Assembly: GCA_019448385.1 (NCBI GenBank)
Contig: JAGTXO010000004.1
Span: 62,001-126,000 of the forward strand
Source: Diacronema lutheri
Lineage: Eukaryota; Haptophyta; Pavlovophyceae; Pavlovales; Pavlovaceae
Reading direction: 5' to 3'
DNA length: 64,000 bases
Below, piece by piece: positions 1-64,000 of the stretch. Numbering within the stretch: the stretch's first letter is position 1; each line of letters opens with the position of its first letter. Below the pieces are notes generated by a model, which was not told the DNA's origin, ran no database searches, and worked only from the letters and a program-made list of their open reading frames with translations. The translations under genes and the position numbers were made by a program.

Positions 1-609
1 CTCGGCGTGGATGGACCAGACGAATACCTGCCCCAGCTCATCCACGAGGAAGAGCTGCCGCGTGTGCGAGTGCCAGCGCATGCCCGTGAAGCACACATGG
101 CTCGGGTTGGCGATGGTGATCAACGGCACGCCCGACGTCACGTCGAGCGCGCGGAGCGTCTGGTCGTACGAGAGGGTGAAGAGCAGGTTCTCGTGCGGCA
201 CGAGCAGCATCTCGACGATCCCGAGCGTATGCACCGCCGGGTGCTGCTGCCAGCGCGAGAGCCGCACCTGCCGGCCGCGGATGCTGAGCTGGTATGCTGA
301 GATGCCGCCGCGCTCGTCCGCGACAAAGAGCTCGCCGCTCTCGCCGGTCAGGTGGAGCGCGATCGAGTTGAGCCAGCAGTCGTGGTCGTGCACCGTCTCG
401 TGCAGCGTGTACCACGGGTAGAGCAGCAGCTCGCGCCCCTCGTCCATGTGCCACACGCGCAGCGTACGGTCAGTTGAGCACGACAGCACGAGCTGCTGGT
501 GCACGGCGAGCCCAGTCACCGTGCCGTCGTGCCCGCGCAGCGTCTGCACGCACGCCTTGCGCAGGTCACGCACCCACGGGTCCCACACTGCGCGGCGCGG
601 GCGCGCGCG

Positions 610-678
<69 letters not shown>

Positions 679-1092
679 CGACAGGCGGCGCGGCGCGGCG
701 ACGCGGCGTGGCGCGATGCGGCGCGACGCGTGAGAGCTGGGCGCAGCCGCTGCGCGGCACGGCGCGCGCACGGCTGGCTGCGCAGCGCGCGCGTGCGCAC
801 AGCGGATAGTGCGGTCGGACGAGCCGCTGATGAGGAGCACACCCTCCCTGCCAACGCCGCTCAAGCGTATCGGCATGACGCAGCGCACGGAGCCCGCGTG
901 ACCCTCGAGGTACAACGGCTTGTCCTCGGGCTGCGCGCGGCCCGTGCCGCCGTGCCGCTTCCACCACATGATCTTGCCGTCGCTGCGGCCGGCGAAGAGC
1001 GCGCTCTTCTCGGGCACGTATGTGTGGCATGTGGTCGTCGCGCCGTCGCCCCCGCCGCTGTCGCGGAAGTGCTGCTCGTGCACGAAGTTCAT
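1..1092 (-). CDS. WD40-repeat protein, N-terminal part (runs off left edge)
   Basis: The 5' part of a beta-propeller protein of unknown role. Exon 1 is 1092-801 and exon 2 is 587-1, continuing beyond the window. The 213-bp intron (800-588) starts GTGCGCAC and ends GCGCAG. Splicing joins phase-1 codons into SDRTIRLWDPW, a textbook WD-repeat end. Further repeat ends are seen at STDRTLRVWHM, SYDQTLRALDV and GQVFVWS, so at least four blades are present. The start is the ATG at 1092, 62 bp from the start of the divergent neighbour. The intron carries a 68-nt homopolymer that reads as poly-C on the coding strand upstream of the acceptor. I do not recognise a specific WD40 subfamily. Confidence 0.8.
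611..678. repeat. 68-nt G homopolymer inside an intron
   Basis: An uninterrupted run of G on the plus strand, so poly-C in the minus-strand pre-mRNA of the WD40 gene. It lies 23 nt upstream of the 3' splice site, where a polypyrimidine tract would be expected. The true length is uncertain, because homopolymers this long are prone to sequencing error. Confidence 0.9.
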
Positions 1093-1154
1093 TCACTTTT
1101 CCGCCATCGCCAACGGTTCTGCGGCCGCCAACTCGCAACCTTCAAAATTCAAAA
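1093..1154. promoter_or_regulatory. 62-bp divergent promoter (WD40 gene / coiled-coil gene)
   Basis: Short spacer between two head-to-head ATGs. It ends in an A/T-rich stretch (TTCAAAATTCAAAA) directly before the plus-strand start, which stands out from the GC-rich surroundings. No TATA box is evident. The promoter role is inferred from position only. Confidence 0.5.
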
Positions 1155-1856
1155 ATGGTCGTGGGCGGAGCACGCGCGCGCCTCACGGAGCAGCTCCTCG
1201 CGGCGCTCGAGCAGCTCGATGCGTGCGCGGACAAGCCGCGTGCTGGGCCGGCAGCACGCGTCGGATTCGGTATTGACCGCGCGGCGCGTGCTGGAGCGCG
1301 TCGCGGCTCGCGACCCAACGAGCACGCGACTCGCCTCGCGCCGCACGCGCGCGTTCCAAGGGCGAGCAGCGGGAGCAGAAGCCGCTCGGAGGGTGGCAGC
1401 CCAGACGGCGCGTCTCGACGGCCACCGCTGCGCGCGATCCAGCCGAACGTGCCGAGCACGGCCGTGCGAGCGTTTCTGCCGTGCGCGGCTCGCATCGACA
1501 TCCTGAGCGATGACTCAGAATCGGACGGCTCACCGCGCGCGCGCACGTCGGGCGGCAGCAGCACCGGGCTTGGCCTCGAACAGCCCGTGCGCCGCGCGCA
1601 CGCGCTCGGGCGGGGCGCGCTGCGTGACTTTGAGCGGCACGCGGCGAGCGAGTCGCGCGCGCTGGACGCGCGCATCCGCGAGCTGCGCGACGAGTTCCGG
1701 CTGCGGCTGCACTCGCTCGAGGGCGCGTACGCGCGCGACGTGGCGGCGCTCGGCGCCGAGCTCAGCGCGCGAGTGCGCGAGGAGCGCGCGCGCGGCGCGA
1801 GGCGGCTCGACGGGAGGGCGAGCTACGCGCACGTGCGCCTCGCTGCACGGGGCTAG
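1155..1856 (+). CDS. Predicted coiled-coil protein, unknown function
   Basis: An open frame of 233 residues starting at the ATG at 1155. The N-terminus has a short helix (LTEQLLAALEQLDA). The middle is basic, Ser/Arg/Pro-rich and probably disordered. An acidic patch (DILSDDSESDG) precedes a C-terminal third that is strongly helical and rich in Glu/Arg/Leu with heptad-like spacing (ESRALDARIRELRDEFRLRL). It is divergent from the WD40 gene and followed by two poly-G tracts before the AAA+ gene. The 3' end is uncertain: a GTGCGCCT donor-like site lies just before the stop, so further exons are possible. No family recognised. Confidence 0.5.
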   Translation: MVVGGARARLTEQLLAALEQLDACADKPRAGPAARVGFGIDRAARAGARRGSRPNEHATRLAPHARVPRASSGSRSRSEGGSPDGASRRPPLRAIQPNVPSTAVRAFLPCAARIDILSDDSESDGSPRARTSGGSSTGLGLEQPVRRAHALGRGALRDFERHAASESRALDARIRELRDEFRLRLHSLEGAYARDVAALGAELSARVREERARGARRLDGRASYAHVRLAARG

Positions 1857-1993
1857 CAGCCTAGCACGCGGGTGCACAAAGAGGGTGGGAGGGGAGTTTG
1901 TTGGGGGGGGGGGGGGGGGGGGGGGGTCGAAGTTCGTCGCGCGTCGGTCGTCGCGCAACTTTCAGCCCCGTGCAGGCACTCCTGAGGGGTGGG

Positions 1994-2034
<41 letters not shown>

Positions 2035-2080
2035 CTTCCACGACACGAGCTGCTGACTCGCCCGAAAGCGACTGTAGAAC
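1857..2080. other. Intergenic spacer with two poly-G tracts (24 and 38 nt)
   Basis: Lies between two plus-strand genes. It contains G homopolymers at 1903-1926 and 1996-2033, both G on the coding strand, the opposite polarity to the intronic tracts. The second ends 47 bp before the AAA+ start codon. Such runs could form G-quadruplexes in DNA or a 5' UTR. No gene seen. Confidence 0.8.
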
Positions 2081-4631
2081 ATGAACTTTCTCCGGCCGGG
2101 CGTCCAGATGCTGCGTGTTTTCGCGACGCGCTGGTGCCGCGCGGCGGCGGCGGCGACGGCGACGACGGTGGCAAGCGCGTCGATCGCGCGCGCGGAGGCC
2201 GATTCGAGCGCAGAGCGTGCGCGCCTCTTCGTCGAGAGCCGTCTCGCCGCCTTCCGCGCCGAGTTTGCGCAGCGCGGCGCGTTTTCGCTCCCGCCCGTCC
2301 TCGTCGCGAGCACGGCGGACGGGCGCGTCTCGGCGCGCTTCAAGCTGCCGCCCAATGCGCAGCACGTGCCACTACTGCTCGACCTCGTCGATGCTGCCGA
2401 GGCTGAGGCGAGCGCGCAGGGCGCGCAAGGTGGTGGCGCCGGCCCACTGCTGCGCTGGCGGCTGCTCGGTGAGGGCGAGTCGGCGGACGCCGCAGCGGCC
2501 GGGGGCGCGGTCACTTACGTGGGCACGCGCACGCTCCACGTGTGTGCCGAGCCTGTGGATGCGGCCACGAGCGCTGCACGCGGCGCTGCGCTTGGCCGCC
2601 TCGACGTGCGCCTTTCCGTCTCGCGCGCCGCCGAGCAGCCGGGCGCGCGTACCGAGACGACCGAAGAGCGGTCGTCGGATGGGCGCACCGTCACGCGCCG
2701 CACGATCGTCGTCGACGGGATTGGCGCGGCGCGGCGCCAAGGTGCGCGACCCACCGCGGTTCTCGAGCTCACCGTCGCCGGCCCTCCGTGCCACGCGCTG
2801 CCTGGCGAAGGGGCGAGCGAGCCGCGCGGCTGGCTTGGCGGCTGGCGCGAGCGCGCGGCCGACGGCGGCGGTCGCTGGGCGGGCGGCGAGCTGATCGCGG
2901 CGGCGTACGAGAGCGCGCACACGAGCGCGTGCGTTGGCGGGCGCGCGGCCGACACCGCGCCCGATGCATCCGCGGGCAACGGCGGCGGCGGAGGCGGCGG
3001 CGGGCGTGGCGGCTGGTCGGGCGCGCGGGCCCTCGTCGACGTCGACCCGTTCCGCGCGTTGCTCGAGGAGTTTGACCTGCCCGGCTTTGGGCTGCGCCGG
3101 CCAGCAGGCCCACGCGAGCGCGAGCGCGACGAGGGGGCCGACGCTGCTGACGAGGGCGGCTGGGCTGGCGGTTCGCTCTTCGGGCGCGGGCCGGCTGGCG
3201 CGCCGGGCACGTCAGCCGACGCAGCCGACGGCGCAAGCCAGCCGCCACCGCCGCGCACGGCGGCCGAGGCGATCAGCGCGCTCGCCGCGCTGGGCGCGCG
3301 CGTGTATTTGCCGCCGCCAGCCGCCGACGCGGCGCGCGGCGCGCGGCCGGGCGGCGGTGGCGAGGGGCGGCTGCGCGCGCTCCTCGGCCGCGGCGACAGC
3401 GGCGGCGGCGGCGCGAGCGACGCGGGTGCGAGCGACGCGTCCGCGCCCGGCCTCTTCAGCTGGCCGGGCCTGGGTGGCTACTCGGCGGTGAAGGCGGCGC
3501 TCGAGGAGATGCTCCTACTACCGCTCTGCCACCCCACGCTCTACGCGCAGGTGCGCGCCAAGGCGCGCGCGCGCGGGGCCACCTCCTTCGGCGCGACCGG
3601 CGCGCCTGGCCCGGCCGAGCCCGAGGCGCCGCTCGCGCCCGCCGCCATCCTTTTTGAGGGCCCACCCGGCACGGGCAAGACAACGTTTGCGCGCGCGGCG
3701 GCCGCGACAGCTGGCGTGCCCCTCATCTACGCGCCGCTCGAGACGCTGGGCTCGCGCTGGTACGGCGAGTCGGAGGCGCGGCTTGCGCGGCTCTTCCAGG
3801 CGGCGCGCGCGCTCGCGCAAGCGTCCGGCGCGGCGGGAGCGGCGAGCGGCGAAGTGGGCGCGCCCGCCGGCGGCGGCAATGGCGGCGCCATTCTTTTCCT
3901 TGACGAGATTGATGCGCTCGCCATCTCCAGAGACGCGGGTGCGCGCGCAAACCGTCCGCCGTGCGCCGCGCGGCGCGCAGCTCCCTCCACCTTCCGCCCA
4001 CCAACCAACCAACCAACCAATCAACCACCCAACCAACCCCTGCACCACCCCCGGCGCCTCCCCCTGTGCAGAGATGCACGAGGCGACACGCCGTTCGCTC
4101 TCCGTCCTCTTGCGCCACCTGGATGGCATCGACGCGACGCCCTACGTGCAGCCCGCCGAGCGCGCGGCTGACGACGGCGCGCGCGGCGAGCACAGCCGGC
4201 TGGCGGTAGCAGGCGACGCGGGCGTGGGCAGCGCGCAGCCGAACGCGCGGCCGCTCGTGCTCATTGCGGCGACGAACCGCGCGTGCGACCTGGACCGCGC
4301 GCTGCTCTCACGTTTCGCGCTCAAGCTCACCTTCCCGCTGCCCGACGCAGCAGAGCGCGCGGCGATTCTCGGCGTGCACGCAGCGCACCTGAGCGCGCCC
4401 GAGCGCGAGCGGCTCGCGCGCGACTGCGACGGCGCGTCGGGTCGGACGATCCGCGCGGCGTGCGACGCCGCGGAGCGCAGTTGGGCGTCTCGGCTGGTGC
4501 GCGCGCGGATCGCGGGCCGCTCGGTCGAGGCGAGCGCGCCGCCCGCTGCCGAGTACGACGCGGCGTTGCGCGCGCAGTGCGGGGCGGAGCGCCGCCTCGC
4601 CGATCCGCGCGGCGGGCACGTTGAGCGATGA
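2081..4631 (+). CDS. AAA+ ATPase, possibly mitochondrial
   Basis: Exons 2081-3938 and 4072-4631 give an 805-residue protein. The single 133-bp intron (GTGCGCGC...TGTGCAG) has a CCAA-repeat tract before its acceptor. Splicing yields ISRDAEMHEATRR, a typical AAA continuation after Walker B. Walker A is GPPGTGKTT, followed by a substrate-loop-like WYGESEARLARLF; Walker B is ILFLDEID; sensor-1 is VLIAATNR with the arginine-finger region ALLSRF. The Arg/Ala-rich, acid-poor start (MLRVFATRW) looks like a mitochondrial presequence. The first about 500 residues are Gly/Ala-rich with several possible low-complexity insertions. It is a remodelling ATPase of the VPS4/spastin-like general type; substrate unknown. 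Confidence 0.85.
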
Positions 4632-4739
4632 TTGGCGGGTGACTGTGCGTTGGGCATGGCGTCCAACCCAGTCGACTTCCAGTCGTTGTCAGCTGATGCG
4701 CGTCAATGAGACTTACGCACCGGCGCATGCGGCGCGCCG

Positions 4740-5753
4740 TCAGACGACAACGCCCGCGTCCTCAAAGCCGGTGCGATCAAACATGTCGAGGGCGACCGCG
4801 CAGCTCTCGCGCACGATCGGCTCGCCATCCTCGGCGAACGCGCGCAGCGTGCTAAGAGCGTCCGCCGAGCCGATCGCGCCGAGCGCCTCGGCCGCCTCGT
4901 GCCTGACCATCGGGTGCTCGGCTAGGTTTGCGAGGCACTCCTTAAGCTGCGGCACGGTGCACTCTCGCTCGAGCTGGCCGAGCACAAACGCGACCTCGTG
5001 CCGGAAGAGGGCTGAGCTGCGCTCGCGCAGGCCGGCTGCAAGCGCGAGCGCCGCAGCCTTGGAGTTCATGTCGCGCAGCGCGAACATGGCCGAATAGCGC
5101 GTGTGCAGCGGCAGTTGCTCGTCCGAGAAGGTGGCGACGACCTCGGCGAGCGGCAAGCCGCGCATCGACGAGGCCGCCGGGTCGACCGTCATGTAGGCGG
5201 ATTCGCTGTACGCCGCGCGCGCGTCGAACGCCGGGTCGGCGAGCTGCTGCGCCTCGCTCGCCTCGCCCGCCTCGCCCAGCTCGCGCACGGCGCCCACTGC
5301 GCCCGCCTCGCGCGTGCGCGCAGCGGCGGCGGCGGCGGCGGCGTCGCGCGCGAGTGCGGCCTGCGCGGTCTTCTCACACGCGCACGCGCCACGCTCGATC
5401 GCGTGCTCGATGCGATGGACGGCGAGCGCGCACGTCTGTGAGACCTCGGGAGCGTGGTCGTGCACGAACTCGCGCAGAACGTCCAGGTTGTGCGCACTGC
5501 CGATCGCGCCAAGCGCCTCCGCCGCCTCGTGGCGTGTGACCGGGTGCTCGTCGAGGTCGGCGAGGACGCGCCTGAGGAAGGGCTCGGCGTGCGTGCGCTG
5601 CATTTGCCCGAGCGCGTACGCAATCTCGTGGCGGAGGAGGACCGAGTCCGTCAGATCAAACATGCCGACAAGCTCGTCCACTGCAACGTCCGTCAGCTCG
5701 TTGCGCAGCGCGAAGATGCGCTTATACATCGCGCACAGCGCAGAGGCCTCCAT
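4740..5753 (-). CDS. DOHH: Deoxyhypusine hydroxylase (HEAT-repeat di-iron enzyme)
   Basis: 337 residues, one exon, against about 300 in animals. It catalyses the last step of hypusine formation on translation factor eIF5A, hydroxylating deoxyhypusine. The sequence shows the family hallmark: two symmetric HEAT halves, each with two His-Glu metal motifs. The first half has LRHEIAYALGQ (HE at 42-43) and TRHEAAEALGAIG (75-76); the second has FRHEVAFVLGQL and VRHEAAEALGAIG. The halves are separated by an Ala-rich acidic linker that accounts for the extra length. I chose the ATG at 5753 because the homology starts there; an upstream in-frame ATG (5957) would run into the divergent WRAP73 gene, 91 bp away. 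Confidence 0.95.
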   Translation of the reverse strand: MEASALCAMYKRIFALRNELTDVAVDELVGMFDLTDSVLLRHEIAYALGQMQRTHAEPFLRRVLADLDEHPVTRHEAAEALGAIGSAHNLDVLREFVHDHAPEVSQTCALAVHRIEHAIERGACACEKTAQAALARDAAAAAAAARTREAGAVGAVRELGEAGEASEAQQLADPAFDARAAYSESAYMTVDPAASSMRGLPLAEVVATFSDEQLPLHTRYSAMFALRDMNSKAAALALAAGLRERSSALFRHEVAFVLGQLERECTVPQLKECLANLAEHPMVRHEAAEALGAIGSADALSTLRAFAEDGEPIVRESCAVALDMFDRTGFEDAGVVV

Positions 5754-5844
5754 GCCTCCCTGCCCACGAGCCTTGGACTCGAGTTGAGATGGATGCCCCG
5801 CGGTTGGCGCCAAAAAAGCGGCCGCAGCCCACACCCGCTCGGTG
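5754..5844. promoter_or_regulatory. 91-bp divergent promoter with E2F-like site (DOHH/WRAP73)
   Basis: Spacer between the DOHH and WRAP73 start codons. TTGGCGCCAAAA at 5804-5815 contains the E2F/DP consensus TTTSGCGC on the minus strand (TTTTGGCGCC) and a 10-bp palindrome. The site is visible; its use is inference. Confidence 0.5.
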
Positions 5845-7861
5845 ATGCTCGACGAGCCGCCGCAGTTCTCCGAGGCGTTCAAGCAAACTAAGGGGAGGCT
5901 GAGCATCTCGCCGAGCGGTCGGCTCGTCGCCGTCGTCGTGCAGTACCGCCTCACCATCCGCGACGTCGAAAGCCTGCGGACCGTGCAGGTCTTCTCGCAC
6001 GACGACGAGGTCTCGCATGTCGAGTGGTCGGCAGACTCGCTTTACGTGCTGTGCGTGCTGCCGCACCGAGGGCTCTGCCACGTGTGGGCGGTGGACGACG
6101 CGGAGTGGTACTGCAAGATCGACGAGGGCCCGCTGGGCGTCGCGCACGCGCGCTGGGCGCCCGACGGCCGGCACGTGTTGAGCAGCTCCGACTTTGGGAT
6201 GCGGCTGACCGTCTGGTCGCTCCTCGACCGCTCCGTGCGCTACATCCGCGCGCCAAAGTTTCCCGCGGCGGCAGTCGCGTTCAGCGCAGAGGGCGGCTGG
6301 CTCGCCGTCGCCGAGCGCCGCGAGGGCGTTGACGCGCTCGGCGTCTACGAGTGCGGCTCGTTCGAGCGCGTCGCTCACTTTGCGCTCGCGACCGCCGACG
6401 TTGCGGACGTGTGCTGGGCGCCGGCGGCGGCGGGCCTTGTGGGCGGCGGGACGCGCGGCGCGGGCGCAGCGGACACGTCAAGTCCGGATTGGCTGCTCGT
6501 CACCGACGGCCCGCTGCAGCTTGCGCTCTTCGTCTACAGGCGCGACGGGCAGCTCATCTCGAGGCTCGCGGCCAACTCGACGCGGCCCGCCCGCGCGCTC
6601 GGCGCGCGGCTGAGCGCGTGGGCGCCGGCAGGGCGGGTGGTGGCGTTCGGCAGCTACGACGGCGAGGTGCGCGTGCTCGTCTCGCGCACGTGTCACTGCA
6701 TCGCGCAGCTGCTTCACCCGCGCACGTTGCGCGCGACGCACGCGGACGACGACAGGCGCGACCCACTCGTCTTTCGCGAGGAGCTGCTCGCGGCGGATCA
6801 ACGGGCGGACGGAGCAGCGCACGGGGCCGCGGAGACGATGGTGCGGGCAGACAGCGCGGCGATGCAGCTGCAGGAGCTCGCCGAGTCGCTCCCGCACGTC
6901 GACACGCTCACTCGGCCGACGCATTTCGTGCCCGCAAGCGCCGCCGAGCAGCCGATCCACCTGCCGAGGCGCGCGGCCGCCGCGCTCCGCGACGAGCCGC
7001 TGCCGAAGATTGGTCCGCCCGCCCCGCGCGCTGCCGCCTCGCCTCGCGCCCCTCCGCACGCCACACGCGTGCAGGCCGCGCTGCCGCCGGCCGCTGCGGT
7101 CCCGCGCGTGCGCCCATCCCCTCCCTCCCCCGTCACACGATGCGCGCCCTCCTTTCGTGCCCTTGGCCGCAACTTGCGCCGCTGCAGGAGTGGACGTGCT
7201 GGCGTGGAGTCCGGACGGTCGCTACCTGGCGACGCACGTCGAGGAGATGCCTGCCGTACTTTGGGTGTGGGAAGCCGTCAGTTTGCGGTCCGACGTGCAG
7301 CTGCATGCCCTTCGCCCCGAGCGCGCGCGCCGCCTGCGGGCCCGCCGGCCAGAGCTGCGATCGCGCTCACGCCTTCGCCTGCGCCGCGCCGCCCGCGTCG
7401 CCCGGCGCAGGCTGCACACCGTCGTGATCGCACGCGCGCCCGTGCTTTGCGCCCGTTGGCACCCGCTCGGCGAAGTGCTCGCATTCTGCACGGCGTCGTG
7501 CCAGCTCTATCTGTGGTCATCGGAGGGCATGTCCGTGCTCGCCCTCCCCGACGAGCTGAGGCTGCGCGTGCATCGGCTGCGCTGGGCGCCTGACGGGCGC
7601 AGCCTCGCGCTGACCGACGCCGAGCGCTTCTGCTGGTGCTACTTGCCCTCCCAGCCGGACGAGCGCTCTAGCGCGCCCGCGCGCACGGCTGCGCACGCGC
7701 CAGTGCCTTCCGGCCAGGAGCAGCAGGACCCAAATCTCAGCGACAAGCACACCCTGCGACGAGCGGCGCTCGCCTCTGCTGCGGCGCCAGGCACAAGGGC
7801 AGGCGACGCGTTCCGCTACGATCGACTCTCGCTCGCCCAGCAGCAGGCGCTCGCAATTTGA
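5845..7861 (+). CDS. WRAP73: WRAP73/WDR8 WD-repeat protein
   Basis: Exons 5845-7012, 7188-7287 and 7411-7861 give 572 residues. WRAP73 is a WD-repeat protein of centrosomes and spindle poles that acts with SSX2IP-type partners in centriole, cilium and spindle organisation. The first exon matches the family closely: FSEAFKQ, YRLTIRDVESL, HVEWSADSLYVLC, WYCKIDEG, RWAPDGRHVL and FGSYDGEVRVL. The introns (175 and 123 bp) restore PKIGVDVLAWSPDGRYLA and VSLRLHTVVIARAP, then WHPLGEVLAFC and LYLWS, as in the animal protein. Both donors are GTCCG rather than the local GTGCG. The start is the ATG at 5845, shared promoter with DOHH. A centriolar gene suggests the organism builds flagella. Confidence 0.93.
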
Positions 7862-7986
7862 AATGCGCGTGTTCGGCCTGGGCTGTAGGCCTTCAGGTGT
7901 CGGCACGTGACGTGCGTAGCACATTGACGCAAGGCGAGCGCACTGCACCGAGCCTTGCACGTACAGCCCGAGCAACGGCGACGAGG

Positions 7987-8648
7987 CTAGACGTTTTCCA
8001 ACGCCTCGAGCATGACCACGCTGTTACCGCGGACCATCTGCGACACGGCAAGGCGGGAATAGGGCAACAAAGGGCCCGCACGGCAAGGCATGACCACGCG
8101 CACCGCGCAGGGCGCGCATGGCAACGAAATGAGTCAAGCGCCCGCACGGCAAGGCGGGCCATCGGCTGTGCAACGAAGGGCAACGGCGCGCACCGCGCAG
8201 GGCGCGCGCGTGCTCACCACCATGCCAACCTCGTTGTTCTCTGTGAGCGAGACGTGCTCGACGGTCTCATCCAGCACAATGTTCATGAACTGGTCGTACC
8301 CACGCAGGATGCCCGTGAGGCTGCGGTTGCCGTTCAGCTTCACTGCCGCGCGAGGGGCGGAGCAGGAGTGACGCGGCGGGCCGCAGGGGCGCAAGGAATG
8401 GGCGGGCGCGTGACATGGGCGCATCGTCGATGCTACGCGCGAGCTGTGCGCGCCGTGCGAGAAGCCCCGCGTCCCTTACCGGCCAGCTTCTTGTCCATAT
8501 ACCTGAGTTGGAGTGCGGGCAGGGCGCGCGCGCGCGGCGTTGTGAGCCCAGCGTGTGTACGTCCGGCATGTGCAGAAGAGGCACGTGCGGACGCCCTGCA
8601 CGGTGCCTCGGGCGCGCACTTTTTCAAGTCAGGGCCCTTGCCTGACAT
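7987..8648 (-). CDS. SNRPG: Small nuclear ribonucleoprotein G (SmG), four exons
   Basis: Exons 8648-8620, 8502-8480, 8342-8218 and 8037-7987 assemble into 75 residues, against about 76 in animals. SmG is one of seven Sm proteins forming the ring on U1, U2, U4 and U5 snRNAs. The protein begins MSGKGPDLKKYMDKKLA. Sm1 is read at VKLNGNRSLTGILRGYDQFM, and Sm2 at GMVMVRGNSVVMLEAL. Exon 2 is only 23 nt. Intron donors are GTGCGCGC, GTAAGGG and GTGAGCAC, and acceptors are CTCAG, GGCAG and CGCAG. The whole model depends on splicing; every join keeps frame and regenerates conserved residues, so I am confident. Confidence 0.93.
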
Positions 8649-8893
8649 GCCGGGCGGTGCGCGCGAAGACGAGCCGGCTGCTCGTCGGTGAGCGAGCACG
8701 CGGCTACGGCGCGCCGAACGATGGCGTCGGACTTCCAACGAATACCTAGTCGAAGCCGACAGCGCGCCTGAGCACATACGGTGCGACCGGGCACCTGCGG
8801 CAGCGCCGTCCCAGCCAAGAGTCTGACGGCATTGAGCCCACCGCCCACCTTCTGCCACGAGCTTCCGGCCGCGCACCGCCAGCTGCGGGCAGG

Positions 8894-9262
8894 TCACATC
8901 TCCTCTCCTTCGATGGCGAGGTTTTCGACCGGCTCGTGCGTTTGCTCGCCGCAGCCTGTGTCTTTGAGCTTCTGCGAGAGTTTGGTGAGCCCTGCCACAT
9001 TGCCATCGTCCTGAAACTCAAAGACCTCGCCGCTTGCGGCAGGCCCGTCAGACTTGAAGAAGACGCGCTGGCCGATCTTGATCGTGGACACGGGCTGGAG
9101 GTTGTTCAACGGCTCGTGCGTCTCCTCGCCGCAGCCCATGTCTGTGAGCTTCTGCGAGAGGCTGCGCAAACCCGCTACGCCCCCTTCGAGCTGGAACACC
9201 ACTCCCCCACACGCTGGGTTGTCGGCGAATCGGCAATACATCCCGATCTCGACTGCCGCCAT
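8894..9262 (-). CDS. Small protein with two near-identical VAGL-LSQKL-GCGE-THEP repeats
   Basis: A 122-residue protein from the ATG at 9262. I do not recognise a family. About 40 residues are duplicated. Repeat 1 contains VAGLRSLSQKLTDMGCGEET followed by HEPLNNL; repeat 2 contains VAGLTKLSQKLKDTGCGEQT followed by HEPVENL. Each is preceded by a short beta-like strand (VVFQLEGG / VFEFQDDG). The invariant GCGE-x-THEP with Cys and His in both copies could be a metal or redox site, but that is inference. Acidic C-terminus (IEGEEM). No signal peptide. Head to head with the WW-domain gene, 50 bp apart. Confidence 0.75.
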   Translation of the reverse strand: MAAVEIGMYCRFADNPACGGVVFQLEGGVAGLRSLSQKLTDMGCGEETHEPLNNLQPVSTIKIGQRVFFKSDGPAASGEVFEFQDDGNVAGLTKLSQKLKDTGCGEQTHEPVENLAIEGEEM

Positions 9263-9312
9263 CGCGCTCCGGGATCCTGGTGCCACACTCCGGGTCCCAG
9301 TTTGCCGCGCGA

Positions 9313-9896
9313 ATGGACGAGGCGCCGGCGCCGGCGCCCGCCGCTGAGGAGTACGCCGCCGCGTGGCCCCGGCGCGGGGCGACGCGCACGTCGGACCGTC
9401 ATTGCCCGCACACGCGCCACGCCGCTGCGCCATCGTCGGCTGACACGGGTGTGCCCGGTCGCGCTGCGCGCCCCGTGCGAGCATCAGGTGGGACCAGCAA
9501 TGGAGCACCGAGTACCTACGCCCCTACTACCACAACCCGGCGACGAAGGAGTCGGTCTGGGATCCGCCGCTCAACGGCGTGATCCGCGAGCTCGACAACA
9601 TTGCGCAGTTGCGCGCGGAGGCATCCGCGGCACAGGCGGTTCCATGGCGCGAACCGGACGTAACCCTTCTCACCATGTCGGTGCTGCTGCCGGTCGTGCT
9701 TGTGCTTCTCGGCCTGTTCGGCCTGCACCTCTACGTCAAAAAGTACCACCCCGATCTTATCGCGCATATGTCTGAGACTCGAAAGAAGCGCGACCGCGCC
9801 CAGAACCGGCGCGGCCGCGCGGGCCCGAGCAAGTTCCGCCCGCCATGGAAGATGGCGCAGGCCGGCGGCGCCGGCGGCCGCTCGGCCAACTCGTGA
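9313..9896 (+). CDS. WW-domain single-pass membrane protein
   Basis: Exons 9313-9389 and 9488-9896 (98-bp intron) give 161 residues. The join produces TWDQQWSTEYLRPYYHNPAT, then KESVWDPP. This is a WW domain with a first Trp, the aromatic YY-HN core and a terminal W-x-PP. It would bind proline-rich partners. One transmembrane helix follows (MSVLLPVVLVLLGLFGLHLYV), then a basic tail (RKKRDRAQNRRGRAG), so a tail-in-cytosol, positive-inside topology is likely. The second exon is certain from its frame and conservation; exon 1 is an inference from a clean GT-AG join that creates the needed Trp. The combination of WW and TM in so short a protein is unusual. Confidence 0.72.
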
Positions 9897-10076
9897 GAGC
9901 GCGCGCGCAGCGACGTGTGGATGAAGGCCTTGCGCGTGCGGCGGTGTGCACCGCCGCGCGAAGCCTCCTGCGTGCGGGTGATGCCTTCTTGATGAGTTGC
10001 CACCTCTGGGGCCGTCCGGGGCAGCGCCCTTGACATTGAACGTCATAAAAGATAAAAAAGAATTAGAGGTGCACGG

Positions 10077-12638
10077 ATGACGAGCGAACACATGGACGGC
10101 TCGGCGCTGGGGCGGTCGACGGAGGACCTGCTCGAGCGGCCGAACGAAACGCGTACCTACACAAACGTACAGGACGCGCATGGTGCGCTGCGTGCGCTGC
10201 GCTACTGGCGTGCGCGCGCCGCGCACGCGCGCGCGTGGGCGGAGCGCGTCAAGGGCTCCGCCGCGCTGCACGCGCATGTCGCGGCGCTGCGAGAGCTCGA
10301 GCGCGCGCTCGTCGCGGCAATTGTGCGCTTTTCGCGCGAAGGGGGCCTCGCCGCCGCCGAAAGCGCCACCGTCGACGCGGATGCGCTCGTGCTTCGGGCG
10401 CGATCCGCGCTGCTCGGCGCCTCGTCTGCCATCCACGAGGCCTTCGACGCAGCAGGTGGCACGTTTGCACCACCGCCCGGCGCGGCGGAAGCGGGTGATC
10501 CAAGCGAGCGCGCGATCGCGCAACGCGTCGCCGCCGCCCGCGCCGCCGCCGACGAGAATGTGGGCATGCGCGCGCCGCGCACGCCAGCCGCTGTGCGCCG
10601 GCCGTCGCAGATGCGCCTCTACCGCTCGGTCGCGTCGGGCGCGGTGATCTTCTCGCGCACCTCGGACGCGAGCACGCGTTCAGTCGTGTACCCGCTTCAG
10701 CACGATGCGCAACGCGCGCGCGGCGACTGCGCGCGCTGGCTGCGCCAGACGGCCGCCATCAGCGCGCGCGCGCACGCGGCTGCCACTGACGCGAGCGAGC
10801 GACGAGACGGCTGGCGGCGGATCGCAGGCGAGTCGACGCCGCGCAGCGGCGCGAGCCGCGGGTCGACGCACGTCGCGCTCGCCGCCGCCGCGCAAGTTGC
10901 CGCCGCCGCCGCGACCAAGCTTGACGCGCGCGCGACCGAGCTCGCCGAGCTCGAGCGCTCGCTGCGCGCGGCCCTCTCGTTGCTCGACGTGACGCTCGAT
11001 GCGTGCGAGGCCTACCAGCAGGCGATCGAGCGGGGCGAAAGCGTGCGCGCGACATTGCCGCGCGGTGGGGATGCCCATCGCGCCGGCGCCGCGCCCTCCG
11101 CCGGCGGCAGCAGCGCGGGGCCGTCGCCGTCGGTGCACGCAGCGCTCGTTGCAATGGCGCGCGCGTCGACGCACGAGGCACGCGCGCGCGGGCTGCTCAA
11201 GGCGACGCTCAAGGACGTCGCGACGACCAAGTCGCAGCTCGCGGCAGAGCGCTCAGCTATTGGGCTCGCCGCCTACTATGGCGTGCGCGCCGAATACCTC
11301 ACGCCGAGCGCGCAGCGCGCGCCAGGCGCGGCGGCCGCGCTGCGCGCCGGGCCGGCGGCCGCTGCCGAGCCGTGGCAGGCCGCGCACCCGGCCGCACACG
11401 TGCTTGGCTCGCCGAGCGTGGGCGAGGGTGCACTGCCGCGCACCGCGTCGTTTGACTCGTTCGCGCGCGAGGCTGACTCGCGCGCGCGCTCGCGCGCGCT
11501 TGGCGGCGGGACATTGCGCGACACGGTGTCGCCGGGCGGGGGCAATGGCGGTGGCGGAGGCGGAGGCGGAGGCGGAGGCGGCGCGGCCAACTATGGGTCA
11601 GCGGGCCGCGGGCCGAAAAGCTTTAGCGGCGGGCTCGAGTACAATTGGCGCATGATCGACGAGCGCGAATCGCCCTCGCCGCTCGCCTCGCCACGCACCC
11701 ACCTACTAAGCAGCCGTTTTGGGCGCGCGGGCAGCGGCTCGCCACGCGCGCGCGCGGCTGGGCGCTGGGCCGCCGTGTCGGTGGGGGCGAGCTGGGGCGG
11801 CAGGCGCGCGCGAGCGTGGCGCAACGATGCCGTGCGCGCGGATGAAGCGGACACGGTCGCCGGCGCGTCCCGGCACACCGGCACGCGCGTCGCGCGCCGG
11901 CCCGCTTCGGCGCCGCGTGCCGGCCGGCGCGGCGGCGACTACGACGGCGACGGCATCGGCGGGGATGGGCGAGGGGCGGCGTGGCTCGAGCACCCGCCTG
12001 CGCAGCGACTGAGTGCCGCGGAGTCCTTTGGGCTCGGCGGGCGCGCCACGTTCGAGCCGCCCAAGCGCACAGCGCGCACAGCCGGCGTCTTGGACGACGA
12101 GAGCGGCGCCCGGGAAGAGTGGGATGCGCAGCGGCGCGGAATTGCGACTGCCTCGCCCGGTGGCGCCGAGGAGCTCGCCGCTTTCGACGCGCGGCGCGCC
12201 GCGCTCGGCGCCGCCTTTCGGCAACTCCACCACACCGGAGGTGTAGGAGGCGGCGGCGTGCGCCTCACGCTGAGCGCTCGCGTGCCTCGTGAGCGCGACG
12301 TCCTGTTGTCGCTGCCCGAGCTGCGTGGCGGCTGGCTGGGCTCAGCCGATGCGTTCGAGGTGGCGCGCGCGCCCGAGCTGGTCACGGGGCCCGCCGCGCG
12401 CGCGCGCGGTGCGCACACCGCACGCGAGTCCACGCGGCCGTACGGGAGCGCGCTTGTCGCGCCCGTCGGCGGCGGCCGTGCGGTGCGCGTCGCGATCAGC
12501 CCCGCGCTGCACGAAGTGCTGGCGCGGCACGGCTCGCGCGGCCTGCGCGCGGAGCTTGACGACGCGCGCAGGCAGCTGCACGCCGAGTGGGCGGCGCTTT
12601 GCTCGCGGCATGAGCAACTCTCGCACGCGCAACTCTGA
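10077..12638 (+). CDS. Large Ala/Arg-rich helical protein, unknown function
   Basis: One uninterrupted frame of 853 residues from the ATG at 10077. The N-terminal 120 residues are helical (GALRALRYWRARAAHARAWA), followed by further helical segments with regular Leu/Ala spacing around residues 270-330 and 360-400 that suggest coiled coils. The middle is disordered: a glycine run encoded by GGC/GGA repeats near 11541-11582 and motifs such as RRPASAPRAGRR. The last 40 residues are again helical (LRAELDDARRQLHAEWAALC). No catalytic motif is visible. The style resembles cytoskeletal or axonemal scaffold proteins, but I do not recognise a family. It ends 26 bp from the convergent TMED gene. Confidence 0.65.
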   Translation: MTSEHMDGSALGRSTEDLLERPNETRTYTNVQDAHGALRALRYWRARAAHARAWAERVKGSAALHAHVAALRELERALVAAIVRFSREGGLAAAESATVDADALVLRARSALLGASSAIHEAFDAAGGTFAPPPGAAEAGDPSERAIAQRVAAARAAADENVGMRAPRTPAAVRRPSQMRLYRSVASGAVIFSRTSDASTRSVVYPLQHDAQRARGDCARWLRQTAAISARAHAAATDASERRDGWRRIAGESTPRSGASRGSTHVALAAAAQVAAAAATKLDARATELAELERSLRAALSLLDVTLDACEAYQQAIERGESVRATLPRGGDAHRAGAAPSAGGSSAGPSPSVHAALVAMARASTHEARARGLLKATLKDVATTKSQLAAERSAIGLAAYYGVRAEYLTPSAQRAPGAAAALRAGPAAAAEPWQAAHPAAHVLGSPSVGEGALPRTASFDSFAREADSRARSRALGGGTLRDTVSPGGGNGGGGGGGGGGGGAANYGSAGRGPKSFSGGLEYNWRMIDERESPSPLASPRTHLLSSRFGRAGSGSPRARAAGRWAAVSVGASWGGRRARAWRNDAVRADEADTVAGASRHTGTRVARRPASAPRAGRRGGDYDGDGIGGDGRGAAWLEHPPAQRLSAAESFGLGGRATFEPPKRTARTAGVLDDESGAREEWDAQRRGIATASPGGAEELAAFDARRAALGAAFRQLHHTGGVGGGGVRLTLSARVPRERDVLLSLPELRGGWLGSADAFEVARAPELVTGPAARARGAHTARESTRPYGSALVAPVGGGRAVRVAISPALHEVLARHGSRGLRAELDDARRQLHAEWAALCSRHEQLSHAQL

Positions 12639-12664
12639 TGTATGGCCGGATCATAGGGCCCGCT

Positions 12665-13273
12665 CTACACGATTCGCTTCACCTCGAAGAACTTGCGCAG
12701 GTAGACGACCTGCCAGATGCTCATCGAGACGAGCACGACCGATTCGAAGGCCGACCACCACAGCACGCGCCGCTTGGTCGACTCGGTCGTGTCGCGGTGC
12801 GTCTTCTCGCGGCCGCGCATGTACTTTTGCAGGTCGGTGATCGAGTTCATCGAGTGCTCAAGCGCCTTGATGCGCGTCTCGAGCGGCGAGAGGTGCTCGG
12901 CCTGCGCGATCTCGTCGACGAGCTTGCGCTCGGGCTCGCCGACCGCCACCTTGGCGGAGATGGCCGCCGGCCGGGTGCGCGTGCGCTCGTTGGAGTAGCA
13001 GACCTGATAGGCACCCTCCTCGCGCGAGGTGAACTCAAACGAGCCCGACGACTCGGCCTCCGCGTCGTAGATCACGTCGCCCTTTGGCGAGACGACCTTG
13101 ACGTCAATGTCGAGCGAGACGTCGTGCAGCACGGACCACACGCCCGCCACCTTCTCCTTTAGCGGTGCCTGCTCGTCGAAGCACTCGATGCCGCCCGCGC
13201 TCACCGTGAAGGTGAACGTCGCGCCCGGCGCGCCCCTCGCGGCCAGCAGCGCGGCGACGAGAGCGCGCCGCAT
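12665..13273 (-). CDS. p24/TMED family cargo receptor (GOLD domain)
   Basis: 202 residues, usual p24 length. p24 proteins are type I membrane proteins cycling between ER and Golgi in COPI and COPII vesicles. In order: a signal peptide (about 1-18); a GOLD beta-sandwich with the two expected cysteines (ECFDEQ and YQVCYSNE) and the start FTVSAGGIECF; a helical coiled-coil stalk (ERKLVDEIAQAEHL); one transmembrane helix near the end (ESVVLVSMSIWQVVYL); and a short cytosolic tail RKFFEVKRIV. The tail has the FF COPII/COPI motif but no classical C-terminal KKXX. Start at the ATG 13273, which alone gives a signal peptide. Divergent from the histidine phosphatase with 208 bp between. Confidence 0.93.
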   Translation of the reverse strand: MRRALVAALLAARGAPGATFTFTVSAGGIECFDEQAPLKEKVAGVWSVLHDVSLDIDVKVVSPKGDVIYDAEAESSGSFEFTSREEGAYQVCYSNERTRTRPAAISAKVAVGEPERKLVDEIAQAEHLSPLETRIKALEHSMNSITDLQKYMRGREKTHRDTTESTKRRVLWWSAFESVVLVSMSIWQVVYLRKFFEVKRIV

Positions 13274-13481
13274 CCTTTACCCGGCCGACTGTTGCGGAGG
13301 CGGGGACGCTTCCGAGGCCGAACGGCGTGTGTCTACCGGCGGTCGCGTGTGAGCGCGCCTGACGGCCCCGACGCGCGTAGGCCGCGCGCAGGCCGCGCGC
13401 ACGCGCAAGCGCGACGCCGCGCCGCTCTGCGCGTGCCACTCTCGCCCGCGAGCGCGAGGCGCGCGCGCGCGCCGCCCGCCG

Positions 13482-14654
13482 ATGGGCGGCGACGGCGGCA
13501 CGCACCTTTCCGCGCACGTGTCCGCGCTATACGCGTCTACGGCGCTGCTTTCGCTCGCGCTGGTGTGGCTGAGCTACCGGCTGCACACGCTGGACCAGGT
13601 GCGCAAGCCCACCTACCCGCGCTACGTCGTGCTCATCCGGCACGCCGAGTCGGAGGGCAACGTCGACGTCGACGCGTACCGTACGATCGGCGACCCGCTC
13701 ATCCCGCTCACGGCGCGCGGGCGGGCACAGGCGGAGGCGATGGCGCACCGGCTGCGCGAGCTGATCGGTGAACTGCGCGTCTGGGCCTTCACCTCGCCCT
13801 ACCTCCGCTCGCGCGAGACGGCGAGCATCGCGCTCGCGCAGTTCCCGCCCGGCTCGTACCGGCTTGCTGAGGACCCGCGGCTGCGCGAGCAGGAGTTTGC
13901 GGGCGGCTTCCAGCACTCGGTGCCCGACCGATCGGAGCAGCGGCTCTACTCCAAGTTCTTCTGGCGCTTCCCCGGCGGCGAGTCCGCCGCCGACGTGTAC
14001 GACCGCCTGTCCATGTTCATGGACACGCTGTGGCGCGACATGCACCGCGTAGACCTGAGCGGCTCGGCTGTTCTCATCTTTGCGCACGGCCTGACGAACA
14101 GGCTTTTCTGCATGCGCTGGCTGCACTGGTCGCCGCGCGTCTTCGAGCAGACGCGCAACCCGCCCAACTGCGGCTTTCTCGTCCTTGCGCTGCAGCCGGC
14201 CGACGCAAGCGGCCACCCGTATTATCGGCTTACGGCAGAGTCTGTGCGGCAGCTCGGCCTACCCGCCGAGCTGTGGGCGGAGAGCGAGCTGGGCGACACG
14301 CTCGTGATGTCCGATCCCGCCGAATCCGCGCCCAGCTCGTGGAGCCTCGGCCTCTCGCGGCTCCACGCGCCGCACGTCGACTGCGCCGCGCTGCACGCGG
14401 CGGGCGTGCGCAAGCTCACGCCGCCGACGATCGCGGGCGGCAGCGGCTGGCGATCGCGCGCGGGCAATGGCTGGCGTGCGGACGGCGCGGCCGAGCCGCA
14501 TGCGCCGCGTGCCGTAGGCGCGCCCGCGAAGGCGAGCGCCGCCGCCGGCGCGCGCGCCGACGCGGCCGCGGCGAGCCACGGCGCGTCTGGGCGCGGCAGC
14601 GCGGTCAGCTTTGGCGCCGACGGCCGCGCGCGTGCGCGTGCCGCGTCGCGCTGA
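13482..14654 (+). CDS. Histidine phosphatase (phosphoglycerate-mutase-like), membrane-anchored
   Basis: 390 residues, one exon. The catalytic RHAESEGN motif (RHG equivalent) is at about 47-54, with SPYLRSRETA, the FPGGES loop and the second catalytic histidine in IFAHGLTNR. This arrangement is typical of branch-1 histidine phosphatases, resembling the plant and fungal PGM-like group of unknown substrate rather than glycolytic PGM. A hydrophobic segment at about 11-31 (ALYASTALLSLALVWLSYRL) is probably an N-terminal signal anchor. The last about 110 residues are Ala/Gly/Arg-rich and likely disordered. Substrate unknown. Confidence 0.85.
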   Translation: MGGDGGTHLSAHVSALYASTALLSLALVWLSYRLHTLDQVRKPTYPRYVVLIRHAESEGNVDVDAYRTIGDPLIPLTARGRAQAEAMAHRLRELIGELRVWAFTSPYLRSRETASIALAQFPPGSYRLAEDPRLREQEFAGGFQHSVPDRSEQRLYSKFFWRFPGGESAADVYDRLSMFMDTLWRDMHRVDLSGSAVLIFAHGLTNRLFCMRWLHWSPRVFEQTRNPPNCGFLVLALQPADASGHPYYRLTAESVRQLGLPAELWAESELGDTLVMSDPAESAPSSWSLGLSRLHAPHVDCAALHAAGVRKLTPPTIAGGSGWRSRAGNGWRADGAAEPHAPRAVGAPAKASAAAGARADAAAASHGASGRGSAVSFGADGRARARAASR

Positions 14655-14780
14655 CTTGGCCGCCGCTGCGCAACCGCGACGCGCGGACACACGCCCAAGC
14701 CCACGGTCCGCAAATGTGGCCAGCTGAGCGTGACACAGTCCGCTCGTCTTGTGACCCCGGCAGAGAGACAGGAACTGGCC

Positions 14781-16709
14781 ATGGAAGTGGACGTGCCGCG
14801 GGCGCGGGCGCTCGTCGCTTGGCAGGTGGAGCTGCTTGGCGCGTACAGGTGGCTCGCGGACGCGCGCCTGGCGCGCGTGCATGTCGATGGCATCTGGGAG
14901 CGGCTGCCCGCGAGCTGGCGCTCCGCGCTCGACGGTACGCGCCTCGCCGAGCTCGCGTGTCTGTCGTGCGCCGCGGCCGACCCGCCGCCGCGCACGTGGC
15001 CACTCTCGCTGCTCGCGTTCGTCGCGGCGTGCCGCGCGGCGAGCCCATCGCGTGTGCCTGCGCCGACCGCGCTCACCGCCCCGCTTGGCGCGCCGCCCGG
15101 GATCCCGCGCGCGCTGCGCTACGGCGTGCGGCCAAAGAAGGCGCACGAGGTGGCGGTCCTCGCGCCGCTGGTCGCGCGACTGGCGACGGAGCTCGGCGGC
15201 TCCGCGCCCCTCCTCGTCGTCGACGTGGGCGCGGGCCAGGGCCACCTCTCCGCGCTGGTCGCGCATGCGCACGGGCTGCAATGCGTCGCCCTCGACGGCG
15301 ATGGTGCGCTCGTCCACGCTGGGCGGCAGCGCGAGCACACCAAGCAGCGGATGCTTGCGCGCGCGGCGCGGCGCGAAGCAGGCGCGCGTGCGGGCACTGG
15401 CCGCGTCGAGCTCGGCGAGTGCTTGCTCGAGCCCGGTGTCGATCCGGCGGTGTTTCACGCTGCGGTCGCGGCCGCCTCGGGAGGGGAGAGGGAGTGCGTG
15501 CTCGTCGGGCTGCATACGTGCGGCGACCTGGCGCCCACCTGCCTCCGCCTCGCCAAGAACTCGGCGCGCGTGCGCGCGATCATCTGCATCGGCTGCTGCT
15601 ATCACCGCTGCTCCGACGACGGGGGCCGCGCCGACGGCGCGCGCGACGCGCCGGGTGGCGCGTGCGAGGCGTGCGCCGCGTCCGCGCCGCCAGCGGACGG
15701 CGCGCCCGGCGCGCCGCGCGGCTTCCCGATGAGCGCGCACGTGCGCGCGCTCGGCGCGCGCGGCGCGCTCGGCCGTGCGGCGCGCGGGCTGGCGTGCCAC
15801 GAGGCGGAGCGATACGCAGCGCGGCTACGCGCGGCGGGCGAGCCGGGCGCGGACGGCGCGGCAGTTCGCGCGCAGCTGCGCCTGCAAGGCTGGCGCGCCG
15901 CGCTCGAGGCGGTGGTCGACGCGCTTGAGCTCTGGCCGACGGCGAGCGCCGCGCGCCGCGCGCACAGCCTCCGGCTCGCGCGCACGCCAGAGTGCACCGC
16001 GTCCGTCTCTTTCGACGCGTACGCGCGCGCGGCGCTACACGAGTCCCTCGGCTCGGACGGCGCCGACGCGTCCGCGGCGCGCGCCGCGATTGCGCGCGCC
16101 GCGCCGCTTGCCGATGCGTGGGCGCGCGTCGTGTGCGTCGCTGCGCTGCAGCAGGCGCTAGCGCTCGTCGCCGAGGGGCTGCTCGCGTGCGACCGGCTTC
16201 TGTTCGTCGCGCAGCCAGCCGCCGAGGGCGCGCGCCAGGCAGCGGACGAGGCGCGAGCGGGGGCCGCGCGCGCGCGCGCGCTCGGCGCCGAGGGCATGGC
16301 AACCGGCGTGCGTGTGGACGGCGACGGCGACGACGACGAGTGGAGCGCGCGGCTGCTGCCGCTTTTTGAGCCGACCATCTCGCCGCGCACGCTCACGATC
16401 GTCGCGGTGCGCCGGCGCGCGCCGCACGCAGAGGCACTCGCGCGAGCACCGCGCGAGCAGCCGGCGCGTGACGACGATCTCAGGCCACAGCCGCGCGGCG
16501 CGGCGCGAGCGCGCGGTGCGCATGGCGGCACCGTGCATGTCGGCCGCATGTGGACGCGCGTGCCGCAAACCGGCGGGCGCGACGCGCGGCCGTCGTCGCG
16601 CTCCTCCGCCGCCTCCTCTTCTTCCGCCGCCTCCTCCTCCGCCGCCTTTGACGACGACAACGACGGCAGCGCTCGCGAGCAGCTCGTCGACGTGATACAG
16701 AGCCGCTGA
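14781..16709 (+). CDS. METTL25-type methyltransferase-like protein
   Basis: 642 residues from the ATG at 14781. The family signature is clear: YGVRPKKAHEV, then motif I LLVVDVGAGQGHLS (SAM binding), VGLHTCGDLAPTCLRL, the cysteine-rich CIGCCYHRCS and GFPMS. These occur in METTL25 and METTL25B/RRNAD1 proteins and distant trmO-like Rossmann methyltransferases. The C-terminal part has EALVE-like helices and LTIVAVRRR. Ala/Arg/Asp-rich insertions make it longer than usual. The role in this organism is unknown; a methyl transfer on RNA or protein is expected from fold only. It converges on APC4 with 153 bp between stops. Confidence 0.85.
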   Translation: MEVDVPRARALVAWQVELLGAYRWLADARLARVHVDGIWERLPASWRSALDGTRLAELACLSCAAADPPPRTWPLSLLAFVAACRAASPSRVPAPTALTAPLGAPPGIPRALRYGVRPKKAHEVAVLAPLVARLATELGGSAPLLVVDVGAGQGHLSALVAHAHGLQCVALDGDGALVHAGRQREHTKQRMLARAARREAGARAGTGRVELGECLLEPGVDPAVFHAAVAAASGGERECVLVGLHTCGDLAPTCLRLAKNSARVRAIICIGCCYHRCSDDGGRADGARDAPGGACEACAASAPPADGAPGAPRGFPMSAHVRALGARGALGRAARGLACHEAERYAARLRAAGEPGADGAAVRAQLRLQGWRAALEAVVDALELWPTASAARRAHSLRLARTPECTASVSFDAYARAALHESLGSDGADASAARAAIARAAPLADAWARVVCVAALQQALALVAEGLLACDRLLFVAQPAAEGARQAADEARAGAARARALGAEGMATGVRVDGDGDDDEWSARLLPLFEPTISPRTLTIVAVRRRAPHAEALARAPREQPARDDDLRPQPRGAARARGAHGGTVHVGRMWTRVPQTGGRDARPSSRSSAASSSSAASSSAAFDDDNDGSAREQLVDVIQSR

Positions 16710-16862
16710 CGTTGTCTGTGTCCGCGAGCTCATCCCGTCCTTGACTCGCTGTACAGGCCCTACACTGTGGGCGACTCACGTAACAAGCGCAGGCCCTACA
16801 ACCTACTCGAAACGGCGCACCTTTCCTCGGGCCGGCGCGTGTGGACAGGCGCCTGCGCTCGC

Positions 16863-16882
16863 TCACGTCAGGAGCATCGCAT

Positions 16883-16916
<34 letters not shown>

Positions 16917-19848
16917 GTTCTCCTGGCCCTCCTCGACGTCCTCGACGTGCACAAGCTCCTCCTCCTCCTCCGCGCCGCGCGCGCGCGCCGCGCCGTCGTC
17001 GTCGCCCGCCGAACGCGAGTGCGTGCCGTCGCGTGCCGCCGAAGCCTCGCGCGGCCCGTCTGCGTCGTCGCTCGCGTCGGCGTCCTCGTCCTCGGCGAGG
17101 TCGAGCGTGACGATGCGCTTGCCGAACGCGAGGCACGCGAGCCCGCGCGCCGCGTTGACCGCCAATCGGTCGGGCGGCACGCACGCGAAGCGGCGCGCGC
17201 GCACGTCGCCGCTCGGCTGCGCGACGCGCGCGGTGCGCACGTCGTGCGGCCAGCATGGCGCGCGCGGCATGAGCGGCACCTCGCCCCAGCGCACGTCAAA
17301 GGGCACGAGGGCGAGCGCGCTGCCGCCGTCGCCGCTCGGCCCGGCGACCGCGACAGTTCCGGCGCCATAGAGCGCGGCGCACGTGATGTCGCACGCAGCA
17401 TGCGCCCAGCAGACCTGCACGCGCGCGCGCGGCCCGCCGGCGTGCGCCGTGGCGCGCACGAGCGCGAGACCGAGCTGCGCGCCGTCCGGCGCGCCCTCGC
17501 CCGGCGGGAACAGGACGAGCACGCCGCTCGCCGCGCGCGCGTCGCCGTGCGCGCCGTCCACACCGACAGCATCATCGTCGCGCACAACAACGGGCTGCGC
17601 GTCGACACGCGCGTCGACACTCCAGCGCGGCCGCGCGTCAGCGCCGGTCGCGCCGCCGCCGGTCGCGCGCGCAGGCAGCGCGCACAGCGGCTGCAACGCG
17701 GCGAGTCGCACGCCGGCGCTGATCGCCGCGACCGCGGGCTCGAGCAGCCCGTAGCCATAGACGTTGCGCGCGGGCGCACCACCATCTCCGGCCGGGCGTT
17801 CCACACCAGGCCCGTTCGCTGGCGCCGGCGCTTCGCCGCTCACGAGCAGCCGGAGCGCGCAGATGGCTGCGCGCAGCCCGAGGGCGGGCTCGCCGCCGAG
17901 CGCGCCGCCAACCATGGCCGCCGCGAGCGGCGCGCGCGGCGGCTGCGGCGGCGCAAAATGCGCGGCCGTGGCCGCGGCGACAGCGGCGCCGCCCGTGCGC
18001 AGGAAGGCGACGACGTGGCGCATGTCGGGCGCAAGGCGCGCCGTGCTGCTGCCGCCGGGCGGCGCCGCCTCGTCGCGCAGCGCGCTCGCCTTGCCGCCCA
18101 GCCAGAGCAGCACGTGCAGCAGCTGCGTCGCGCTCGCGCGCGCGCGCTCGGCGGCGAGATCGGCGCACGCGCGCACGCGCCACGCGCTCTCGAGGCACGC
18201 CTGCACGCGCCCAGGCGTGAGGCCAAGGGGGCCAAAGCGCTCCTCCCACCCAACGAGCGCGCTTAGGTTGTGCAGCCGGTGCGCGGCCATCTCGGCCGCG
18301 GGCACGAGCTGCGTCGCGCAGAGCGCGCTGACGCGCTCGTGTGCGCCAATCACCGTCTTGCGCAGCTTCGCGACGACGAGCTCGGGCAGCTCGTTGGCGA
18401 GGAAGAGCTCGAGCGCAGCGGTGCACTCGCCCGACAGATGCAGCTCGAGCAGCGGCCCCTCGAGCGTGCCGTCGCCCTCGCCCTCCGCCTCGAGCGCCGC
18501 GCGGAGCGAGCGCAGCTTTGCGAACGCCGCCGCCGTGCCCTCATCCCACGCGCGCGCCGCCGCGCGCTCCGCGGCCTCGAGGCGGCCGATGAGCGCGCTG
18601 AGCTGGCGCGCGTGCAAGCTGAGCTGCTGCACCTCCGCAGCGTGCGCGCGCAGCAGCGCCATCTCGAAGACCGCGCAGTAGAGCGCGCCGCCGCCGCCGC
18701 CCGCGCCGAGCGCGTGCGTGTCGTGCGTGTCGTGCGTGCGCTCGTCGTCGTCGAGCGGGAGGTCGGCGGCGAGCAGCGCGGCGCTCATCTGCGCGCCACC
18801 ACCCTCCGCGCCGGCCGTGCCGCCGCCCAGCTGCACGAGCAGCACGAGCTCGCCCAAGCTGGGCGAGACGCACGCGCGCACGATGCGCGCGCCGCCGGCA
18901 TCGCTCGCGGCGGCGGCGGCGGCGGCGGCCTCCGCCGGCGCGCGCGCGGGCGCGGCGGGCGGCGCAGCGGGCGCGCCGCCGCGGAACACGCCGAGGTTGT
19001 CGAGGCGCACGCACGCGACAAGCTGTTGCCCCGCCGCGCACAGCTGCACCTCCGCCGAGCCAAAGCAGCGGACGATCAGGTCGAGCGGCGCGTCGCACCG
19101 CACGTCGCAGAGAAGGCGCAGTTCTGCGAGCGCGGCGTGGCCGACCTGCGCGCCGACGTCCGCGTCGAGGTGGCGGCCCGGCTGAGCGGGCAGCGGCGCA
19201 AGCGGCGGGAAGAGCAGCCCCAGCTCGTTCCGGTACACCGCCGAGCCGAACACGTCGCGCGCGCTCTCGCGCCCGCCGGCGCCGCCGCCGAGCCATTCGA
19301 TCCCACCGCCGAGAGCGGCGGACGCGTCGGCGACGCGCTCCGCGTCGGCGAGCGCATCGGCGGCCTGCTCGTGCCACGCGAGCGCCACTGTCGCACCCGC
19401 GCCACTGCGCGCGCCCATGGCCAATGGCGGCGGCGCGACGCGCGCGAGCTGCTGGCCGTCTTCGACCGAGTGGAGCGCAAGGCTGCCGTCCGCGAGCCCG
19501 ACGGCGGCCACCTTGCCTGCGCCAACGGGGCGCGAGCGGCGGGGCGTGAGAAGGGCGGCGACGAACGGCGCGGGAATGAAATGCGCGCGCGCGCCGCCGC
19601 GCCGCGCCGACGTCGCGTCACGCACCGTCCGGCCGCCACGCGATCGCCGTCACGCCGTGCTCGCACGCCGCGACGGCAAAGAGGCGCTCGAGGCGCTTCT
19701 CCGAGAGGCGGTGCACGCCGAGCTGGCGCTCGCCCGCGACGTGCGCGAGTAGATCCATCGTTGGGCACCATGCGAGCGCGCTCGCCTCAGCCGGCAGGAT
19801 GCTCTCGGCCTTCACCTCAAAGTTTGAGCGCGGCGCCGACGACGCCAT
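16863..19848 (-). CDS. APC4: Anaphase-promoting complex subunit 4
   Basis: Exons 19848-19626 and 19516-16863 (109-bp intron, donor GTGCGTGA) give 958 residues. APC4 is a platform subunit of the APC/C ubiquitin ligase that triggers anaphase and mitotic exit. Exon 1 shows the family hallmark LAWCPTMDLLA, and the join creates AWRPDGKVAAVGLADG, the next WD blade. The central helical APC4 region is recognisable at LSALIGRLEAAERAAARAW and LFLANELPELVVAKLRKTV. The C-terminus is an acidic low-complexity tail ending in an Asp run (GTC repeats near 16885) and AMLLT. Divergent from the aldo-keto reductase, 88 bp apart. Confidence 0.88.
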
Positions 19849-19936
19849 CGCCGACGCGCTGTCTACGCGCGCTGAGGTCGGCGGCCAACGGTATGGGTAT
19901 TTCGCTGTCAAGAGCTGCTGGAAGGCGGGAGGGAGG

Positions 19937-21139
19937 ATGGGCGCGGCGTGGCTCGCGCTCGCCGGCGCGGCGGCGCTGCCCGCCGAGCCGCCCGGCCCAA
20001 ACGTGACATTGCTGACGGGCGCGCGCATGCCGCTCGTCGGCTTCGGCTGCGCCGGCCGTCTCGGCGCCGCCGTGCTGCGCGAGGCGTACGCGGCCGGGTA
20101 CCGCCTCTTTGACACCGCGCAGGCCGCTGAGTGGTACGACGAGGGCGCGCTCGGCGAGGCGCTGGCGGGCGCGAACGGCGTCTTCGTCACGACCAAGGTG
20201 CACCCGCGCGACTTTGGCCTCGCCGCGACCGCCGCGTCCATCGACCGCTCGCTCGCGGCGCTGCGCGTGCGCTCGATCGACCTTGTGATGCTCCATTACC
20301 CGCGCTGCTGGGGTGAGCTGTGCGCGGGCGCACGCGCGCCCGAGGGCGACTGGCGCGACGCGTGGCGCGCGCTCGAGGCGGCGCGCGTGGCGGGCAAGGT
20401 GCGCGCCCTTGGCGCCTCCAACTTTGCGCCACACGAGCTCGACGAGCTGTGGGCGCATGCGAGCACCGCAGCCGATCGGCCCGCGGTCGTGCAGGCGTTC
20501 ATGGATCCGCTGGTGCAGAGCGGCGCGCTGCGCGCGTGGTGCGCCGAGCGCGGCGTTGTTTTCCAGGCCTACTCGACGCTCGGCACGCAGCACGCCCTCG
20601 CCGCCGGCGCGCGCAACCCCGTGCTCGGCTCGGCCGCGCTCGCGCGGATTGCGCGCGCGCGCGGCCGATCGGTCGCGCAGGTCGTACTGCGGTGGGCGGT
20701 GCAGCGCGGCGCGGCGGTGATCCCGCGCTCCGCCGACGCCGATCGCATGCGCGCCAACCTGCGCCTCTTCGACTTTGCGCTTGACGACGTCGAGCTGGCC
20801 GCGATCGACGCGCTCGACGGCGCCGACGCTCGCGTGCTCGCACGCACGCCGCGCGCCGCGGACGCGCCGCGTGACGTGGCGTTTGCGAACGGGTTGGATC
20901 GACCCGTGCTCCTCCGCTGGGACGGCGGCGCGGGGCCCGCATGGACATTGCCTGCGCGTGGCACGCTCCGGCTGCAGAGCTACGCCAGCCACGCCTTTTG
21001 GGCCGCCGCCGCCGCCGCACCGGCCGAGGCCATTTGGCGGTGGACCGTGCCCGCGCCGGGCGAGGCGGCGACGGGCGACGCGGAAGACGGTTCTCCGCTC
21101 GCCGTCACGATTGCGCCCATGGCGAAGACCGAGCTGTGA
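19937..21139 (+). CDS. Aldo-keto reductase with C-terminal VHL-like beta domain
   Basis: 400 residues; the start at 19937 gives a short signal-like leader (MGAAWLALAGAAALPAEPPG). The AKR barrel is complete: MPLVGFGCAG, the Asp of YRLFDTA, the Tyr of EWYDEGALGEAL, the Lys of VFVTTKVHP, the His of LVMLHYPR, then GASNF, FQAYSTLG and the NADPH-site VIPRSADADRMRAN. Barrel homology ends near residue 300. Residues about 312-375 then read DVAFANGLDRPVLLRW, WTLPARGTLRLQSY and SHAFW. Spacing and key residues resemble the beta domain of von Hippel-Lindau protein (F-N-x-W, L-x-P-G, S-Y-x-x-H). The tail assignment is inference. Substrate unknown. Confidence 0.85.
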   Translation: MGAAWLALAGAAALPAEPPGPNVTLLTGARMPLVGFGCAGRLGAAVLREAYAAGYRLFDTAQAAEWYDEGALGEALAGANGVFVTTKVHPRDFGLAATAASIDRSLAALRVRSIDLVMLHYPRCWGELCAGARAPEGDWRDAWRALEAARVAGKVRALGASNFAPHELDELWAHASTAADRPAVVQAFMDPLVQSGALRAWCAERGVVFQAYSTLGTQHALAAGARNPVLGSAALARIARARGRSVAQVVLRWAVQRGAAVIPRSADADRMRANLRLFDFALDDVELAAIDALDGADARVLARTPRAADAPRDVAFANGLDRPVLLRWDGGAGPAWTLPARGTLRLQSYASHAFWAAAAAAPAEAIWRWTVPAPGEAATGDAEDGSPLAVTIAPMAKTEL

Positions 21140-21300
21140 GCGGCGGCCCGGCCCGGCCCGGCCCAGCCGTCGGATTCGCAATTGACTGGTGACACGGCCG
21201 AATCGAAGAAGTGTGGCGGCGGTGCGGCCTCTTGGGGTGCAGGGCCCGCCGGCGCGCCGCCGGCCCAGCGGGCCGCGCGCGCGCGCGCGCGCAACGTGCC

Positions 21301-21552
21301 TCAAAATTGGAGCAGGTGCCACGCGCGCTTGAAGCGCAGCGTCATGTCGGTGACGAAGTCGAGCTCGCCGTCGTCGAGCGGCTCGGCAGATTTGATCGAC
21401 CGGACAGACGCAACGGCCATGCGGTAGAGCACGAGCTGCGAGATGAAGAAGAGCACGAGCAGGCCGACGATCAGCCGCACCATCGGCGACGACCACATCG
21501 ACCGCCGCTGCGCGCGCGGCGGATACGCGCCAAACTCGCGTGGCGCCGCCAT
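21301..21552 (-). CDS. Small single-pass membrane protein
   Basis: 83 residues from the ATG at 21552. A polar, Arg-containing N-terminus is followed by one transmembrane helix (VRLIVGLLVLFFISQLVLYRM) and a charged C-terminal segment with an acidic patch (EPLDDGELDFVTDM) ending FKRAWHLLQF. Hydrophobic anchor size and absence of a cleavable signal suggest a signal-anchor or mitochondrial or ER small subunit. No family recognised. Its start lies 40 bp from that of the divergent neighbour, with a TTTC-TTA-GAAA dyad in between. Confidence 0.65.
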   Translation of the reverse strand: MAAPREFGAYPPRAQRRSMWSSPMVRLIVGLLVLFFISQLVLYRMAVASVRSIKSAEPLDDGELDFVTDMTLRFKRAWHLLQF

Positions 21553-21592
21553 GATCGGGGGCGCGAGCACGATTTCTTAGAAATCGAGAAAA

Positions 21593-22243
21593 ATGGCGCG
21601 GGTGTGTCGGGCGGCGGCCGCGGCGGCGCTTGCGCTCAGCGGCGAGCGCGCCGCGCGATGCATTGCGCCGGTCAACGCGCGCGAGCTCGAGGAGCGGATG
21701 GCCTCCGCGCCTGCGCTCGCCCGCGGTGCGCGCGCGCTCCTGTGCAGGCCATCGGCGTGGACTGCGGCGCACCTCGTGCACGTGAGCGAGCGCGCGGCGG
21801 ACATGGTGCTCGCGCAGCGCGCGGCAGCCGCGTTGCGCGCGGAGCTGCGCGATTTCTACTTGGAGCGTTCCGGCACCGGCCTCCCGCCGCCGCCGCCGAT
21901 CACTGTCATGCAACGGCGAGGCAGCGATTGCTTCACGGCGCGCTTCTGCATGGCGCCGGGCGACGAGCAGGCCGCGGTGCTCTCTCGCGCGCTCTCGCGC
22001 GCCCTTGACTGCGTCTCGGTCGCGCTGGTCGAGGAGGAGCGCGGCTCGCGCGTCGTCATGCACGCCGACCAGCTCCGGCTTGTGCTGATTGCGCCGAGCG
22101 ACCGCGTGCGCTGCTGTGCGCTTGAAGTGTCCGCCACCGATGAGACGCTTGCGCGCGCGGTGCGCCTCGTCGCGCGCGCCTTCGCGCTCGCGCACACGCT
22201 CTCGATGCGCGCCGATGGCTCCGTCGGCGCCGCGCCCGGCTGA
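21593..22243 (+). CDS. Uncharacterised protein with cleavable-type leader
   Basis: 216 residues. The start (MARVCRAAAAAALALSG) looks like a signal or organelle leader. The remainder alternates helical and beta segments (AADMVLAQRAAAALRAELRD; CVSVALVEEERGSRVVMHAD; QLRLVLIAPSDRVRCCALEV) and is soluble. A proline run (GLPPPPPITV) sits at about 95-103. No catalytic motif or family recognised. One exon, short spacer to the divergent small membrane protein. Confidence 0.6.
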   Translation: MARVCRAAAAAALALSGERAARCIAPVNARELEERMASAPALARGARALLCRPSAWTAAHLVHVSERAADMVLAQRAAAALRAELRDFYLERSGTGLPPPPPITVMQRRGSDCFTARFCMAPGDEQAAVLSRALSRALDCVSVALVEEERGSRVVMHADQLRLVLIAPSDRVRCCALEVSATDETLARAVRLVARAFALAHTLSMRADGSVGAAPG

Positions 22244-22850
22244 GGCGCACGTCAACCGGCGCAGTCCTCGCACTGGCGGCGGGCCCCGCCGCGCGCGCTG
22301 CCAGCGGCGCGCCCCGGCCTCGCACGATGGCGCGCGGCCCGCGCGGCAGCGGCGGCGGCGCGCCTGCCGGCGCAAAGGGCAACCCGACGCGCACACTCGC
22401 GCGGCGTGGCGCGCGCGCACGCGCGCGCAACGGGGCGCGCCGAGTCTTTCGTTTTTTTTCCTTTTTTTTCTTTTTTGTGAGTGGTCAGCTCAGGCGGTCG
22501 CCACGGGCCATGGCCCGTGGACTTCCGATTTGCGAGCTCACGCGCGCGGCCTGGCGCGCCGCAAGGTCAGACATATGCACATGATCGATAAAAATGTTCT
22601 CAGCGCCCAGGGCGCCGGCATCGCCTCCCGTGCGGCAACGGGAGGGGGGGGGGGGGGGGTTCACACTCGAGTCGATCTGGACGCAGTTGCGCCGCCGCGC
22701 GGGCAGGCGCCACGTGCGCGCGGGAAGGGAGGGCGCGCTTTCGTCGGGCAGGCCGTGCTGTGGGTGAAGGGGACGGGAGGGGATGCATGTGTGCGAGCGC
22801 GGGCCAGGCGCCACGTGCCGCGCCAAGCCCAGGCGTTTGGCCGCGAGCGC
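22244..22850. other. 607-bp convergent intergenic region
   Basis: Lies between the stops of an unknown (+) and the permease (-). It holds a T-rich pyrimidine tract at about 22450-22477, a perfect 20-bp palindrome at 22501-22520, and a 16-nt G run at 22644-22659. No convincing coding potential. It probably contains both 3' UTRs and their poly(A) sites. Confidence 0.6.
22501..22520. repeat. Perfect 20-bp palindrome
   Basis: CCACGGGCCATGGCCCGTGG is its own reverse complement with no loop. It sits between two convergent genes. In RNA it could form a hairpin or a dimer; in DNA it could be a dimeric binding site. Confidence 0.8.
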
Positions 22851-24733
22851 CTAGGCGACAATCTCCTTGACGTCGGAGGGCGGCGCGTCCCTGGGCACGA
22901 CATCGCACACGCCATTGTCCATGACGGCGGGCGGCAGCTTGCCCATGCGCTGCACGAGGTAGTGCGCCACACAGAAGATGGCGAGCATCGCGTACGCGAC
23001 GGCGAAGCGCCAGCCCTCGTTCACGCCCTTCTTGTAGTCGGCGACCTCGTGGAAGGAGACGCTGAGCTCGCCGAGGACGGGCGACGAGCCGTCAATGCCG
23101 ACCGGGTTGTTGCCGTGCATGATGCCAAACTCGGAGAAGACCATGGCGATGAGCGAGCCGATGGCTGCGCGGTCGTACCGCGAGTCGGTCAGGTCGCACA
23201 CGATCTGCGTGACGACGATGGAGGCCATGATGCCGCCGCCCGCGGAGAGGTTGAGCACGCCGGGGCGCGCGTCGCCCGAGCCGTTCTTCATCAGGTCGGT
23301 GACGAGCATGAAGATGCCAATGCACAACGCCGGGTAGTGGCGGCGCGCCGAGACCTCAAAGGACTGCTGCACGATCATCAGGCCGACGAAGATGAGGACG
23401 CAGCCGATCGAGACGGGGTCGATGATCGAGTAGATGGTCGGAAAGATGCCGCTCATCAGCAGCACGAAGTAGCTCACCGCGTTGAGCAGCGAGTAGCTCG
23501 CCCTCGCGCCGATCAGCTTGTGGCGCGCGTGGCCGATGTACACGGTGGTCGGGATGATCGAGCCGAAGAGCGCGCCGATCATCGTGCCGAGGCCGTCGGC
23601 GATCATGGCCTCCTTCACGTTGTAGTGGTCGCCCTTGTGCTGCGCCGCCTCGACGTTCTCCATCGTCTCGATGAAGGACTGGAGCGCGACGGGGAAGACG
23701 ATCGCCATGAAGTCCGGCGAGTCCACCAGGCCCTCCATCGGCACGAAGGGGAGCATCGTGTTCTGGCCGGCGAATGAACTCCACGTGCTGATCACCGCCC
23801 CCTCCTGCTCCGCGAAGCTGCCATCGTACCGGCCGGCGCCCGCCCAGCGCAGCGTGGTGCCCACGACGAACATGATGAGCGCCACGCCGCCCGTGCCGTA
23901 CACGCCGCGCCCGCCGTTGGCGAAGAAGCCGGTGAAGCAGAGGGCGAAGGGGATGATGCCGATGATCGGCTCTGCGCCCACCGCGATGACCGGCGCGAGG
24001 CCAAGGTAGACGAAGCCGACCGAAGCGATCGGCGCGTACAGCGCGGCCTTGGACGTGTTGTCGCGGATCAGGTTGCCCAGCCAAAAGCCGCTCACCTCAA
24101 AGATGCCGCCGATGAAGTTGGCGGAGCAGGAGCCGGCCCAGACGCGGAACGCGAACTCGTCCGGATCGGCGATCGACGAGTACTTGAAGCACAGCGGCAG
24201 GATGACGGAGAAGGCCATGACAAAGCCGGCCGGCGTGTTGATGCCGTACGGCAGCGCGGTCACCTCCTGGCGGTCCTCATAGTGCGCAAGCTTGAAGGCC
24301 ATCCACGAGTACCAGAGGTTGCCAACTGCAAGCGCGATCGCGACGCCCGGCCCAACGCGGCCGAACACGACGTTGCCGAACGCGGCAACGTGCGCTGGCG
24401 TGATCGGCGCGCCGAGGATGAGCGCGAGCTGCGGCACGAAGAGCATCGCGCCAAAGATGCCGAGGAGAGAGGACAGGTTGTCGAAGAAGAGCGCGGGCCA
24501 CGCATCGAGGTCGCCCTTGCCGAAGAACTGGTAGTTCCACTTGATCGGCCCAAAGATGGGCACCTTGCCTGCGGCGCGCGGGGTGGGCGTGGTGGGTGGT
24601 GGGTAGGCGGACGGCGCGGCGTGCCGCGGGCGGGCGGGTGGGCGCGCGGGGGAGTAGTGTGGGCGCACGCGCGCGTCTCGCGCGCACCGTCGTTCGGGAC
24701 GCGGTTCGGGTTCGAGAAGAGCGACTGCATCAT
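22851..24733 (-). CDS. NCS2-type nucleobase (xanthine/uracil-like) permease
   Basis: Exons 24733-24688 and 24568-22851 (119-bp intron, GTGCGCGC...CCGCAG) give 587 residues. The join reads NRVPNDGKVPIFGPIKW. About 12-14 hydrophobic helices follow, as in the NCS2/AzgA superfamily that imports purines, pyrimidines or related compounds with a cation. Recognisable parts are LPYGINTPAGF (helix 3 region), EPIIGIIPFAL, the acidic FIETMENVEAA of the helix-8 substrate region (Glu in ET-EN is typical) and the polar helix-10 region HGNNPVGIDG. The N-terminal exon encodes just 15 residues. The substrate cannot be told from sequence alone. It is a plasma-membrane candidate for organic nitrogen uptake. Confidence 0.85.
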
Positions 24734-25049
24734 GGTCACGCCCCCCCCGGGTTGGTGGTGAACGGGCACGCGCGCACCCGTGCAACTACAGAGAAAGCGC
24801 TCGCGGTTCGGATGAGAAGAGGTGACGCGTGTGGGCGAAAGGAAATGGGAGCAAATCATACGATTGTGAGAAAACGGCCGAAATGCTCTAAATAATTATG
24901 GGGGCCCTTCGACCAAGGCGGGAAGGTGAGAAGGGCTGGAGCGGAAGGCGGCGCCCCCCCGCTTCGGAGGCTCTTCCGGCCGGCCGGACGAGCACCGCGC
25001 AACGCCTTTCGACTGCCGGCATGTCGGCGGTCACTGGTCAGTGTGAACG
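24734..25049. other. 316-bp spacer with A/T-rich island upstream of permease
   Basis: Lies between the permease start and the NYN-gene stop, both on the minus strand. The stretch 24785-24900 is clearly richer in A/T than its surroundings and contains TAATTATTTA-type sequence on the minus strand. It probably holds the permease promoter and 5' UTR. No ORF of note. Confidence 0.5.
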
Positions 25050-26095
25050 TCACGCGCTCGGCCCCGACGGCATGTCCGCCGCCGCGCCGCCGCCGTCCGG
25101 CCTGGCGACCCGCACCCGCCTCCGCCAGGAACGCGCGCGTTCGCACCAGCTGCGCCGCCTCGGCGTAGCAGCCGGCGGGCGGCAGCGGCTCAGCTCGGGC
25201 GGCGGTGGCGGTGGCGGTGGCGCGACGGCTGGGATCCCGCGCGCGCGGAAGCGCTGCGCGCCGCGCCGCGCGCCTCGCGAGCGGCGCGGCGGCTCGGCGC
25301 GCGCGTGCCCCGCGCCCGCGCCGTGCGCGCTGGCCGCTGGCGCGTCGTGCGCTGCGGCCGCATCGCCGCCGCTGTCCGCGGCCGCGGCAGGCGCGCCTGT
25401 GCTCGACACCGCGCCGCCCGCGCGCGCGCCACCCGCGCCCGGCGCACGTGCCACGATCGCGTGCCGGTCGTCGATGTGCACAGCGGACGCGAGCGCCGGG
25501 CGGAAGGCGCGCGGGCCGCCACGCGGCGCGACGAGGACGACGCGCACGCGCTGCGCATCGGCGGGCTTCGCGAGAAGGGGCACAAACTCGTGGTCCGCGC
25601 TCACGAGCAGCACCGCCGCCGCGCGCTCGCCGCGCTCCCACAGCCAGAGGAGCAGCGCGAGCGAGAGCGCCTTGACCGACGCCTCGGAGCGCTTGCGCGC
25701 GTTCGCGACAGGGTGGACGCAGTCGACGCCTCGCTCGGTGAGCGCGACGAGCTGCGCGTCCGACTGGTGCTCCGAGTCGACGAACGCGGCGAATGACGTG
25801 AGCGCGCAGCCCGGCGCCGCACGTGCCGCAGCCGCGCAGGGTGGACGCAGTCGACGCCTCGCTCGGTGAGCGCGACGAGCTGCGCGTCCGACTGGTGCTC
25901 CGAGTCGACGAACGCGGCGAATGACGTGAGCGCGCAGCCCGGCGCCGCACGTGCCGCAGCCGCGCATAGCGCGGCCGCGACACCGCCGATGGCGCCGTGC
26001 GACGGCTTCAGGTTCTCAAAGTCCCAGCATATACTCGCCTCGCGCTCGTGGGCGCCGCGCGCGGGCGGCGCGGCCGCCGCGCCGCCGTGCTGCAC
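25050..26095 (-). pseudogene. NYN-domain (PIN-like RNase) gene, frame broken by a 128-bp tandem duplication
   Basis: The frame before the duplication has SICWDFENLKPSHG, a NYN-domain strand 1 with its Asp, then LTSFAAFVDSEHQSDAQLV. After it, the frame continues VANARKRSEASVKALSLALL and VLLVSADHEFVPLLAK, the later NYN strand with Asp, then an Ala/Arg-rich tail to a stop at 25050. NYN proteins (MARF1/limkain-like) are RNA nucleases or RNA-binding proteins. The two frames join perfectly if one copy of the duplicated unit is removed (about 305 residues). Uninterrupted translation fails because 128 is not a multiple of 3. No ATG is found in frame upstream before the transposable element, so the 5' end is unresolved. 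It may be an allele, an assembly error, a pseudogene or an unusual intron. Confidence 0.6.
25711..25966. repeat. Exact 128-bp tandem duplication
   Basis: Copies 25711-25838 and 25839-25966 are identical as far as I can compare. The unit codes for the middle of the NYN domain. Exactness implies a recent event or an assembly artefact. Confidence 0.95.
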
Positions 26096-26157
26096 CCGCC
26101 GCCCATCCGCTCGTGACCTGCGCTCGCGCGGAGGGGAAGGTTTTCGGCGCCCATCAT

Positions 26158-26597
26158 TACTGCCCGTTGGGGCTGAGTTCGCGGACGAAGGAATAGGAGA
26201 GACCCGCGCGCGAAAAAGCGAAAATGGCCGCGAGAGGTGCGCGCGCGCGTCGCGTCGGCCCCGCGGGAGGTGGCGCGGTGCGTGTCGCGCTATGCGTGTC
26301 GCCGCTGCGCGTGGGGGTTCCTGACATACCCGGGAACCCCGCTCTCATAACCGCGACACGTGCAGGCGGCGCGGCCGCAGCGCCGCGAGCGGCGTCATCA
26401 TCGGCGTCGGTCGCGGGCACCGGCTCTCGGTCGAGGTCATGAAGATCATCCTGTGGCGGCTATTTTCTCGGCAGGAGCGCGGTGAGGATCGCGGATGACC
26501 TCCACACATCCACCGACACGCTCACGGAGTCGATCGTCCGCGCCACCATCGAGCGGTACGAGGCCACCGGCATCGTCGATTCCCAGCCGAACAAGCC
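26158..26597 (+). repeat. Left terminal inverted repeat (440 bp)
   Basis: Matches the reverse complement of 28479-28918. It contains a subterminal hairpin GGGGTTCC/GGAACCCC around a short loop near 26314-26341 and the start of the transposase HTH coding sequence. Confidence 0.9.
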
Positions 26598-26877
26598 GTG
26601 CGCGAAGCTCATGAGCGAGCTCGACCAGGAGCTGATGCTCGCGATCATGGCGGAGCAACCGTGACTTCACTTAAGCGAGATTGCGGCCGAGCTGCAGGCC
26701 GTCACGCTCAAGGCGTTCACGCGCGAGTACATTCACTACAACCTCTGCGCCGCCGGCCTCTCGCTCAAGAAGATGCAGCGCGTCCAAGCGGCCCGCGACG
26801 AAGAAGAACACCTCGGGCATGCTGAGGAACAGCTGCGCGCGCTCGACGCTGCTGTTGATGTGCTCAGCAGCCTTCAT
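26461..26877 (+). pseudogene. Transposase N-terminal fragment (Tc1/mariner-like HTH)
   Basis: A plus-strand frame reads YFLGRSAVRIADDLHTSTDT, then IERYEATGIVDSQPNKP and LDQELMLAIMAEQP, a stop (TGA), and continues LHLSEIAAELQAVTLKAF and CAAGLSLKKMQRVQAARDEE. This is the arrangement of the two N-terminal helix-turn-helix units of IS630/Tc1-mariner-type transposases (RYxxTGxV; LSLKKMQRV like the LTRKKLRRV of relatives). The in-frame TGA may have been CGA. No DDE/D catalytic core follows: the frame runs into the unrelated reverse-strand ORF. So this is a non-functional remnant; autonomous copies should be looked for elsewhere in the genome. Confidence 0.6.
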
Positions 26878-28478
26878 TCACGCCTGCGCGGTCGCATCCC
26901 AGCCAACTTTGCACAACTCGAGCGCCTGCGCGACCTGCTGCGCGAGCGCCACGCTCTGAGCGGCCGGCATAGTGGGAGCAATGGACTGCGGCGCCGGCAC
27001 AGGCGCGGAGCAGGCACCGAACGCGCCGGCCCAGCCGCCCGACGCCACGAGGCCGCCGCCACCGACCTTGCCAGGGTGCTTGGGCGGGGGCGTCACCTCG
27101 ACGACAAGGTAAAGAATGCAGATGTCCAAGTCCTGCTGCGCGCCGCTCGGCGCGTAAAACCTGCGCGCCACGTCGGCATCGTCGGTGATCAGCGTCAGGC
27201 GGACGAACACTGCGGGCGCGCCGACCTCTCGCTGATGCCGATCCGGTAGAGCCGAAGGGAGTGAGGCGGCTGCGGCAGGTTGCCGTGAGTCGAGTCGTGC
27301 GTCGAGCGTAGGAGCGCGGTGAGCACGTCGCGGCTCTCGACCAGCGCGTAAAAGCCGTCGGCTGCTTGTAGACCAACGAGAGCGCGTAGCGGCGCGGAAG
27401 CGCTTGCTTCGTCATCCTCACCGTCTTCGCCGGTCGAGCGCGATTAGCGGCGCGACGCGTCTCGCGCGCCGGGCCGGCGCGCCGACACATCGCTCGTCTC
27501 CGCCGTGCGCTCCTCAAGCTGCGCGGCTTTGATCTCCGCCGCCTTTGCGGCCGCCTCGTCCTTGTTGGCGCGCGTCTCAGCCGACCGGGCCTGCGCTTGC
27601 GCCTTCTCCCCGAGCGCAGGCGCAAAGTGGCACCTTGTTCTCCTCTGCGTGCGCGCGGCCTCCGACTTGGCGAGCTCCGCGGCCTCCGCGCTATACTGAA
27701 GAGGAGCTTGGCCCTTTTTGAAGCTTGCACGCGAGTGATCGCATCGTTGTCCCCCGAGTTGGCGCCCAGCTTGACGCACAATGGCTCGCCCGGCTTGAGG
27801 GCATCAACGTAGAGGGCATCAACGTACGCGTCAAAGGACACGAGGTACACGCGCAGCGTCTCCAAAGGCTTCCCCTCCTCCTCGGAGTCGTCCGCCACGA
27901 CTTGAGCGAATCCTGCGCGGGCACCGCCGCAAGCCCACGCGCCGGCTCGTGCTCGTCCGGCTCGTGCTCGTCCGGCTCGGCCGCCGGCAGCGCGCTCGAG
28001 CTACCGGCCTTCGCGCCGGCCCCGCCGCCGGCGAGGGCGCGCACTGGAGCCGCTTTCTCGGGCGGCTTCGTTGCGCCAGCGCTGGGCTTGCGAGACGAGC
28101 GCTGCGGCAGCGCGCCAATTGTTGTAGGCGAGTACATGGTAACCCTCGGCACGCGGGGTCGCGCGCCAGCCGGCGCCGAGGTCTCGCGCGCGCGATTGGC
28201 CTCGTCTTGGTCGGCCTTGCGCTTCGCTCGCGTCATCTTGTCGGCTATCGCCTTGTCCAACGGACCGGCGCGCGCGACCTTGACGCGACCAACGCCAGCG
28301 CGCGCGCCGGCGTCCGCGTCCAAGCGGAGGGCCGCGAGCGCGCCTGCGCCGGCCGGCGGGCCGGGCGCGGCGGATGTCGCAGCTGCGGCGGCGGGGTCCT
28401 GGCCATCTTGGGAACCCGGGGCCGGCACGGCGACACCGTCCGCGACGCCGCCGTCCGCTGCCGGCTCACCGAGCGTGT
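26878..28478 (-). pseudogene. Decayed element-borne ORF, several frame breaks
   Basis: Coding-like segments occur on the minus strand in different frames. They include RAKRKADQDEANRARE and RVPRVTMYSPTTIGALPQ (frame 1), KPLETLRVYLVSFDAYVDAL and PLCVKLGANSGDNDAITRVQ (frame 2), KKGQAPLQYSAEAAELAK (frame 3), and FVRLTLITDDADVARRFYAP with DICILYLVVEVTPPP near the 3' end. Read in order, they look like one protein broken by at least three one- or two-base changes (near 27900, 27735 and 27250-27360), or by unrecognised introns. Short tandem duplications (15 bp near 27799-27828 and 27947-27976) add to the picture. No family recognised; it may be captured host sequence. Confidence 0.45.
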
Positions 28479-28918
28479 GGCTTGTTCGGCTGGGAATCGA
28501 CGATGCCGGTGGCCTCGTACCGCTCGATGGTGGCGCGGACGATCGACTCCGTGAGCGTGTCGGTGGATGTGTGGAGGTCATCCGCGATCCTCACCGCGCT
28601 CCTGCCGAGAAAATAGCCGCCACAGGATGATCTTCATGACCTCGACCGAGAGCCGGTGCCCGCGACCGACGCCGATGATGACGCCGCTCGCGGCGCTGCG
28701 GCCGCGCCGCCTGCACGTGTCGCGGTTATGAGAGCGGGGTTCCCGGGTATGTCAGGAACCCCCACGCGCAGCGGCGACACGCATAGCGCGACACGCACCG
28801 CGCCACCTCCCGCGGGGCCGACGCGACGCGCGCGCGCACCTCTCGCGGCCATTTTCGCTTTTTCGCGCGCGGGTCTCTCCTATTCCTTCGTCCGCGAACT
28901 CAGACCCAACGGGCAGTA
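28479..28918 (-). repeat. Right terminal inverted repeat (440 bp)
   Basis: Inverted copy of the left arm. It ends abruptly at the inner side after GGCTTGTTCGGCTGGG, so the transposase fragment copied here stops in mid-domain. Confidence 0.9.
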
Positions 28919-28996
28919 AGTATTTCATTCGGTTGGTGTCGCTGTGCCGGGGTCGCCGTCGAGGGCGCGAAAAGGGCGCAGCGCTGGTCGGGTGCC
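28919..28996 (+). promoter_or_regulatory. MSH6 proximal promoter with E2F-like site
   Basis: GGCGCGAAAA at 28964-28973 fits the E2F consensus (GCGCSAAA) 24-33 bp before the MSH6 ATG. Because the mobile element ends at 28918, MSH6 has only 78 bp of non-element upstream DNA. The motif is visible; function is inferred. Confidence 0.45.
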
Positions 28997-31900
28997 ATGA
29001 AGCAGGCGTCGATCAGGACCTTCTTCGGCACGCCCGCGCCGGCCAAGCCGGCCAAGTCGGCGGCGGCGGGTGCATCGTGGCCGCACGAGCCCGCGCCCGG
29101 AGGCGCCGCCGCCTCCGCCGCGCCGCCGCCGAACGGTCCCGCGGCGCCCGCCAAGCGCGCGCGCGGCGCGGACGGCGCGACCGCCGAGCCGGCCGAGCCG
29201 CCGCTCAAGGCGCCGTCGCTCGCGCCCGCGCCGCCGGCGGGCGCAACGGCGGTACCCACGCCGTCTTTCCTGCGCTACGCGAGCCCGTCCGAGCCGCCAC
29301 TCGCGCCGCAGCCACCGCTCGCCGCCGCGGACGCGCCCGCCCGCGGCGCGACCCCGGCTGGCGGCCTCGCGACGCAGCAGCGGCTGCACGCGGAGGCGAA
29401 CAGGCAGGCGGCGCTCGCGCGCCGCGCGCAACGTGAGCGCGAGCTCGCCGCCGCGCACCCGCCGTCAGCCGGCGTCGCGCGCGCTGAGCCGCCCGCCGCG
29501 CGCGCGCCGGCGCGCGCGTCGGCCGCGGCCGCGGCCGAGCCGTCCGTGGGCGGCCGCCGCCGGCGGCTGGTCAAATACGCGGAGCGCTCGGAAGACGAGG
29601 ACGAGGCCGGGCGCGGCGAGCCCTCAAAGCCCGCGCGCGCGCCGCGCGCGCGCGCACGCACCGACGCCGCCGCCGCCGCGTCGGACGGCGACGGCGACAA
29701 CGACAAGAGCAGCGCATCAGATGGCGCGCCGCCATCGCACGCCTTGTCATCGTCCGGCGACGACGACGACGACGCGGGCGCGAGCGGCGGCGAGTCGGAC
29801 GGTGCGAGCGATTCGGACGCGCCGCGCAAGCGCAAGCGCACGCCCGCGCCCAAAGGCGGCGGCGCGCGCGCGGCGGCGCGCGCGCGCGCGCGGCCGGCCG
29901 CCGCGCCGCCGGCGCGCGCGCGCGCGCGCGGCGGCGCGGCCGCCGCCGCCGCCGGCGCGGCCGCCGACGGCGGCGGCGGCGGCGGCGGCGGCGGCGCGGG
30001 TGGCGGCGAGGAGTCGGCGGCGGCGGGCGGCGCGTCGCCATGCTGGGAGGGCACGCCTCCGCCATTCCTCGTCGACCCGACGGACCGCGCGGGTGTGCGG
30101 CCGGGCGAGGCGGGACACGACGGCCGCACGCTGCGCGTGACCGACGCCGAGCTCGCGCGGCTCTCGCCTGGGATGGAGCAGTACTGGCGCATCAAGCGGA
30201 ACAACATGGACTGCGTGCTCTGCTTCAAGGTGGGCAAGTTTTACGAGCTCTTCGAAGATGACGCGCATCTGGTCCACCGTGAGCTCGAGCTCAACTACAT
30301 GGGCAAGGCGCGGCCGCACGCCGGCTTCCCCGAGGCGGCGCTGCCCAAGTACGCCGAGCAGCTCGTCGCGCGCGGGTACCGGCTGGCGGTCGTCGAGCAG
30401 ATGGAGACGCCCGCGCAGCTCGCCGAGCGTAACCGCCTCGCGAAGGTTGCCAACCCGCGCGCCAAGGCGGAGCGCGCCGTCCGGCGGGAGGTCTGCTCGC
30501 TGCTCTCGCCGGGCACCCTCACGTCCGCCTCGCTCGCCGGGCCGGAGGCGCGCTGGCTGCTCGCGCTCACGATGCGCGAGCCCACCGCCGCCGACCCGCC
30601 CGGCTGCGCCGGCGCCTTTGGCGCCTGCCTCGTCGATGCCGCCGCGTCGCGTTTCGTCGTCGGCTCCTTCGCGGACGGGCCGACGCTCGGCCGGCTGCGC
30701 ACGCTGCTTGCCGAGGCGGCGCCGGCTGAGGCGTTGCTCGACGCGGACCGGCTGCCCGCCGCCGCGGCGCTCGTCGTCGCGCTCGCCGTGCGCGAGCGCT
30801 GCATCTCGCGCGTGCGCGGCGCGGACGCGTTCCCGAGCGCCGATACCGCCGCCGCTGAGCTTGACGCGAACGGCTACTTTGACGCCGAGCTCGGCGGCTG
30901 CGCCGGCGGCGCGTGGCCCGAACCGATCGCACACTTCCGACCGGCGCGCGAGCGCGAGCTGGCGGGCGCGGCGCGCGGCGTCGTCGCAGCCGCCGCCGCC
31001 GCCGACGGCGCGCGCGTCGACGAGCTCGGCATGCGCGCGCTCGGCGGCGGCGTGCGCTACCTCGCGCGTCTGCTGCTCGCGCGCGAGCTCCTCTCGCTCG
31101 GCGAGCTGTCGACGCTGCCGCCGCCCGGCGGCGGCGGCGCGTGGGACGCGCGCGCCGCCGCGGGCGGGCTCGGCGGCGGGCGCGCGATGCTCCTCGACGC
31201 GCAGGCGCTCGCCAATCTCGAGGTGCTGCGCAACTCGGCGGACGGCGGCCGGCGCGGCACGCTGCTCGACGCGCTCGACCGCACGTGCACGCTGTGGGGC
31301 GCGCGCGCGCTGCGCGGCTGGCTCTGCCGGCCGCTCGTCGACGTGGCTGCGATTGAGGCGCGGCAGGAGGCGATCGACTGCCTGATCGACGCCGAGCGCG
31401 AGCTGCGGCCGTGCCGCGCGTCCCTCCGCCGCCTGCCCGACCTCGAGCGGCTGCTCGCGCGCATCCACGCGCTCTCGATCGCGCGCGCGGACGACGGTGC
31501 CACCTTCTACGCCAACGTCGCCGCCGCGCGCGTGCGCGAGCTCGTCGCGACACTGCGAGGACTGCGTGACCTCGACGCTGCGGTGCGCGAGCACCTCGCG
31601 CCGCTGCTCGACGCGGGCGAGCTGCGCGGCCCACTCCTCGCGCACTGCTGCAGTCCGGATGTGGGCTACCCGGCGGGCGTCGCCGACGCGCTGCGCGAGC
31701 TCGCCGCCGAGTTCGACTGGGAGCGCGCGGCGAGCAGCGGGCGCGTCGTGCCCGCACCGGGCGTGTGCGCGCGCTACGACGGCGCGGTCGCGGCGCAGGC
31801 GGACGCCGAGCGCGTCGCCGAGGCGGAGCGCGCGGCGGTCGAGGAGCTGCTCGGGCTGCGCGCTGGTAGCGTCACCTTCTTCCACGGTGCGCGCGCGCAC

Positions 31901-33531
31901 CGCGCCGCGCGCGCCCGGCCGCGCGCCGCGCACGCGCGCCCACGCCGCGCAACGGCGCGGACCCGCGCACTCCCCATCCGTCCTCCCCATCCGTCCTCCC
32001 CGCCCGCCCGCCCGCCCGCCCGCCCGCCCGCCTTGCGGTGCGCAGGCGGCGTGGGCAAGGAGACGCACCAGCTCGAGCTGCCCGTGCCGGCGATCGAGCG
32101 GTACGAGGCGCGCGGCAAGCGGCAGCTCCCTGCCGAGTGGGTGCTCATGTCGGCGCGCGCCGGTTTTAAACGCTTCTGGACGCCCGCGCTGCGCGACGCG
32201 GTCTCGCGGATCGACGCGGCGAAGGCGGACGCGGAGGGCGCGCTCGGCGCGGAGCACCGCGCGCTCTTCCGCCGCTTCGCGAGCCGGCACGCGCTCTGGG
32301 CGCAGGCCGTGCGCTGCGTTGGCGACTTTGACTGCCTCCAGTCGCTCGCCGCTGCATGCGCGTCGCTACCGGGCCTCACGCGCCCAAAAGTGGTCGCGCG
32401 CGGCGACGCGACCGGCGGCCGGCCGCTGCTGCGCGTGCGCGGCGGCTTCCATTTGCTCGCGGCGGCGGCGGCGCCCTCCGCCTCCGCCTTCGTCGCCAAC
32501 GACCTCGCGCTCGGCGGCCCGCGCGACGGCAGCTGCGGGGCGGACGACGCGGGCGGCGATGCGGCCGATGAGCCGGTCGTCGCGATCGTGACGGGGCCCA
32601 ACATGGGCGGCAAGTCGACGCTGCTGCGGCAGAGCGCGCTGCTCGTCATGATGGCGCAGCTCGGCTGCCATGTCCCCGCCGCGCACGCCGAGCTCACGCC
32701 CGCCGACGCGATCTTCACGCGCGTCGGCGCGGCAGACCGTATCCTCGCGGGGCAGTCCACGTTCCGCGTTGAGCTCGAGGAGACGAGCGCGATCCTGAGC
32801 AACGCAAGCGCAGACTCGCTCGTCATCCTCGACGAGCTCGGTGCGCGCGCCGCGTCTCGCCGCGCCGCCACTGCCGCCCGCACGCCCGCCCGCCGCCCGG
32901 GACGCCGCGCGCACACCGCGCACGCGCGCGGGGCGCGCGGCTGACGCGCGAAAGCGCGCGCGCGTTGGCCACCTTCAACGCGGCAGGGCGCGGCACGGCC
33001 ACCTTTGACGGGATGGCGATCGCGCATGCGGTGCTGCGCCGGCTGGTCGACACGGTCGGTTGCCGCACGCTCTTTGCCACGCACTACCACCTCCTCGCCG
33101 AGGAGCACGAGACGAGCGCCAGCGCCAGCGGGCGCGGCGGGCGCGGCGCGAGCGTGCACCGGATGGCCTGCCGCGTCGACGAGCAGACGCGCGAGGTGAC
33201 GTTCCTCTACCGCTTCGAGCGCGGCGCGTGCTTGCGCTCGCACGGCGTGAATGTCGCGCGCCTCGCCGGGCTGCCCGCGCCGCTCCTCGCCTCCGCCGCC
33301 GAGCGCTCGGCGAAGCTCGAGCGCGTCACGTCCGCCGCGCGCCCCGCGGGCGCGCGCGCCGCGCGCACGCGCGCGCGCGCCGCCGAGATTGCGCGGCAGG
33401 TGGCGGCGGCCGCCGCCGCGCTCGCGAGCGCCGCGCAGGCGGAGGAGCGCGACGCATGCGCGCGCGAGCTGCTCGCGCTGCAGGCGGAGGCGCGCGCCCT
33501 TCTCGGCGCGGCAGCGGGCGACGCGCCGTGA
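28997..33531 (+). CDS. MSH6: DNA mismatch repair protein MSH6
   Basis: Exons 28997-31886, 32046-32840 and 32987-33531 give 1,409 residues. MSH6 pairs with MSH2 (MutS-alpha) to recognise base mismatches and small loops. The N-terminus starts with a PCNA-binding PIP box, QASIRTFF (residues 3-10), then about 390 disordered, charged, Ala-rich residues. The mismatch-contact motif is KFYELFEDD (Phe415, Glu417). The clamp and lever regions follow, then Walker A TGPNMGGKSTLLRQ (about 1147), the signature STFRVELEETSAIL, Walker B VILDELGRGTATFDG created by the second splice, and the ATHYH histidine. Both introns (159 and 146 bp) start GTGCGCGC; the first has a CGCC-repeat tract before its acceptor. 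Confidence 0.96.
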
Positions 33532-33999
33532 GCTTGGCGCAGCCGCGCGCGCGCCGCGGGAGTGGGGAGGGGCTTCACGGGGAGGGGGGGGGGGGGGGGG
33601 GGGGGGGAGGACAGAGGTGCGAATTGGGGGCAGAGGCGCACATGCGCATGGCTGGGCCGTTCACATCATTCAACACGTGCACGTTCGCACGGCGCGATCC
33701 ATCAGCAGATGCTCGCGATTTTTCAACTCATCAGTCTCGGACACACCGAGACGACACCGCATCCAAGACGCGCGCGGATCCGAGTCAAACGTCTGCCGCG
33801 CGCGTCTGAAGGTGGACCCCTGCATGCGACGAGCAGACCACCGGCACCCCGCTCGATCCCCTCGTCGCGCCCGGTGGTGTCAGTTGTCACGAAGTCTTGT
33901 GTCTTGGTGAGTGTGCGTTTTTCGCGCCCTTTTTTTCCGCCCCACGCTGCCGTCCTCCACGCAATCACATTCGCCGGCTCCTTCGTGCACGAGAGCACC
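33532..33999. other. 468-bp spacer with a 24-nt poly-G tract
   Basis: Between two plus-strand genes. G homopolymer at 33584-33607 (G on the coding strand). A pyrimidine-rich stretch at about 33917-33950 precedes the next start. It probably contains the MSH6 3' end and the promoter and 5' UTR of the downstream small gene. No coding signal. Confidence 0.6.
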
Positions 34000-34326
34000 A
34001 TGTCGTCCGAGCCCGCACCTGCCGCCGCCCTCTCGTCCAGCGCGCCACGCGCCAAATCGTTCGAGTCGCAGTCACCGCTGCCCTCGAAGCCCAAGATCGC
34101 GGGGCACATCGGCACGGCGACCAATCCGACCACATCCCCCGAAACGAAGCACCGGGCGAAAATGGAGGTTGCGCTCGCAGCCGAGCGTGGGGACCCGGAG
34201 CGCTCTGAGGAGTCGATCATGCAGCAGATCGGCACCGCGACCAGCACGAAGGCGTCGCACAAGAAGCAGCACGCCGCGCGAGAGGCGCTCATGTCCGAGG
34301 CCGGCAAGTCTGCAGTCAAGGAGTGA
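34000..34326 (+). CDS. Small hydrophilic protein with two IGTAT repeats
   Basis: 108 residues from an ATG in a good context (ACCATGT). Ser/Ala/Pro-rich start, then two degenerate repeats of about 35 residues: HIGTATNPTTSPETKHRAKM with EVALAAERG, and QIGTATSTKASHKKQHAARE with ALMSEAGKS. Both are highly charged, with no Cys, few aromatics and no signal or TM, so a disordered or extended-helical protein is likely. No family recognised. It resembles small stress- or hydration-type proteins in composition only. Confidence 0.65.
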   Translation: MSSEPAPAAALSSSAPRAKSFESQSPLPSKPKIAGHIGTATNPTTSPETKHRAKMEVALAAERGDPERSEESIMQQIGTATSTKASHKKQHAAREALMSEAGKSAVKE

Positions 34327-34642
34327 CCCCCCAGCCTTTCACTTTCTGTGCGGGAATGAGGTGACGCGAGATTTCCTGGGCCGCACGGCAGCGCTCGCCT
34401 GAGGGAATCTCACGTCACGAGCCTCCCAAGGACGCACGACCAACCGCGCCTCCTTGCCGTGCAGCACATCTGGAGCTCTGACGAGTTGCGCGCACGATGC
34501 GCACACGGCACAGCGCGGCGGCGCGCAGACGACAAGGCTTGCTTGGCCGTGCCCGCAAAGACGGGCGGAGAGGGGCACGGCTTGGCTCGAAGAAGGAGGA
34601 GAAGGAACCATGGCGCGAGGAGCGGACACGCAAAAGCTGCGC
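34327..34642. other. 316-bp convergent spacer
   Basis: Lies between the small IGTAT gene (+) and the RNA triphosphatase stop (-). Its right end overlaps a possible 41-codon ORF starting at 34610. Nothing else supported. Confidence 0.45.
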
Positions 34643-34735
34643 TCAGAGGCCAAAGTTGGCGGCTTTGAGGCAAAGCGCCCTGACGGGCACGTGACCAGAA
34701 AAGTGGAAGAGCGGAAAGCTTCCCGCGCCGCATGA
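34610..34735 (+). CDS. Possible 41-residue micro-ORF
   Basis: The ATG at 34610 has an ideal context (ACCATGG) and opens a short, Lys/Arg/Glu-rich peptide (MARGADTQKLRSEAKVGGFE...). It overlaps the last modelled exon of the RNA triphosphatase on the other strand, so one of the two is probably wrong. No homology recognised. Confidence 0.2.
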   Translation: MARGADTQKLRSEAKVGGFEAKRPDGHVTRKVEERKASRAA

Positions 34736-35924
34736 CGAGGGCAGGCTCATGACGTGCGCGAGCTCAACGCCGTCCTTGCCTGCGGCGCAACCATGCCGCA
34801 CGACGCGCGTGGGCGGGGGCGGGGGGGCGGGGTGGGGGGGGGGGGTGGGGGGGGGGTGCAGGCGAGACGTGAGCGGGCTGCACGAAGCGCGCTGCGCGCG
34901 AGTCGACGCACCTGGCTCAACGCCGGAGAAAACCCACTCGATCTGCTGGCACTCGTCCGGCGTGAGCTGTGATTGCCGCTCGCGCCCGTACGCGAGCACC
35001 GGTTCGAGCGCGACGCACGCGCCGGCCGTGAGCGCGACGACGTCGCCGCACGTGAGCGATCCTTCCTCTCGCGCGCGCTTGCCCAGCTTGGTACCGCCCC
35101 CTTGCGCAGGCGCCTGGCAGACGAGCGCCGCATCCATCGCCTACGCGCGCACACGCGAAAAGCGGGCGTGCAGGGTGCCATGCCGCGGCGCGCGGCGCCG
35201 GGCTGGGCGGGGGCCGGTTGGCGGCGCGCGGCGGGCCGCTGCCGGACCTGGGTGGGGTGGGGATGGGGTTGGGGGGGGGGGGGGGGGGGGGGGGGGGCTC
35301 GGGACGCACGCGCAGAGCGCGCGCATGGGTTGCGCGCACTTTGCCAATGAACGAGTCGATGAGGTAGTTGATGTACTGCTGGTCTGACTTGAACTCGGCC
35401 TGCCCGCAGTACTCCACCTCAATTTCGTATTCCCAGTCCTCGTTCATGGCGGTCTCCCACGACGGGCCCGACTTCACCTCGGTGAGCTCAAACTTGAAAA
35501 GGTTCTTGTGCACAAAGGTGTGCCGCTTCTTGTGCCGCACGACAGAGAGCGGCGTGCTGTCCGCCGCCGTCGGCTTCTCCGACGAGGCCTGAAGCCGCAC
35601 CGGGTGGTGCGTGTCGGTGCCGAAGACGTCGAACGTTCCAAGCTTGAGCTTGCGCAAAAACGACACTCCCTCGGGCCCACCACGCGTCTCGCGCACGCCG
35701 CTCACGTGGACGAGGTCGGAGGACGTCACTGTCACGGGCTTCTGGCTCCACGCCGGGTTCGACCTGAGCTTGCGCAGCAGCTCCTCAAACTTGTCCGGGT
35801 CGATCTCGCGCACGCGCGCCTCGAGCTCGACCTCGCTCGAGCCGCCGTACCGTGAGAACCATGCGTAAAGCTTTGCTCGCGTCTCAGGCGCGCGAAGCGA
35901 CTGCGCGACCATGCTGTTGTTCAT
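34643..35924 (-). CDS. mRNA 5'-triphosphatase (tunnel-type, Cet1/viral class)
   Basis: Exons 35924-35340, 35140-34912 and 34779-34643 give 316 residues. Exon 1 carries the enzyme: a YAWFSRYG start, SEVELEARVREID (first metal-binding E-x-E strand), TSSDLVHVSG, RHKKRHTFVHKNLFKFELTE (Arg/Lys-rich phosphate contacts) and WEYEIEVEYCG (second E-x-E strand). This fits the triphosphate-tunnel metalloenzymes that remove the gamma phosphate of nascent mRNA before capping, as in fungi, protists and large DNA viruses, not the cysteine phosphatase of animals and plants. Exons 2 and 3 (no family recognised) come from clean GT-AG joins with poly-C-rich introns (199 and 132 bp) and are less certain. Confidence 0.8.
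34811..34857. repeat. Interrupted G-rich tract in intron 2 of the RNA triphosphatase
   Basis: Nearly pure G on the plus strand (poly-C with a few interruptions in the pre-mRNA), upstream of the acceptor at 34780-34781. Confidence 0.8.
35271..35297. repeat. 27-nt G homopolymer in intron 1 of the RNA triphosphatase
   Basis: Poly-C on the coding strand, about 40 nt after the donor and 130 nt before the acceptor. Confidence 0.9.
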
Positions 35925-36259
35925 GCCGCGCTCCGGCGGCCGAGCCGCCGCCGACGCCTCCGCCGGCGCGCGGCGCACACGGGCGCGGCCACACGATGGC
36001 GGCCACGATGGAGTCCCGGACCTGCCGGACGTGACTCTGAGATTGGATGGAGGGTCTCGTCCTTCATCAAGAGTAAGCAGGCCGGTGTCGCCAGACACAA
36101 GCGTCCTGGTCACCACCTTGGCCGTCGCCTACCCGGCCGGTGCGCCTCCATTGCGCAATGGCGCGATCATCGCTCCGGAGCAGCAGCACCTCCACAAGCT
36201 CGGCAGCTCCTCGCCTCCGGGATCGGTCGGCCCATCTCGTGTGATTGACCGTCCGCAAG
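35925..36259. promoter_or_regulatory. 335-bp divergent promoter region
   Basis: Separates the starts of the RNA triphosphatase (-) and the 36260 gene (+). The minus strand is open in frame with the triphosphatase through to 36116, but I see no conserved sequence there. No strong motif found. Confidence 0.4.
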
Positions 36260-37402
36260 ATGGCGGCCGATCCGTCGGAAGGCCAGGACCTGGTGGAGGT
36301 GCTCGAGTTCCTGTTTGGGGCGAAGATCGCGCCAACCGACGCGTTCGCCCTGGCCAAGGCGTTCGTGGAAGCTGGCGTCAAAAGCCGCGCCGCGCTCGAC
36401 GCGCTCACGCCCGAGCGCGCCAAGGAGCTGACGCCCGCTGCGCTCAGGCGCAAGGTCGTCTCGGCGCTCAAGCGCCTGCCGCAGCAACAGCAACAGCGGC
36501 AGCAGCAGGCGAAGCGGAAGCAGCGGCAGTCGCAGGACGAGGAGGCTGCGGACGGCTTGCTTGCCAAGCGCGCGCGCATGAGCCCGCTCGCGCCCGAGCC
36601 GCCTCCGCCGGCCGATGGCGAGGCACCGCCTGCAAGCGTGCGCGCCAATCGCAGCCCGGTGATGATCCTCTGGGCGGCGGCGGTCGCGCAGGCGCTTGGG
36701 TATGATTGGTCCGAGGCGCTCTCGCTCGCCTCGGCTGTCGCCAGCCTCTTCGCCGACGCCAAGGGCTCGCGCCTCGGCATCACCTCGACGGTCCGCCCGC
36801 CGCTCCCGCCGGAGGCGTTGCGCGACGCCTCGCGCCCCGCGCTGCTTGGCGAGCAAGTGCCGGCCGTACGCACAGCCGACGGCTGGCGCGGGCTCGAGCC
36901 GCGCGTGGCTGGCGGCTATCAGGAGGTCCACCCGCTCTACGTGCACCGCAGGTTGGAGGGCGCGTTCGCAGGCAGCGCCTACGCGCACGTGCGTGCGTCA
37001 ATGGACTCCCTCGCGCGCGCCGTGCCGTCCGTGCGGCTGCGTGAGGGCGGCAATCGCATCGGGTACGCGCTCTACGCGCAATTCAGGCCGCAGGTCTCGG
37101 ATGGCCGGCGCGGCTGGGGCGAGCACGGCACGCTCGAGCTCGCGGCGATCGATGCGCTCCGGGCCCAGTTTGCTCCGCATGCGGACACTGGGCCTTGGGC
37201 GAGCGCGCCACCGTCGCCGCCGACCGTGCAGCGCGCGTTCGCAGCGATCCGCGCGGCCGGGCCCGCGGGCGCGCCAATCGACGCGGTGGCCGCCGCGCTG
37301 CGCTGCTCCGTGGCGTGCGCGCTCGCCCTCGTCGAGGAGCTGCAGCTCGACGGGTGCGTGTGGCAGCCGCCGGATGGGCGCGGCGCCTACCTACCGCTTT
37401 GA
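36260..37402 (+). CDS. Unknown nuclear-type protein with C-terminal winged-helix-like region
   Basis: 380 residues from the ATG at 36260. The N-terminal 65 residues form a compact helical domain (DLVEVLEFLFGAKIAPTDAF; LTPERAKELTPAALRRKVV) followed by a Gln-rich basic tract (QQQQQRQQQAKRKQRQ) that could act as a nuclear localisation signal. A middle domain is marked by MILWAAAVAQALGYDWSEAL and LASAVASLFADAKGSRLGI, then GNRIGYALYAQFRPQV. The last 55 residues (AFAAIRAAGPAGAPIDAVAA then VEELQLDGCVWQPPDGRGAY) look like a winged helix of the RPA32 C-terminal type. Domain naming is inference; no family recognised. It ends 79 bp from the DUF711 stop. Confidence 0.65.
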   Translation: MAADPSEGQDLVEVLEFLFGAKIAPTDAFALAKAFVEAGVKSRAALDALTPERAKELTPAALRRKVVSALKRLPQQQQQRQQQAKRKQRQSQDEEAADGLLAKRARMSPLAPEPPPPADGEAPPASVRANRSPVMILWAAAVAQALGYDWSEALSLASAVASLFADAKGSRLGITSTVRPPLPPEALRDASRPALLGEQVPAVRTADGWRGLEPRVAGGYQEVHPLYVHRRLEGAFAGSAYAHVRASMDSLARAVPSVRLREGGNRIGYALYAQFRPQVSDGRRGWGEHGTLELAAIDALRAQFAPHADTGPWASAPPSPPTVQRAFAAIRAAGPAGAPIDAVAAALRCSVACALALVEELQLDGCVWQPPDGRGAYLPL

Positions 37403-37481
37403 TGATGAATTTGAGAGATTGCAGCATGGCGCATTCCAAAAAGCGACTGAGCGGGCACCCACGCAGCCCAGCGCCCGCAGC

Positions 37482-39137
37482 CTAGCGGGCCGTGCGTGCC
37501 CTTGCGAATGCGGCGGCGAGCGCGGCGGCGAGCGCGAAGCCGGCGCCAAAGCAGAGCAGCGGGCTCCGTCGCCGCCCTCGTGCCACCTCCGCTCCCGTCG
37601 GCGGGTCGAGCGGCAGCGCGGCCGAACCGACGAAAAAGGGGCAGCTCAACCGAACCGGGTCGCCCTCGCGAGCGCCCACCGCCGGCCACACGCGCGCGGA
37701 AAGAGGCTTGCGTAGCCGCGTGGCCATGCTGCCAACGTCGCAGTAGAGCGCGGCGAGCTGCTCCGCGCTCGTCGCACCGGGCACGACGACCGTATCAATG
37801 CCCGTGCCGCACACTGCCGAGTTGAGAAGGAGCGCGCTGATTGGGAGGCCTCCGCGCGCGGCGAGCGCGCCAAGCCCTGCGTCCTCGGTCTGCGGCAGCA
37901 CTGCGCCACCGCAGCACGCGCGCGCGGTGGGGCACGTGAGCGGCGGGCACGCACGGCGCGCGTCACGCTTGAGCGGGAGGGGGGGGGGGGGGGGGGGCGA
38001 AACGCGCGCCGCAGCTGTGCGCGCACTGAGCCCGCAGTAGCCGACGAGGCGGAAGGGCAGCCGCTTGAGCACGGACGTGACGAGCGCGCACACGGCGGTC
38101 GTGCCCGCGCCGCCAAATGCGCCGAGGCCAAGCGACTCGAAGGCGAGGACGAGCGACTCGTCTGCGCGCGACGCGGACGCAACCGATGAATCGGTTCCGG
38201 CAAAGACCACGCCGTCAGAGAGAGCTTCAATGCGCTCGCCGAGCGCGTCGAGCTGGCCGACGAGGAGCGCAAACTCCTTCTCGAGCTCGTGCGACGCGGC
38301 GCGCAGCACCGCGCTCCCGACCTGCGCGTGCGCAGCGCCGTTCGGCTCGGCCGCCTGCTCCGCCGGCTCGACCGCGCGCCGCGCGCGCGCGAAGGCGCGC
38401 ACGAGCAGGTCCGAGTTCTCGCACGCGAAGGCGAACGCGGGCGCGCGCCACGCGCTACCCGCCGGTGAGAGCCGCTCCGCAGCCTCGCCCGGCGCGGGCG
38501 CGTACGCGCCCGGGAAGAAGGGCGTGCCCGGCCCGAGCTGCGCGGTGATCGCGAGCTTGAAACAGAACGGCGCGCCAGCGAGCGGGCCGTCGATGACGAG
38601 CCCACCGGACGCGCGCGTCGCCGCGTTGAGCGCGAGGATGAGATCGGCGCACTCGCGCGCGCGCTCCAGGTCGGGCAGCCCGTCCGCGTCCGTTCGCATC
38701 GCGACGGACGCAAAGAGCCGGCTCGTCGTGGCGAGCGCGCGCACAAGCACGCCGTCGGTCAGGCGCGCGTCGAGCTGGCCGACCGAGCCAATCACCGCGA
38801 TGCCGCTGCCGAGCGCACGCTCGAGCGCGGCGAGGCGCGCGTCGAGCTCTCGCAGCTGCGCGAGCGCGGCGTCGGTCGCCGCGTCCGCCCACTGGTCAAA
38901 TCCGTTCGTCGCGACGCGCACCATCTGCAGCGCGACGCCCTGCGCGCGCAGTTCGGCGATCGCCGTGCGGAAGAAGGCGGCGGACGCCTCGAGGCGCGCG
39001 CAGAGCTGGCCAAAGTTTGGCGCCGAGATGAAGAGCGTGATCGCGCGCACCTTCATGGCGAGCCGGCGAGCGACTTCCTGGGTGGGGCCGCGCAAGGAAA
39101 AGCGCGCGGCTGCAAGCGACACGTTTTCGAACGCCAT
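37482..39137 (-). CDS. DUF711/UPF0210 family protein
   Basis: Exons 39137-38027 and 37900-37482 (126-bp intron, GTGCGCGC...GCGCAG, carrying a 19-nt poly-C) give 509 residues. Family features: MKVRAITLFI start of the domain, RVATNGF, the Asp/Gly-rich central sheet, then YCGLMLPQTEDAGLGALA formed by the splice, LLLNSAVCGTGIDTVVVPG and RLRKPLSARVWP. Bacterial members form PFL-like barrels of unknown function. The C-terminus ends in a hydrophobic segment (LCFGAGFALAAALAAAFARA), unusual for the family and suggesting a tail anchor. The start could be 39137 or, more conservatively, the Met at 39056; 39137 overlaps the start codon of the divergent gene. Confidence 0.88.
   Translation of the reverse strand: MAFENVSLAAARFSLRGPTQEVARRLAMKVRAITLFISAPNFGQLCARLEASAAFFRTAIAELRAQGVALQMVRVATNGFDQWADAATDAALAQLRELDARLAALERALGSGIAVIGSVGQLDARLTDGVLVRALATTSRLFASVAMRTDADGLPDLERARECADLILALNAATRASGGLVIDGPLAGAPFCFKLAITAQLGPGTPFFPGAYAPAPGEAAERLSPAGSAWRAPAFAFACENSDLLVRAFARARRAVEPAEQAAEPNGAAHAQVGSAVLRAASHELEKEFALLVGQLDALGERIEALSDGVVFAGTDSSVASASRADESLVLAFESLGLGAFGGAGTTAVCALVTSVLKRLPFRLVGYCGLSARTAAARVSPPPPPPLPLKRDARRACPPLTCPTARACCGGAVLPQTEDAGLGALAARGGLPISALLLNSAVCGTGIDTVVVPGATSAEQLAALYCDVGSMATRLRKPLSARVWPAVGAREGDPVRLSCPFFVGSAALPLDPPTGAEVARGRRRSPLLCFGAGFALAAALAAAFARARTAR
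37979..37997. repeat. 19-nt G homopolymer in the DUF711 intron
   Basis: Reads as poly-C on the coding strand, in the donor-proximal part of the intron. Confidence 0.9.
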
Positions 39138-40074
39138 GAGAGCGATCGTCACGGCGCTCGCCCTGCTGGCGTGCGCGCGGGCGGCGCTGGCGACGCAGGT
39201 GGCGAAGGCGGAGGTCGATGGCGAGTCCGGCGCGCGTGCTCTCTTCCCGCCCCTGCTCGCGCGGCGCGGCCCGCCCGCCGTGCGGAGGCAGCAGCCGCTC
39301 ATACCGTCGGCGGCGGCGGCTGCGAGCGAGTGGGACCTGCGAACGGGCGCCGCGGCGGTGGGCGCGATCGCGGGCCTGGGCATCGCGAGCGAGATGGCGC
39401 AGTATGCCAACACCGCTCTCTTGATAGCCTACCTCCGCCGGCGCACCGGCCTCGACGTGCCGGGGCTCGTGACGGCGGCCGTCGAGCGCGCGGCAGCGCT
39501 CGGCGTGCGCGCGCACGTGCTGTACGGGCTAGCGGTGGTCTCGTTCCAGGTGCTGCCCTTCCAGCTGTCGGCCTTCATCGCGGTGCTCTTTGCCGGCGTG
39601 CTCTTCGGCGTGTGGAAGGGCACGCTCATCGTTACGCTCGCGTGCGCGACGTCGGCGGCCATCTCGCGGCTGCTCGCGCAGGCGGTGCAGCGCCGCTACC
39701 CGGCGGTGCAGCTCGGCCTGTTCGGCAAGCGGATGGCGGCGCTCGAGGCGCGGCTGGGCAAGGCGCACGTCGGCACAGCCATGCTCGCCGTCGCGCTGCT
39801 GCGCATGAGCCCGCTCTTCCCGTTCGTGCCGACGAGCTATCTGCTCGGCCTCACATCAATCGACGGCCGCGCGGTCTTCGCCGGCACGTTCCTCGGCTGC
39901 CTGCTGCCGCAGGCGGCGCTCGTCTCAGCCGGTGTGGTCGGCGCCTCCGCGCTCGGCGGCAGCATAAGCGTGCCACCCAAGCTGGCCGCGCTCGGCGTCG
40001 TCGCGACGGTCGGCTCGCTTTGGCTGCTCGGCAGCCTCAGCCAGCGCGCGCTCGAGCTCGAAACGGTCGTCTGA
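39136..40074 (+). CDS. TVP38/TMEM64 (DedA/VTT) family membrane protein
   Basis: 312 residues. A signal or plastid leader (MRAIVTALALLACARAALAT) precedes a spacer and a VTT/SNARE-associated domain: helices around LYGLAVVSFQVLPFQLSAF, the re-entrant-loop motif AGVLFGVWKGTLIVTLACAT, then LFGKRMAALEARLGKAH, LRMSPLFPFVPTSYLLGLTS (the conserved R-x-x-P-x-x-P-x) and AGTFLGCLLPQAALV. This domain is found in lipid scramblase-like and Golgi or plastid membrane proteins. An R in the RMSPLFPF motif is conserved. Its ATG overlaps that of DUF711 on the other strand. Confidence 0.88.
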   Translation: MRAIVTALALLACARAALATQVAKAEVDGESGARALFPPLLARRGPPAVRRQQPLIPSAAAAASEWDLRTGAAAVGAIAGLGIASEMAQYANTALLIAYLRRRTGLDVPGLVTAAVERAAALGVRAHVLYGLAVVSFQVLPFQLSAFIAVLFAGVLFGVWKGTLIVTLACATSAAISRLLAQAVQRRYPAVQLGLFGKRMAALEARLGKAHVGTAMLAVALLRMSPLFPFVPTSYLLGLTSIDGRAVFAGTFLGCLLPQAALVSAGVVGASALGGSISVPPKLAALGVVATVGSLWLLGSLSQRALELETVV

Positions 40075-40504
40075 ATGTCAGGTGTGACTTGTGAGTCGCG
40101 TGGCGAGGAAGGTGCACGCTCGCTGAGTGCAGGTGGTGCTGCACGCGTGGCCTGCCTCCGGACATGGGCCTGGGACGCAAGGGAGGGGAGCGACGTTGCC
40201 ATGGGCCACACGGCGGCGACTGCAGAGGAGAATCTGAGGGCGGAGGCGAGCCCGCGCCTCCCCTTCCTGCGCACAGAACGGGCTCTCGTTGCGCAGGCTG
40301 CCGATGAGCAGCCGGCGGCCCGCCGCTGCCAAGCAGTAGCCGAGCGCCGGAAATGGCCGCCCTACTCACCTCGCGCGGGCATTGCGCCATGACATGTCTG
40401 AGACTGAGCGTGAATGTGTGCACGGCGCTCGGCGCTCTCGCGCTGCCGGTCGGCATGCGCGAAGGAAGAGCGCGCGCTGGCTCCTTGGCTGCGAGCGAGG
40501 ACGC
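40075..40504. other. 430-bp convergent spacer
   Basis: Between the stops of the TVP38-like gene (+) and an unknown gene (-). No coding signal, repeat or homopolymer tract seen. Probably two 3' UTRs. Confidence 0.5.
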
Positions 40505-41363
40505 TCACTCGCACGATTCGAGCTTGAACATGCCGGCGCAGCAGCGCTTGTCAACCATGAGCACCTTGTGCACGTGCACGCACATCTTGAGCTCGCCCTG
40601 GTCCACCACGGGATCGGCAAAGAGTGCGGGCTTCTCTGAGCGCTCGGGAGGATGCTCAATACGAAAGCCGACGACCGCGCCCTGGTCCTCCGCCGCCATG
40701 TAGGCGCACATGTGCGGGGTCATGGCGGCACCGACGACGAGGTGCTCGTGGTCGTTGAGGTACTTGCGCGCGATGGGCTTGAGCGCTTCGAGGTCCTCGG
40801 GCGTGAACTCGTGCCAGAAGGACCCGCTCGCCATCGAGAAAAGCCAATCGCCCTTGCTGTCAAGCTTGAGCATCTTGTGGCAGCTCGCGAGCTTCTTGGC
40901 GTGCGCGTCCGTGTCCGCGACCGAATTGGTGAGCGCGTCTCGCGCACGGGGCTCGACGACGATGCTCGCACCATCGCTCTTGAAATCGCAGTTGGTCGTC
41001 TGCTTGGCCGTGCGCATGTTGTGCAGCGCGCTGAGGAGGCGGTCGTACTCGGCGCGCGCATTCTCATCGGTCTGCATGCGCATCTGGATGCGTGGGAGGA
41101 GTGACAGCGCGTTCTGGTTGGGCGTGCCAAGCCGGTCGGTGACGATGACGGCGCCCGGCTCTGCCTCCAAGTTCTGGCGGCGTGCAGGTGACGCGCGGAG
41201 GGCGCGCGATAAGTTGCCAGGCGGCACGTCGGATGTCGTGCAGCGCACGGCCATCGCGCCACCTGCGCGGCTCGGCGCGCACGTGGAGGTTGGGATGCAG
41301 GCCGTTGGTCATCTGCACAAACTGCTCGTCCAGCGCGTGCTCCAAGGACTTTGGGCCGGTCAT
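40505..41363 (-). CDS. Uncharacterised soluble protein
   Basis: Exons 41363-41283 and 41173-40505 (109-bp intron, GTGCGCGC...CGCCAG) give 249 residues. It starts MTGPKSLEHALDEQFVQMTN. The second exon has balanced composition and clear secondary structure, for example PGAVIVTDRLGTPNQNALSL, WLFSMASGSFWHEFTPEDLE, ARKYLNDHEHLVVGAAMTPH and KMCVHVHKVLMVDKRCCAGM. Several His and Cys near the end could bind metal. No signal or TM segment. I recognise no family. An alternative unspliced start at 41254 is possible, but the spliced form removes an Arg-rich stretch unlike the rest. Confidence 0.65.
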
Positions 41364-41445
41364 GGCTCTACAAGCGTGCAAGGCGTGGACGGAAGGCGCC
41401 GAAGCGAACGTCGGTCAGAGGGGTCGCAATGAATCCACTCTGATT

Positions 41446-41576
41446 ACGCAAGCGCCGTTATGGGTAGTATTATGAACAGCGGGATCGACGACATTGGTGG
41501 CTGATCGATCCCCCGCAGCTGGTGCTGACCCCGCTGTCCTGACGTAAGCGCCGTTAGTACCCATATTATGAACAGC
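41446..41576. repeat. Pair of 35-bp direct repeats with oppositely oriented cores
   Basis: Copies 41446-41480 and 41542-41576 share identical flanks (ACGYAAGCGCCGTTA left, ATTATGAACAGC right), but the 8-9 bp between them (ATGGGTAGT versus AGTACCCAT) are near reverse complements. They lie 80-215 bp upstream of the 41363 start codon. The second copy overlaps a TGACGTAA half CRE. Confidence 0.8.
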
Positions 41577-41583
41577 CGCGCAT

Positions 41584-44500
41584 TCAGCCTGTAGTAGCCG
41601 CGATGTCACACCGTGACCCGCTTGATGCGCTCGCCAGCGCGCAGTCCGCGCGCGGCGGCGGCATCGAAGCGGCGGCGAGGAGCAGCGCACCGACGGCGGC
41701 GCGGTGCGGCCGCTCGAGCTCGTGCAGCAGCTCAGCGCGCGCCTTGGCGGCGGCGGCGACGGCGGCGGAGGCGGCACGGACGGGCGCAGCGCAGCGCGCG
41801 TTTGCGCTCGGCATGTGCGCGCGCGCCGCCGTGGGTGGCGCCCACCAGCCGCGTACCCTTGGAAAGGCCCCATCAGGCTGCTCAGGCGCTGGGCCGCCCA
41901 ACGCGGCCCACACGGCGTCCGAATGTGCGCGCGCGAGCGCGCGCAACGCGTCGACGACGTGCGCGAGCTCGCCGCCAGCGCGCGCGCGCGCGCCGCTCTC
42001 GTCGTCGGCGGCGAGCATCAGCAGGGGGACGATCGCTCTCGCAAGGTCGTGCGCGTGCAGTGCGAGGAGTTGGCCGCCATCGAGCGGCTCGAGGCCCACG
42101 ACCGCGTCGAGCGCGGCCTCACGCAACGCGTCAACGTGCGCGCGCATCATCGCACCGCCGCTGCCCTTGCCCTCGCCCTCGCTCTCGCCCTCGGCGCGCG
42201 CGCGTAGGGCGGCAAGGAGCGCAGGCACGAGCTCTCGCGACGCTCGCGCGCGCAAGTAGCTGGCCGCGGGCGAGCGCAGCCAGGCACAGACGAGGCGCAG
42301 CGAGGCGGCACGCAGCCGCGGCTCGGCGGCGGGGCGCAGCGCGTGGCGAATCGTGAGCCACAGCGGGTGGACGGCGGGCAGCAGTGCGCGCGGGCGCGAG
42401 CCGAGCGCGGCGCTCGCAACGCGCGCCGCCTCGAGCGCGAGAAGCGCCTCGGCCAGGCGCGCGCCGGACAGCCACGGCCTGCAGCTCGCGAGGATCGCAA
42501 GTAGGAGGCCGTCGCGCGAGTCGGCGGGCGGCTCGGCGCCGCCGTCGGCCGGGTCGAGGCCGTCGTCGTCGTCGTCGTCGTCGTCGTCCTTCGCACGCGC
42601 GCCGCCGGCGAGGACGTCACAGTCGGCGGCGCCGTCCGCGTCGCCATCGCCATCGCTCTCGCAACCGTCCGCGTCGCCATCGCCATCGCTCTCGCAACTG
42701 TCCGCGTCGCCATTGCCCGCACCCACAAGCGCGCGCGCGCCGTGCGCGATCGCCGCGCGCAAGTGGGCGACCAGCTGCGGCGGGCGGGGCGCCGCGGCCG
42801 GAGCTGCGCGCGGCTGCGCACTCGACGCCACCGCCGCGCAGCCACGCGCCGTGCCGTCGCCGCCGGCGTCGCCAGCGGCGCTCAGCGCGTGCGCCGCGGC
42901 GAGCGCGACGCGCAGAAGGGCGAGGGCGCGGCTGGGCGGCGCGCTGCGGTTAAGCGGCGGGACGGACACCGCGTACGCCGAGCGAGGCGCGTCGTTCGCG
43001 ACGGCGCGCTGCGCGTCGTCGTACGCGCCGTCCGCCGTGTCGCCGCCGTCCGCCATGTCGCCGAGCGCGGTGAGGGCCGAGCGCACCGTGTCGGCGAGTA
43101 ACGGCCAGCAGCCTGCGGGCGCAAAGCCAAGGATGCTGCTCACGAGCTGCGGAGCGCGCGGGTGCGCGCGCGGCGCGCGCAGCTGGCGCGCAGCAGAGTC
43201 GATCAGCACATCGAGGTGTTCGGTGAGAAGCGCCGAGACGCCGCTGCTCGTCTGCCGCTCCGCGCGCACCGCCGGCACCGCGCTGTTGGCATCGGCGCTC
43301 GCGCCCGCGCCCGTGCTCGCAACTGCGTCCGCGTCCGTGCTCGCGCCGGCCGCGCGGCGGGCGCGCGCGGCGGCCGCGCCGTTCGCGGCGGCCAGCTGCG
43401 CCACCGCCGCGTACGCGGCGTGCGCAACGTCGGGCTGCGCGTCGGCCAGGCCCTCGAGCAGCCACGGCAGCGCGCGCAGCGCACTGAGCCGTGTGCTGCG
43501 CGTGCCGAGGCGGCGGAAGCAGCAGCGTAACGCGTCACACGCGTGCGCGCGCATGCACGCGGCGACGCGCGCCGCCTCTGCCGCCGCCTCAGCGGCACTC
43601 GCGCCGTGCCAGCCGTCGGCGCGCTCGAGCAGCCCCAGCCCAGCGCCCAGCGCGTCCGGATGCACGCGCAGCACCGGTCCGGTGCCACCGGACAGGAGCG
43701 CCACACCGGGCGCGCGGAGTGCGAGCGCGTCCACTCGCGCGCGCAGGTGACTCGGCACCGGTCGCTCGTCCCAGTCGGAAGCCATTTCGACAATCTGCGC
43801 GACCAGCCGCTCGCACAGCGCCGCGCTCGCCGCGTCCGCGTCCACACCTTCGCCCTCGTCCTCCGCGTCCTCCGTGCCCTCGCTCATCGCGTCGCTCTCG
43901 TCGCCGCTCTCATCGGACGGTGCGGCGAGATGCGCACGGACACCGCCGTCGCTCTCGTCCTCGCTCCCGCGCTCGGCCCCGCTCTCGCGTCCGCCCGCAT
44001 CCCCGCCCCCGGACCCAGCCACGCGCCCGGACTCTCCGTGACCCATGGACTCACCCTCGCCCGCCGCCGCACGCCGAGAGCCGCGGCGCGCACGTGTCCG
44101 CGCGCTCCCCCACCGCGCCGCGCCCTCGAGCGCGCGCACCGCGCCCCGCCCACCGAGCGCGAGCTGAGCGAGCGACGCCATCGCGCCGAGGCGCCTGCCC
44201 GGCGGCGCGGCGCGGTCGCGCGCGTCGGCGAGGAGAAGGTCGGCGAGGGCGGCGCGCCCGCCCGCCGCACCGACGAGCGCGGGCAGCGCGAGCAGCGCGG
44301 CGGCCGCCGCCGCGCTGCGCGCGTGCGCGAGCCGCGGCTGCGGCTGCCCCGCGCGCGCGCGCGACGCGGCGGCATCGAGTTGCGCTGCGGTGCCCGGCAG
44401 CCGCGTACCGTACGCGCTACCCGCGTCGCCGCGCGCGCGCGCGTCGGCCGAGCGCGCGGCGGCGGGCTCAAGCACCGCGCACAGCGCGCGCGCCGCGCGC

Positions 44501-45876
44501 GGCAGCGCGGTCGCGAGCGCGGCGCACGCGCCCTCGCCCCCGCCGCCGAGCGCGCGTAGCATGGAGCCGAGAGCGCGCGCGGCGCGCAGCTTGGCTGCCT
44601 CGTCGATCGAGCGCGCGAGGTCGGGCAGCGCGTCGATCGCGGCGAGCATGCGATCCTCGAGAAGCCCGCCCAGCCCGCCGGCACCGCTGCCGAAGACGCC
44701 GCCCGCGCCGGCTGACGCCGCGCCGTGCAGCGCCGCGCGCGCCGCGCTGCGCACGCGCCTGCTGTCGTCTGCGGCGGCCGCCGCAAGCGCGTCGACGCAC
44801 GCGGGCGCGCTCGGCACGAGCGCGCGGGCGAGCTGCGAGCGCGTGCGACCCGCCCATTCGGCGTCCGCCGCCGCCGAGACGAGCGCGAGCGCGTGCGCCG
44901 CAAACGCGACCGCCTCGGCGCGCGCAGCGACGGCGCGCGTGCCGGCGGCCTGCAACGCCGCGCCGACGAGCGGCGCGAGCGACGCGGCGGTGCGGCCGAC
45001 CCACGCGCGGTCGCGCACGGCGAGGCACGCGCCGGGTGCACCGATCTCGCGCAGCGCCGCGTCCGCGCCGGCTGCCGCCGCGGCGAGCGCCGTGTCGTCG
45101 TCGGCTGGCGCGCGTGCTTCGGCGCCCGGTGGCGCGCCGCGCATCGCAGCCGCGCGCGCGCGCAGCGCGTCGAGCGCGTCGGCAGCAGCTCCGGCGCGCG
45201 GGCGCGCAACGGCGTGGTCGGCTTTATCCGCCACGCCCGCGCGCGCTTCGTCGCCGAGCTCGTCAGCGAGCGCGGCGGCGAGCGCGGCGCGCCACGCGCG
45301 CAGCGCGCCTGCAACGTCAGCGCTGGACCGGAACGCCGACGTCGCGCAGAGGCGGGCGATGGCGGAGCTCACGCCGGGCAGGGCGAAGGCGGCGAAAGGC
45401 GGGTGCGCAGCCATGAGTACGCACAGCGCTTCCACCGCCTCCACCGCTGCGCGCTGCACGCTCGCGCCGCGCGCGCGCTCGCACGCGTCGAGCGCGGCCG
45501 AGAGCAGCTGCCCGATCGTCAGCCGGAGGTGCACGCCGTCGGCCGCGCGCCGGGAGGTGAGGGCGGCGGCCGCGGCGACAGTGCGCGCGATACGCGCGGC
45601 AACACCCAGCGCGAGCCGCGTGCCCTCCTCGTCGTTCCCACTCGCCGCGCCCATGCCGGCCGCGCGGGCCGCGACGAGGGCGAGCACATGCGCCGCCTGG
45701 TGGAGGAGGACGGTGGCCTGGAGCGGCGAGAGAACGGGCGCGGTGTCCAGCGCGGACGCGAGGTCGCGCAGCGCGCGCTCGACGGCCAGCTGCAGCGTGG
45801 GTGACGCCTGCGGCTGCGCGCCCGGCGGGCACAGCTCGTCCAACGCGCGGAACGCCGCGAACACGGTGGCCGCCAT
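41584..45876 (-). CDS. TTI1: TTI1-like HEAT-repeat protein (TELO2-interacting)
   Basis: 1,430 residues in one exon, almost all HEAT-like helices. TTI1 works with TELO2 and TTI2 as an HSP90 co-chaperone that stabilises PIKKs (TOR, ATM, ATR). Matches in order along the protein: VRDRAWVGRTAASLAPLV (cf. animal EADWVKKTGDKL), LTEHLDVLIDSAARQL then HPRAPQLVSSILG, CWPLLADTVRSALTALG, LLPAVHPLWLTIRHALRPAA, SYLRARASRELVPALLAAL and LREAALDAVVGLEPLDGG. Acidic low-complexity stretches (Asp run; 33-bp repeat at 42634) interrupt it. The start at 45876 is preferred over 46032 because the latter lies inside the divergent U2AF35 intron. Assignment is by remembered similarity, so moderate confidence. Confidence 0.75.
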   Translation of the reverse strand: MAATVFAAFRALDELCPPGAQPQASPTLQLAVERALRDLASALDTAPVLSPLQATVLLHQAAHVLALVAARAAGMGAASGNDEEGTRLALGVAARIARTVAAAAALTSRRAADGVHLRLTIGQLLSAALDACERARGASVQRAAVEAVEALCVLMAAHPPFAAFALPGVSSAIARLCATSAFRSSADVAGALRAWRAALAAALADELGDEARAGVADKADHAVARPRAGAAADALDALRARAAAMRGAPPGAEARAPADDDTALAAAAAGADAALREIGAPGACLAVRDRAWVGRTAASLAPLVGAALQAAGTRAVAARAEAVAFAAHALALVSAAADAEWAGRTRSQLARALVPSAPACVDALAAAAADDSRRVRSAARAALHGAASAGAGGVFGSGAGGLGGLLEDRMLAAIDALPDLARSIDEAAKLRAARALGSMLRALGGGGEGACAALATALPRAARALCAVLEPAAARSADARARGDAGSAYGTRLPGTAAQLDAAASRARAGQPQPRLAHARSAAAAAALLALPALVGAAGGRAALADLLLADARDRAAPPGRRLGAMASLAQLALGGRGAVRALEGAARWGSARTRARRGSRRAAAGEGESMGHGESGRVAGSGGGDAGGRESGAERGSEDESDGGVRAHLAAPSDESGDESDAMSEGTEDAEDEGEGVDADAASAALCERLVAQIVEMASDWDERPVPSHLRARVDALALRAPGVALLSGGTGPVLRVHPDALGAGLGLLERADGWHGASAAEAAAEAARVAACMRAHACDALRCCFRRLGTRSTRLSALRALPWLLEGLADAQPDVAHAAYAAVAQLAAANGAAAARARRAAGASTDADAVASTGAGASADANSAVPAVRAERQTSSGVSALLTEHLDVLIDSAARQLRAPRAHPRAPQLVSSILGFAPAGCWPLLADTVRSALTALGDMADGGDTADGAYDDAQRAVANDAPRSAYAVSVPPLNRSAPPSRALALLRVALAAAHALSAAGDAGGDGTARGCAAVASSAQPRAAPAAAPRPPQLVAHLRAAIAHGARALVGAGNGDADSCESDGDGDADGCESDGDGDADGAADCDVLAGGARAKDDDDDDDDDGLDPADGGAEPPADSRDGLLLAILASCRPWLSGARLAEALLALEAARVASAALGSRPRALLPAVHPLWLTIRHALRPAAEPRLRAASLRLVCAWLRSPAASYLRARASRELVPALLAALRARAEGESEGEGKGSGGAMMRAHVDALREAALDAVVGLEPLDGGQLLALHAHDLARAIVPLLMLAADDESGARARAGGELAHVVDALRALARAHSDAVWAALGGPAPEQPDGAFPRVRGWWAPPTAARAHMPSANARCAAPVRAASAAVAAAAKARAELLHELERPHRAAVGALLLAAASMPPPRADCALASASSGSRCDIAATTG
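42634..42722. repeat. 33-bp tandem repeat within TTI1 (about 2.7 copies)
   Basis: Units start at 42634, 42667 and 42700. They encode acidic repeats (DADGCESDGDG) in a linker. In-frame unit, so length changes would be tolerated. Confidence 0.85.
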
Positions 45877-45961
45877 CCTCGCCGGTCCCGTGCGCCGTCC
45901 CGACACGCCCTCCGACAAAGCACGCGACTCAAACACTCGTCGGCCCGCAGGCCGAGGACAG
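45877..45961. promoter_or_regulatory. 85-bp divergent promoter (TTI1/U2AF35)
   Basis: Spacer between the two start codons; no TATA or other clear motif. Promoter role inferred from position. Confidence 0.4.
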
Positions 45962-47170
45962 ATGGTGGGGCAGCGACGCGCGAGGCCTTGCGCCAAGCGC
46001 GCTTCGGCGCGTCGGCCGCACCGCTCCGCCATGCGCTGGCTAGGGCGCGGGCAGCGGCGCGGCGCGCGCGCCTGCGCTTCGGCACGCGCGCGCCCACGTG
46101 CGCGTGCGCGCGCGCGGCGCTGACGGGACCGCGCGCGCGCAACCGCGCACGCGCGCGCGCGCGCGCGTGGCGCGGCTCAGGCGGAGCGGCTCGCGCGCAT
46201 CTATGGTACGGAGGAGGACAAGGTCAACTGTCCCTTCTACCTCAAGATGGGCGCATGCCGGCACGGCGACCGCTGCTCGCGCATCCACAACAAGCCGGTG
46301 ATCTCACAGACGATCCTGATACAAAACATGTACGTGCCGCCGGCGCAGGAGCTCGGGCCCGACGGGCAGCCGATGGCGCAGGACCCGCGCGCTCTGCAGG
46401 AGAACTTTGAGGACTTTTTCGAGGATCTGTGCGAGGAGCTCATCGAGATTGGCGGCGACCTCGAGACGGTCGAGGTCTGCCAGAACCTTTCCGATCACCT
46501 GCGCGGGAACGTGTACGCAAAGTTTGACAAGGAGGAGGACGCGCAGCGCGCGCTCACGAGCCTGATGGGCCGATCGTATGGCGGCCGGCCCATCCTGCCG
46601 CAGTTCTCGCCCGTGCTCGACTTCCGCGAGGCGCGCTGCCGGCAGTTTGAGGAGAGCGAGTGTCAGCGCGGCGGCTACTGTAACTTTATGCACCTTAAGC
46701 ACGTCTCGTCGCGCATGCGCAGGCGGTACGGGCTGCGCCGCGCCGAGGAGCGCGACGAGCGGCCGAGCCGCGCAGTCGAGCGCGGCGGCTCGCGCGGCTA
46801 CGAGCAGGGCTACGGCTACGAGCGCGGCGGCACCTACGAGCGCGGCTACGACAGGGGTGGCTACGGCGCTGACGGCGGTGGCTCTTCGCGCGGCTACGAG
46901 CGCGGCTACGAGCGCGGCTACGAGCGCGAGAGGCCGCGCGAGCGCGAGCGCGACTACGACTACGGCGGGGGCGGCGATGGCGGGTACGGCGGTGGGCTGC
47001 CCGACGAGCGCGCCAGGGGGCCGTCCGATAGCGGCGGCGGCGGCGGCATGGACGCGGACGAGGAGCGTCGCCGTCGCATCGCCGAGTGGAACGCGGCAAA
47101 GGCCGCGGGCAAGCTTGCGCCGCCGCACTCGTCCGCTGAGGGCAATGGCGCGCCGCCGCACGCCCATTGA
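45962..47170 (+). CDS. U2AF1: U2AF small subunit (U2AF35)
   Basis: Coding exon 1 is just the ATG (45962-45964), then a 216-bp intron (GTGGGGCA...GGCTCAG) and exon 2 at 46181-47170; 330 residues. U2AF35 reads the AG of the 3' splice site. Sequence: MAERLARIYGTEEDKVN, first CCCH zinc finger C-x8-C-x5-C-x3-H (18-37), KPVISQTILIQNMY, the UHM/RRM (LETVEVCQNLSDHLRGNVYA; DAQRALTSLMG) and second CCCH (CRQFEESECQRGGYCNFMH). The usual RS tail is replaced by Tyr/Gly/Arg/Glu repeats (RGYERGYERGYER). The Met-only exon is inferred; the body is certain. Confidence 0.92.
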
Positions 47171-47408
47171 GCGCACGCGCGCCGCGCGGCTGCGCGGCTG
47201 CGCGGCGGGCAAGGCGCGCGCGCGTGTGTGCGCCTCACGCGACGGCGAAGAACGTCTCGCGCAAGGAAGTCGGGGGCCGGACGCACCGGCTGCAAACGAG
47301 GCGCGGCCCGGAACGCGCCGATGCACCGCGGTGCGCACTGGCGAAAATGGCGTGCTGAAGGCTGACTTTGTATTTCCGCGTCCATCGTGAAAACCTCCCC
47401 CTCCTTCC

Positions 47409-50400
47409 CTAACTGCCCACGGCCTCTGCCCGGCGCAGCGCGTCTGCCTGGTCCAAGAGTGCAGCAATGGCGAGCAGCTGCTCCGTGTGCGCGCGCTGCA
47501 ACTCTGCGTGCGAGAGCCGGAGGGACGTGAGCTGGCGCGCGCCATCTGCACGTCACGCGAGGGCACGGCGCGCGTGAGGCGGACATGGCGTGGGCGCAGT
47601 GAGCGCACCGGCCCACCGACTCGTCGTGCGCGGCTCGAGCGGCGCGCACCTGCGAGCCCGACGAGCGCCTTGTTCGGGTCAGTGAGCGCGTGCAGCTTGC
47701 GCTCGAGCGCGCCCTTGGCCGCGTGCGCGGTCGCAACAGCGGGCGCCTGTGCGCTCAGCTTTGCGCGCGCGCGCTCGGCCTCGAGCCGGCGGCGGGCGCA
47801 CAGCGAGGCCGCCTCGCCAGCAGCGGCACGCGCTCTCGCCGCCCCGCGCCGCAGGTCGGCCAGGTCCACCGCGGCGACGGCGGCGAGGCGCGCGACGGCC
47901 GTCAGCCCAGAGGCGGAGATGACAGCGACGCCAAGGCGCTCGGCCGAGTACGGATCGAGCAGGGGCACGCGTAGACGCATGCGCTCGGCGGCGAGCGGCG
48001 GATCTGCGCTGGTCGGCCACGGCTGCGCGGTCGCGTGCGCAGGCGCAAAGCTCGCGCCGCGCGACGGCGTACGGCGCACGGGCGAGCCGTGCACGCCGGC
48101 GGCCGGCTGCGCGAGGGGGAGCAGCGCGAGCGAGGCGGTGGCGAGGAGGGCGCCTTGTGGCACAGCGCCGCCCAGCGCCACGAGCGCAGCCGGCGGTGGC
48201 GCCTGCAGCTGCAGCGCGAGCTGTGGGCACACAGAGGGGAGAGACACGCGCGCGCGCGGCGCGCGTTGGCGGAGCGTACGAAGGGGCGCGCGGTGCGCAG
48301 AGAGGAGGCGTGGCCGTCGCGACAGGCGACGCGCGCCGCGCGCACCTCGGCCGATTCGGCGCCAGCCGCGCCGAGCAGCGCACGCACGTCGACGCGGAAG
48401 GCGAGCGTCGCGCCGCCTCCCGACCCCGCGCCGGCCTCGCCGACGGCGTGCTCGTGCGCCGAGCGGAGCGGCACGGCCAAAGCCCGAGGCGACGTGGCGC
48501 CGCTCCTGCCAAGCGCGAGCGCTCCCGTCGCCTGCGCGCCGCCCGTCGCGCCCCACAGGCTCGCGCGGAGCACGGCGCGCCCGTCGGCCGCGGTTGCGAG
48601 CAGCTCGGTCGACGCCTCGAGTGCGACGACGGTAAGGGAGACGACGAGCTCGGAGGCGCGCAGCGCGGCGCTCGCGGCCGCCGCCGCGTCCTCGCGCGCC
48701 GCCGCTGCCCGCGCCACCTCACGCGCGGCGGTGCGCGCCTCATGTGCGGCAGCAGCGCTCGCCGAGCCCGCGGTGTGCGGAGCCGCTTCCATGTGTGCGC
48801 GCCAGCTCTCGGCGACGCTGTCGAGCGCGGCGCGCACACGCGGCGCGGCACCGGCGCGGTCGGCCGCCGGCGCAATTGGTGCGTGGGTGGCGAGCAGCGC
48901 CCGCTGCGTCCACTCGAGACGGGCACTGATTTGCGCGGGAACCTGCACGGCAAGGTGCGCGGTACGCAGGGGCTCGGAGAGAGCGGCGAGCAGAGCGACG
49001 TCCGCCGCACTCGGCTGCGCGGCTGCTGCTCGAAGCGGCGATCCCACGCCCGGCTGCGGCTGCGGCTGCGGTGCGTCGCCGTGCGCCGGCAGCCGCGACG
49101 CGAGCACCTTGAGCGCAGCCGCGAGCATGGCCGCGCCCTCCTCGGCGGCCGCCGCCTCAAAGGCGCTCAGCCGCACGGCAGGTGGCGACGGCGGCGCCAC
49201 GCGCCGCCCGCTCGCGCCGGAGCCGCCGATGGCCGCGCCTGCGTCGCCCGCGCGCGCAGCGCCGACCCCGCCGCCATCGCCGCGCGCGAGCGCCGCCTCC
49301 GCCGTCGCGCGGCGCGCGGCACGCGCGAGCGGCAGCGTCGCCGCGTGCAACGCAGGCGCGAGCTCCCTCGCGCACCAGCCGATGGCCTCGTCAACCTCCG
49401 CGCGCGCGGCGGGCTGTGCGGGCAACCATTGACTGAGGTGCGCTGGCGCGTCGGCGTACTTCTCGCATAGCGCGCGCATGACGGCGGGCAGGCCCCAGTA
49501 GCACGCGCCGTCGTCGGCCGCTCGACCCGCCGTGTCTGTCAGCCGGCCGATAAAACGCGCGTCGAGAAATGCGACGAGGACGTGCGCGCTGTGGCGCAGC
49601 TCGGCGGCGCGCTGCGGCCTCACGATGGCAGGCGCGCTGACGGCGGCGGATGGGACGGCAGCGGACGCGGAGCGCATCGAGCTTGGCAGCAACTGCTGCA
49701 GCCCGCCGGACGGCGGCCGCGCGGCGACCGCGGCGCTGGGCGGCAACGCGGCGGGCTCGGCTTCTGAAGGCGGAGGCGGTGCCGGCAGCTCGGGGGCGGC
49801 AAGTAACGCTGCGGCCATTGCTGCGGGTGATCGCACATCGCGCAGCACGGGCAGGCAGTGCGCCACCGCCGCCGGCCGCGGCTGCGGGCACAGGCTGAGC
49901 AGTCGCGAGCTGATCGCCTCCGCCTCCGCCTCCGCCTCCGCCTCCGCCTCCGCGTGCGCCTCCGTGTCTTCATCAAAGCCCGAGTTGGCGCACGCGCCCG
50001 CTGGCAACGCCGCATCGCGACTCCCGCCCTTTCCGCCCTTTGCGCCGCGCGGCTGCTGTGCGGCTGGCGCGCGCGCCGAGCCCGGCGGCGCAAAGGGCGC
50101 GTCGCCAACGCGGATCGCCACGACGCTGAGCGGAAGGCCGCCATCGCTCTCACGACAGCCATCGTTCTCAGGACAGCCGTCGTCGATTGCGCCGTCTGCG
50201 CGCTGCGCGCGTATCGACGGAACGCGCGCGTCGACGAGTGCAGGACGATCCGGTTCCGTCGCGCTCGCGCAGAGCAGCGCGGGCGCAAGCGAGTGTGGCA
50301 GTCCGGCTGCGACGAGCAGCGTGCGCGAGCACAGCCGGAGGCAGAGGAGCGCACGCTGCGGATCGTCGTCGCCGCGGAGCAGGCCCGGTGGGTCCGCGCC

Positions 50401-52592
50401 AACCTCGATCGTCGACTCCGTTGGCAGACGCGGCTGCGGCGGCTGCGCGTGGAGCGCGCGGAGGTGCATTGGCGTGAGCGTGGCGAGCGCGAGCAGGCCA
50501 GCTGTGGACGGCGGCGCCGCGCCAGAGCCGGGCGCGGTCGGCTCGTCGCGCGCCGCAGAGGGCGGCATCGTGCCAGCCAGCGGTCGCGCGGCGGGACGAG
50601 GCGCGCCGGCGCAGGCCGCCGCGGACAGCGCAGGCGGCACATGTGCGTCGGCTCGCGCAACGCCCAGCTCGCCGCGCGCCGCCGCGTCCGCCCAATCAGC
50701 TGCCGAGCGGCCGGTGTGGTCGGTCGCGTACGGCGATGCGCGAGCGGCGAGGAGGAGCAGGGCCGCGTGAGAGCGGCCGTTGAGCGCCGCGGCCATGAGC
50801 GGCGTGGCGCGCCCACGCGGCGTGCGCGAGTCCGGAGCCACGCCCGCGCCGAGCAGCGCGGACACGGCGCCGTCGCGGCCCTGCGCCGCGGCAAGCGCGA
50901 GCGCACAGCACGCGTCCATGCCGTCAGCCATCCTGATTGCGCGCGCGCCAATGGCGGCCGCGGCGGGGCCAGCGGCGCGGAGGAGCGCGGCGAGTTTCGT
51001 CAAGTCGCCCGCGCACACGGCCGCGGCCAGATCGAGCGCTGCCGTGTCCGCCCCGGCCGCGGCCGCCGTGTCGTCGACCGCAGGCGGCGCGCCGAGCGCG
51101 GCGCGCGACGGCAGCGCCTCGCCCGCGCGCAGGAGCAGCCAGCGGAAGCTGACCGCGGAGAGGCCGCGCTCCACCTCCGCCAAGCTGCCCTGCAGCACGT
51201 GCCGCGCCGCCTCGCCAATCTCGCCCGCCTTGGCCTCGTCGCCCGACTCGTCGCCGCCGCAAGCGTATATACCGCGCGTGCGCTCGGCCGTCCCACCCGC
51301 CGGCCCGAGCGCTGCTGCTGCTGCTGCGCGTGGCGCGAGGGCAAACTCGAGGCCGTCGACGCGGCCGAGCGGCTGCTCCTGTCGCGGCGCACCAGGCGCG
51401 GCAGGCTCATCGTCGTCGAAGAGGGCGATGCTCACGCCGGCCACGACCCAGCAGCTGGGCTCGGCCTCGCCGCCATCGCCAGCGTCCGTTCCTGTACGCA
51501 AGACACTGGCGCGCGCGCCGCCCGCGCGCGCGCCGAGCAGCGCGGCCGCGCGCGCGCCGCCCGCGACACCGCGCGCGACGGCCTGCGAGAGCGGGCGCAG
51601 CGCGAGCGCCGAGCGCGGGAGCGGCACGACGAGCGGTTCATGCCAAGCGGCGTTTGTGCGATTGGGCAGAGCAGCTGTGCGCGCGCTCGAGTTGGCGGGC
51701 GCGCCGTCGACGGAGACACGCACGAACGGGTCGGATGCGCGCGCGGCGGCTGAGCGCTCCGATGTGTCGCGCGCGCGCAGCCGGTCGGCGCGCAGCTCGA
51801 AGAACACGAGACGGTCCGGAGGCTCCTCCGCGTCCGGCGCTTGTTGCTCGGAGCGCGCGCCGGGCGCATCGGCCGCGTCGTGCGCGCGCTGACGCTCGCT
51901 CTGCTCGAGAAACGCCGCTGCGGCCGCCGCTTCCTGCGCATCTGCGCCCTCCGTGGTGCGCGCCCACGCGAACGAGACGCTGCTCACGCCCGGCTCGACG
52001 TGCGGCGGCCCGCCCTCGAGCATCACAGAACATTCGCCCCACTCTCGCGCTAGCGCATGGCCGGCGCCGATGCCCAGAGACGCGAGCAGGTTGGGCACGA
52101 GGCCGAGCGGGCGCGGCGAAGAGCCGGTGCTACCAACCTCACCCGCAGCCACAGGCGTCGCGTCCCACACCTCGAGCCGCACGGCCCACTCGCCGGCCGT
52201 GCCGCCAGACGCGGGCCGCGGCGCGGCCGGCAGCGGCACGACGATGCGCGCCGGACCCCACTCCGGCGCGCCGTCGAGGGACAGCTGGATGGCCGTGCGC
52301 TGCGCGCTCCGGCCGGGCGCGGGCACTGCCGACGGCAGCGTGGACGCGTCTGCGGGCACGAGGACGAACCGCACGTACGCCTCAATGGCGGCGCCATCCG
52401 CTCGCGCTCGAAGCTGCGCGCAGCGCAGGTTGGCTGGCGCACGCGCGCGGAAGCGGCATGAATGCGAGCACGGGCGCACGCGCGGGAGGGCGTGGGGGTG
52501 GTGATGCAGTGATCAATCAGCCTGGCAGCGGCGCTGGAGCTCGGTGCTCATCGGCTCTTACTTAGCGTGAGCGTGCCGTCCAGGGCGGCCAT
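47409..52592 (-). CDS. Very large C2/ankyrin-repeat protein
   Basis: Exons 52592-52562, 52433-48346, 48220-47650 and 47545-47409 give 1,608 residues. The first splice (GTAAGAGC donor) yields MAALDGTLTLTNLRCAQLRA, a C2-like start. A second C2-like block has RLVFFELRADRLRARDTSER then DPFVRVSVDGAP and NRTNAAWHEPLVVPLP, with Asp residues suited to calcium or lipid binding. Ankyrin-like repeats follow (DLAAAVCAGDLTKLAALLRA; GRATPLMAAALNGRSHAALL). The middle is disordered, with an Ala-Glu repeat near 49920-49960. The C-terminus is helical (RARAAAGEAASLCARRRLEA; AELQRAHTEQLLAIAALLDQ). Introns are 128, 125 and 102 bp. It may be a membrane-linked scaffold; family not recognised. Confidence 0.72.
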
Positions 52593-52783
52593 TTTTGAAC
52601 GCGGTGCCGGTGCGACCGTGCGAATGCGAGCCAGACTCACTCTCAGACTCCGAGGATCAGCGGTCGCAGGGAGTCACAAAGGCCTCGGCGTGCGCGTCAC
52701 CCCCCCTCCGCGAGCACAAGTCTATCCGGCGCTGCCTTCGTCGGCTTTCCTCCGGATCAAACAGCGGCTGCACCTCGGGGGGC

Positions 52784-52821
52784 GGGGGGGGGGGGGGGGG
52801 GGGGGGGGGGGGCGGGGGGGG
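52784..52821. repeat. G homopolymer (29 nt, then 8 nt after one C)
   Basis: Located between two minus-strand genes, 19 bp after the Ycf45-like stop. Poly-C on the coding strand, like the intronic tracts, so it may mark an unrecognised 3' UTR intron. Confidence 0.85.
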
Positions 52822-52840
52822 CGCTGGAGTCGTGCTTCTT

Positions 52841-54420
52841 TCAGGCAAAGGTGAATGCGGCGCCCATCGCCTCCAAGCCTCCTTCACCGGGCGCTGGGCT
52901 CACGCGGCTGTAGACGCGCGGCGACGCCTCGGTGAGCGCGCGCCACTCGAGCACACCTCCGCTCGCCACCGGCACGTTCCCGACTGTCTGAGCCGCAAAG
53001 TCAGTGTCTGCAGCAACGCGCTCACCGCACGCGAGCGCAGCGTAGGCGGGCGCGCGCCCTTCGCACGGCACGGCCACAACCGGCGTCGACGAGACCGCGT
53101 GCCCCTCCACGCGGTGCCACGCCGCGCCCACCGGCGCGTGGTCGAGCAGCGCATCGATCGCCCCCTGGACGTCTGCGTGCACCACACAGTCAGCGAAGGA
53201 ACGCAGCTCGACCGCGGCACCAAAGACAGGCGCGCCGTACCGCTTCTGCACCGTCCGCCTGCGGTCGGGCCGCGCTTCCGCCTCGCGCGCGGAGAGCGTC
53301 ACCGCCTGCACGCCGCCGAGCAGGACGGAGCGCTCTGCATCTGCGAGCAACCCCGCAAGAGAGTCGCCGTGCACCGACGCGACGAGAGCGACGCCGCGGC
53401 CGGCGATCGTGCGCGCGGCCTGGCACTCCTCCTTGCTCGAGATCTCGTCGATCACCACGAAGTCGGGCGACTGGTTCTCCACCGCCTCCAGCATCGCCCT
53501 GTCGGCCAAGCTCGGCGCGCGGCGTGAGCGCGGCGGCGTGCGCGCGCGGAAACGCGCGCGGCGATGCGCGCGCACTTGTGCTGGTGCGCGGAGCTCTCGG
53601 CGGTAAGCACGCGCGCGTTGCCAATCGCGCCGTGCGGGACGACGGCCGTGCCGGCGATCTCGAGAGACTTGTCAACGATCACAACCACACGCGCATCGCC
53701 GAGTGAAAGAAGGCGTGCGAGCTCGCGCAGCGCGGTCGTCTTGCCCGTGTTGGGCGTGCCAATAAGGAGGAGCGAGCGGCTCGCAAGCTCGGCGACAGCG
53801 CGCGACGCCTCCGCCTCCGACCCAATCGGCGACCCGCCCGCGAGAAGCGGCAGCACGTGCCCCTGGATCGTGCGGCCGACGCGCGCGGTGATGGCGCACG
53901 TGCCGCCGCGAATGGTGTGCACGGAGCGCGAGATGCGGTGGAGCGTCCCGTCCACGCCCGTGCGCCGCGCGTGCGCGCCGAGGCCGTCGAAGAGCGGCGC
54001 GAACGGGCGGAGGTGCTCGTCATCGACGAGCTCGTTCGAGCGGAGCACGAGCGACGAGCCACCGGCCGCGGTCGCAAACACGAGCTCGCACCGCCGGCCG
54101 AACGCGAGGTAGAGCTCCTTGAGCACGTGACCGTGCTCGCGGAAGGCGTGCGCGACGGCCTCGGCGATGGACGCGCGCATTGGCCCGTCAGGCAGCCGGT
54201 CGAAGAGCAGCTGCATGTCGGCCCGATTGGCGGCGTCCTGCTCGGCGCGCGGCGCGGCCGTCGGGTCGGCGAGCGCCCACGCGACGCGCGTGCGTGTCTC
54301 GACGTACTGCACCAAGCGCGGTGTGGCGTGGTGCCCCGCGTCGCCGCCGCGCCCGCCCCCGCGTCCGCCCCAGCCGCGCCCGCCCCTGTGATGCGGGCGC
54401 GCAGCCGTCTCTCGCTCCAT
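52841..54420 (-). CDS. Ycf45/SpoIIIAA-type P-loop ATPase, probably plastid
   Basis: Exons 54420-53576 and 53498-52841 (77-bp intron, the shortest modelled complete one) give 500 residues. Features: RLVQYVETRTRVAWALADPT, the region ELYLAFGRRCELVFATAA, VDGTLHRISRSVHTIRG (typical SpoIIIAA/Ycf45 'HRIS' segment), Walker A LLIGTPNTGKTT, VVIVDKSLEIAG, then the splice gives AHQHKAMLEAVENQSPDFVV with Walker B VVIDEIS and KEECQAARTIAGRG. Ycf45 is plastid-encoded in red-lineage algae or nuclear-encoded and plastid-targeted in plants, where it is needed for plastid development. The N-terminus is Arg/Gly-rich without an obvious ER signal, so targeting is unclear. Confidence 0.88.
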
Positions 54421-54468
54421 AGCGCCACGTTCCAAATTGGAACTGGCCGTTTCACCGCGACGGCCAAC
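54421..54468. promoter_or_regulatory. 48-bp divergent promoter with TTCCA-AAT-TGGAA dyad
   Basis: Only 48 bp separate the two ATGs. GTTCCAAATTGGAAC at about 54429-54443 is a dyad with 6-bp arms and a 3-bp centre, close to a CArG box. Function inferred. Confidence 0.45.
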
Positions 54469-56606
54469 ATGCGCAGCCTGCTTGTGGTGTGCACGCCTGA
54501 CGGCGCGCCGGACGGCAGGGCCGCCCAGCTTGGCCAAGGACTCGCCGTATTCGTGCGCGAGCTTTTCGCCGGCATGACAGCAAACTACGCGCGCGTCGAG
54601 ATCGACGTGCGCTCGCACACGCAGCTCGACGATTTGACGCCCGCGCGCGACGTGCCCATCTCGCGCGAGCAGCCGGCGCAGTTTGACAAGGTGAAGCGGC
54701 TTGACATGATCGACCTCGTCTTCGTGTACGCCACAGCCGACTTTGCGCCTTGGGCCGACGCCGCGCAGCCCGCGCGCTGGTTCGTGCGCAACTGCCTGCT
54801 CGCGCGCAAGTGCGTACTCGCGTGGGGCGGCGGTATGCAGCTCGTCGCCTACGTGCTCGGCACGGGCGGCGACATTTCAGCTACGCCGGTGCGCTCAGTG
54901 GACGGCGCACCGCTCTCAACGATGATGCCACCCGGCAGCCGCTTGCCCGCGGGGCGCCTTGCGCTCGACGCGCACACGGGCGAGCTGTTGCAATGGAATC
55001 CGTCGTCACGCTCATGGCTGGCGCTGCCTGCGACGTGCGGCTCGCACCTCCACTCAGGCCACCCGGACGCGCCTTTCCGGCGGGTGGACGAGCGAGGCTC
55101 AACGGTGCGCGACCTGCACTTTGCGCGCAGCGCTGACTGCCGCCAGATCAGCGCGAACGTGCACGCGCAGGCCGTGCGCCACCCGCTCATCCGCGGAGCG
55201 ATCGCCGCGCGCGCGCAACTCGAAGTGCGCAACGCGTGGAGCTGCCATCTGCGCGCGCGCGGCTCGTTCGGGCGGCTCGGCGAGCTGCGCACGCTCCTTG
55301 TGCACCCGCACGGCGTGCAGGCCTTTGAGGTGGGCAACTGTGTTGCGTTGCAGTGCGAGCTCTCGGCGCACTATGCAGCGGGGCCTGCGCTCGCGCGCCG
55401 ATTCTGCGAGCGCGCGCTCGCGCTCCTCGCGCTGCTGCGCGAGGGCGAGATGCGCGGCACGCTCGCGCCGCACGCGCCGCTGCCGCTCGCCTACATCGTC
55501 GGGCAGCGCACGATCGACGGCATCCCGTCCGCCATGCTCGACACGGTCGCACTGCTCGCGCCGGAGTCCGACACGGCGCGCATCGCCTTCCGCACGCAGC
55601 GTGGAATGCTCACCGAGCGCGGCGCTGGCCCGGCCGAGGACGCGCGCAGCCCGCGCGCGGCGAGCGAGACGAAGCGCTGGAGCGCGCGCCAGGAGCTGCA
55701 CTCCATCACACCGCCCACCCGCCCCGCACCCGCCGCGTCGGGCGCGCGCCCGCGGCCGTCGAGCGCGCGCACGCGCACGGTCGCCGACACCGCGTCGCCC
55801 GCGTCGCCCGCGCCGCCCGCGCGCGTCGCGCTCGGCGGGCCGTCGCCGCTGCGCACGCGGCCAGCATCCGCGCACGTGCGAGGCAGCAGTGCCGCCGCAC
55901 ACGCGACGACGCTCGTCGCCATCGCCGGCGGCCCGCACGACCGCCCTTCGACCGCTCGCAACGTGCGGCCTGGCGCAGGGGAAAGGTGAGCGCCCCGCGC
56001 GACCGTGCCCGCGCGCCGGTGCAGGATGGCGCCGGATGGCACTGACGACCGTCGGCGGCCCTCGCGCGCTGCGCGGCGACGCCTCCCGCTCCCCCTCGTG
56101 CCGAGCGCAGGGCCGCCGCGGCCCCCACATTTTGGGGCTCGGCCCCTGGCGGCGTCGCTTCCGGCGTGGCATTTGGCTCGCCAGGCGCGTACGCGCGCGC
56201 GCGACACGCGTCGGCCGGGCCCTCGGCGCGCGAGGTCGCGCGCGCGGGCACCGAGCGCAGCGCGGGCGAGACGACCGTTTCGGGCCGGCTGACTGCGACC
56301 GCGCAGACGCTCGCATGGGCGGGGTCAGCCGACACGCACCCGGACGCCGGCCTCGCGGCCGCAAGCCAGTGGCGCGTAACGCTGCAGCCGCACGGCGCCG
56401 TGGCGCCGTTCACCGCATACCGCGCGCACCAGGCGCGTGCCGCCAAGCCGCACGAGCGAGACGTGCACAGCCCGGCTGATGAGAGCCGACGCAGGGAAGA
56501 GCGCGAGAGGCTGCTCGCGTCCAGGTCGCTGCACGGAGTGCCGTTCCGACCAAGCTCGCCGCACGCAACGGCCAGCTCGGCCGCATCGCTACGAAGTCGC
56601 GTGTGA
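54469..56606 (+). CDS. Uncharacterised protein, globular N-half and disordered C-half
   Basis: Exons 54469-55985 and 56111-56606 (125-bp intron, donor GTGAGCGC) give 670 residues. The first 330 residues look globular with alternating strands and helices: MRSLLVVCTPDGAPDGRAAQ, ANYARVEIDVRSHTQL, RLDMIDLVFVYATADFAPWA, CLLARKCVLAWGGGMQLVAY and FEVGNCVALQCELSAHYA. The open-sheet pattern and WGGGMQL recall class I glutamine amidotransferases, but no catalytic triad is evident. The second half is rich in Arg, Ser, Pro and Ala, with TRPASAHVR-type motifs seen in axonemal and microtubule-associated proteins. Function unknown. Confidence 0.65.
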
Positions 56607-56732
56607 GCACCAGGACAACTCGTCCGACACCATCCATCAGCCGCTCCCGCGCCGCGCCATGCGCTTGATCTTGCGACACGCGCTGGCCTTGAATGTCTGA
56701 ACTCTGGAGGACGTGAAGGGGGGGAATTGAAG

Positions 56733-57827
56733 ATGGGGCCAGGTCTTCGTGCGGCGTTCACGCTGGCGTTGTTCGTCGCCGCGCCGCGTGGCGCACCCGC
56801 TCGGCGCGCCTCGGCGTTGCTGCCACGTCTGCCCATCGTCACCGCGCCGCCGCCCGCCGGCCTCGAACTGCTCGACGCGGCGCGGCCGAGCACGCGCGAC
56901 CTTCTCGCGTTCGAGCGCGACGGCCACTGCGCGATGCGCGGCCTGCTCTCACCCGCGGAGGCCGCGCTCGTGCTCGCCGAACTGCGCGCCGAGCACGCGC
57001 GCCGCACCGACGAGATGGCGGCAAAGCTGCGCGCTGACCACGGCGAGCGCTTCCAAAAGCGCGAGGTGCCGTTCGAACAGCTCTTCAACTTGTGGACCTG
57101 CTCGGCGGCCGCACGCGCGGTTGTCGGTTCGGAGCGACTCGCGCGAACTGCGGCGACGCTGCTCGGGTGCGAGCGCGTGCGCCTCTACCAGGACACGCTG
57201 CTCGTCAAGCGGCGCGGGCACGGCGCGACGCACTGGCACTCCGACCTGCACATGGCGCCGCTCGACACGAACGCGTTCGTCACGTGCTGGCTCGCGCTCA
57301 CGCCCGTGCCCCGGCAGTCGGAAGGCGGCTCGTCGCTCGTCTTCGCCTCGGGCTCGCACCGCGACTGTGCGCACCTTTTCTGGGCGGCCGAGCCGACCGC
57401 GCCCGTCGCTCCCGGCCGGTACAGTCTGCGCTCGCACGCGCCGCACGCGCCGGGAGACGCGACCTGGCACCACGGCTGGATTCTGCACGCCGCACCGCCC
57501 AATGGCGCCGACGCCGACCGCTGGTCATTTGCCGTCACCTTCTTTGCGGACGGCGCGCGCACGCTCTCCGTGCAGCAGCGAGAGCGGATGGATGACGAGG
57601 ATTCCCCCTCGTACCGGGGGTGGCTCGCCGAGCTCGAGCCGGGTGCGCCGGCCGTGCACGAAAGGCTGCCGCTCGTCCCGCGGGCCGCGCCGCGACCATC
57701 GGCCGCTCGGGCGAAGCGGCCGACGCGCGACGCGGGCGCTCCGCGCGCCAACCGGCCGGCCGACGGCGCGCTCGCGCACGTGGAGCGCCGAGCCGAGGCG
57801 CGCCGGAGGTCGGCAGGACGAGAATGA
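56733..57827 (+). CDS. Phytanoyl-CoA dioxygenase (PhyH) family protein
   Basis: 364 residues. N-terminal leader MGPGLRAAFTLALFVAAPRG, then FERDGHCAMRGLLSPAEAAL (typical PhyH start), RVRLYQDTLLVKR, THWHSDLHMAPLDTN with the Fe-binding H-x-D, VTCWLALTPVPRQSEGGSSL, FASGSHRD and the distal histidine in GDATWHHGWILHAAPPN, followed by RWSFAVTFFADG. This is a complete 2-oxoglutarate/Fe(II) oxygenase core. Substrates of the family include phytanoyl-CoA, small metabolites and halogenated compounds; none can be assigned here. The C-terminal 60 residues are basic and disordered. It ends 34 bp from SYS1. Confidence 0.9.
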   Translation: MGPGLRAAFTLALFVAAPRGAPARRASALLPRLPIVTAPPPAGLELLDAARPSTRDLLAFERDGHCAMRGLLSPAEAALVLAELRAEHARRTDEMAAKLRADHGERFQKREVPFEQLFNLWTCSAAARAVVGSERLARTAATLLGCERVRLYQDTLLVKRRGHGATHWHSDLHMAPLDTNAFVTCWLALTPVPRQSEGGSSLVFASGSHRDCAHLFWAAEPTAPVAPGRYSLRSHAPHAPGDATWHHGWILHAAPPNGADADRWSFAVTFFADGARTLSVQQRERMDDEDSPSYRGWLAELEPGAPAVHERLPLVPRAAPRPSAARAKRPTRDAGAPRANRPADGALAHVERRAEARRRSAGRE

Positions 57828-57861
57828 GAGCCGGGCCCGGGCCCGTGGGCTATGTCCCGAA

Positions 57862-58535
57862 CTAGACGACGTCCGCGTGGCGCTGATCTGCAACCAGCCG
57901 TCTGCCAACGCGGCTGTACGCGCCGACGCCGCTCTCGCGGGGCTCGCGCTGCGGTCCGAAGAGCGGGATGTCCTGCAGCTCGCGCTTCATGCACAGGTAC
58001 TCGCCGAGCAGCGCCATGCCCACCAGGCTGCCGCTGTTGACCGCCCACCACTCCCAGCTCGACGGGAAGCCGCCATGCTGCCAGCAGAAGAGGAAGTGCA
58101 TCAGGTGGAAGGTGGCGGTGAAGTCGAGGCACTTCTTGGCGCGCTCGACGATCACGCACAAGATCCCAGCGCTGCGTGCGCGCGCGCCACGCGGCAGGCG
58201 GCGAGCGCGCACCGCGCGCACGGGTGAGCGAGCGCGCGCGTGCGCGCGCGCGTGCGCACGGCGCGGCGAGGCGCGCGACGGTGGCAGCGCTTCGCGGGCG
58301 CGCACCCGACGACGGCGTTGATGATGTACGCGACAAAGGGGATCCACCCGGTGGCGAAGGCGAGCCGGACCGCGTTGTGCGAGAAGAGCTGGCGGAGCGA
58401 CACGGCATGCAGCGGCGTGCCCGTCAGCGCGGTGAGGACGCACACCCACACGCCGAGGTCGAGGTACATGAGGCTCTGCACGCACATGATCTGGTACACG
58501 ATCAGGTACGGGTCGAAGCCCGGCGCGTAAAACAT
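57862..58535 (-). CDS. SYS1: SYS1 Golgi trafficking membrane protein
   Basis: Exons 58535-58306 and 58171-57862 (134-bp intron, GTGCGCGC...CGCAG) give 179 residues, against 156 in humans. SYS1 is a four-helix Golgi membrane protein that recruits ARFRP1/ARL3-type GTPases. Recognisable: FYAPGFDPYLIVYQIMCVQS (animal: WDPLLILSQIVLMQT), ATGWIPFVAYIINAVV, then from exon 2 RAKKCLDFTATFHLMHFLFC and FPSSWEWWAVNSGSLVGMAL with GEYLCMKRELQDIPL. The join gives VVGAGILCVIVERAKKC. Divergent from a plastid-type membrane protein, 63 bp apart. Confidence 0.93.
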
Positions 58536-58598
58536 GAGGCGCTGCCACGCGGCGGCCGCCGCGGCCGGCGGGCGGGAGACGCAGGCAGGTCCCGCACA

Positions 58599-59216
58599 AT
58601 GGCGGCGATATTTGCGCTCGTCGCGATCGCGGGTTCCCACGTGTCCGTGTCCGCGAGGCCGGCGCGGGCGCGCGCGTCGTTCTCTCGACACGCCTCTCGC
58701 GAACCTATTGAGCCCGCCTCGTTTGACGTGCGCAACATGAGCGCCGCGATCCAACCCTTGATCTCCAAGATCGCGGAGTATCGAACGACGACTTTTGACG
58801 CCACGGAGGGCGCCGCTCGGCGCATGGAGATCGTGGAGCTCTTCCAGCAGGTGTTCGTCCCAGCCCTGGGATTCGCCTTTGCAAACGTTGGCGTCTACCT
58901 CGCCGTCATCCTGTGCTCGTTCGCCGCGCTCGAGGTGAGCGGCGTCGGCTTTGAGGACGTGCGCGCTTGGCTGCTGCAGGCGACTGGCGGCTCTCCGTGG
59001 ATTGTGAGCTCCGTGGGCCGCCTTGACCCCAAGCTGGGCAACCTCGCAATCGCGCTCTTCGCCGCCGAGCTCGCCGGGCCGCTGATCATCGCGGCGAGCC
59101 TCGCACTCAGCTCGAGCGCGACGGACGCCATTCGCTCGTTCCTCGCATCGCGCGGCCTCGATCCGCGTGGCGCGAGCGAGATGCTCGAGCGGACGCTCGG
59201 GAATATGAAGTCATGA
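58599..59216 (+). CDS. Putative plastid membrane protein, two TM helices
   Basis: 205 residues. The leader (MAAIFALVAIAGSHVSVSA followed by RPARARASFSRHASR) has the bipartite pattern of secondary-plastid targeting: a signal peptide, then an Arg/Ser/Ala-rich transit part, although the expected Phe is not at the cleavage point. The mature part has an amphipathic segment (AAIQPLISKIAEYRTTTFDA), a first TM (FANVGVYLAVILCSFAALEV) and a second hydrophobic helix (NLAIALFAAELAGPLIIAAS). It ends in a soluble C-terminal helix (GASEMLERTLGNMKS). No family recognised. Confidence 0.65.
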   Translation: MAAIFALVAIAGSHVSVSARPARARASFSRHASREPIEPASFDVRNMSAAIQPLISKIAEYRTTTFDATEGAARRMEIVELFQQVFVPALGFAFANVGVYLAVILCSFAALEVSGVGFEDVRAWLLQATGGSPWIVSSVGRLDPKLGNLAIALFAAELAGPLIIAASLALSSSATDAIRSFLASRGLDPRGASEMLERTLGNMKS

Positions 59217-59335
59217 GCCCGCGTTGCGGCACGCTGCGACTGGTGCGACAAACACCCTCAGTGCCGTCAATGGGAAAGCTCAGATGCATGTCGGGCACCA
59301 GTCTCGCCGCAATTCAGCCTGTCGACGCGACCCCG

Positions 59336-59800
59336 TCACTCGAGCTCAAACTGCACGGCCGCGCGCGCCTTGAGAATCGGCTTGATCGCTTCCGCGATCA
59401 ACTGCTGATGGTCTGCGTGCGTCTGGTAGACCTTATAGTCGTTGATGCTCTCAAAATCCACCGTCGCGCAAAAGTCGAAGTTGCCTGTCGGCTGGAGGCC
59501 TGCGTCGTGGTTGCACTGGATCGCCTTGATCTCGGGGATGCGCGCCTTCAAAGCGCGCAGCCCATCTCGGACGGCTTGCCGCTGTGTCGCCGTCGCAGTC
59601 TCGACTGCGCGCGGAGTGGCAGGGGAGCCGGGCGGGGGCGGGTGTCGGGCGAGAAAATGGGGAAAAGGGGGCGCGATGCGGCGCATGCACTGCCGGCATC
59701 AAGGCAATGAGGGCGTGCTTCCGACCCCGCACGAAGCACGCCCTTCCTCCTTCGCAGAGCGCGCACCAAATTGGAACATCACCACATGCCGGATCGCCAT
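59336..59800 (-). CDS. Stress-responsive A/B-barrel (Dabb) domain protein
   Basis: Exons 59800-59767 and 59604-59336 (162-bp intron, GTGCGCGC...GCGCAG) give 100 residues, standard for Dabb proteins. The start MAIRHVVMFQF is the classic first strand with the conserved His; then AVRDGLRALKARIPEIKAIQ, GLQPTGNFDFCATVDFESIN and DYKVYQTHADHQQLIAEAI. Dabb proteins are dimeric ferredoxin-like barrels, some of them cyclases or stress-induced. Role here unknown. Exon 1 is only 34 nt. Head to head with the TPR protein, 40 bp between ATGs. Confidence 0.9.
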
Positions 59801-59840
59801 GCTGGCCGTGAACTCGCACGATCAACTGTGAGCGCGAAAG

Positions 59841-61472
59841 ATGCGCGCAGTACTGCGTGTGCTCAACGTCGCGGCCCTCGCAGCCCTCGCGTCGGGCGTG
59901 CGGATGCCGACGCCGCGCGCCGCGCCTCGTGCTGTGCGTCGTTGCATCTTTCATGCCTCGGCGGAGGAGGAGAGCCGCGCCACGGACGCGGGCCGGCTAG
60001 AGCTGGCGAGCTCGGACAGCGGCATGCGCAACATCAACAGCGCGTCGCCGTCGGAGGCGCGCATCGCCGAGCTGCGCGCGAAGGTGGAGAAGCTCAAGGG
60101 GATGGAATCGGCGATGCGCGAGGGCGAAGCGCTGCTCAACCCGAAGAAGCGCGCGCCGCCGCCACCACCGCCGCCGGCCGCGGCCGCGGCCGCGCCGCCG
60201 CCGCCGCCTGCCATGTCCGCTCCCGCCGTCGCGAGCGGTGCCGCCGACGCGACGGCGAGGGCGAGCGCACAGCCCGCGCCACAACCTACCGCTCAACCCG
60301 CGCAGACGAGCAGCTCGATCGGTGGCACGTGGAGCCCGCCGCCCGCGGTCGAAACGTACAAGCCGAGCGGTTCGGGCTCGTGGGGTGTCTTCGAGAGGCC
60401 ACTCGACATTTCAAAGGCGATGGGCGGCGGCAAGCGCGTGGGCGTCGGCGCGCCACCCGCCGAGACGGAGGACCAGGCGGCGGCGAAGGCCGCCGAGTTT
60501 GATGCGCTGCTCGCCGCATACCGCGCCAAGCGCGGCGCGAGCGAGGCGTACGAGCGCGAGAATGCGGACACAATCAACGACGCGCTCGCCGTGGCGAAGC
60601 GGCTGATGCGCGCGGGCGAGGTGCGCAGGTGCGTGCGCACGCTCGAGCCAGTCTGGCGCAATTGCTCCGTCCGCTCCGAGCTCGGCGGGCGCGTCGGCCT
60701 CGAGCTCGCGATGGCGTACGACGCGGCTGCCGAGACGGAGCGCGCGGGCGAGCTCTACGAGGAGCTCCTCTCGTGCAGCGACGTGGAGGTGCGCAGGCTG
60801 GCCAAGCAGCTCAAGTTTGGGCTCGAGGCAATGGAGATGCTCGGCATTGACGCGCGCGCTGACGTGTCCGGCCCAGGCTACATCTCGTTCGCCGAGCACG
60901 TTGACCGTCAGTACGCGCCGTCGTTTGGTGTGGGCGACACTGAGAGGACGGTCAAGGACGCGGCGGCGGCGGTCTCGCTGCTCAAGTACGCGGCGAGCAG
61001 CTGGGTGCTGCAGCGGTGGACTGAGCGAGGCGTGCAGCAGGCGGTCGCGCTCCTGCAGCGGGAGGAGGACAGCCGCGTGCAGTCGGGCGCGCCGCTCACC
61101 GGCGTGTGGAGGCTCGTCGTGCAGGTCGGGCGGAGGGGCAACGTCTGGGCGGACGAGCGGCTGCGGCAGACCATCTCGCCGGGCGCGGGCGCGCGCGAGC
61201 TGCGTATCACGCGCCAGCAGGGCGTGGGACCGCTCGTCGCTGAGCTCGAGGGCACGATGCGCGAGCGGACGCCGCCGGTGCGCGCGCAGAGGGCGCCGCG
61301 CTACGACCTCGCCTTCGGCTCGCGCCGACTCGGGCTGCTCCGGCTGCCGGCCGGCGCGCCCGTCGTCTCAACCGTGCTCGTGCTCGACACTGAGCTCCTC
61401 GTGACGATGGAGCAGGAACCCGACGCTGGCGCAGACGGCGCTGCGAGCTTCACAGTCTGGGCGCCGGAATGA
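59841..61472 (+). CDS. Plastid-type TPR-like protein with C-terminal beta domain
   Basis: 543 residues. Leader MRAVLRVLNVAALAALASGV then an Arg/Pro-rich stretch, compatible with signal plus transit peptide. A helix (IAELRAKVEKLKGMESAMRE), a Pro/Ala-rich linker and SSIGGTWSPPPAVETYKPSG follow. Then a helical TPR-like array (DTINDALAVAKRLMRAGEVR; GLELAMAYDAAAETERAGEL; VEVRRLAKQLKFGLEAMEML) resembling algal plastid TPR proteins. The last 150 residues are beta-rich (LTGVWRLVVQVGRRGNVWAD; RYDLAFGSRRLGLLRLPAG; TVLVLDTELLVTMEQE), similar in feel to lipocalin or fibrillin folds. Function not recognised. Confidence 0.7.
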   Translation: MRAVLRVLNVAALAALASGVRMPTPRAAPRAVRRCIFHASAEEESRATDAGRLELASSDSGMRNINSASPSEARIAELRAKVEKLKGMESAMREGEALLNPKKRAPPPPPPPAAAAAAPPPPPAMSAPAVASGAADATARASAQPAPQPTAQPAQTSSSIGGTWSPPPAVETYKPSGSGSWGVFERPLDISKAMGGGKRVGVGAPPAETEDQAAAKAAEFDALLAAYRAKRGASEAYERENADTINDALAVAKRLMRAGEVRRCVRTLEPVWRNCSVRSELGGRVGLELAMAYDAAAETERAGELYEELLSCSDVEVRRLAKQLKFGLEAMEMLGIDARADVSGPGYISFAEHVDRQYAPSFGVGDTERTVKDAAAAVSLLKYAASSWVLQRWTERGVQQAVALLQREEDSRVQSGAPLTGVWRLVVQVGRRGNVWADERLRQTISPGAGARELRITRQQGVGPLVAELEGTMRERTPPVRAQRAPRYDLAFGSRRLGLLRLPAGAPVVSTVLVLDTELLVTMEQEPDAGADGAASFTVWAPE

Positions 61473-61522
61473 TGAAAACTCTTAAAAAGTCAACAGGATG
61501 ATTGTTGCTCGCCAGCGAAATT

Positions 61523-63382
61523 TCATCGATTTTCTCGCCGCCTGTTGCGGAGCAGCTCGGTGGCGAGGTCGGCGTACTCGCGGTGCGAGCGCGCGACGAG
61601 CTCGCACGCGCCCGCCGCGCCGCACAGCATTGAAGGGAAGAGGCGGGACGCGAGCTTCACGCCGGCGAGCGCGACGGCAGGGAGCGCGGCGTGTATCACA
61701 TCCGTGCCGGTCGAGTGCGCGCCGTACGCGAACGTGTCGAGCCACAGGCACGCGGATGCGAGCAGCTCGCCGTGCGCCTGGCGGGGCACGCGGCCGGACG
61801 TGTGCAACCTGGCGAGAGGAAGACCACGCACTGCCGCCTCACGCAGCTGCGCGCGTTCCGCCTCGAGCGGCGCGGCGAAAAGCCAAAGCGCAGCATGCGG
61901 GCTGCGGCTGAGCACGCCCGCCCAGTCGTCCATCACGGCCGGGTCCGCCTTCTGCGCAAGGTTGCGACTCGCGACGATGGCGAGGCCGCGCGCCGCCCAG
62001 CGGTGCGGAAGACCGGCCGCAGTCGCAGCCGCGGCCGCCCGCGTGAGCGGCGGCGGTTCGCGCGCGCTGGCGACGGCCGCAATGGCTGCCGGCAGGACAG
62101 CAATGGCTGCCGGCAGGACAGCAATGGCTGCCGGCAGGACAGGCCTCAGCGCGTGTCCGTTCACGTAGAGCGAGTGGGGGAGCAGCACGAGCCGCTCGGC
62201 GAACGCGGACTGCGCGAGCGCCGGGCTGGGCGCGAGAACAGCCGCCGCATCGAGCAGCATGCTGTCGAGCCAGCGCGCGCCGCTCGTGCCCGGCCAGTCG
62301 AGCCAAAGGGCCTGCACGGGCGCGCACCGGCGCGCGAACAGCGCCCGGTCCGCGTCCGCGTCGCCCAGCGCCGACATGAGCACGAGCGCGTGCGGGCGCG
62401 ACGGGCCGCGGCAGAGCGGCGCGAAACGGCTCGCAGCCGCTGCACCGACCGGCAGCTGCACCAGCCGTCCATCCTCGTGCAACTCGGCCCACACTTGGGC
62501 GGCGCGCGGCGCGAGTGATTCGTTCCCCTGCGGCGGCGGCCACCGCGCTGCCGAACTCCACACGGAGAGCTCGACCTGCGCGCGCTGACCCGCGCGCGCG
62601 AGGGTGCGGTGTGCGTAGAGGAGCGCCTCGAGGTGCGGCGCGATTTGAGAGCGCCAGGGCGACGAATGTACGATGGCGACGCGTAGAGCGGCGGCGGCGG
62701 GCATACGGCCCAGCGGTTCGGCGCGGACACCGTGTGCGATCGCCTCCGCCGCTGCCGCCGCGATGACACGTGCGTCCGCGGGCGAGTGCGCGCCGGCGTC
62801 AAAAGTGGCGCCAAACGGCTGCGCTGACAGCCGCTCGCCGGGCCGGCGCGCGCGCAGCTCGGCGGCGAGGCGCGCGCGCGCGGAGTCGAGCGACTGGGCA
62901 AAGTCTCGCCAGTGCATCAACCGACGGTCCGCTGTGGCAAGCGCCTCCGCCGCCTCGCCCCACTCGCCGCCGGTCGCGGCGACGGCGCGCGCGTACGCGT
63001 CGCGCGCTTCGCCCAGGCGCTCGAGCCGCGTGAACGTGTTGCCCCGGTTGAGCTCGCACTGCGCGTGGCGCGGCTGGAGCTGCAAGCATCGCCCGTACGC
63101 GCGCAGCGCCGCCGAGTGGTTGCCAAACGCCTCCCCCTCGAGGTTGCCCAGGTTGAGCCAAGCGACGGCCGCATCAGGCACGTCGCCCGCGAGCGCCGCC
63201 GCCGCGCGGAATGCCACGTGCGCCTCGTCAAGCCGCTGGGCGGCGACGAGCGCGTTTCCCAGATAAAAACGCGCTGCCGGGTCGCGCGGCCGTCGCCGCA
63301 CCGCGTCGAGCAGCTCGTCGACGGTGGGCTCCAGGAGACCAAGGAGACCGACGAGGACGAGACTCGTACAGGCCCCCGCCAT
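61523..63382 (-). CDS. OGT/SPINDLY-like glycosyltransferase (GT41) with N-terminal signal
   Basis: 619 residues, one exon, from the ATG at 63382. A hydrophobic leader (MAGACTSLVLVGLLGLLEP) precedes about three TPRs (DPAARFYLGNALVAAQRLDE; AVAWLNLGNLEGEAFGNHSA; AQCELNRGNTFTRLERLGEA). The GT41 catalytic half shows ALRVAIVHSSPWRSQIAPHL (a divergent form of the family start), VQALWLDWPGTSGARWLDSM (cf. V-x-W-x-G-x-P-x-T-[ST]-G), LPHSLYVN and ASACLWLDTFAYGAHSTGTD (cf. LDTxPYNGHTTxxDAL). It would attach sugar to Ser/Thr. A secretory leader is unexpected for a cytosolic-type OGT. A 21-bp repeat codes VLPAAIA three times. Confidence 0.82.
   Translation of the reverse strand: MAGACTSLVLVGLLGLLEPTVDELLDAVRRRPRDPAARFYLGNALVAAQRLDEAHVAFRAAAALAGDVPDAAVAWLNLGNLEGEAFGNHSAALRAYGRCLQLQPRHAQCELNRGNTFTRLERLGEARDAYARAVAATGGEWGEAAEALATADRRLMHWRDFAQSLDSARARLAAELRARRPGERLSAQPFGATFDAGAHSPADARVIAAAAAEAIAHGVRAEPLGRMPAAAALRVAIVHSSPWRSQIAPHLEALLYAHRTLARAGQRAQVELSVWSSAARWPPPQGNESLAPRAAQVWAELHEDGRLVQLPVGAAAASRFAPLCRGPSRPHALVLMSALGDADADRALFARRCAPVQALWLDWPGTSGARWLDSMLLDAAAVLAPSPALAQSAFAERLVLLPHSLYVNGHALRPVLPAAIAVLPAAIAVLPAAIAAVASAREPPPLTRAAAAATAAGLPHRWAARGLAIVASRNLAQKADPAVMDDWAGVLSRSPHAALWLFAAPLEAERAQLREAAVRGLPLARLHTSGRVPRQAHGELLASACLWLDTFAYGAHSTGTDVIHAALPAVALAGVKLASRLFPSMLCGAAGACELVARSHREYADLATELLRNRRRENR
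62081..62143. repeat. 21-bp x3 tandem repeat inside the OGT-like gene
   Basis: Units 62081-62101, 62102-62122 and 62123-62143 differ at most at the last base. In frame, adding seven residues each. Confidence 0.95.
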
Positions 63383-63445
63383 CGTGAGGCGGCCGGCTGT
63401 CAGTCGGGAGCATAGGGTTGCCGTCGGACAGCGGGACTGGCCGGT

Positions 63446-63481
<36 letters not shown>

Positions 63482-63657
63482 CCAAGGATGGGCTGTGACG
63501 CGTCATGACGCGGGTTTTTGGTGTCACGTCATGACGTCACGCGTTATGACGCGTCATGACGCGTCACGCCGTCGTTCACTTTGAGGCAGTGACGTAACGC
63601 GACTGGCTACTACAAAGAAGTGACGTAGCGCGGCCTGTTGTACACAGTTCCGGGTCA
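63383..63657. promoter_or_regulatory. Divergent promoter with poly-C tract and bZIP-type palindrome cluster
   Basis: C homopolymer at 63447-63479 (G on the coding strand of the OGT-like gene). Downstream are TGACGCGTCA at 63496-63505, 63547-63556 and 63557-63566, a perfect TGACGTCA at 63532-63539, and half sites TGACGTAA (63590) and TGACGTAG (63621). These match the ATF/CREB-type bZIP site family. The density is far above the rest of the window; function is inferred. Confidence 0.6.
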
Positions 63658-64000
63658 ATGGCGACTCGCATGGAGCCGTGCTACTTTTGGTCGACGTATG
63701 GCACGAACACGATCTATCTCGACCGCGTCGCGCCCCAGCTCCTCGGAGTGCAGCACGCTGCTGGCGGGAGCGAGCGCAACTGGTCGCTCCAGGGGCGGAT
63801 CAACGGCAGGGACCGCGGGCGGCAGTCGACTGCCGTGCTTGCGCGCATCGAGGCTCGCCTGGAACCAGAATCTTGTCGACCGCAGAAGGCAGCGCGCAGC
63901 TCGCCGCACAGCAGCGATCCAGCGCGTGAATGCGCGCAACGGTGCGCGCGCAGTGCCCGCCCGCCCTGCGCCGAAGCCCTACCCTTTGCAGGACAACGAG
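63658..64000 (+). CDS. Partial gene at right edge, unknown
   Basis: The ATG at 63658 opens a frame reading MATRMEPCYFWSTYGTNTIY, LDRVAPQLLGVQHAAGGSER and RIEARLEPESCRPQKAARSS. It stays open to the window end. A donor-like GTGCGCGC at 63942 and a CTTTGCAG acceptor at 63984-63991 suggest a 50-bp intron with a second exon starting at 63992. The N-terminal 50 residues look genuinely coding, with aromatic residues and normal composition; beyond that, I am unsure. No family recognised. Confidence 0.5.
   Translation, partial: MATRMEPCYFWSTYGTNTIYLDRVAPQLLGVQHAAGGSERNWSLQGRINGRDRGRQSTAVLARIEARLEPESCRPQKAARSSPHSSDPARECAQRCARSARPPCAEALPFAGQR

Follow-up and report, generated by a model that had tools for sequence, protein, structure and literature searches.

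Donor sequences that depart from GTRAGT have been described in several unicellular lineages. Introns outside chromosome 2 of Ostreococcus lucimarinus begin with GTGCGTG (PMC2483917), and the canonical introns of Micromonas follow AG/GTGCGT, the slash marking the splice junction (PMC3879977). Published surveys put GC-AG introns at 56% of 241 curated junctions in Emiliania huxleyi (PMC4028052), at 39.6% in Aureococcus and at 22.2% in Micromonas pusilla, against an average of 1.3% over 61 species (PMC3033335). A switch of position +4 from A to U in Saccharomycotina has also been described, with an association of METTL16 with +4A in yeasts (Parker et al. 2023, PMC10581693). We analysed a stretch of 64,000 nucleotides, hereafter the window, which by its match belongs to the nuclear DNA of the single-celled haptophyte alga Diacronema lutheri (73% GC); among the papers that a literature search listed, none treats donor sequences of this species or of other Pavlovales. 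Its donors resemble types already described, since GTGCG occurs in Mamiellophyceae and Emiliania has GC donors. With moderate confidence, and from sequence comparison, we propose that its nuclear 5' splice site is G/GYRCGC, about half of the donors being GTGCG, a fifth GC donors and a tenth GTRAG.

The reference set comprises 34 introns from 16 genes, fixed against proteins by an aligner that required only a GT or GC donor and an AG acceptor and had no donor preference. The exact joins depend on this requirement, because with wholly free boundaries the aligner often slides off GT-AG. For RPT2 intron 1 and for all three SmG introns the joins were placed by eye, and the Rab genes were aligned to a Rab query. 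Since 11 of the introns share a single gene and the 34 represent 16 genes, the p-values given below overstate independence. Two ambiguous introns were left out, one in a NeuB-like gene (GTGGC) and the other the second intron of the L048 Rab gene; adding both brings GTGCG to 18/36. In the NeuB-like gene, aligned to a distant homologue, GT-AG boundaries gave GTGGCGACCC..CAAG, free boundaries gave other joins, and the gene finder chose GTGCGCGC. A WD40 gene, with no close PDB relative, was not counted.

GTGCG, that is +3G, +4C and +5G, is the commonest donor class, with 18 of the 34 introns (15 of the first 24, and 12 of the 19 among these that lie outside the window), followed by GCACG with 4. 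By contrast, GTGCG accounts for 10.2% of all GT sites of the window (583 of 5718) and for 9.4% of the 27,698 in 304 kb, so that the core is real, and the GTGCG excess of the original prediction holds against GT sites at large. Taken position by position, +3 is G in 26 introns and A in 8, +4 is C in 28, A in 5, T in 1 and never G, +5 is G in 32 and A in 2, and +6 is C in 24, T in 4, G in 4 and A in 2. CG occupies +4/+5 in 27 of the 34 introns, the exact GYRCGC begins 23 and GTRAG begins 4, and 15 of the 16 genes have a +4C donor.

The longer motif fared less well. The original prediction had read GTGCGCGC in 13 of 24 introns, and we checked the 13 for which coordinates were given: GTGCGCGC is present at every one of them, but among the fixed introns its exact form is rarer than claimed, at 8/34 (7 of the first 24, and 4 of the 19 outside the window). 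Some preference beyond +5 is nevertheless visible. Given GTGCG, +6 is C in 13 of 15 donors against 0.59 expected (p=0.02), and CGC at +6 to +8 is moderately enriched (7/15 against 0.18, p=0.011); it follows 4 of 14 non-donor GTGCG sites within aligned introns.

An unsupervised gene finder in which all GT sites were equal (the flat model) used 9 of the 13 sites as donors, and 12 of 13 after learning splice signals, the latter figure being partly circular. On the forward strand these nine include the intron at 3939..4071 (acceptor TGCAG, join FLDEIDALAISRDA/EMHEATRRSLSVLLRHLDG), in a gene that we take from its AAA motif to be AAA-ATPase-like, and two MSH6 introns, at 31887..32045 (acceptor CGCAG) and 32841..32986 (acceptor GGCAG). 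Both MSH6 introns were also recovered, with no donor preference, by spliced alignment to solved MSH6 (2o8b), and the second lies within DELG/RGTATFDG. The others, on the reverse strand, are at 35141..35339 (acceptor CGTAG), 37901..38026 (CGCAG), 47546..47649 (TGCAG), 53499..53575 (ACAG; join SSAHQHK/AMLEAVENQSPDFVVIDEI, in a gene that, judged by its family motif, is presumably Ycf45), 58172..58305 (CGCAG; called SYS1 in the original prediction) and 59605..59766. For this last candidate the flat and learned models agree on the donor and differ in the acceptor (lengths 201 and 162), with exon scores of 2 and 16-20. Three further candidates on the reverse strand, at 24569..24687, 41174..41282 and 48221..48345, have the GTGCGCGC donor in the donor-trained model only, which is weak evidence; the flat model prefers 41227 GTGCCGCC and 48330 GTCGCCTG for the second and third. 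The remaining site belongs to a gene that we take to be SmG, by comparison with human SmG. On the reverse strand, its intron 1 (8503..8619, 117 nt) has GTGCGCGC after AAAAA and the acceptor TCAG, joins MSGKGPDLKK/YMDKKLA, and was read from the sequence, having been missed by the gene finder. Intron 2 (8343..8479, 137 nt; donor GTAAGGGA, of the classical type, acceptor GCAG) and intron 3 (8038..8217, 180 nt; donor GTGAGCAC, acceptor GCAG) were read in the same way. The donor of intron 2, at 8479, is also used by the flat model; intron 3 joins GMV/MVRGNS and had not been named before.

Over all its predictions the flat model gives GTGCG a smaller share, 60 of 249 donors (24%), rising to 29/76 with strong exons and CAG and standing at 14/51 under another strict filter; we ascribe the low share to false introns. 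GTGCG was the sole class of eight tested to be associated with CAG acceptors (43/60 against 99/189, one-sided p=0.006). At least 19 of 24 fixed donors (2 of the 24 being GC) were recovered, which is no independent test, most genes having been chosen from the model's output. When each of 10 dinucleotides was forced as donor, GT scored best (16145 against 15864-16076), with coding models that had been trained with GT. Self-training called too much sequence coding, whether the coding models were of order 5 or of orders 2 to 4; retraining on strong exons alone reduced this, still calling 231,363 of 304,000 bases coding, against a published 61.2%.

The prediction had been framed in GT donors only, and here its GTGCG core stands but 7 of the 34 fixed donors were missed, being GC (GCACGC, GCGCGC). 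In this small and uneven sample the share greatly exceeds the mean of 1.3% over 61 species. The true share is uncertain: the eight PDB-aligned genes were chosen from GT-only gene models and under-sample GC donors, and among the Rab genes, chosen without such models, 5 of 10 donors are GC. An ab initio model with GC allowed gave no clean GC class (25 GC donors, most commonly GCCGC/GCCGG, apparently spurious). The exon signal, raised in the original prediction, is strong for GC donors and weak for GT donors: the exon ends in AG before 6 of 7 GC donors and 7 of 27 GT donors (p=0.007), so that exon bases apparently contribute when the +2 pair is missing. In addition, +3 is A in 4/7 GC donors against 4/27 GT donors (p=0.037). 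Both features would be expected, as compensation, of a U1 that continues to read positions -2 to +3.

U1, U2, U4 and U6 genes are present which, with the AG acceptors, identifies the introns as U2-type; a U5 search gave no match here and none in its controls. In the sole U1 gene found, the core facing +1 to +6 is still ACUUACCU, and the 5' end reads CCACUUACCUU where AUACUUACCUG is usual. The suggestion that U1 may have changed is not upheld for the core; U1 does differ at usual positions 1, 2 and 11. Predicted pairing with U1, whose start is here taken by inference, is poor as had been foreseen: AAGGUGCGCGC comes to about -8 kcal/mol, whereas both AAGGUAAGUGG and AAGGUGAGUGG reach about -16. 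The sole U6 gene found keeps ACAGAGA, and the comparison of its ACAGA box that had been proposed returns UACAGAGAAGAUUAGCAUGG unaltered. The genome also matches LUC7 and zf-U1, SNRNP27K (PF08648, in a gene with QFMNR) and METTL16 (PF05971, with a METTL16-like ORF carrying NPPF). The co-occurrence of +4C and METTL16 is contrary to the prediction of the METTL16 rule of Parker et al. With snRNA cores that look normal, and +4 being C and never G contrary to the pairing preference of U1, part of the donor signal seems to be recognised by something besides plain base pairing.

The reading that we prefer, and to which we would give an even chance, is that extreme GC pressure moved donor positions to those G/C forms that an ordinary spliceosome accepts, with +4C selected at the U6 ACAGA box. 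In a genome of 73% GC, T to C at +2 would be tolerated if an exon ending in AG and +3A hold U1 on, A to G at +3 would retain a wobble with U1, +5G would persist through its pairing with U1 and also with U6, and T to C at +6 would be a loss of pairing. Position +4 would be the exception, being C and never G despite G being common in the genome and able to wobble with U1. We suggest that it is selected after the hand-over from U1, at the ACAGA box, where, opposite the central A, a pyrimidine would be accommodated more readily than another purine.

It is very improbable that composition by itself, a CGCGCG-rich genome combined with loosely chosen joins, mimics GTGCGCGC. No other pentamer starting with GT is as common as GTGCG, and the 107 copies of GTGCGCGC in the window, although none of 100 dinucleotide shuffles reaches that number (71.8 expected), are no excess over an order-5 expectation of 99.9. 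EM with GC forced as donor drifted into CGCGC repeats (2.59 bits, against 3.24 for GT), and because EM with wrong donors can drift in this way we do not rely on its logo. Against this, the protein-fixed introns have GTGCG and +4C at the frequencies given above and no +4G, where GT sites at large have C at 0.37 and G at 0.41. The excess persists with +3 held at G (+4C 22/26 against 0.52, p=0.0005; +4G 0/26 against 0.24, p=0.0008) or at A (6/8 against 0.39; 0/8 against 0.36), and all 34 acceptors are CAG, though the aligner demanded AG alone and 32.5% of AG sites are CAG. Mobile introner elements spreading a single donor sequence are the least credible source. Micromonas introner elements carry AG/GYGCGT donors, with 53% GC in IE-A1 (PMC3879977), but an all-against-all search of the 34 fixed and 260 predicted introns, with the low-complexity filter on, returned 22 pairs, in which introns matched themselves or predicted introns from a single repeated element were nearly identical, and no introner family among the fixed introns.

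Changes in the machinery deserve unequal weight. We regard as unlikely, though not far-fetched, a co-evolved U1, with CC for AU at usual positions 1-2, probably a GCC start, and U at 11, that would pair with +7G and -3A or, bulged, match GCCAC with GUG(C)GC. The U1 sequence itself is as this requires, its AAATAG box is spaced alike in U1 and U2, which by eye suggests a start at G, +7 is G in 17 of 24 introns with +6C (against 0.52, p=0.046), and -3 is A in 14/34 against 13%. When all 64 possible start triplets were ordered by how well they pair with 24 donors relative to background, GCC came 5th, which is weakly favourable, other G/C-rich triplets doing better; the U1 5' end assumed here is putative, and +4C is left unexplained. 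A second, diverged U1 gene, or an edited or modified U1 base, reading +4C directly is an improbable solution: the Rfam search scored 41 of 277 candidates, so that a diverged copy could escape it, but a DNA search with the D. lutheri U1 (E up to 10) found one locus and no second copy. That the +4 switch followed the loss of METTL16 or of SNRNP27K, which is the Saccharomycotina pattern, is scarcely credible and we reject it, both families having matches in the genome, with NPPF in the METTL16-like ORF and QFMNR in SNRNP27K. The SNRNP27K tail past QFMNR does differ from the human tail, but the residue at M141 is M, as in the human sequence. Moreover, the Saccharomycotina switch goes to U, not C.

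A further reading, to which we give a rather low probability, is that a spliceosome retaining METTL16, SNRNP27K and the standard cores of U1 and U6 may have come to prefer C instead of A at +4 with G excluded, this position being read by means other than U1 pairing and outside the METTL16 rule, while the outer 5' bases of U1 shifted to match +7G. If true, C would be a third state of +4 beside A and U. This position is a current test case for the choice of intron starts by U6, and a +4C lineage in which the snRNA cores are normal and the two known +4 factors are both present would be a natural counter-example for testing the rule. In practice, software that accepts no donor but GT, or that has learned from GTRAGT donors, may place introns wrongly in D. 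lutheri and similar GC-rich algae.

The comparison with known systems is one of partial likeness. With the Mamiellophyceae, which are green algae whereas D. lutheri is a haptophyte, the donor shares +3G, +4C and +5G; it differs at +6, which is C in 24/34 and T in 4/34 where they have T, and in the weakness of exon AG at GT donors (7/27). Their CTGAC branch-point motif near the 3' end occurs in the last 60 nt of 2/34 introns (CTNAC in 7/34; antisense controls 0 for both). Like Emiliania, Aureococcus and Micromonas, D. lutheri has a GC-rich genome in which GC donors are frequent and acceptors are AG, GC donors being however a minority in our sample (7/34), and where Aureococcus and Micromonas keep the standard U1 (PMC3033335) its own is altered. 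As in Saccharomycotina, +4 departs from A while the U6 ACAGA box is unchanged; in contrast to them, the switch is to C, in the presence of METTL16-like and SNRNP27K genes.

Introns whose joins are fixed by protein homology were collected with a spliced aligner run at flat costs, with homologues of solved structure, retrieved by searching the PDB, as references. Monomeric isocitrate dehydrogenase, which we take to be of the bacterial type (L022-L023, C75 171920-176019 counted from the window start; best PDB match 1itw, E 1.6e-285), gave 11 introns, MSH6 and GSK3 two each, and RPT2, ACAD11, uL13c, class II DAHP synthase and NAA50 one each. Four more, three of SmG and the first of RPT2, were joined by eye, and ten introns came from seven Rab-type genes, out of 13 genes with a Ras-family match in pieces; the query was what we take to be RAB1A. 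The total is 34 introns from 16 genes, with 11 introns from one gene, and the p-values given here treat introns as independent and are uncorrected for the number of tests. One NeuB and one Rab intron were ambiguous and are excluded. The acceptor is CAG in all 34 introns, versus 32.5% of AG sites at large; the aligner required only AG, so that this uniformity is an independent sign of correct joins.

The donors of these introns argue for a consensus GYRCGC, found exactly in 23 of the 34. GTGCG is the main pentamer, followed by GCACG (4), GTGAG and GCGCG (3 each) and GTACG (2), with GTGCA, GTAAA, GTGTG and GTAAG seen once each. Position +3 is G in 26 and A in 8, +4 is C in 28, A in 5, T in 1 and never G, and +5 is G in 32 and A in 2; C at +6 and G at -1 each occur in 24, and 15 of the 16 genes have at least one +4C donor. 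The predicted excess of GTGCG over background is borne out, with 18/34 fixed introns (18/36 including the two ambiguous ones) versus 9.4% of 27,698 GT sites in 304 kb; before the Rab genes were added it was 15/24, and 12/19 outside the window. GTGCGCGC is present at all 13 donors for which it had been claimed, and occurs 107 times in the window versus 71.8 expected from dinucleotide shuffles. The claim that this exact octamer makes up about half of the donors does not hold: it accounts for only 8/34 fixed introns, and 4/19 outside the window. Where +4/+5 is CG, +6 is C more often than composition predicts (23/27 versus 0.51, p=0.0003); given +6C, the enrichment of +7G is only marginal (17/24 versus 0.52, p=0.046).

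An unsupervised gene finder in which all GT and all AG sites score equally was run on 304 kb (the window, 200 kb downstream and 40 kb of contig C9), and it chose nine of the 13 GTGCGCGC donors. GTGCG donors represent 60 of 249 introns in supported genes (24%), in a set that surely includes false introns, coding being over-predicted (231,363/304,000 bases), and 29 of 76 where exons are stronger and the acceptor is CAG. They are paired with CAG acceptors in 43/60 cases versus 99/189 for the others (one-sided p=0.006), an association found in none of seven other donor classes tested in the same output. When ten dinucleotides were forced in turn as donors, GT scored best before any site model was learned, with coding models already trained with GT. 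The site model learned from 118 introns (+3G 83%, +4C 76%, +5G 84%) serves as illustration only, because a control with GC as forced donor picked up CGCGC repeats too.

In 4-kb steps the window is 70 to 77% GC (73.25% in the available text of the D. lutheri NIVA-4/92 genome paper), and 583 of its 5718 GT sites begin GTGCG. Long pure G or C runs lie at 611-678 (68 bases), 1996-2033 (38) and 63447-63479 (33). Predicted genes at 22851-28852 (minus strand) and C75 241230-243602 from the window start (L029) share predicted introns that are 98 to 100% identical, which may reflect a recent duplication or a mobile element; at 25704-25966, a 128-base unit occurs twice, at 99% identity, within a predicted gene.

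Reading donors as GT only, as the original prediction did and the gene finder with the same blindness, hides GC donors, which open 7/34 fixed introns. Their share is uneven between genes (isocitrate dehydrogenase 1/11, a GC-AG intron; RPT2 1/2; Rab genes 5/10), and they are under-sampled in the eight PDB-aligned genes because these were picked from GT-only gene finder output. In three Rab-type genes (L042, L043 and L044), GT-only alignment falls 32, 29 and 52 points below the score with GC allowed, a gain that is support rather than proof, as extra allowed donors can only lift a score. The GC joins restore FKIK/TME, GNK/ADL, TS/SYYRG and VAK/DFA in these genes (slashes mark junctions), and judged on such alignments the GC donors seem not to arise from slack in the aligner. 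The exon ends in AG at 6/7 GC donors versus 7/27 GT donors (p=0.007), and +3 is A in 4/7 versus 4/27 (p=0.037), as would be expected of compensating changes if donor use still depends on pairing of -2 to +3 with U1.

One U1 gene was found, by a match that falls under the Rfam cut-off (E 1.7e-10), and a DNA search with it returned no second copy. Its 5' part is CCACUUACCUUUC versus the reference AUACUUACCUG; of the suggestion that U1 may have changed, what stands is a difference at positions 1, 2 and 11, the core pairing with +1 to +6 being standard. The U6 ACAGAGA box, also proposed for comparison, is standard and unchanged. U2 and U4 genes are present. The U1 and U2 genes (L001, L003) have in common an AAATAG box, perhaps the snRNA promoter, which judged by eye lies some 24 bases upstream of where the RNA appears to start. 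With the U1 5' end taken as GCCACUUACC, pairing is predicted at about -8 kcal/mol for AAGGUGCGCGC versus -16 for its GUAAGU and GUGAGU counterparts, in agreement with the poor pairing anticipated.

The retained +5G would pair with a C of U1 and a C of U6. At +4, U1 would prefer A, then G via wobble. Yet G is absent there despite a background of 0.41 at GT sites (0.24 when +3 is G; 0/26 fixed introns with +3G, p=0.0008) and C is found in 28/34, and +4 is therefore not set by U1. Its next reader would be U6, through the A at the centre of the ACAGA box; in humans this A is m6A and faces +4, according to the available text of Parker et al. We infer that this A accepts +4C and rejects +4G. Alternatively, altered proteins or modifications may read +4 instead. 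LUC7 gave one match and zf-U1 two. As to factors tied to the choice at +4, a METTL16-like ORF with NPPF is present, and of the two PF05971-family proteins (L032 on C82; L033, C75:386189-387145) one presumably resembles eukaryotic METTL16 and the other the bacterial RlmF type. SNRNP27K (L035, C9:1026655-1026804) retains QFMNR at the M141 position and ends in LKGGLIRGDTVK; we take the methionine to be kept and the tail to be unlike the human one.

The D. lutheri donors join an already known kind, because GTGCG and GC donors have been reported in other algae. In the available text of the respective papers, Ostreococcus lucimarinus outside chromosome 2 has the atypical consensus GTGCGTG (PMC2483917) and canonical introns of Micromonas have AG/GTGCGT (PMC3879977), both sharing +3G, +4C and +5G with the GTGCG donors of D. 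lutheri. Its GC donors likewise recall those of the haptophyte Emiliania huxleyi (56% of 241 curated junctions; PMC4028052), Aureococcus (39.6%) and Micromonas pusilla (22.2%; PMC3033335). In contrast to these algae, C at +6, a weak exon AG at GT donors and a changed U1 5' end are D. lutheri's own.
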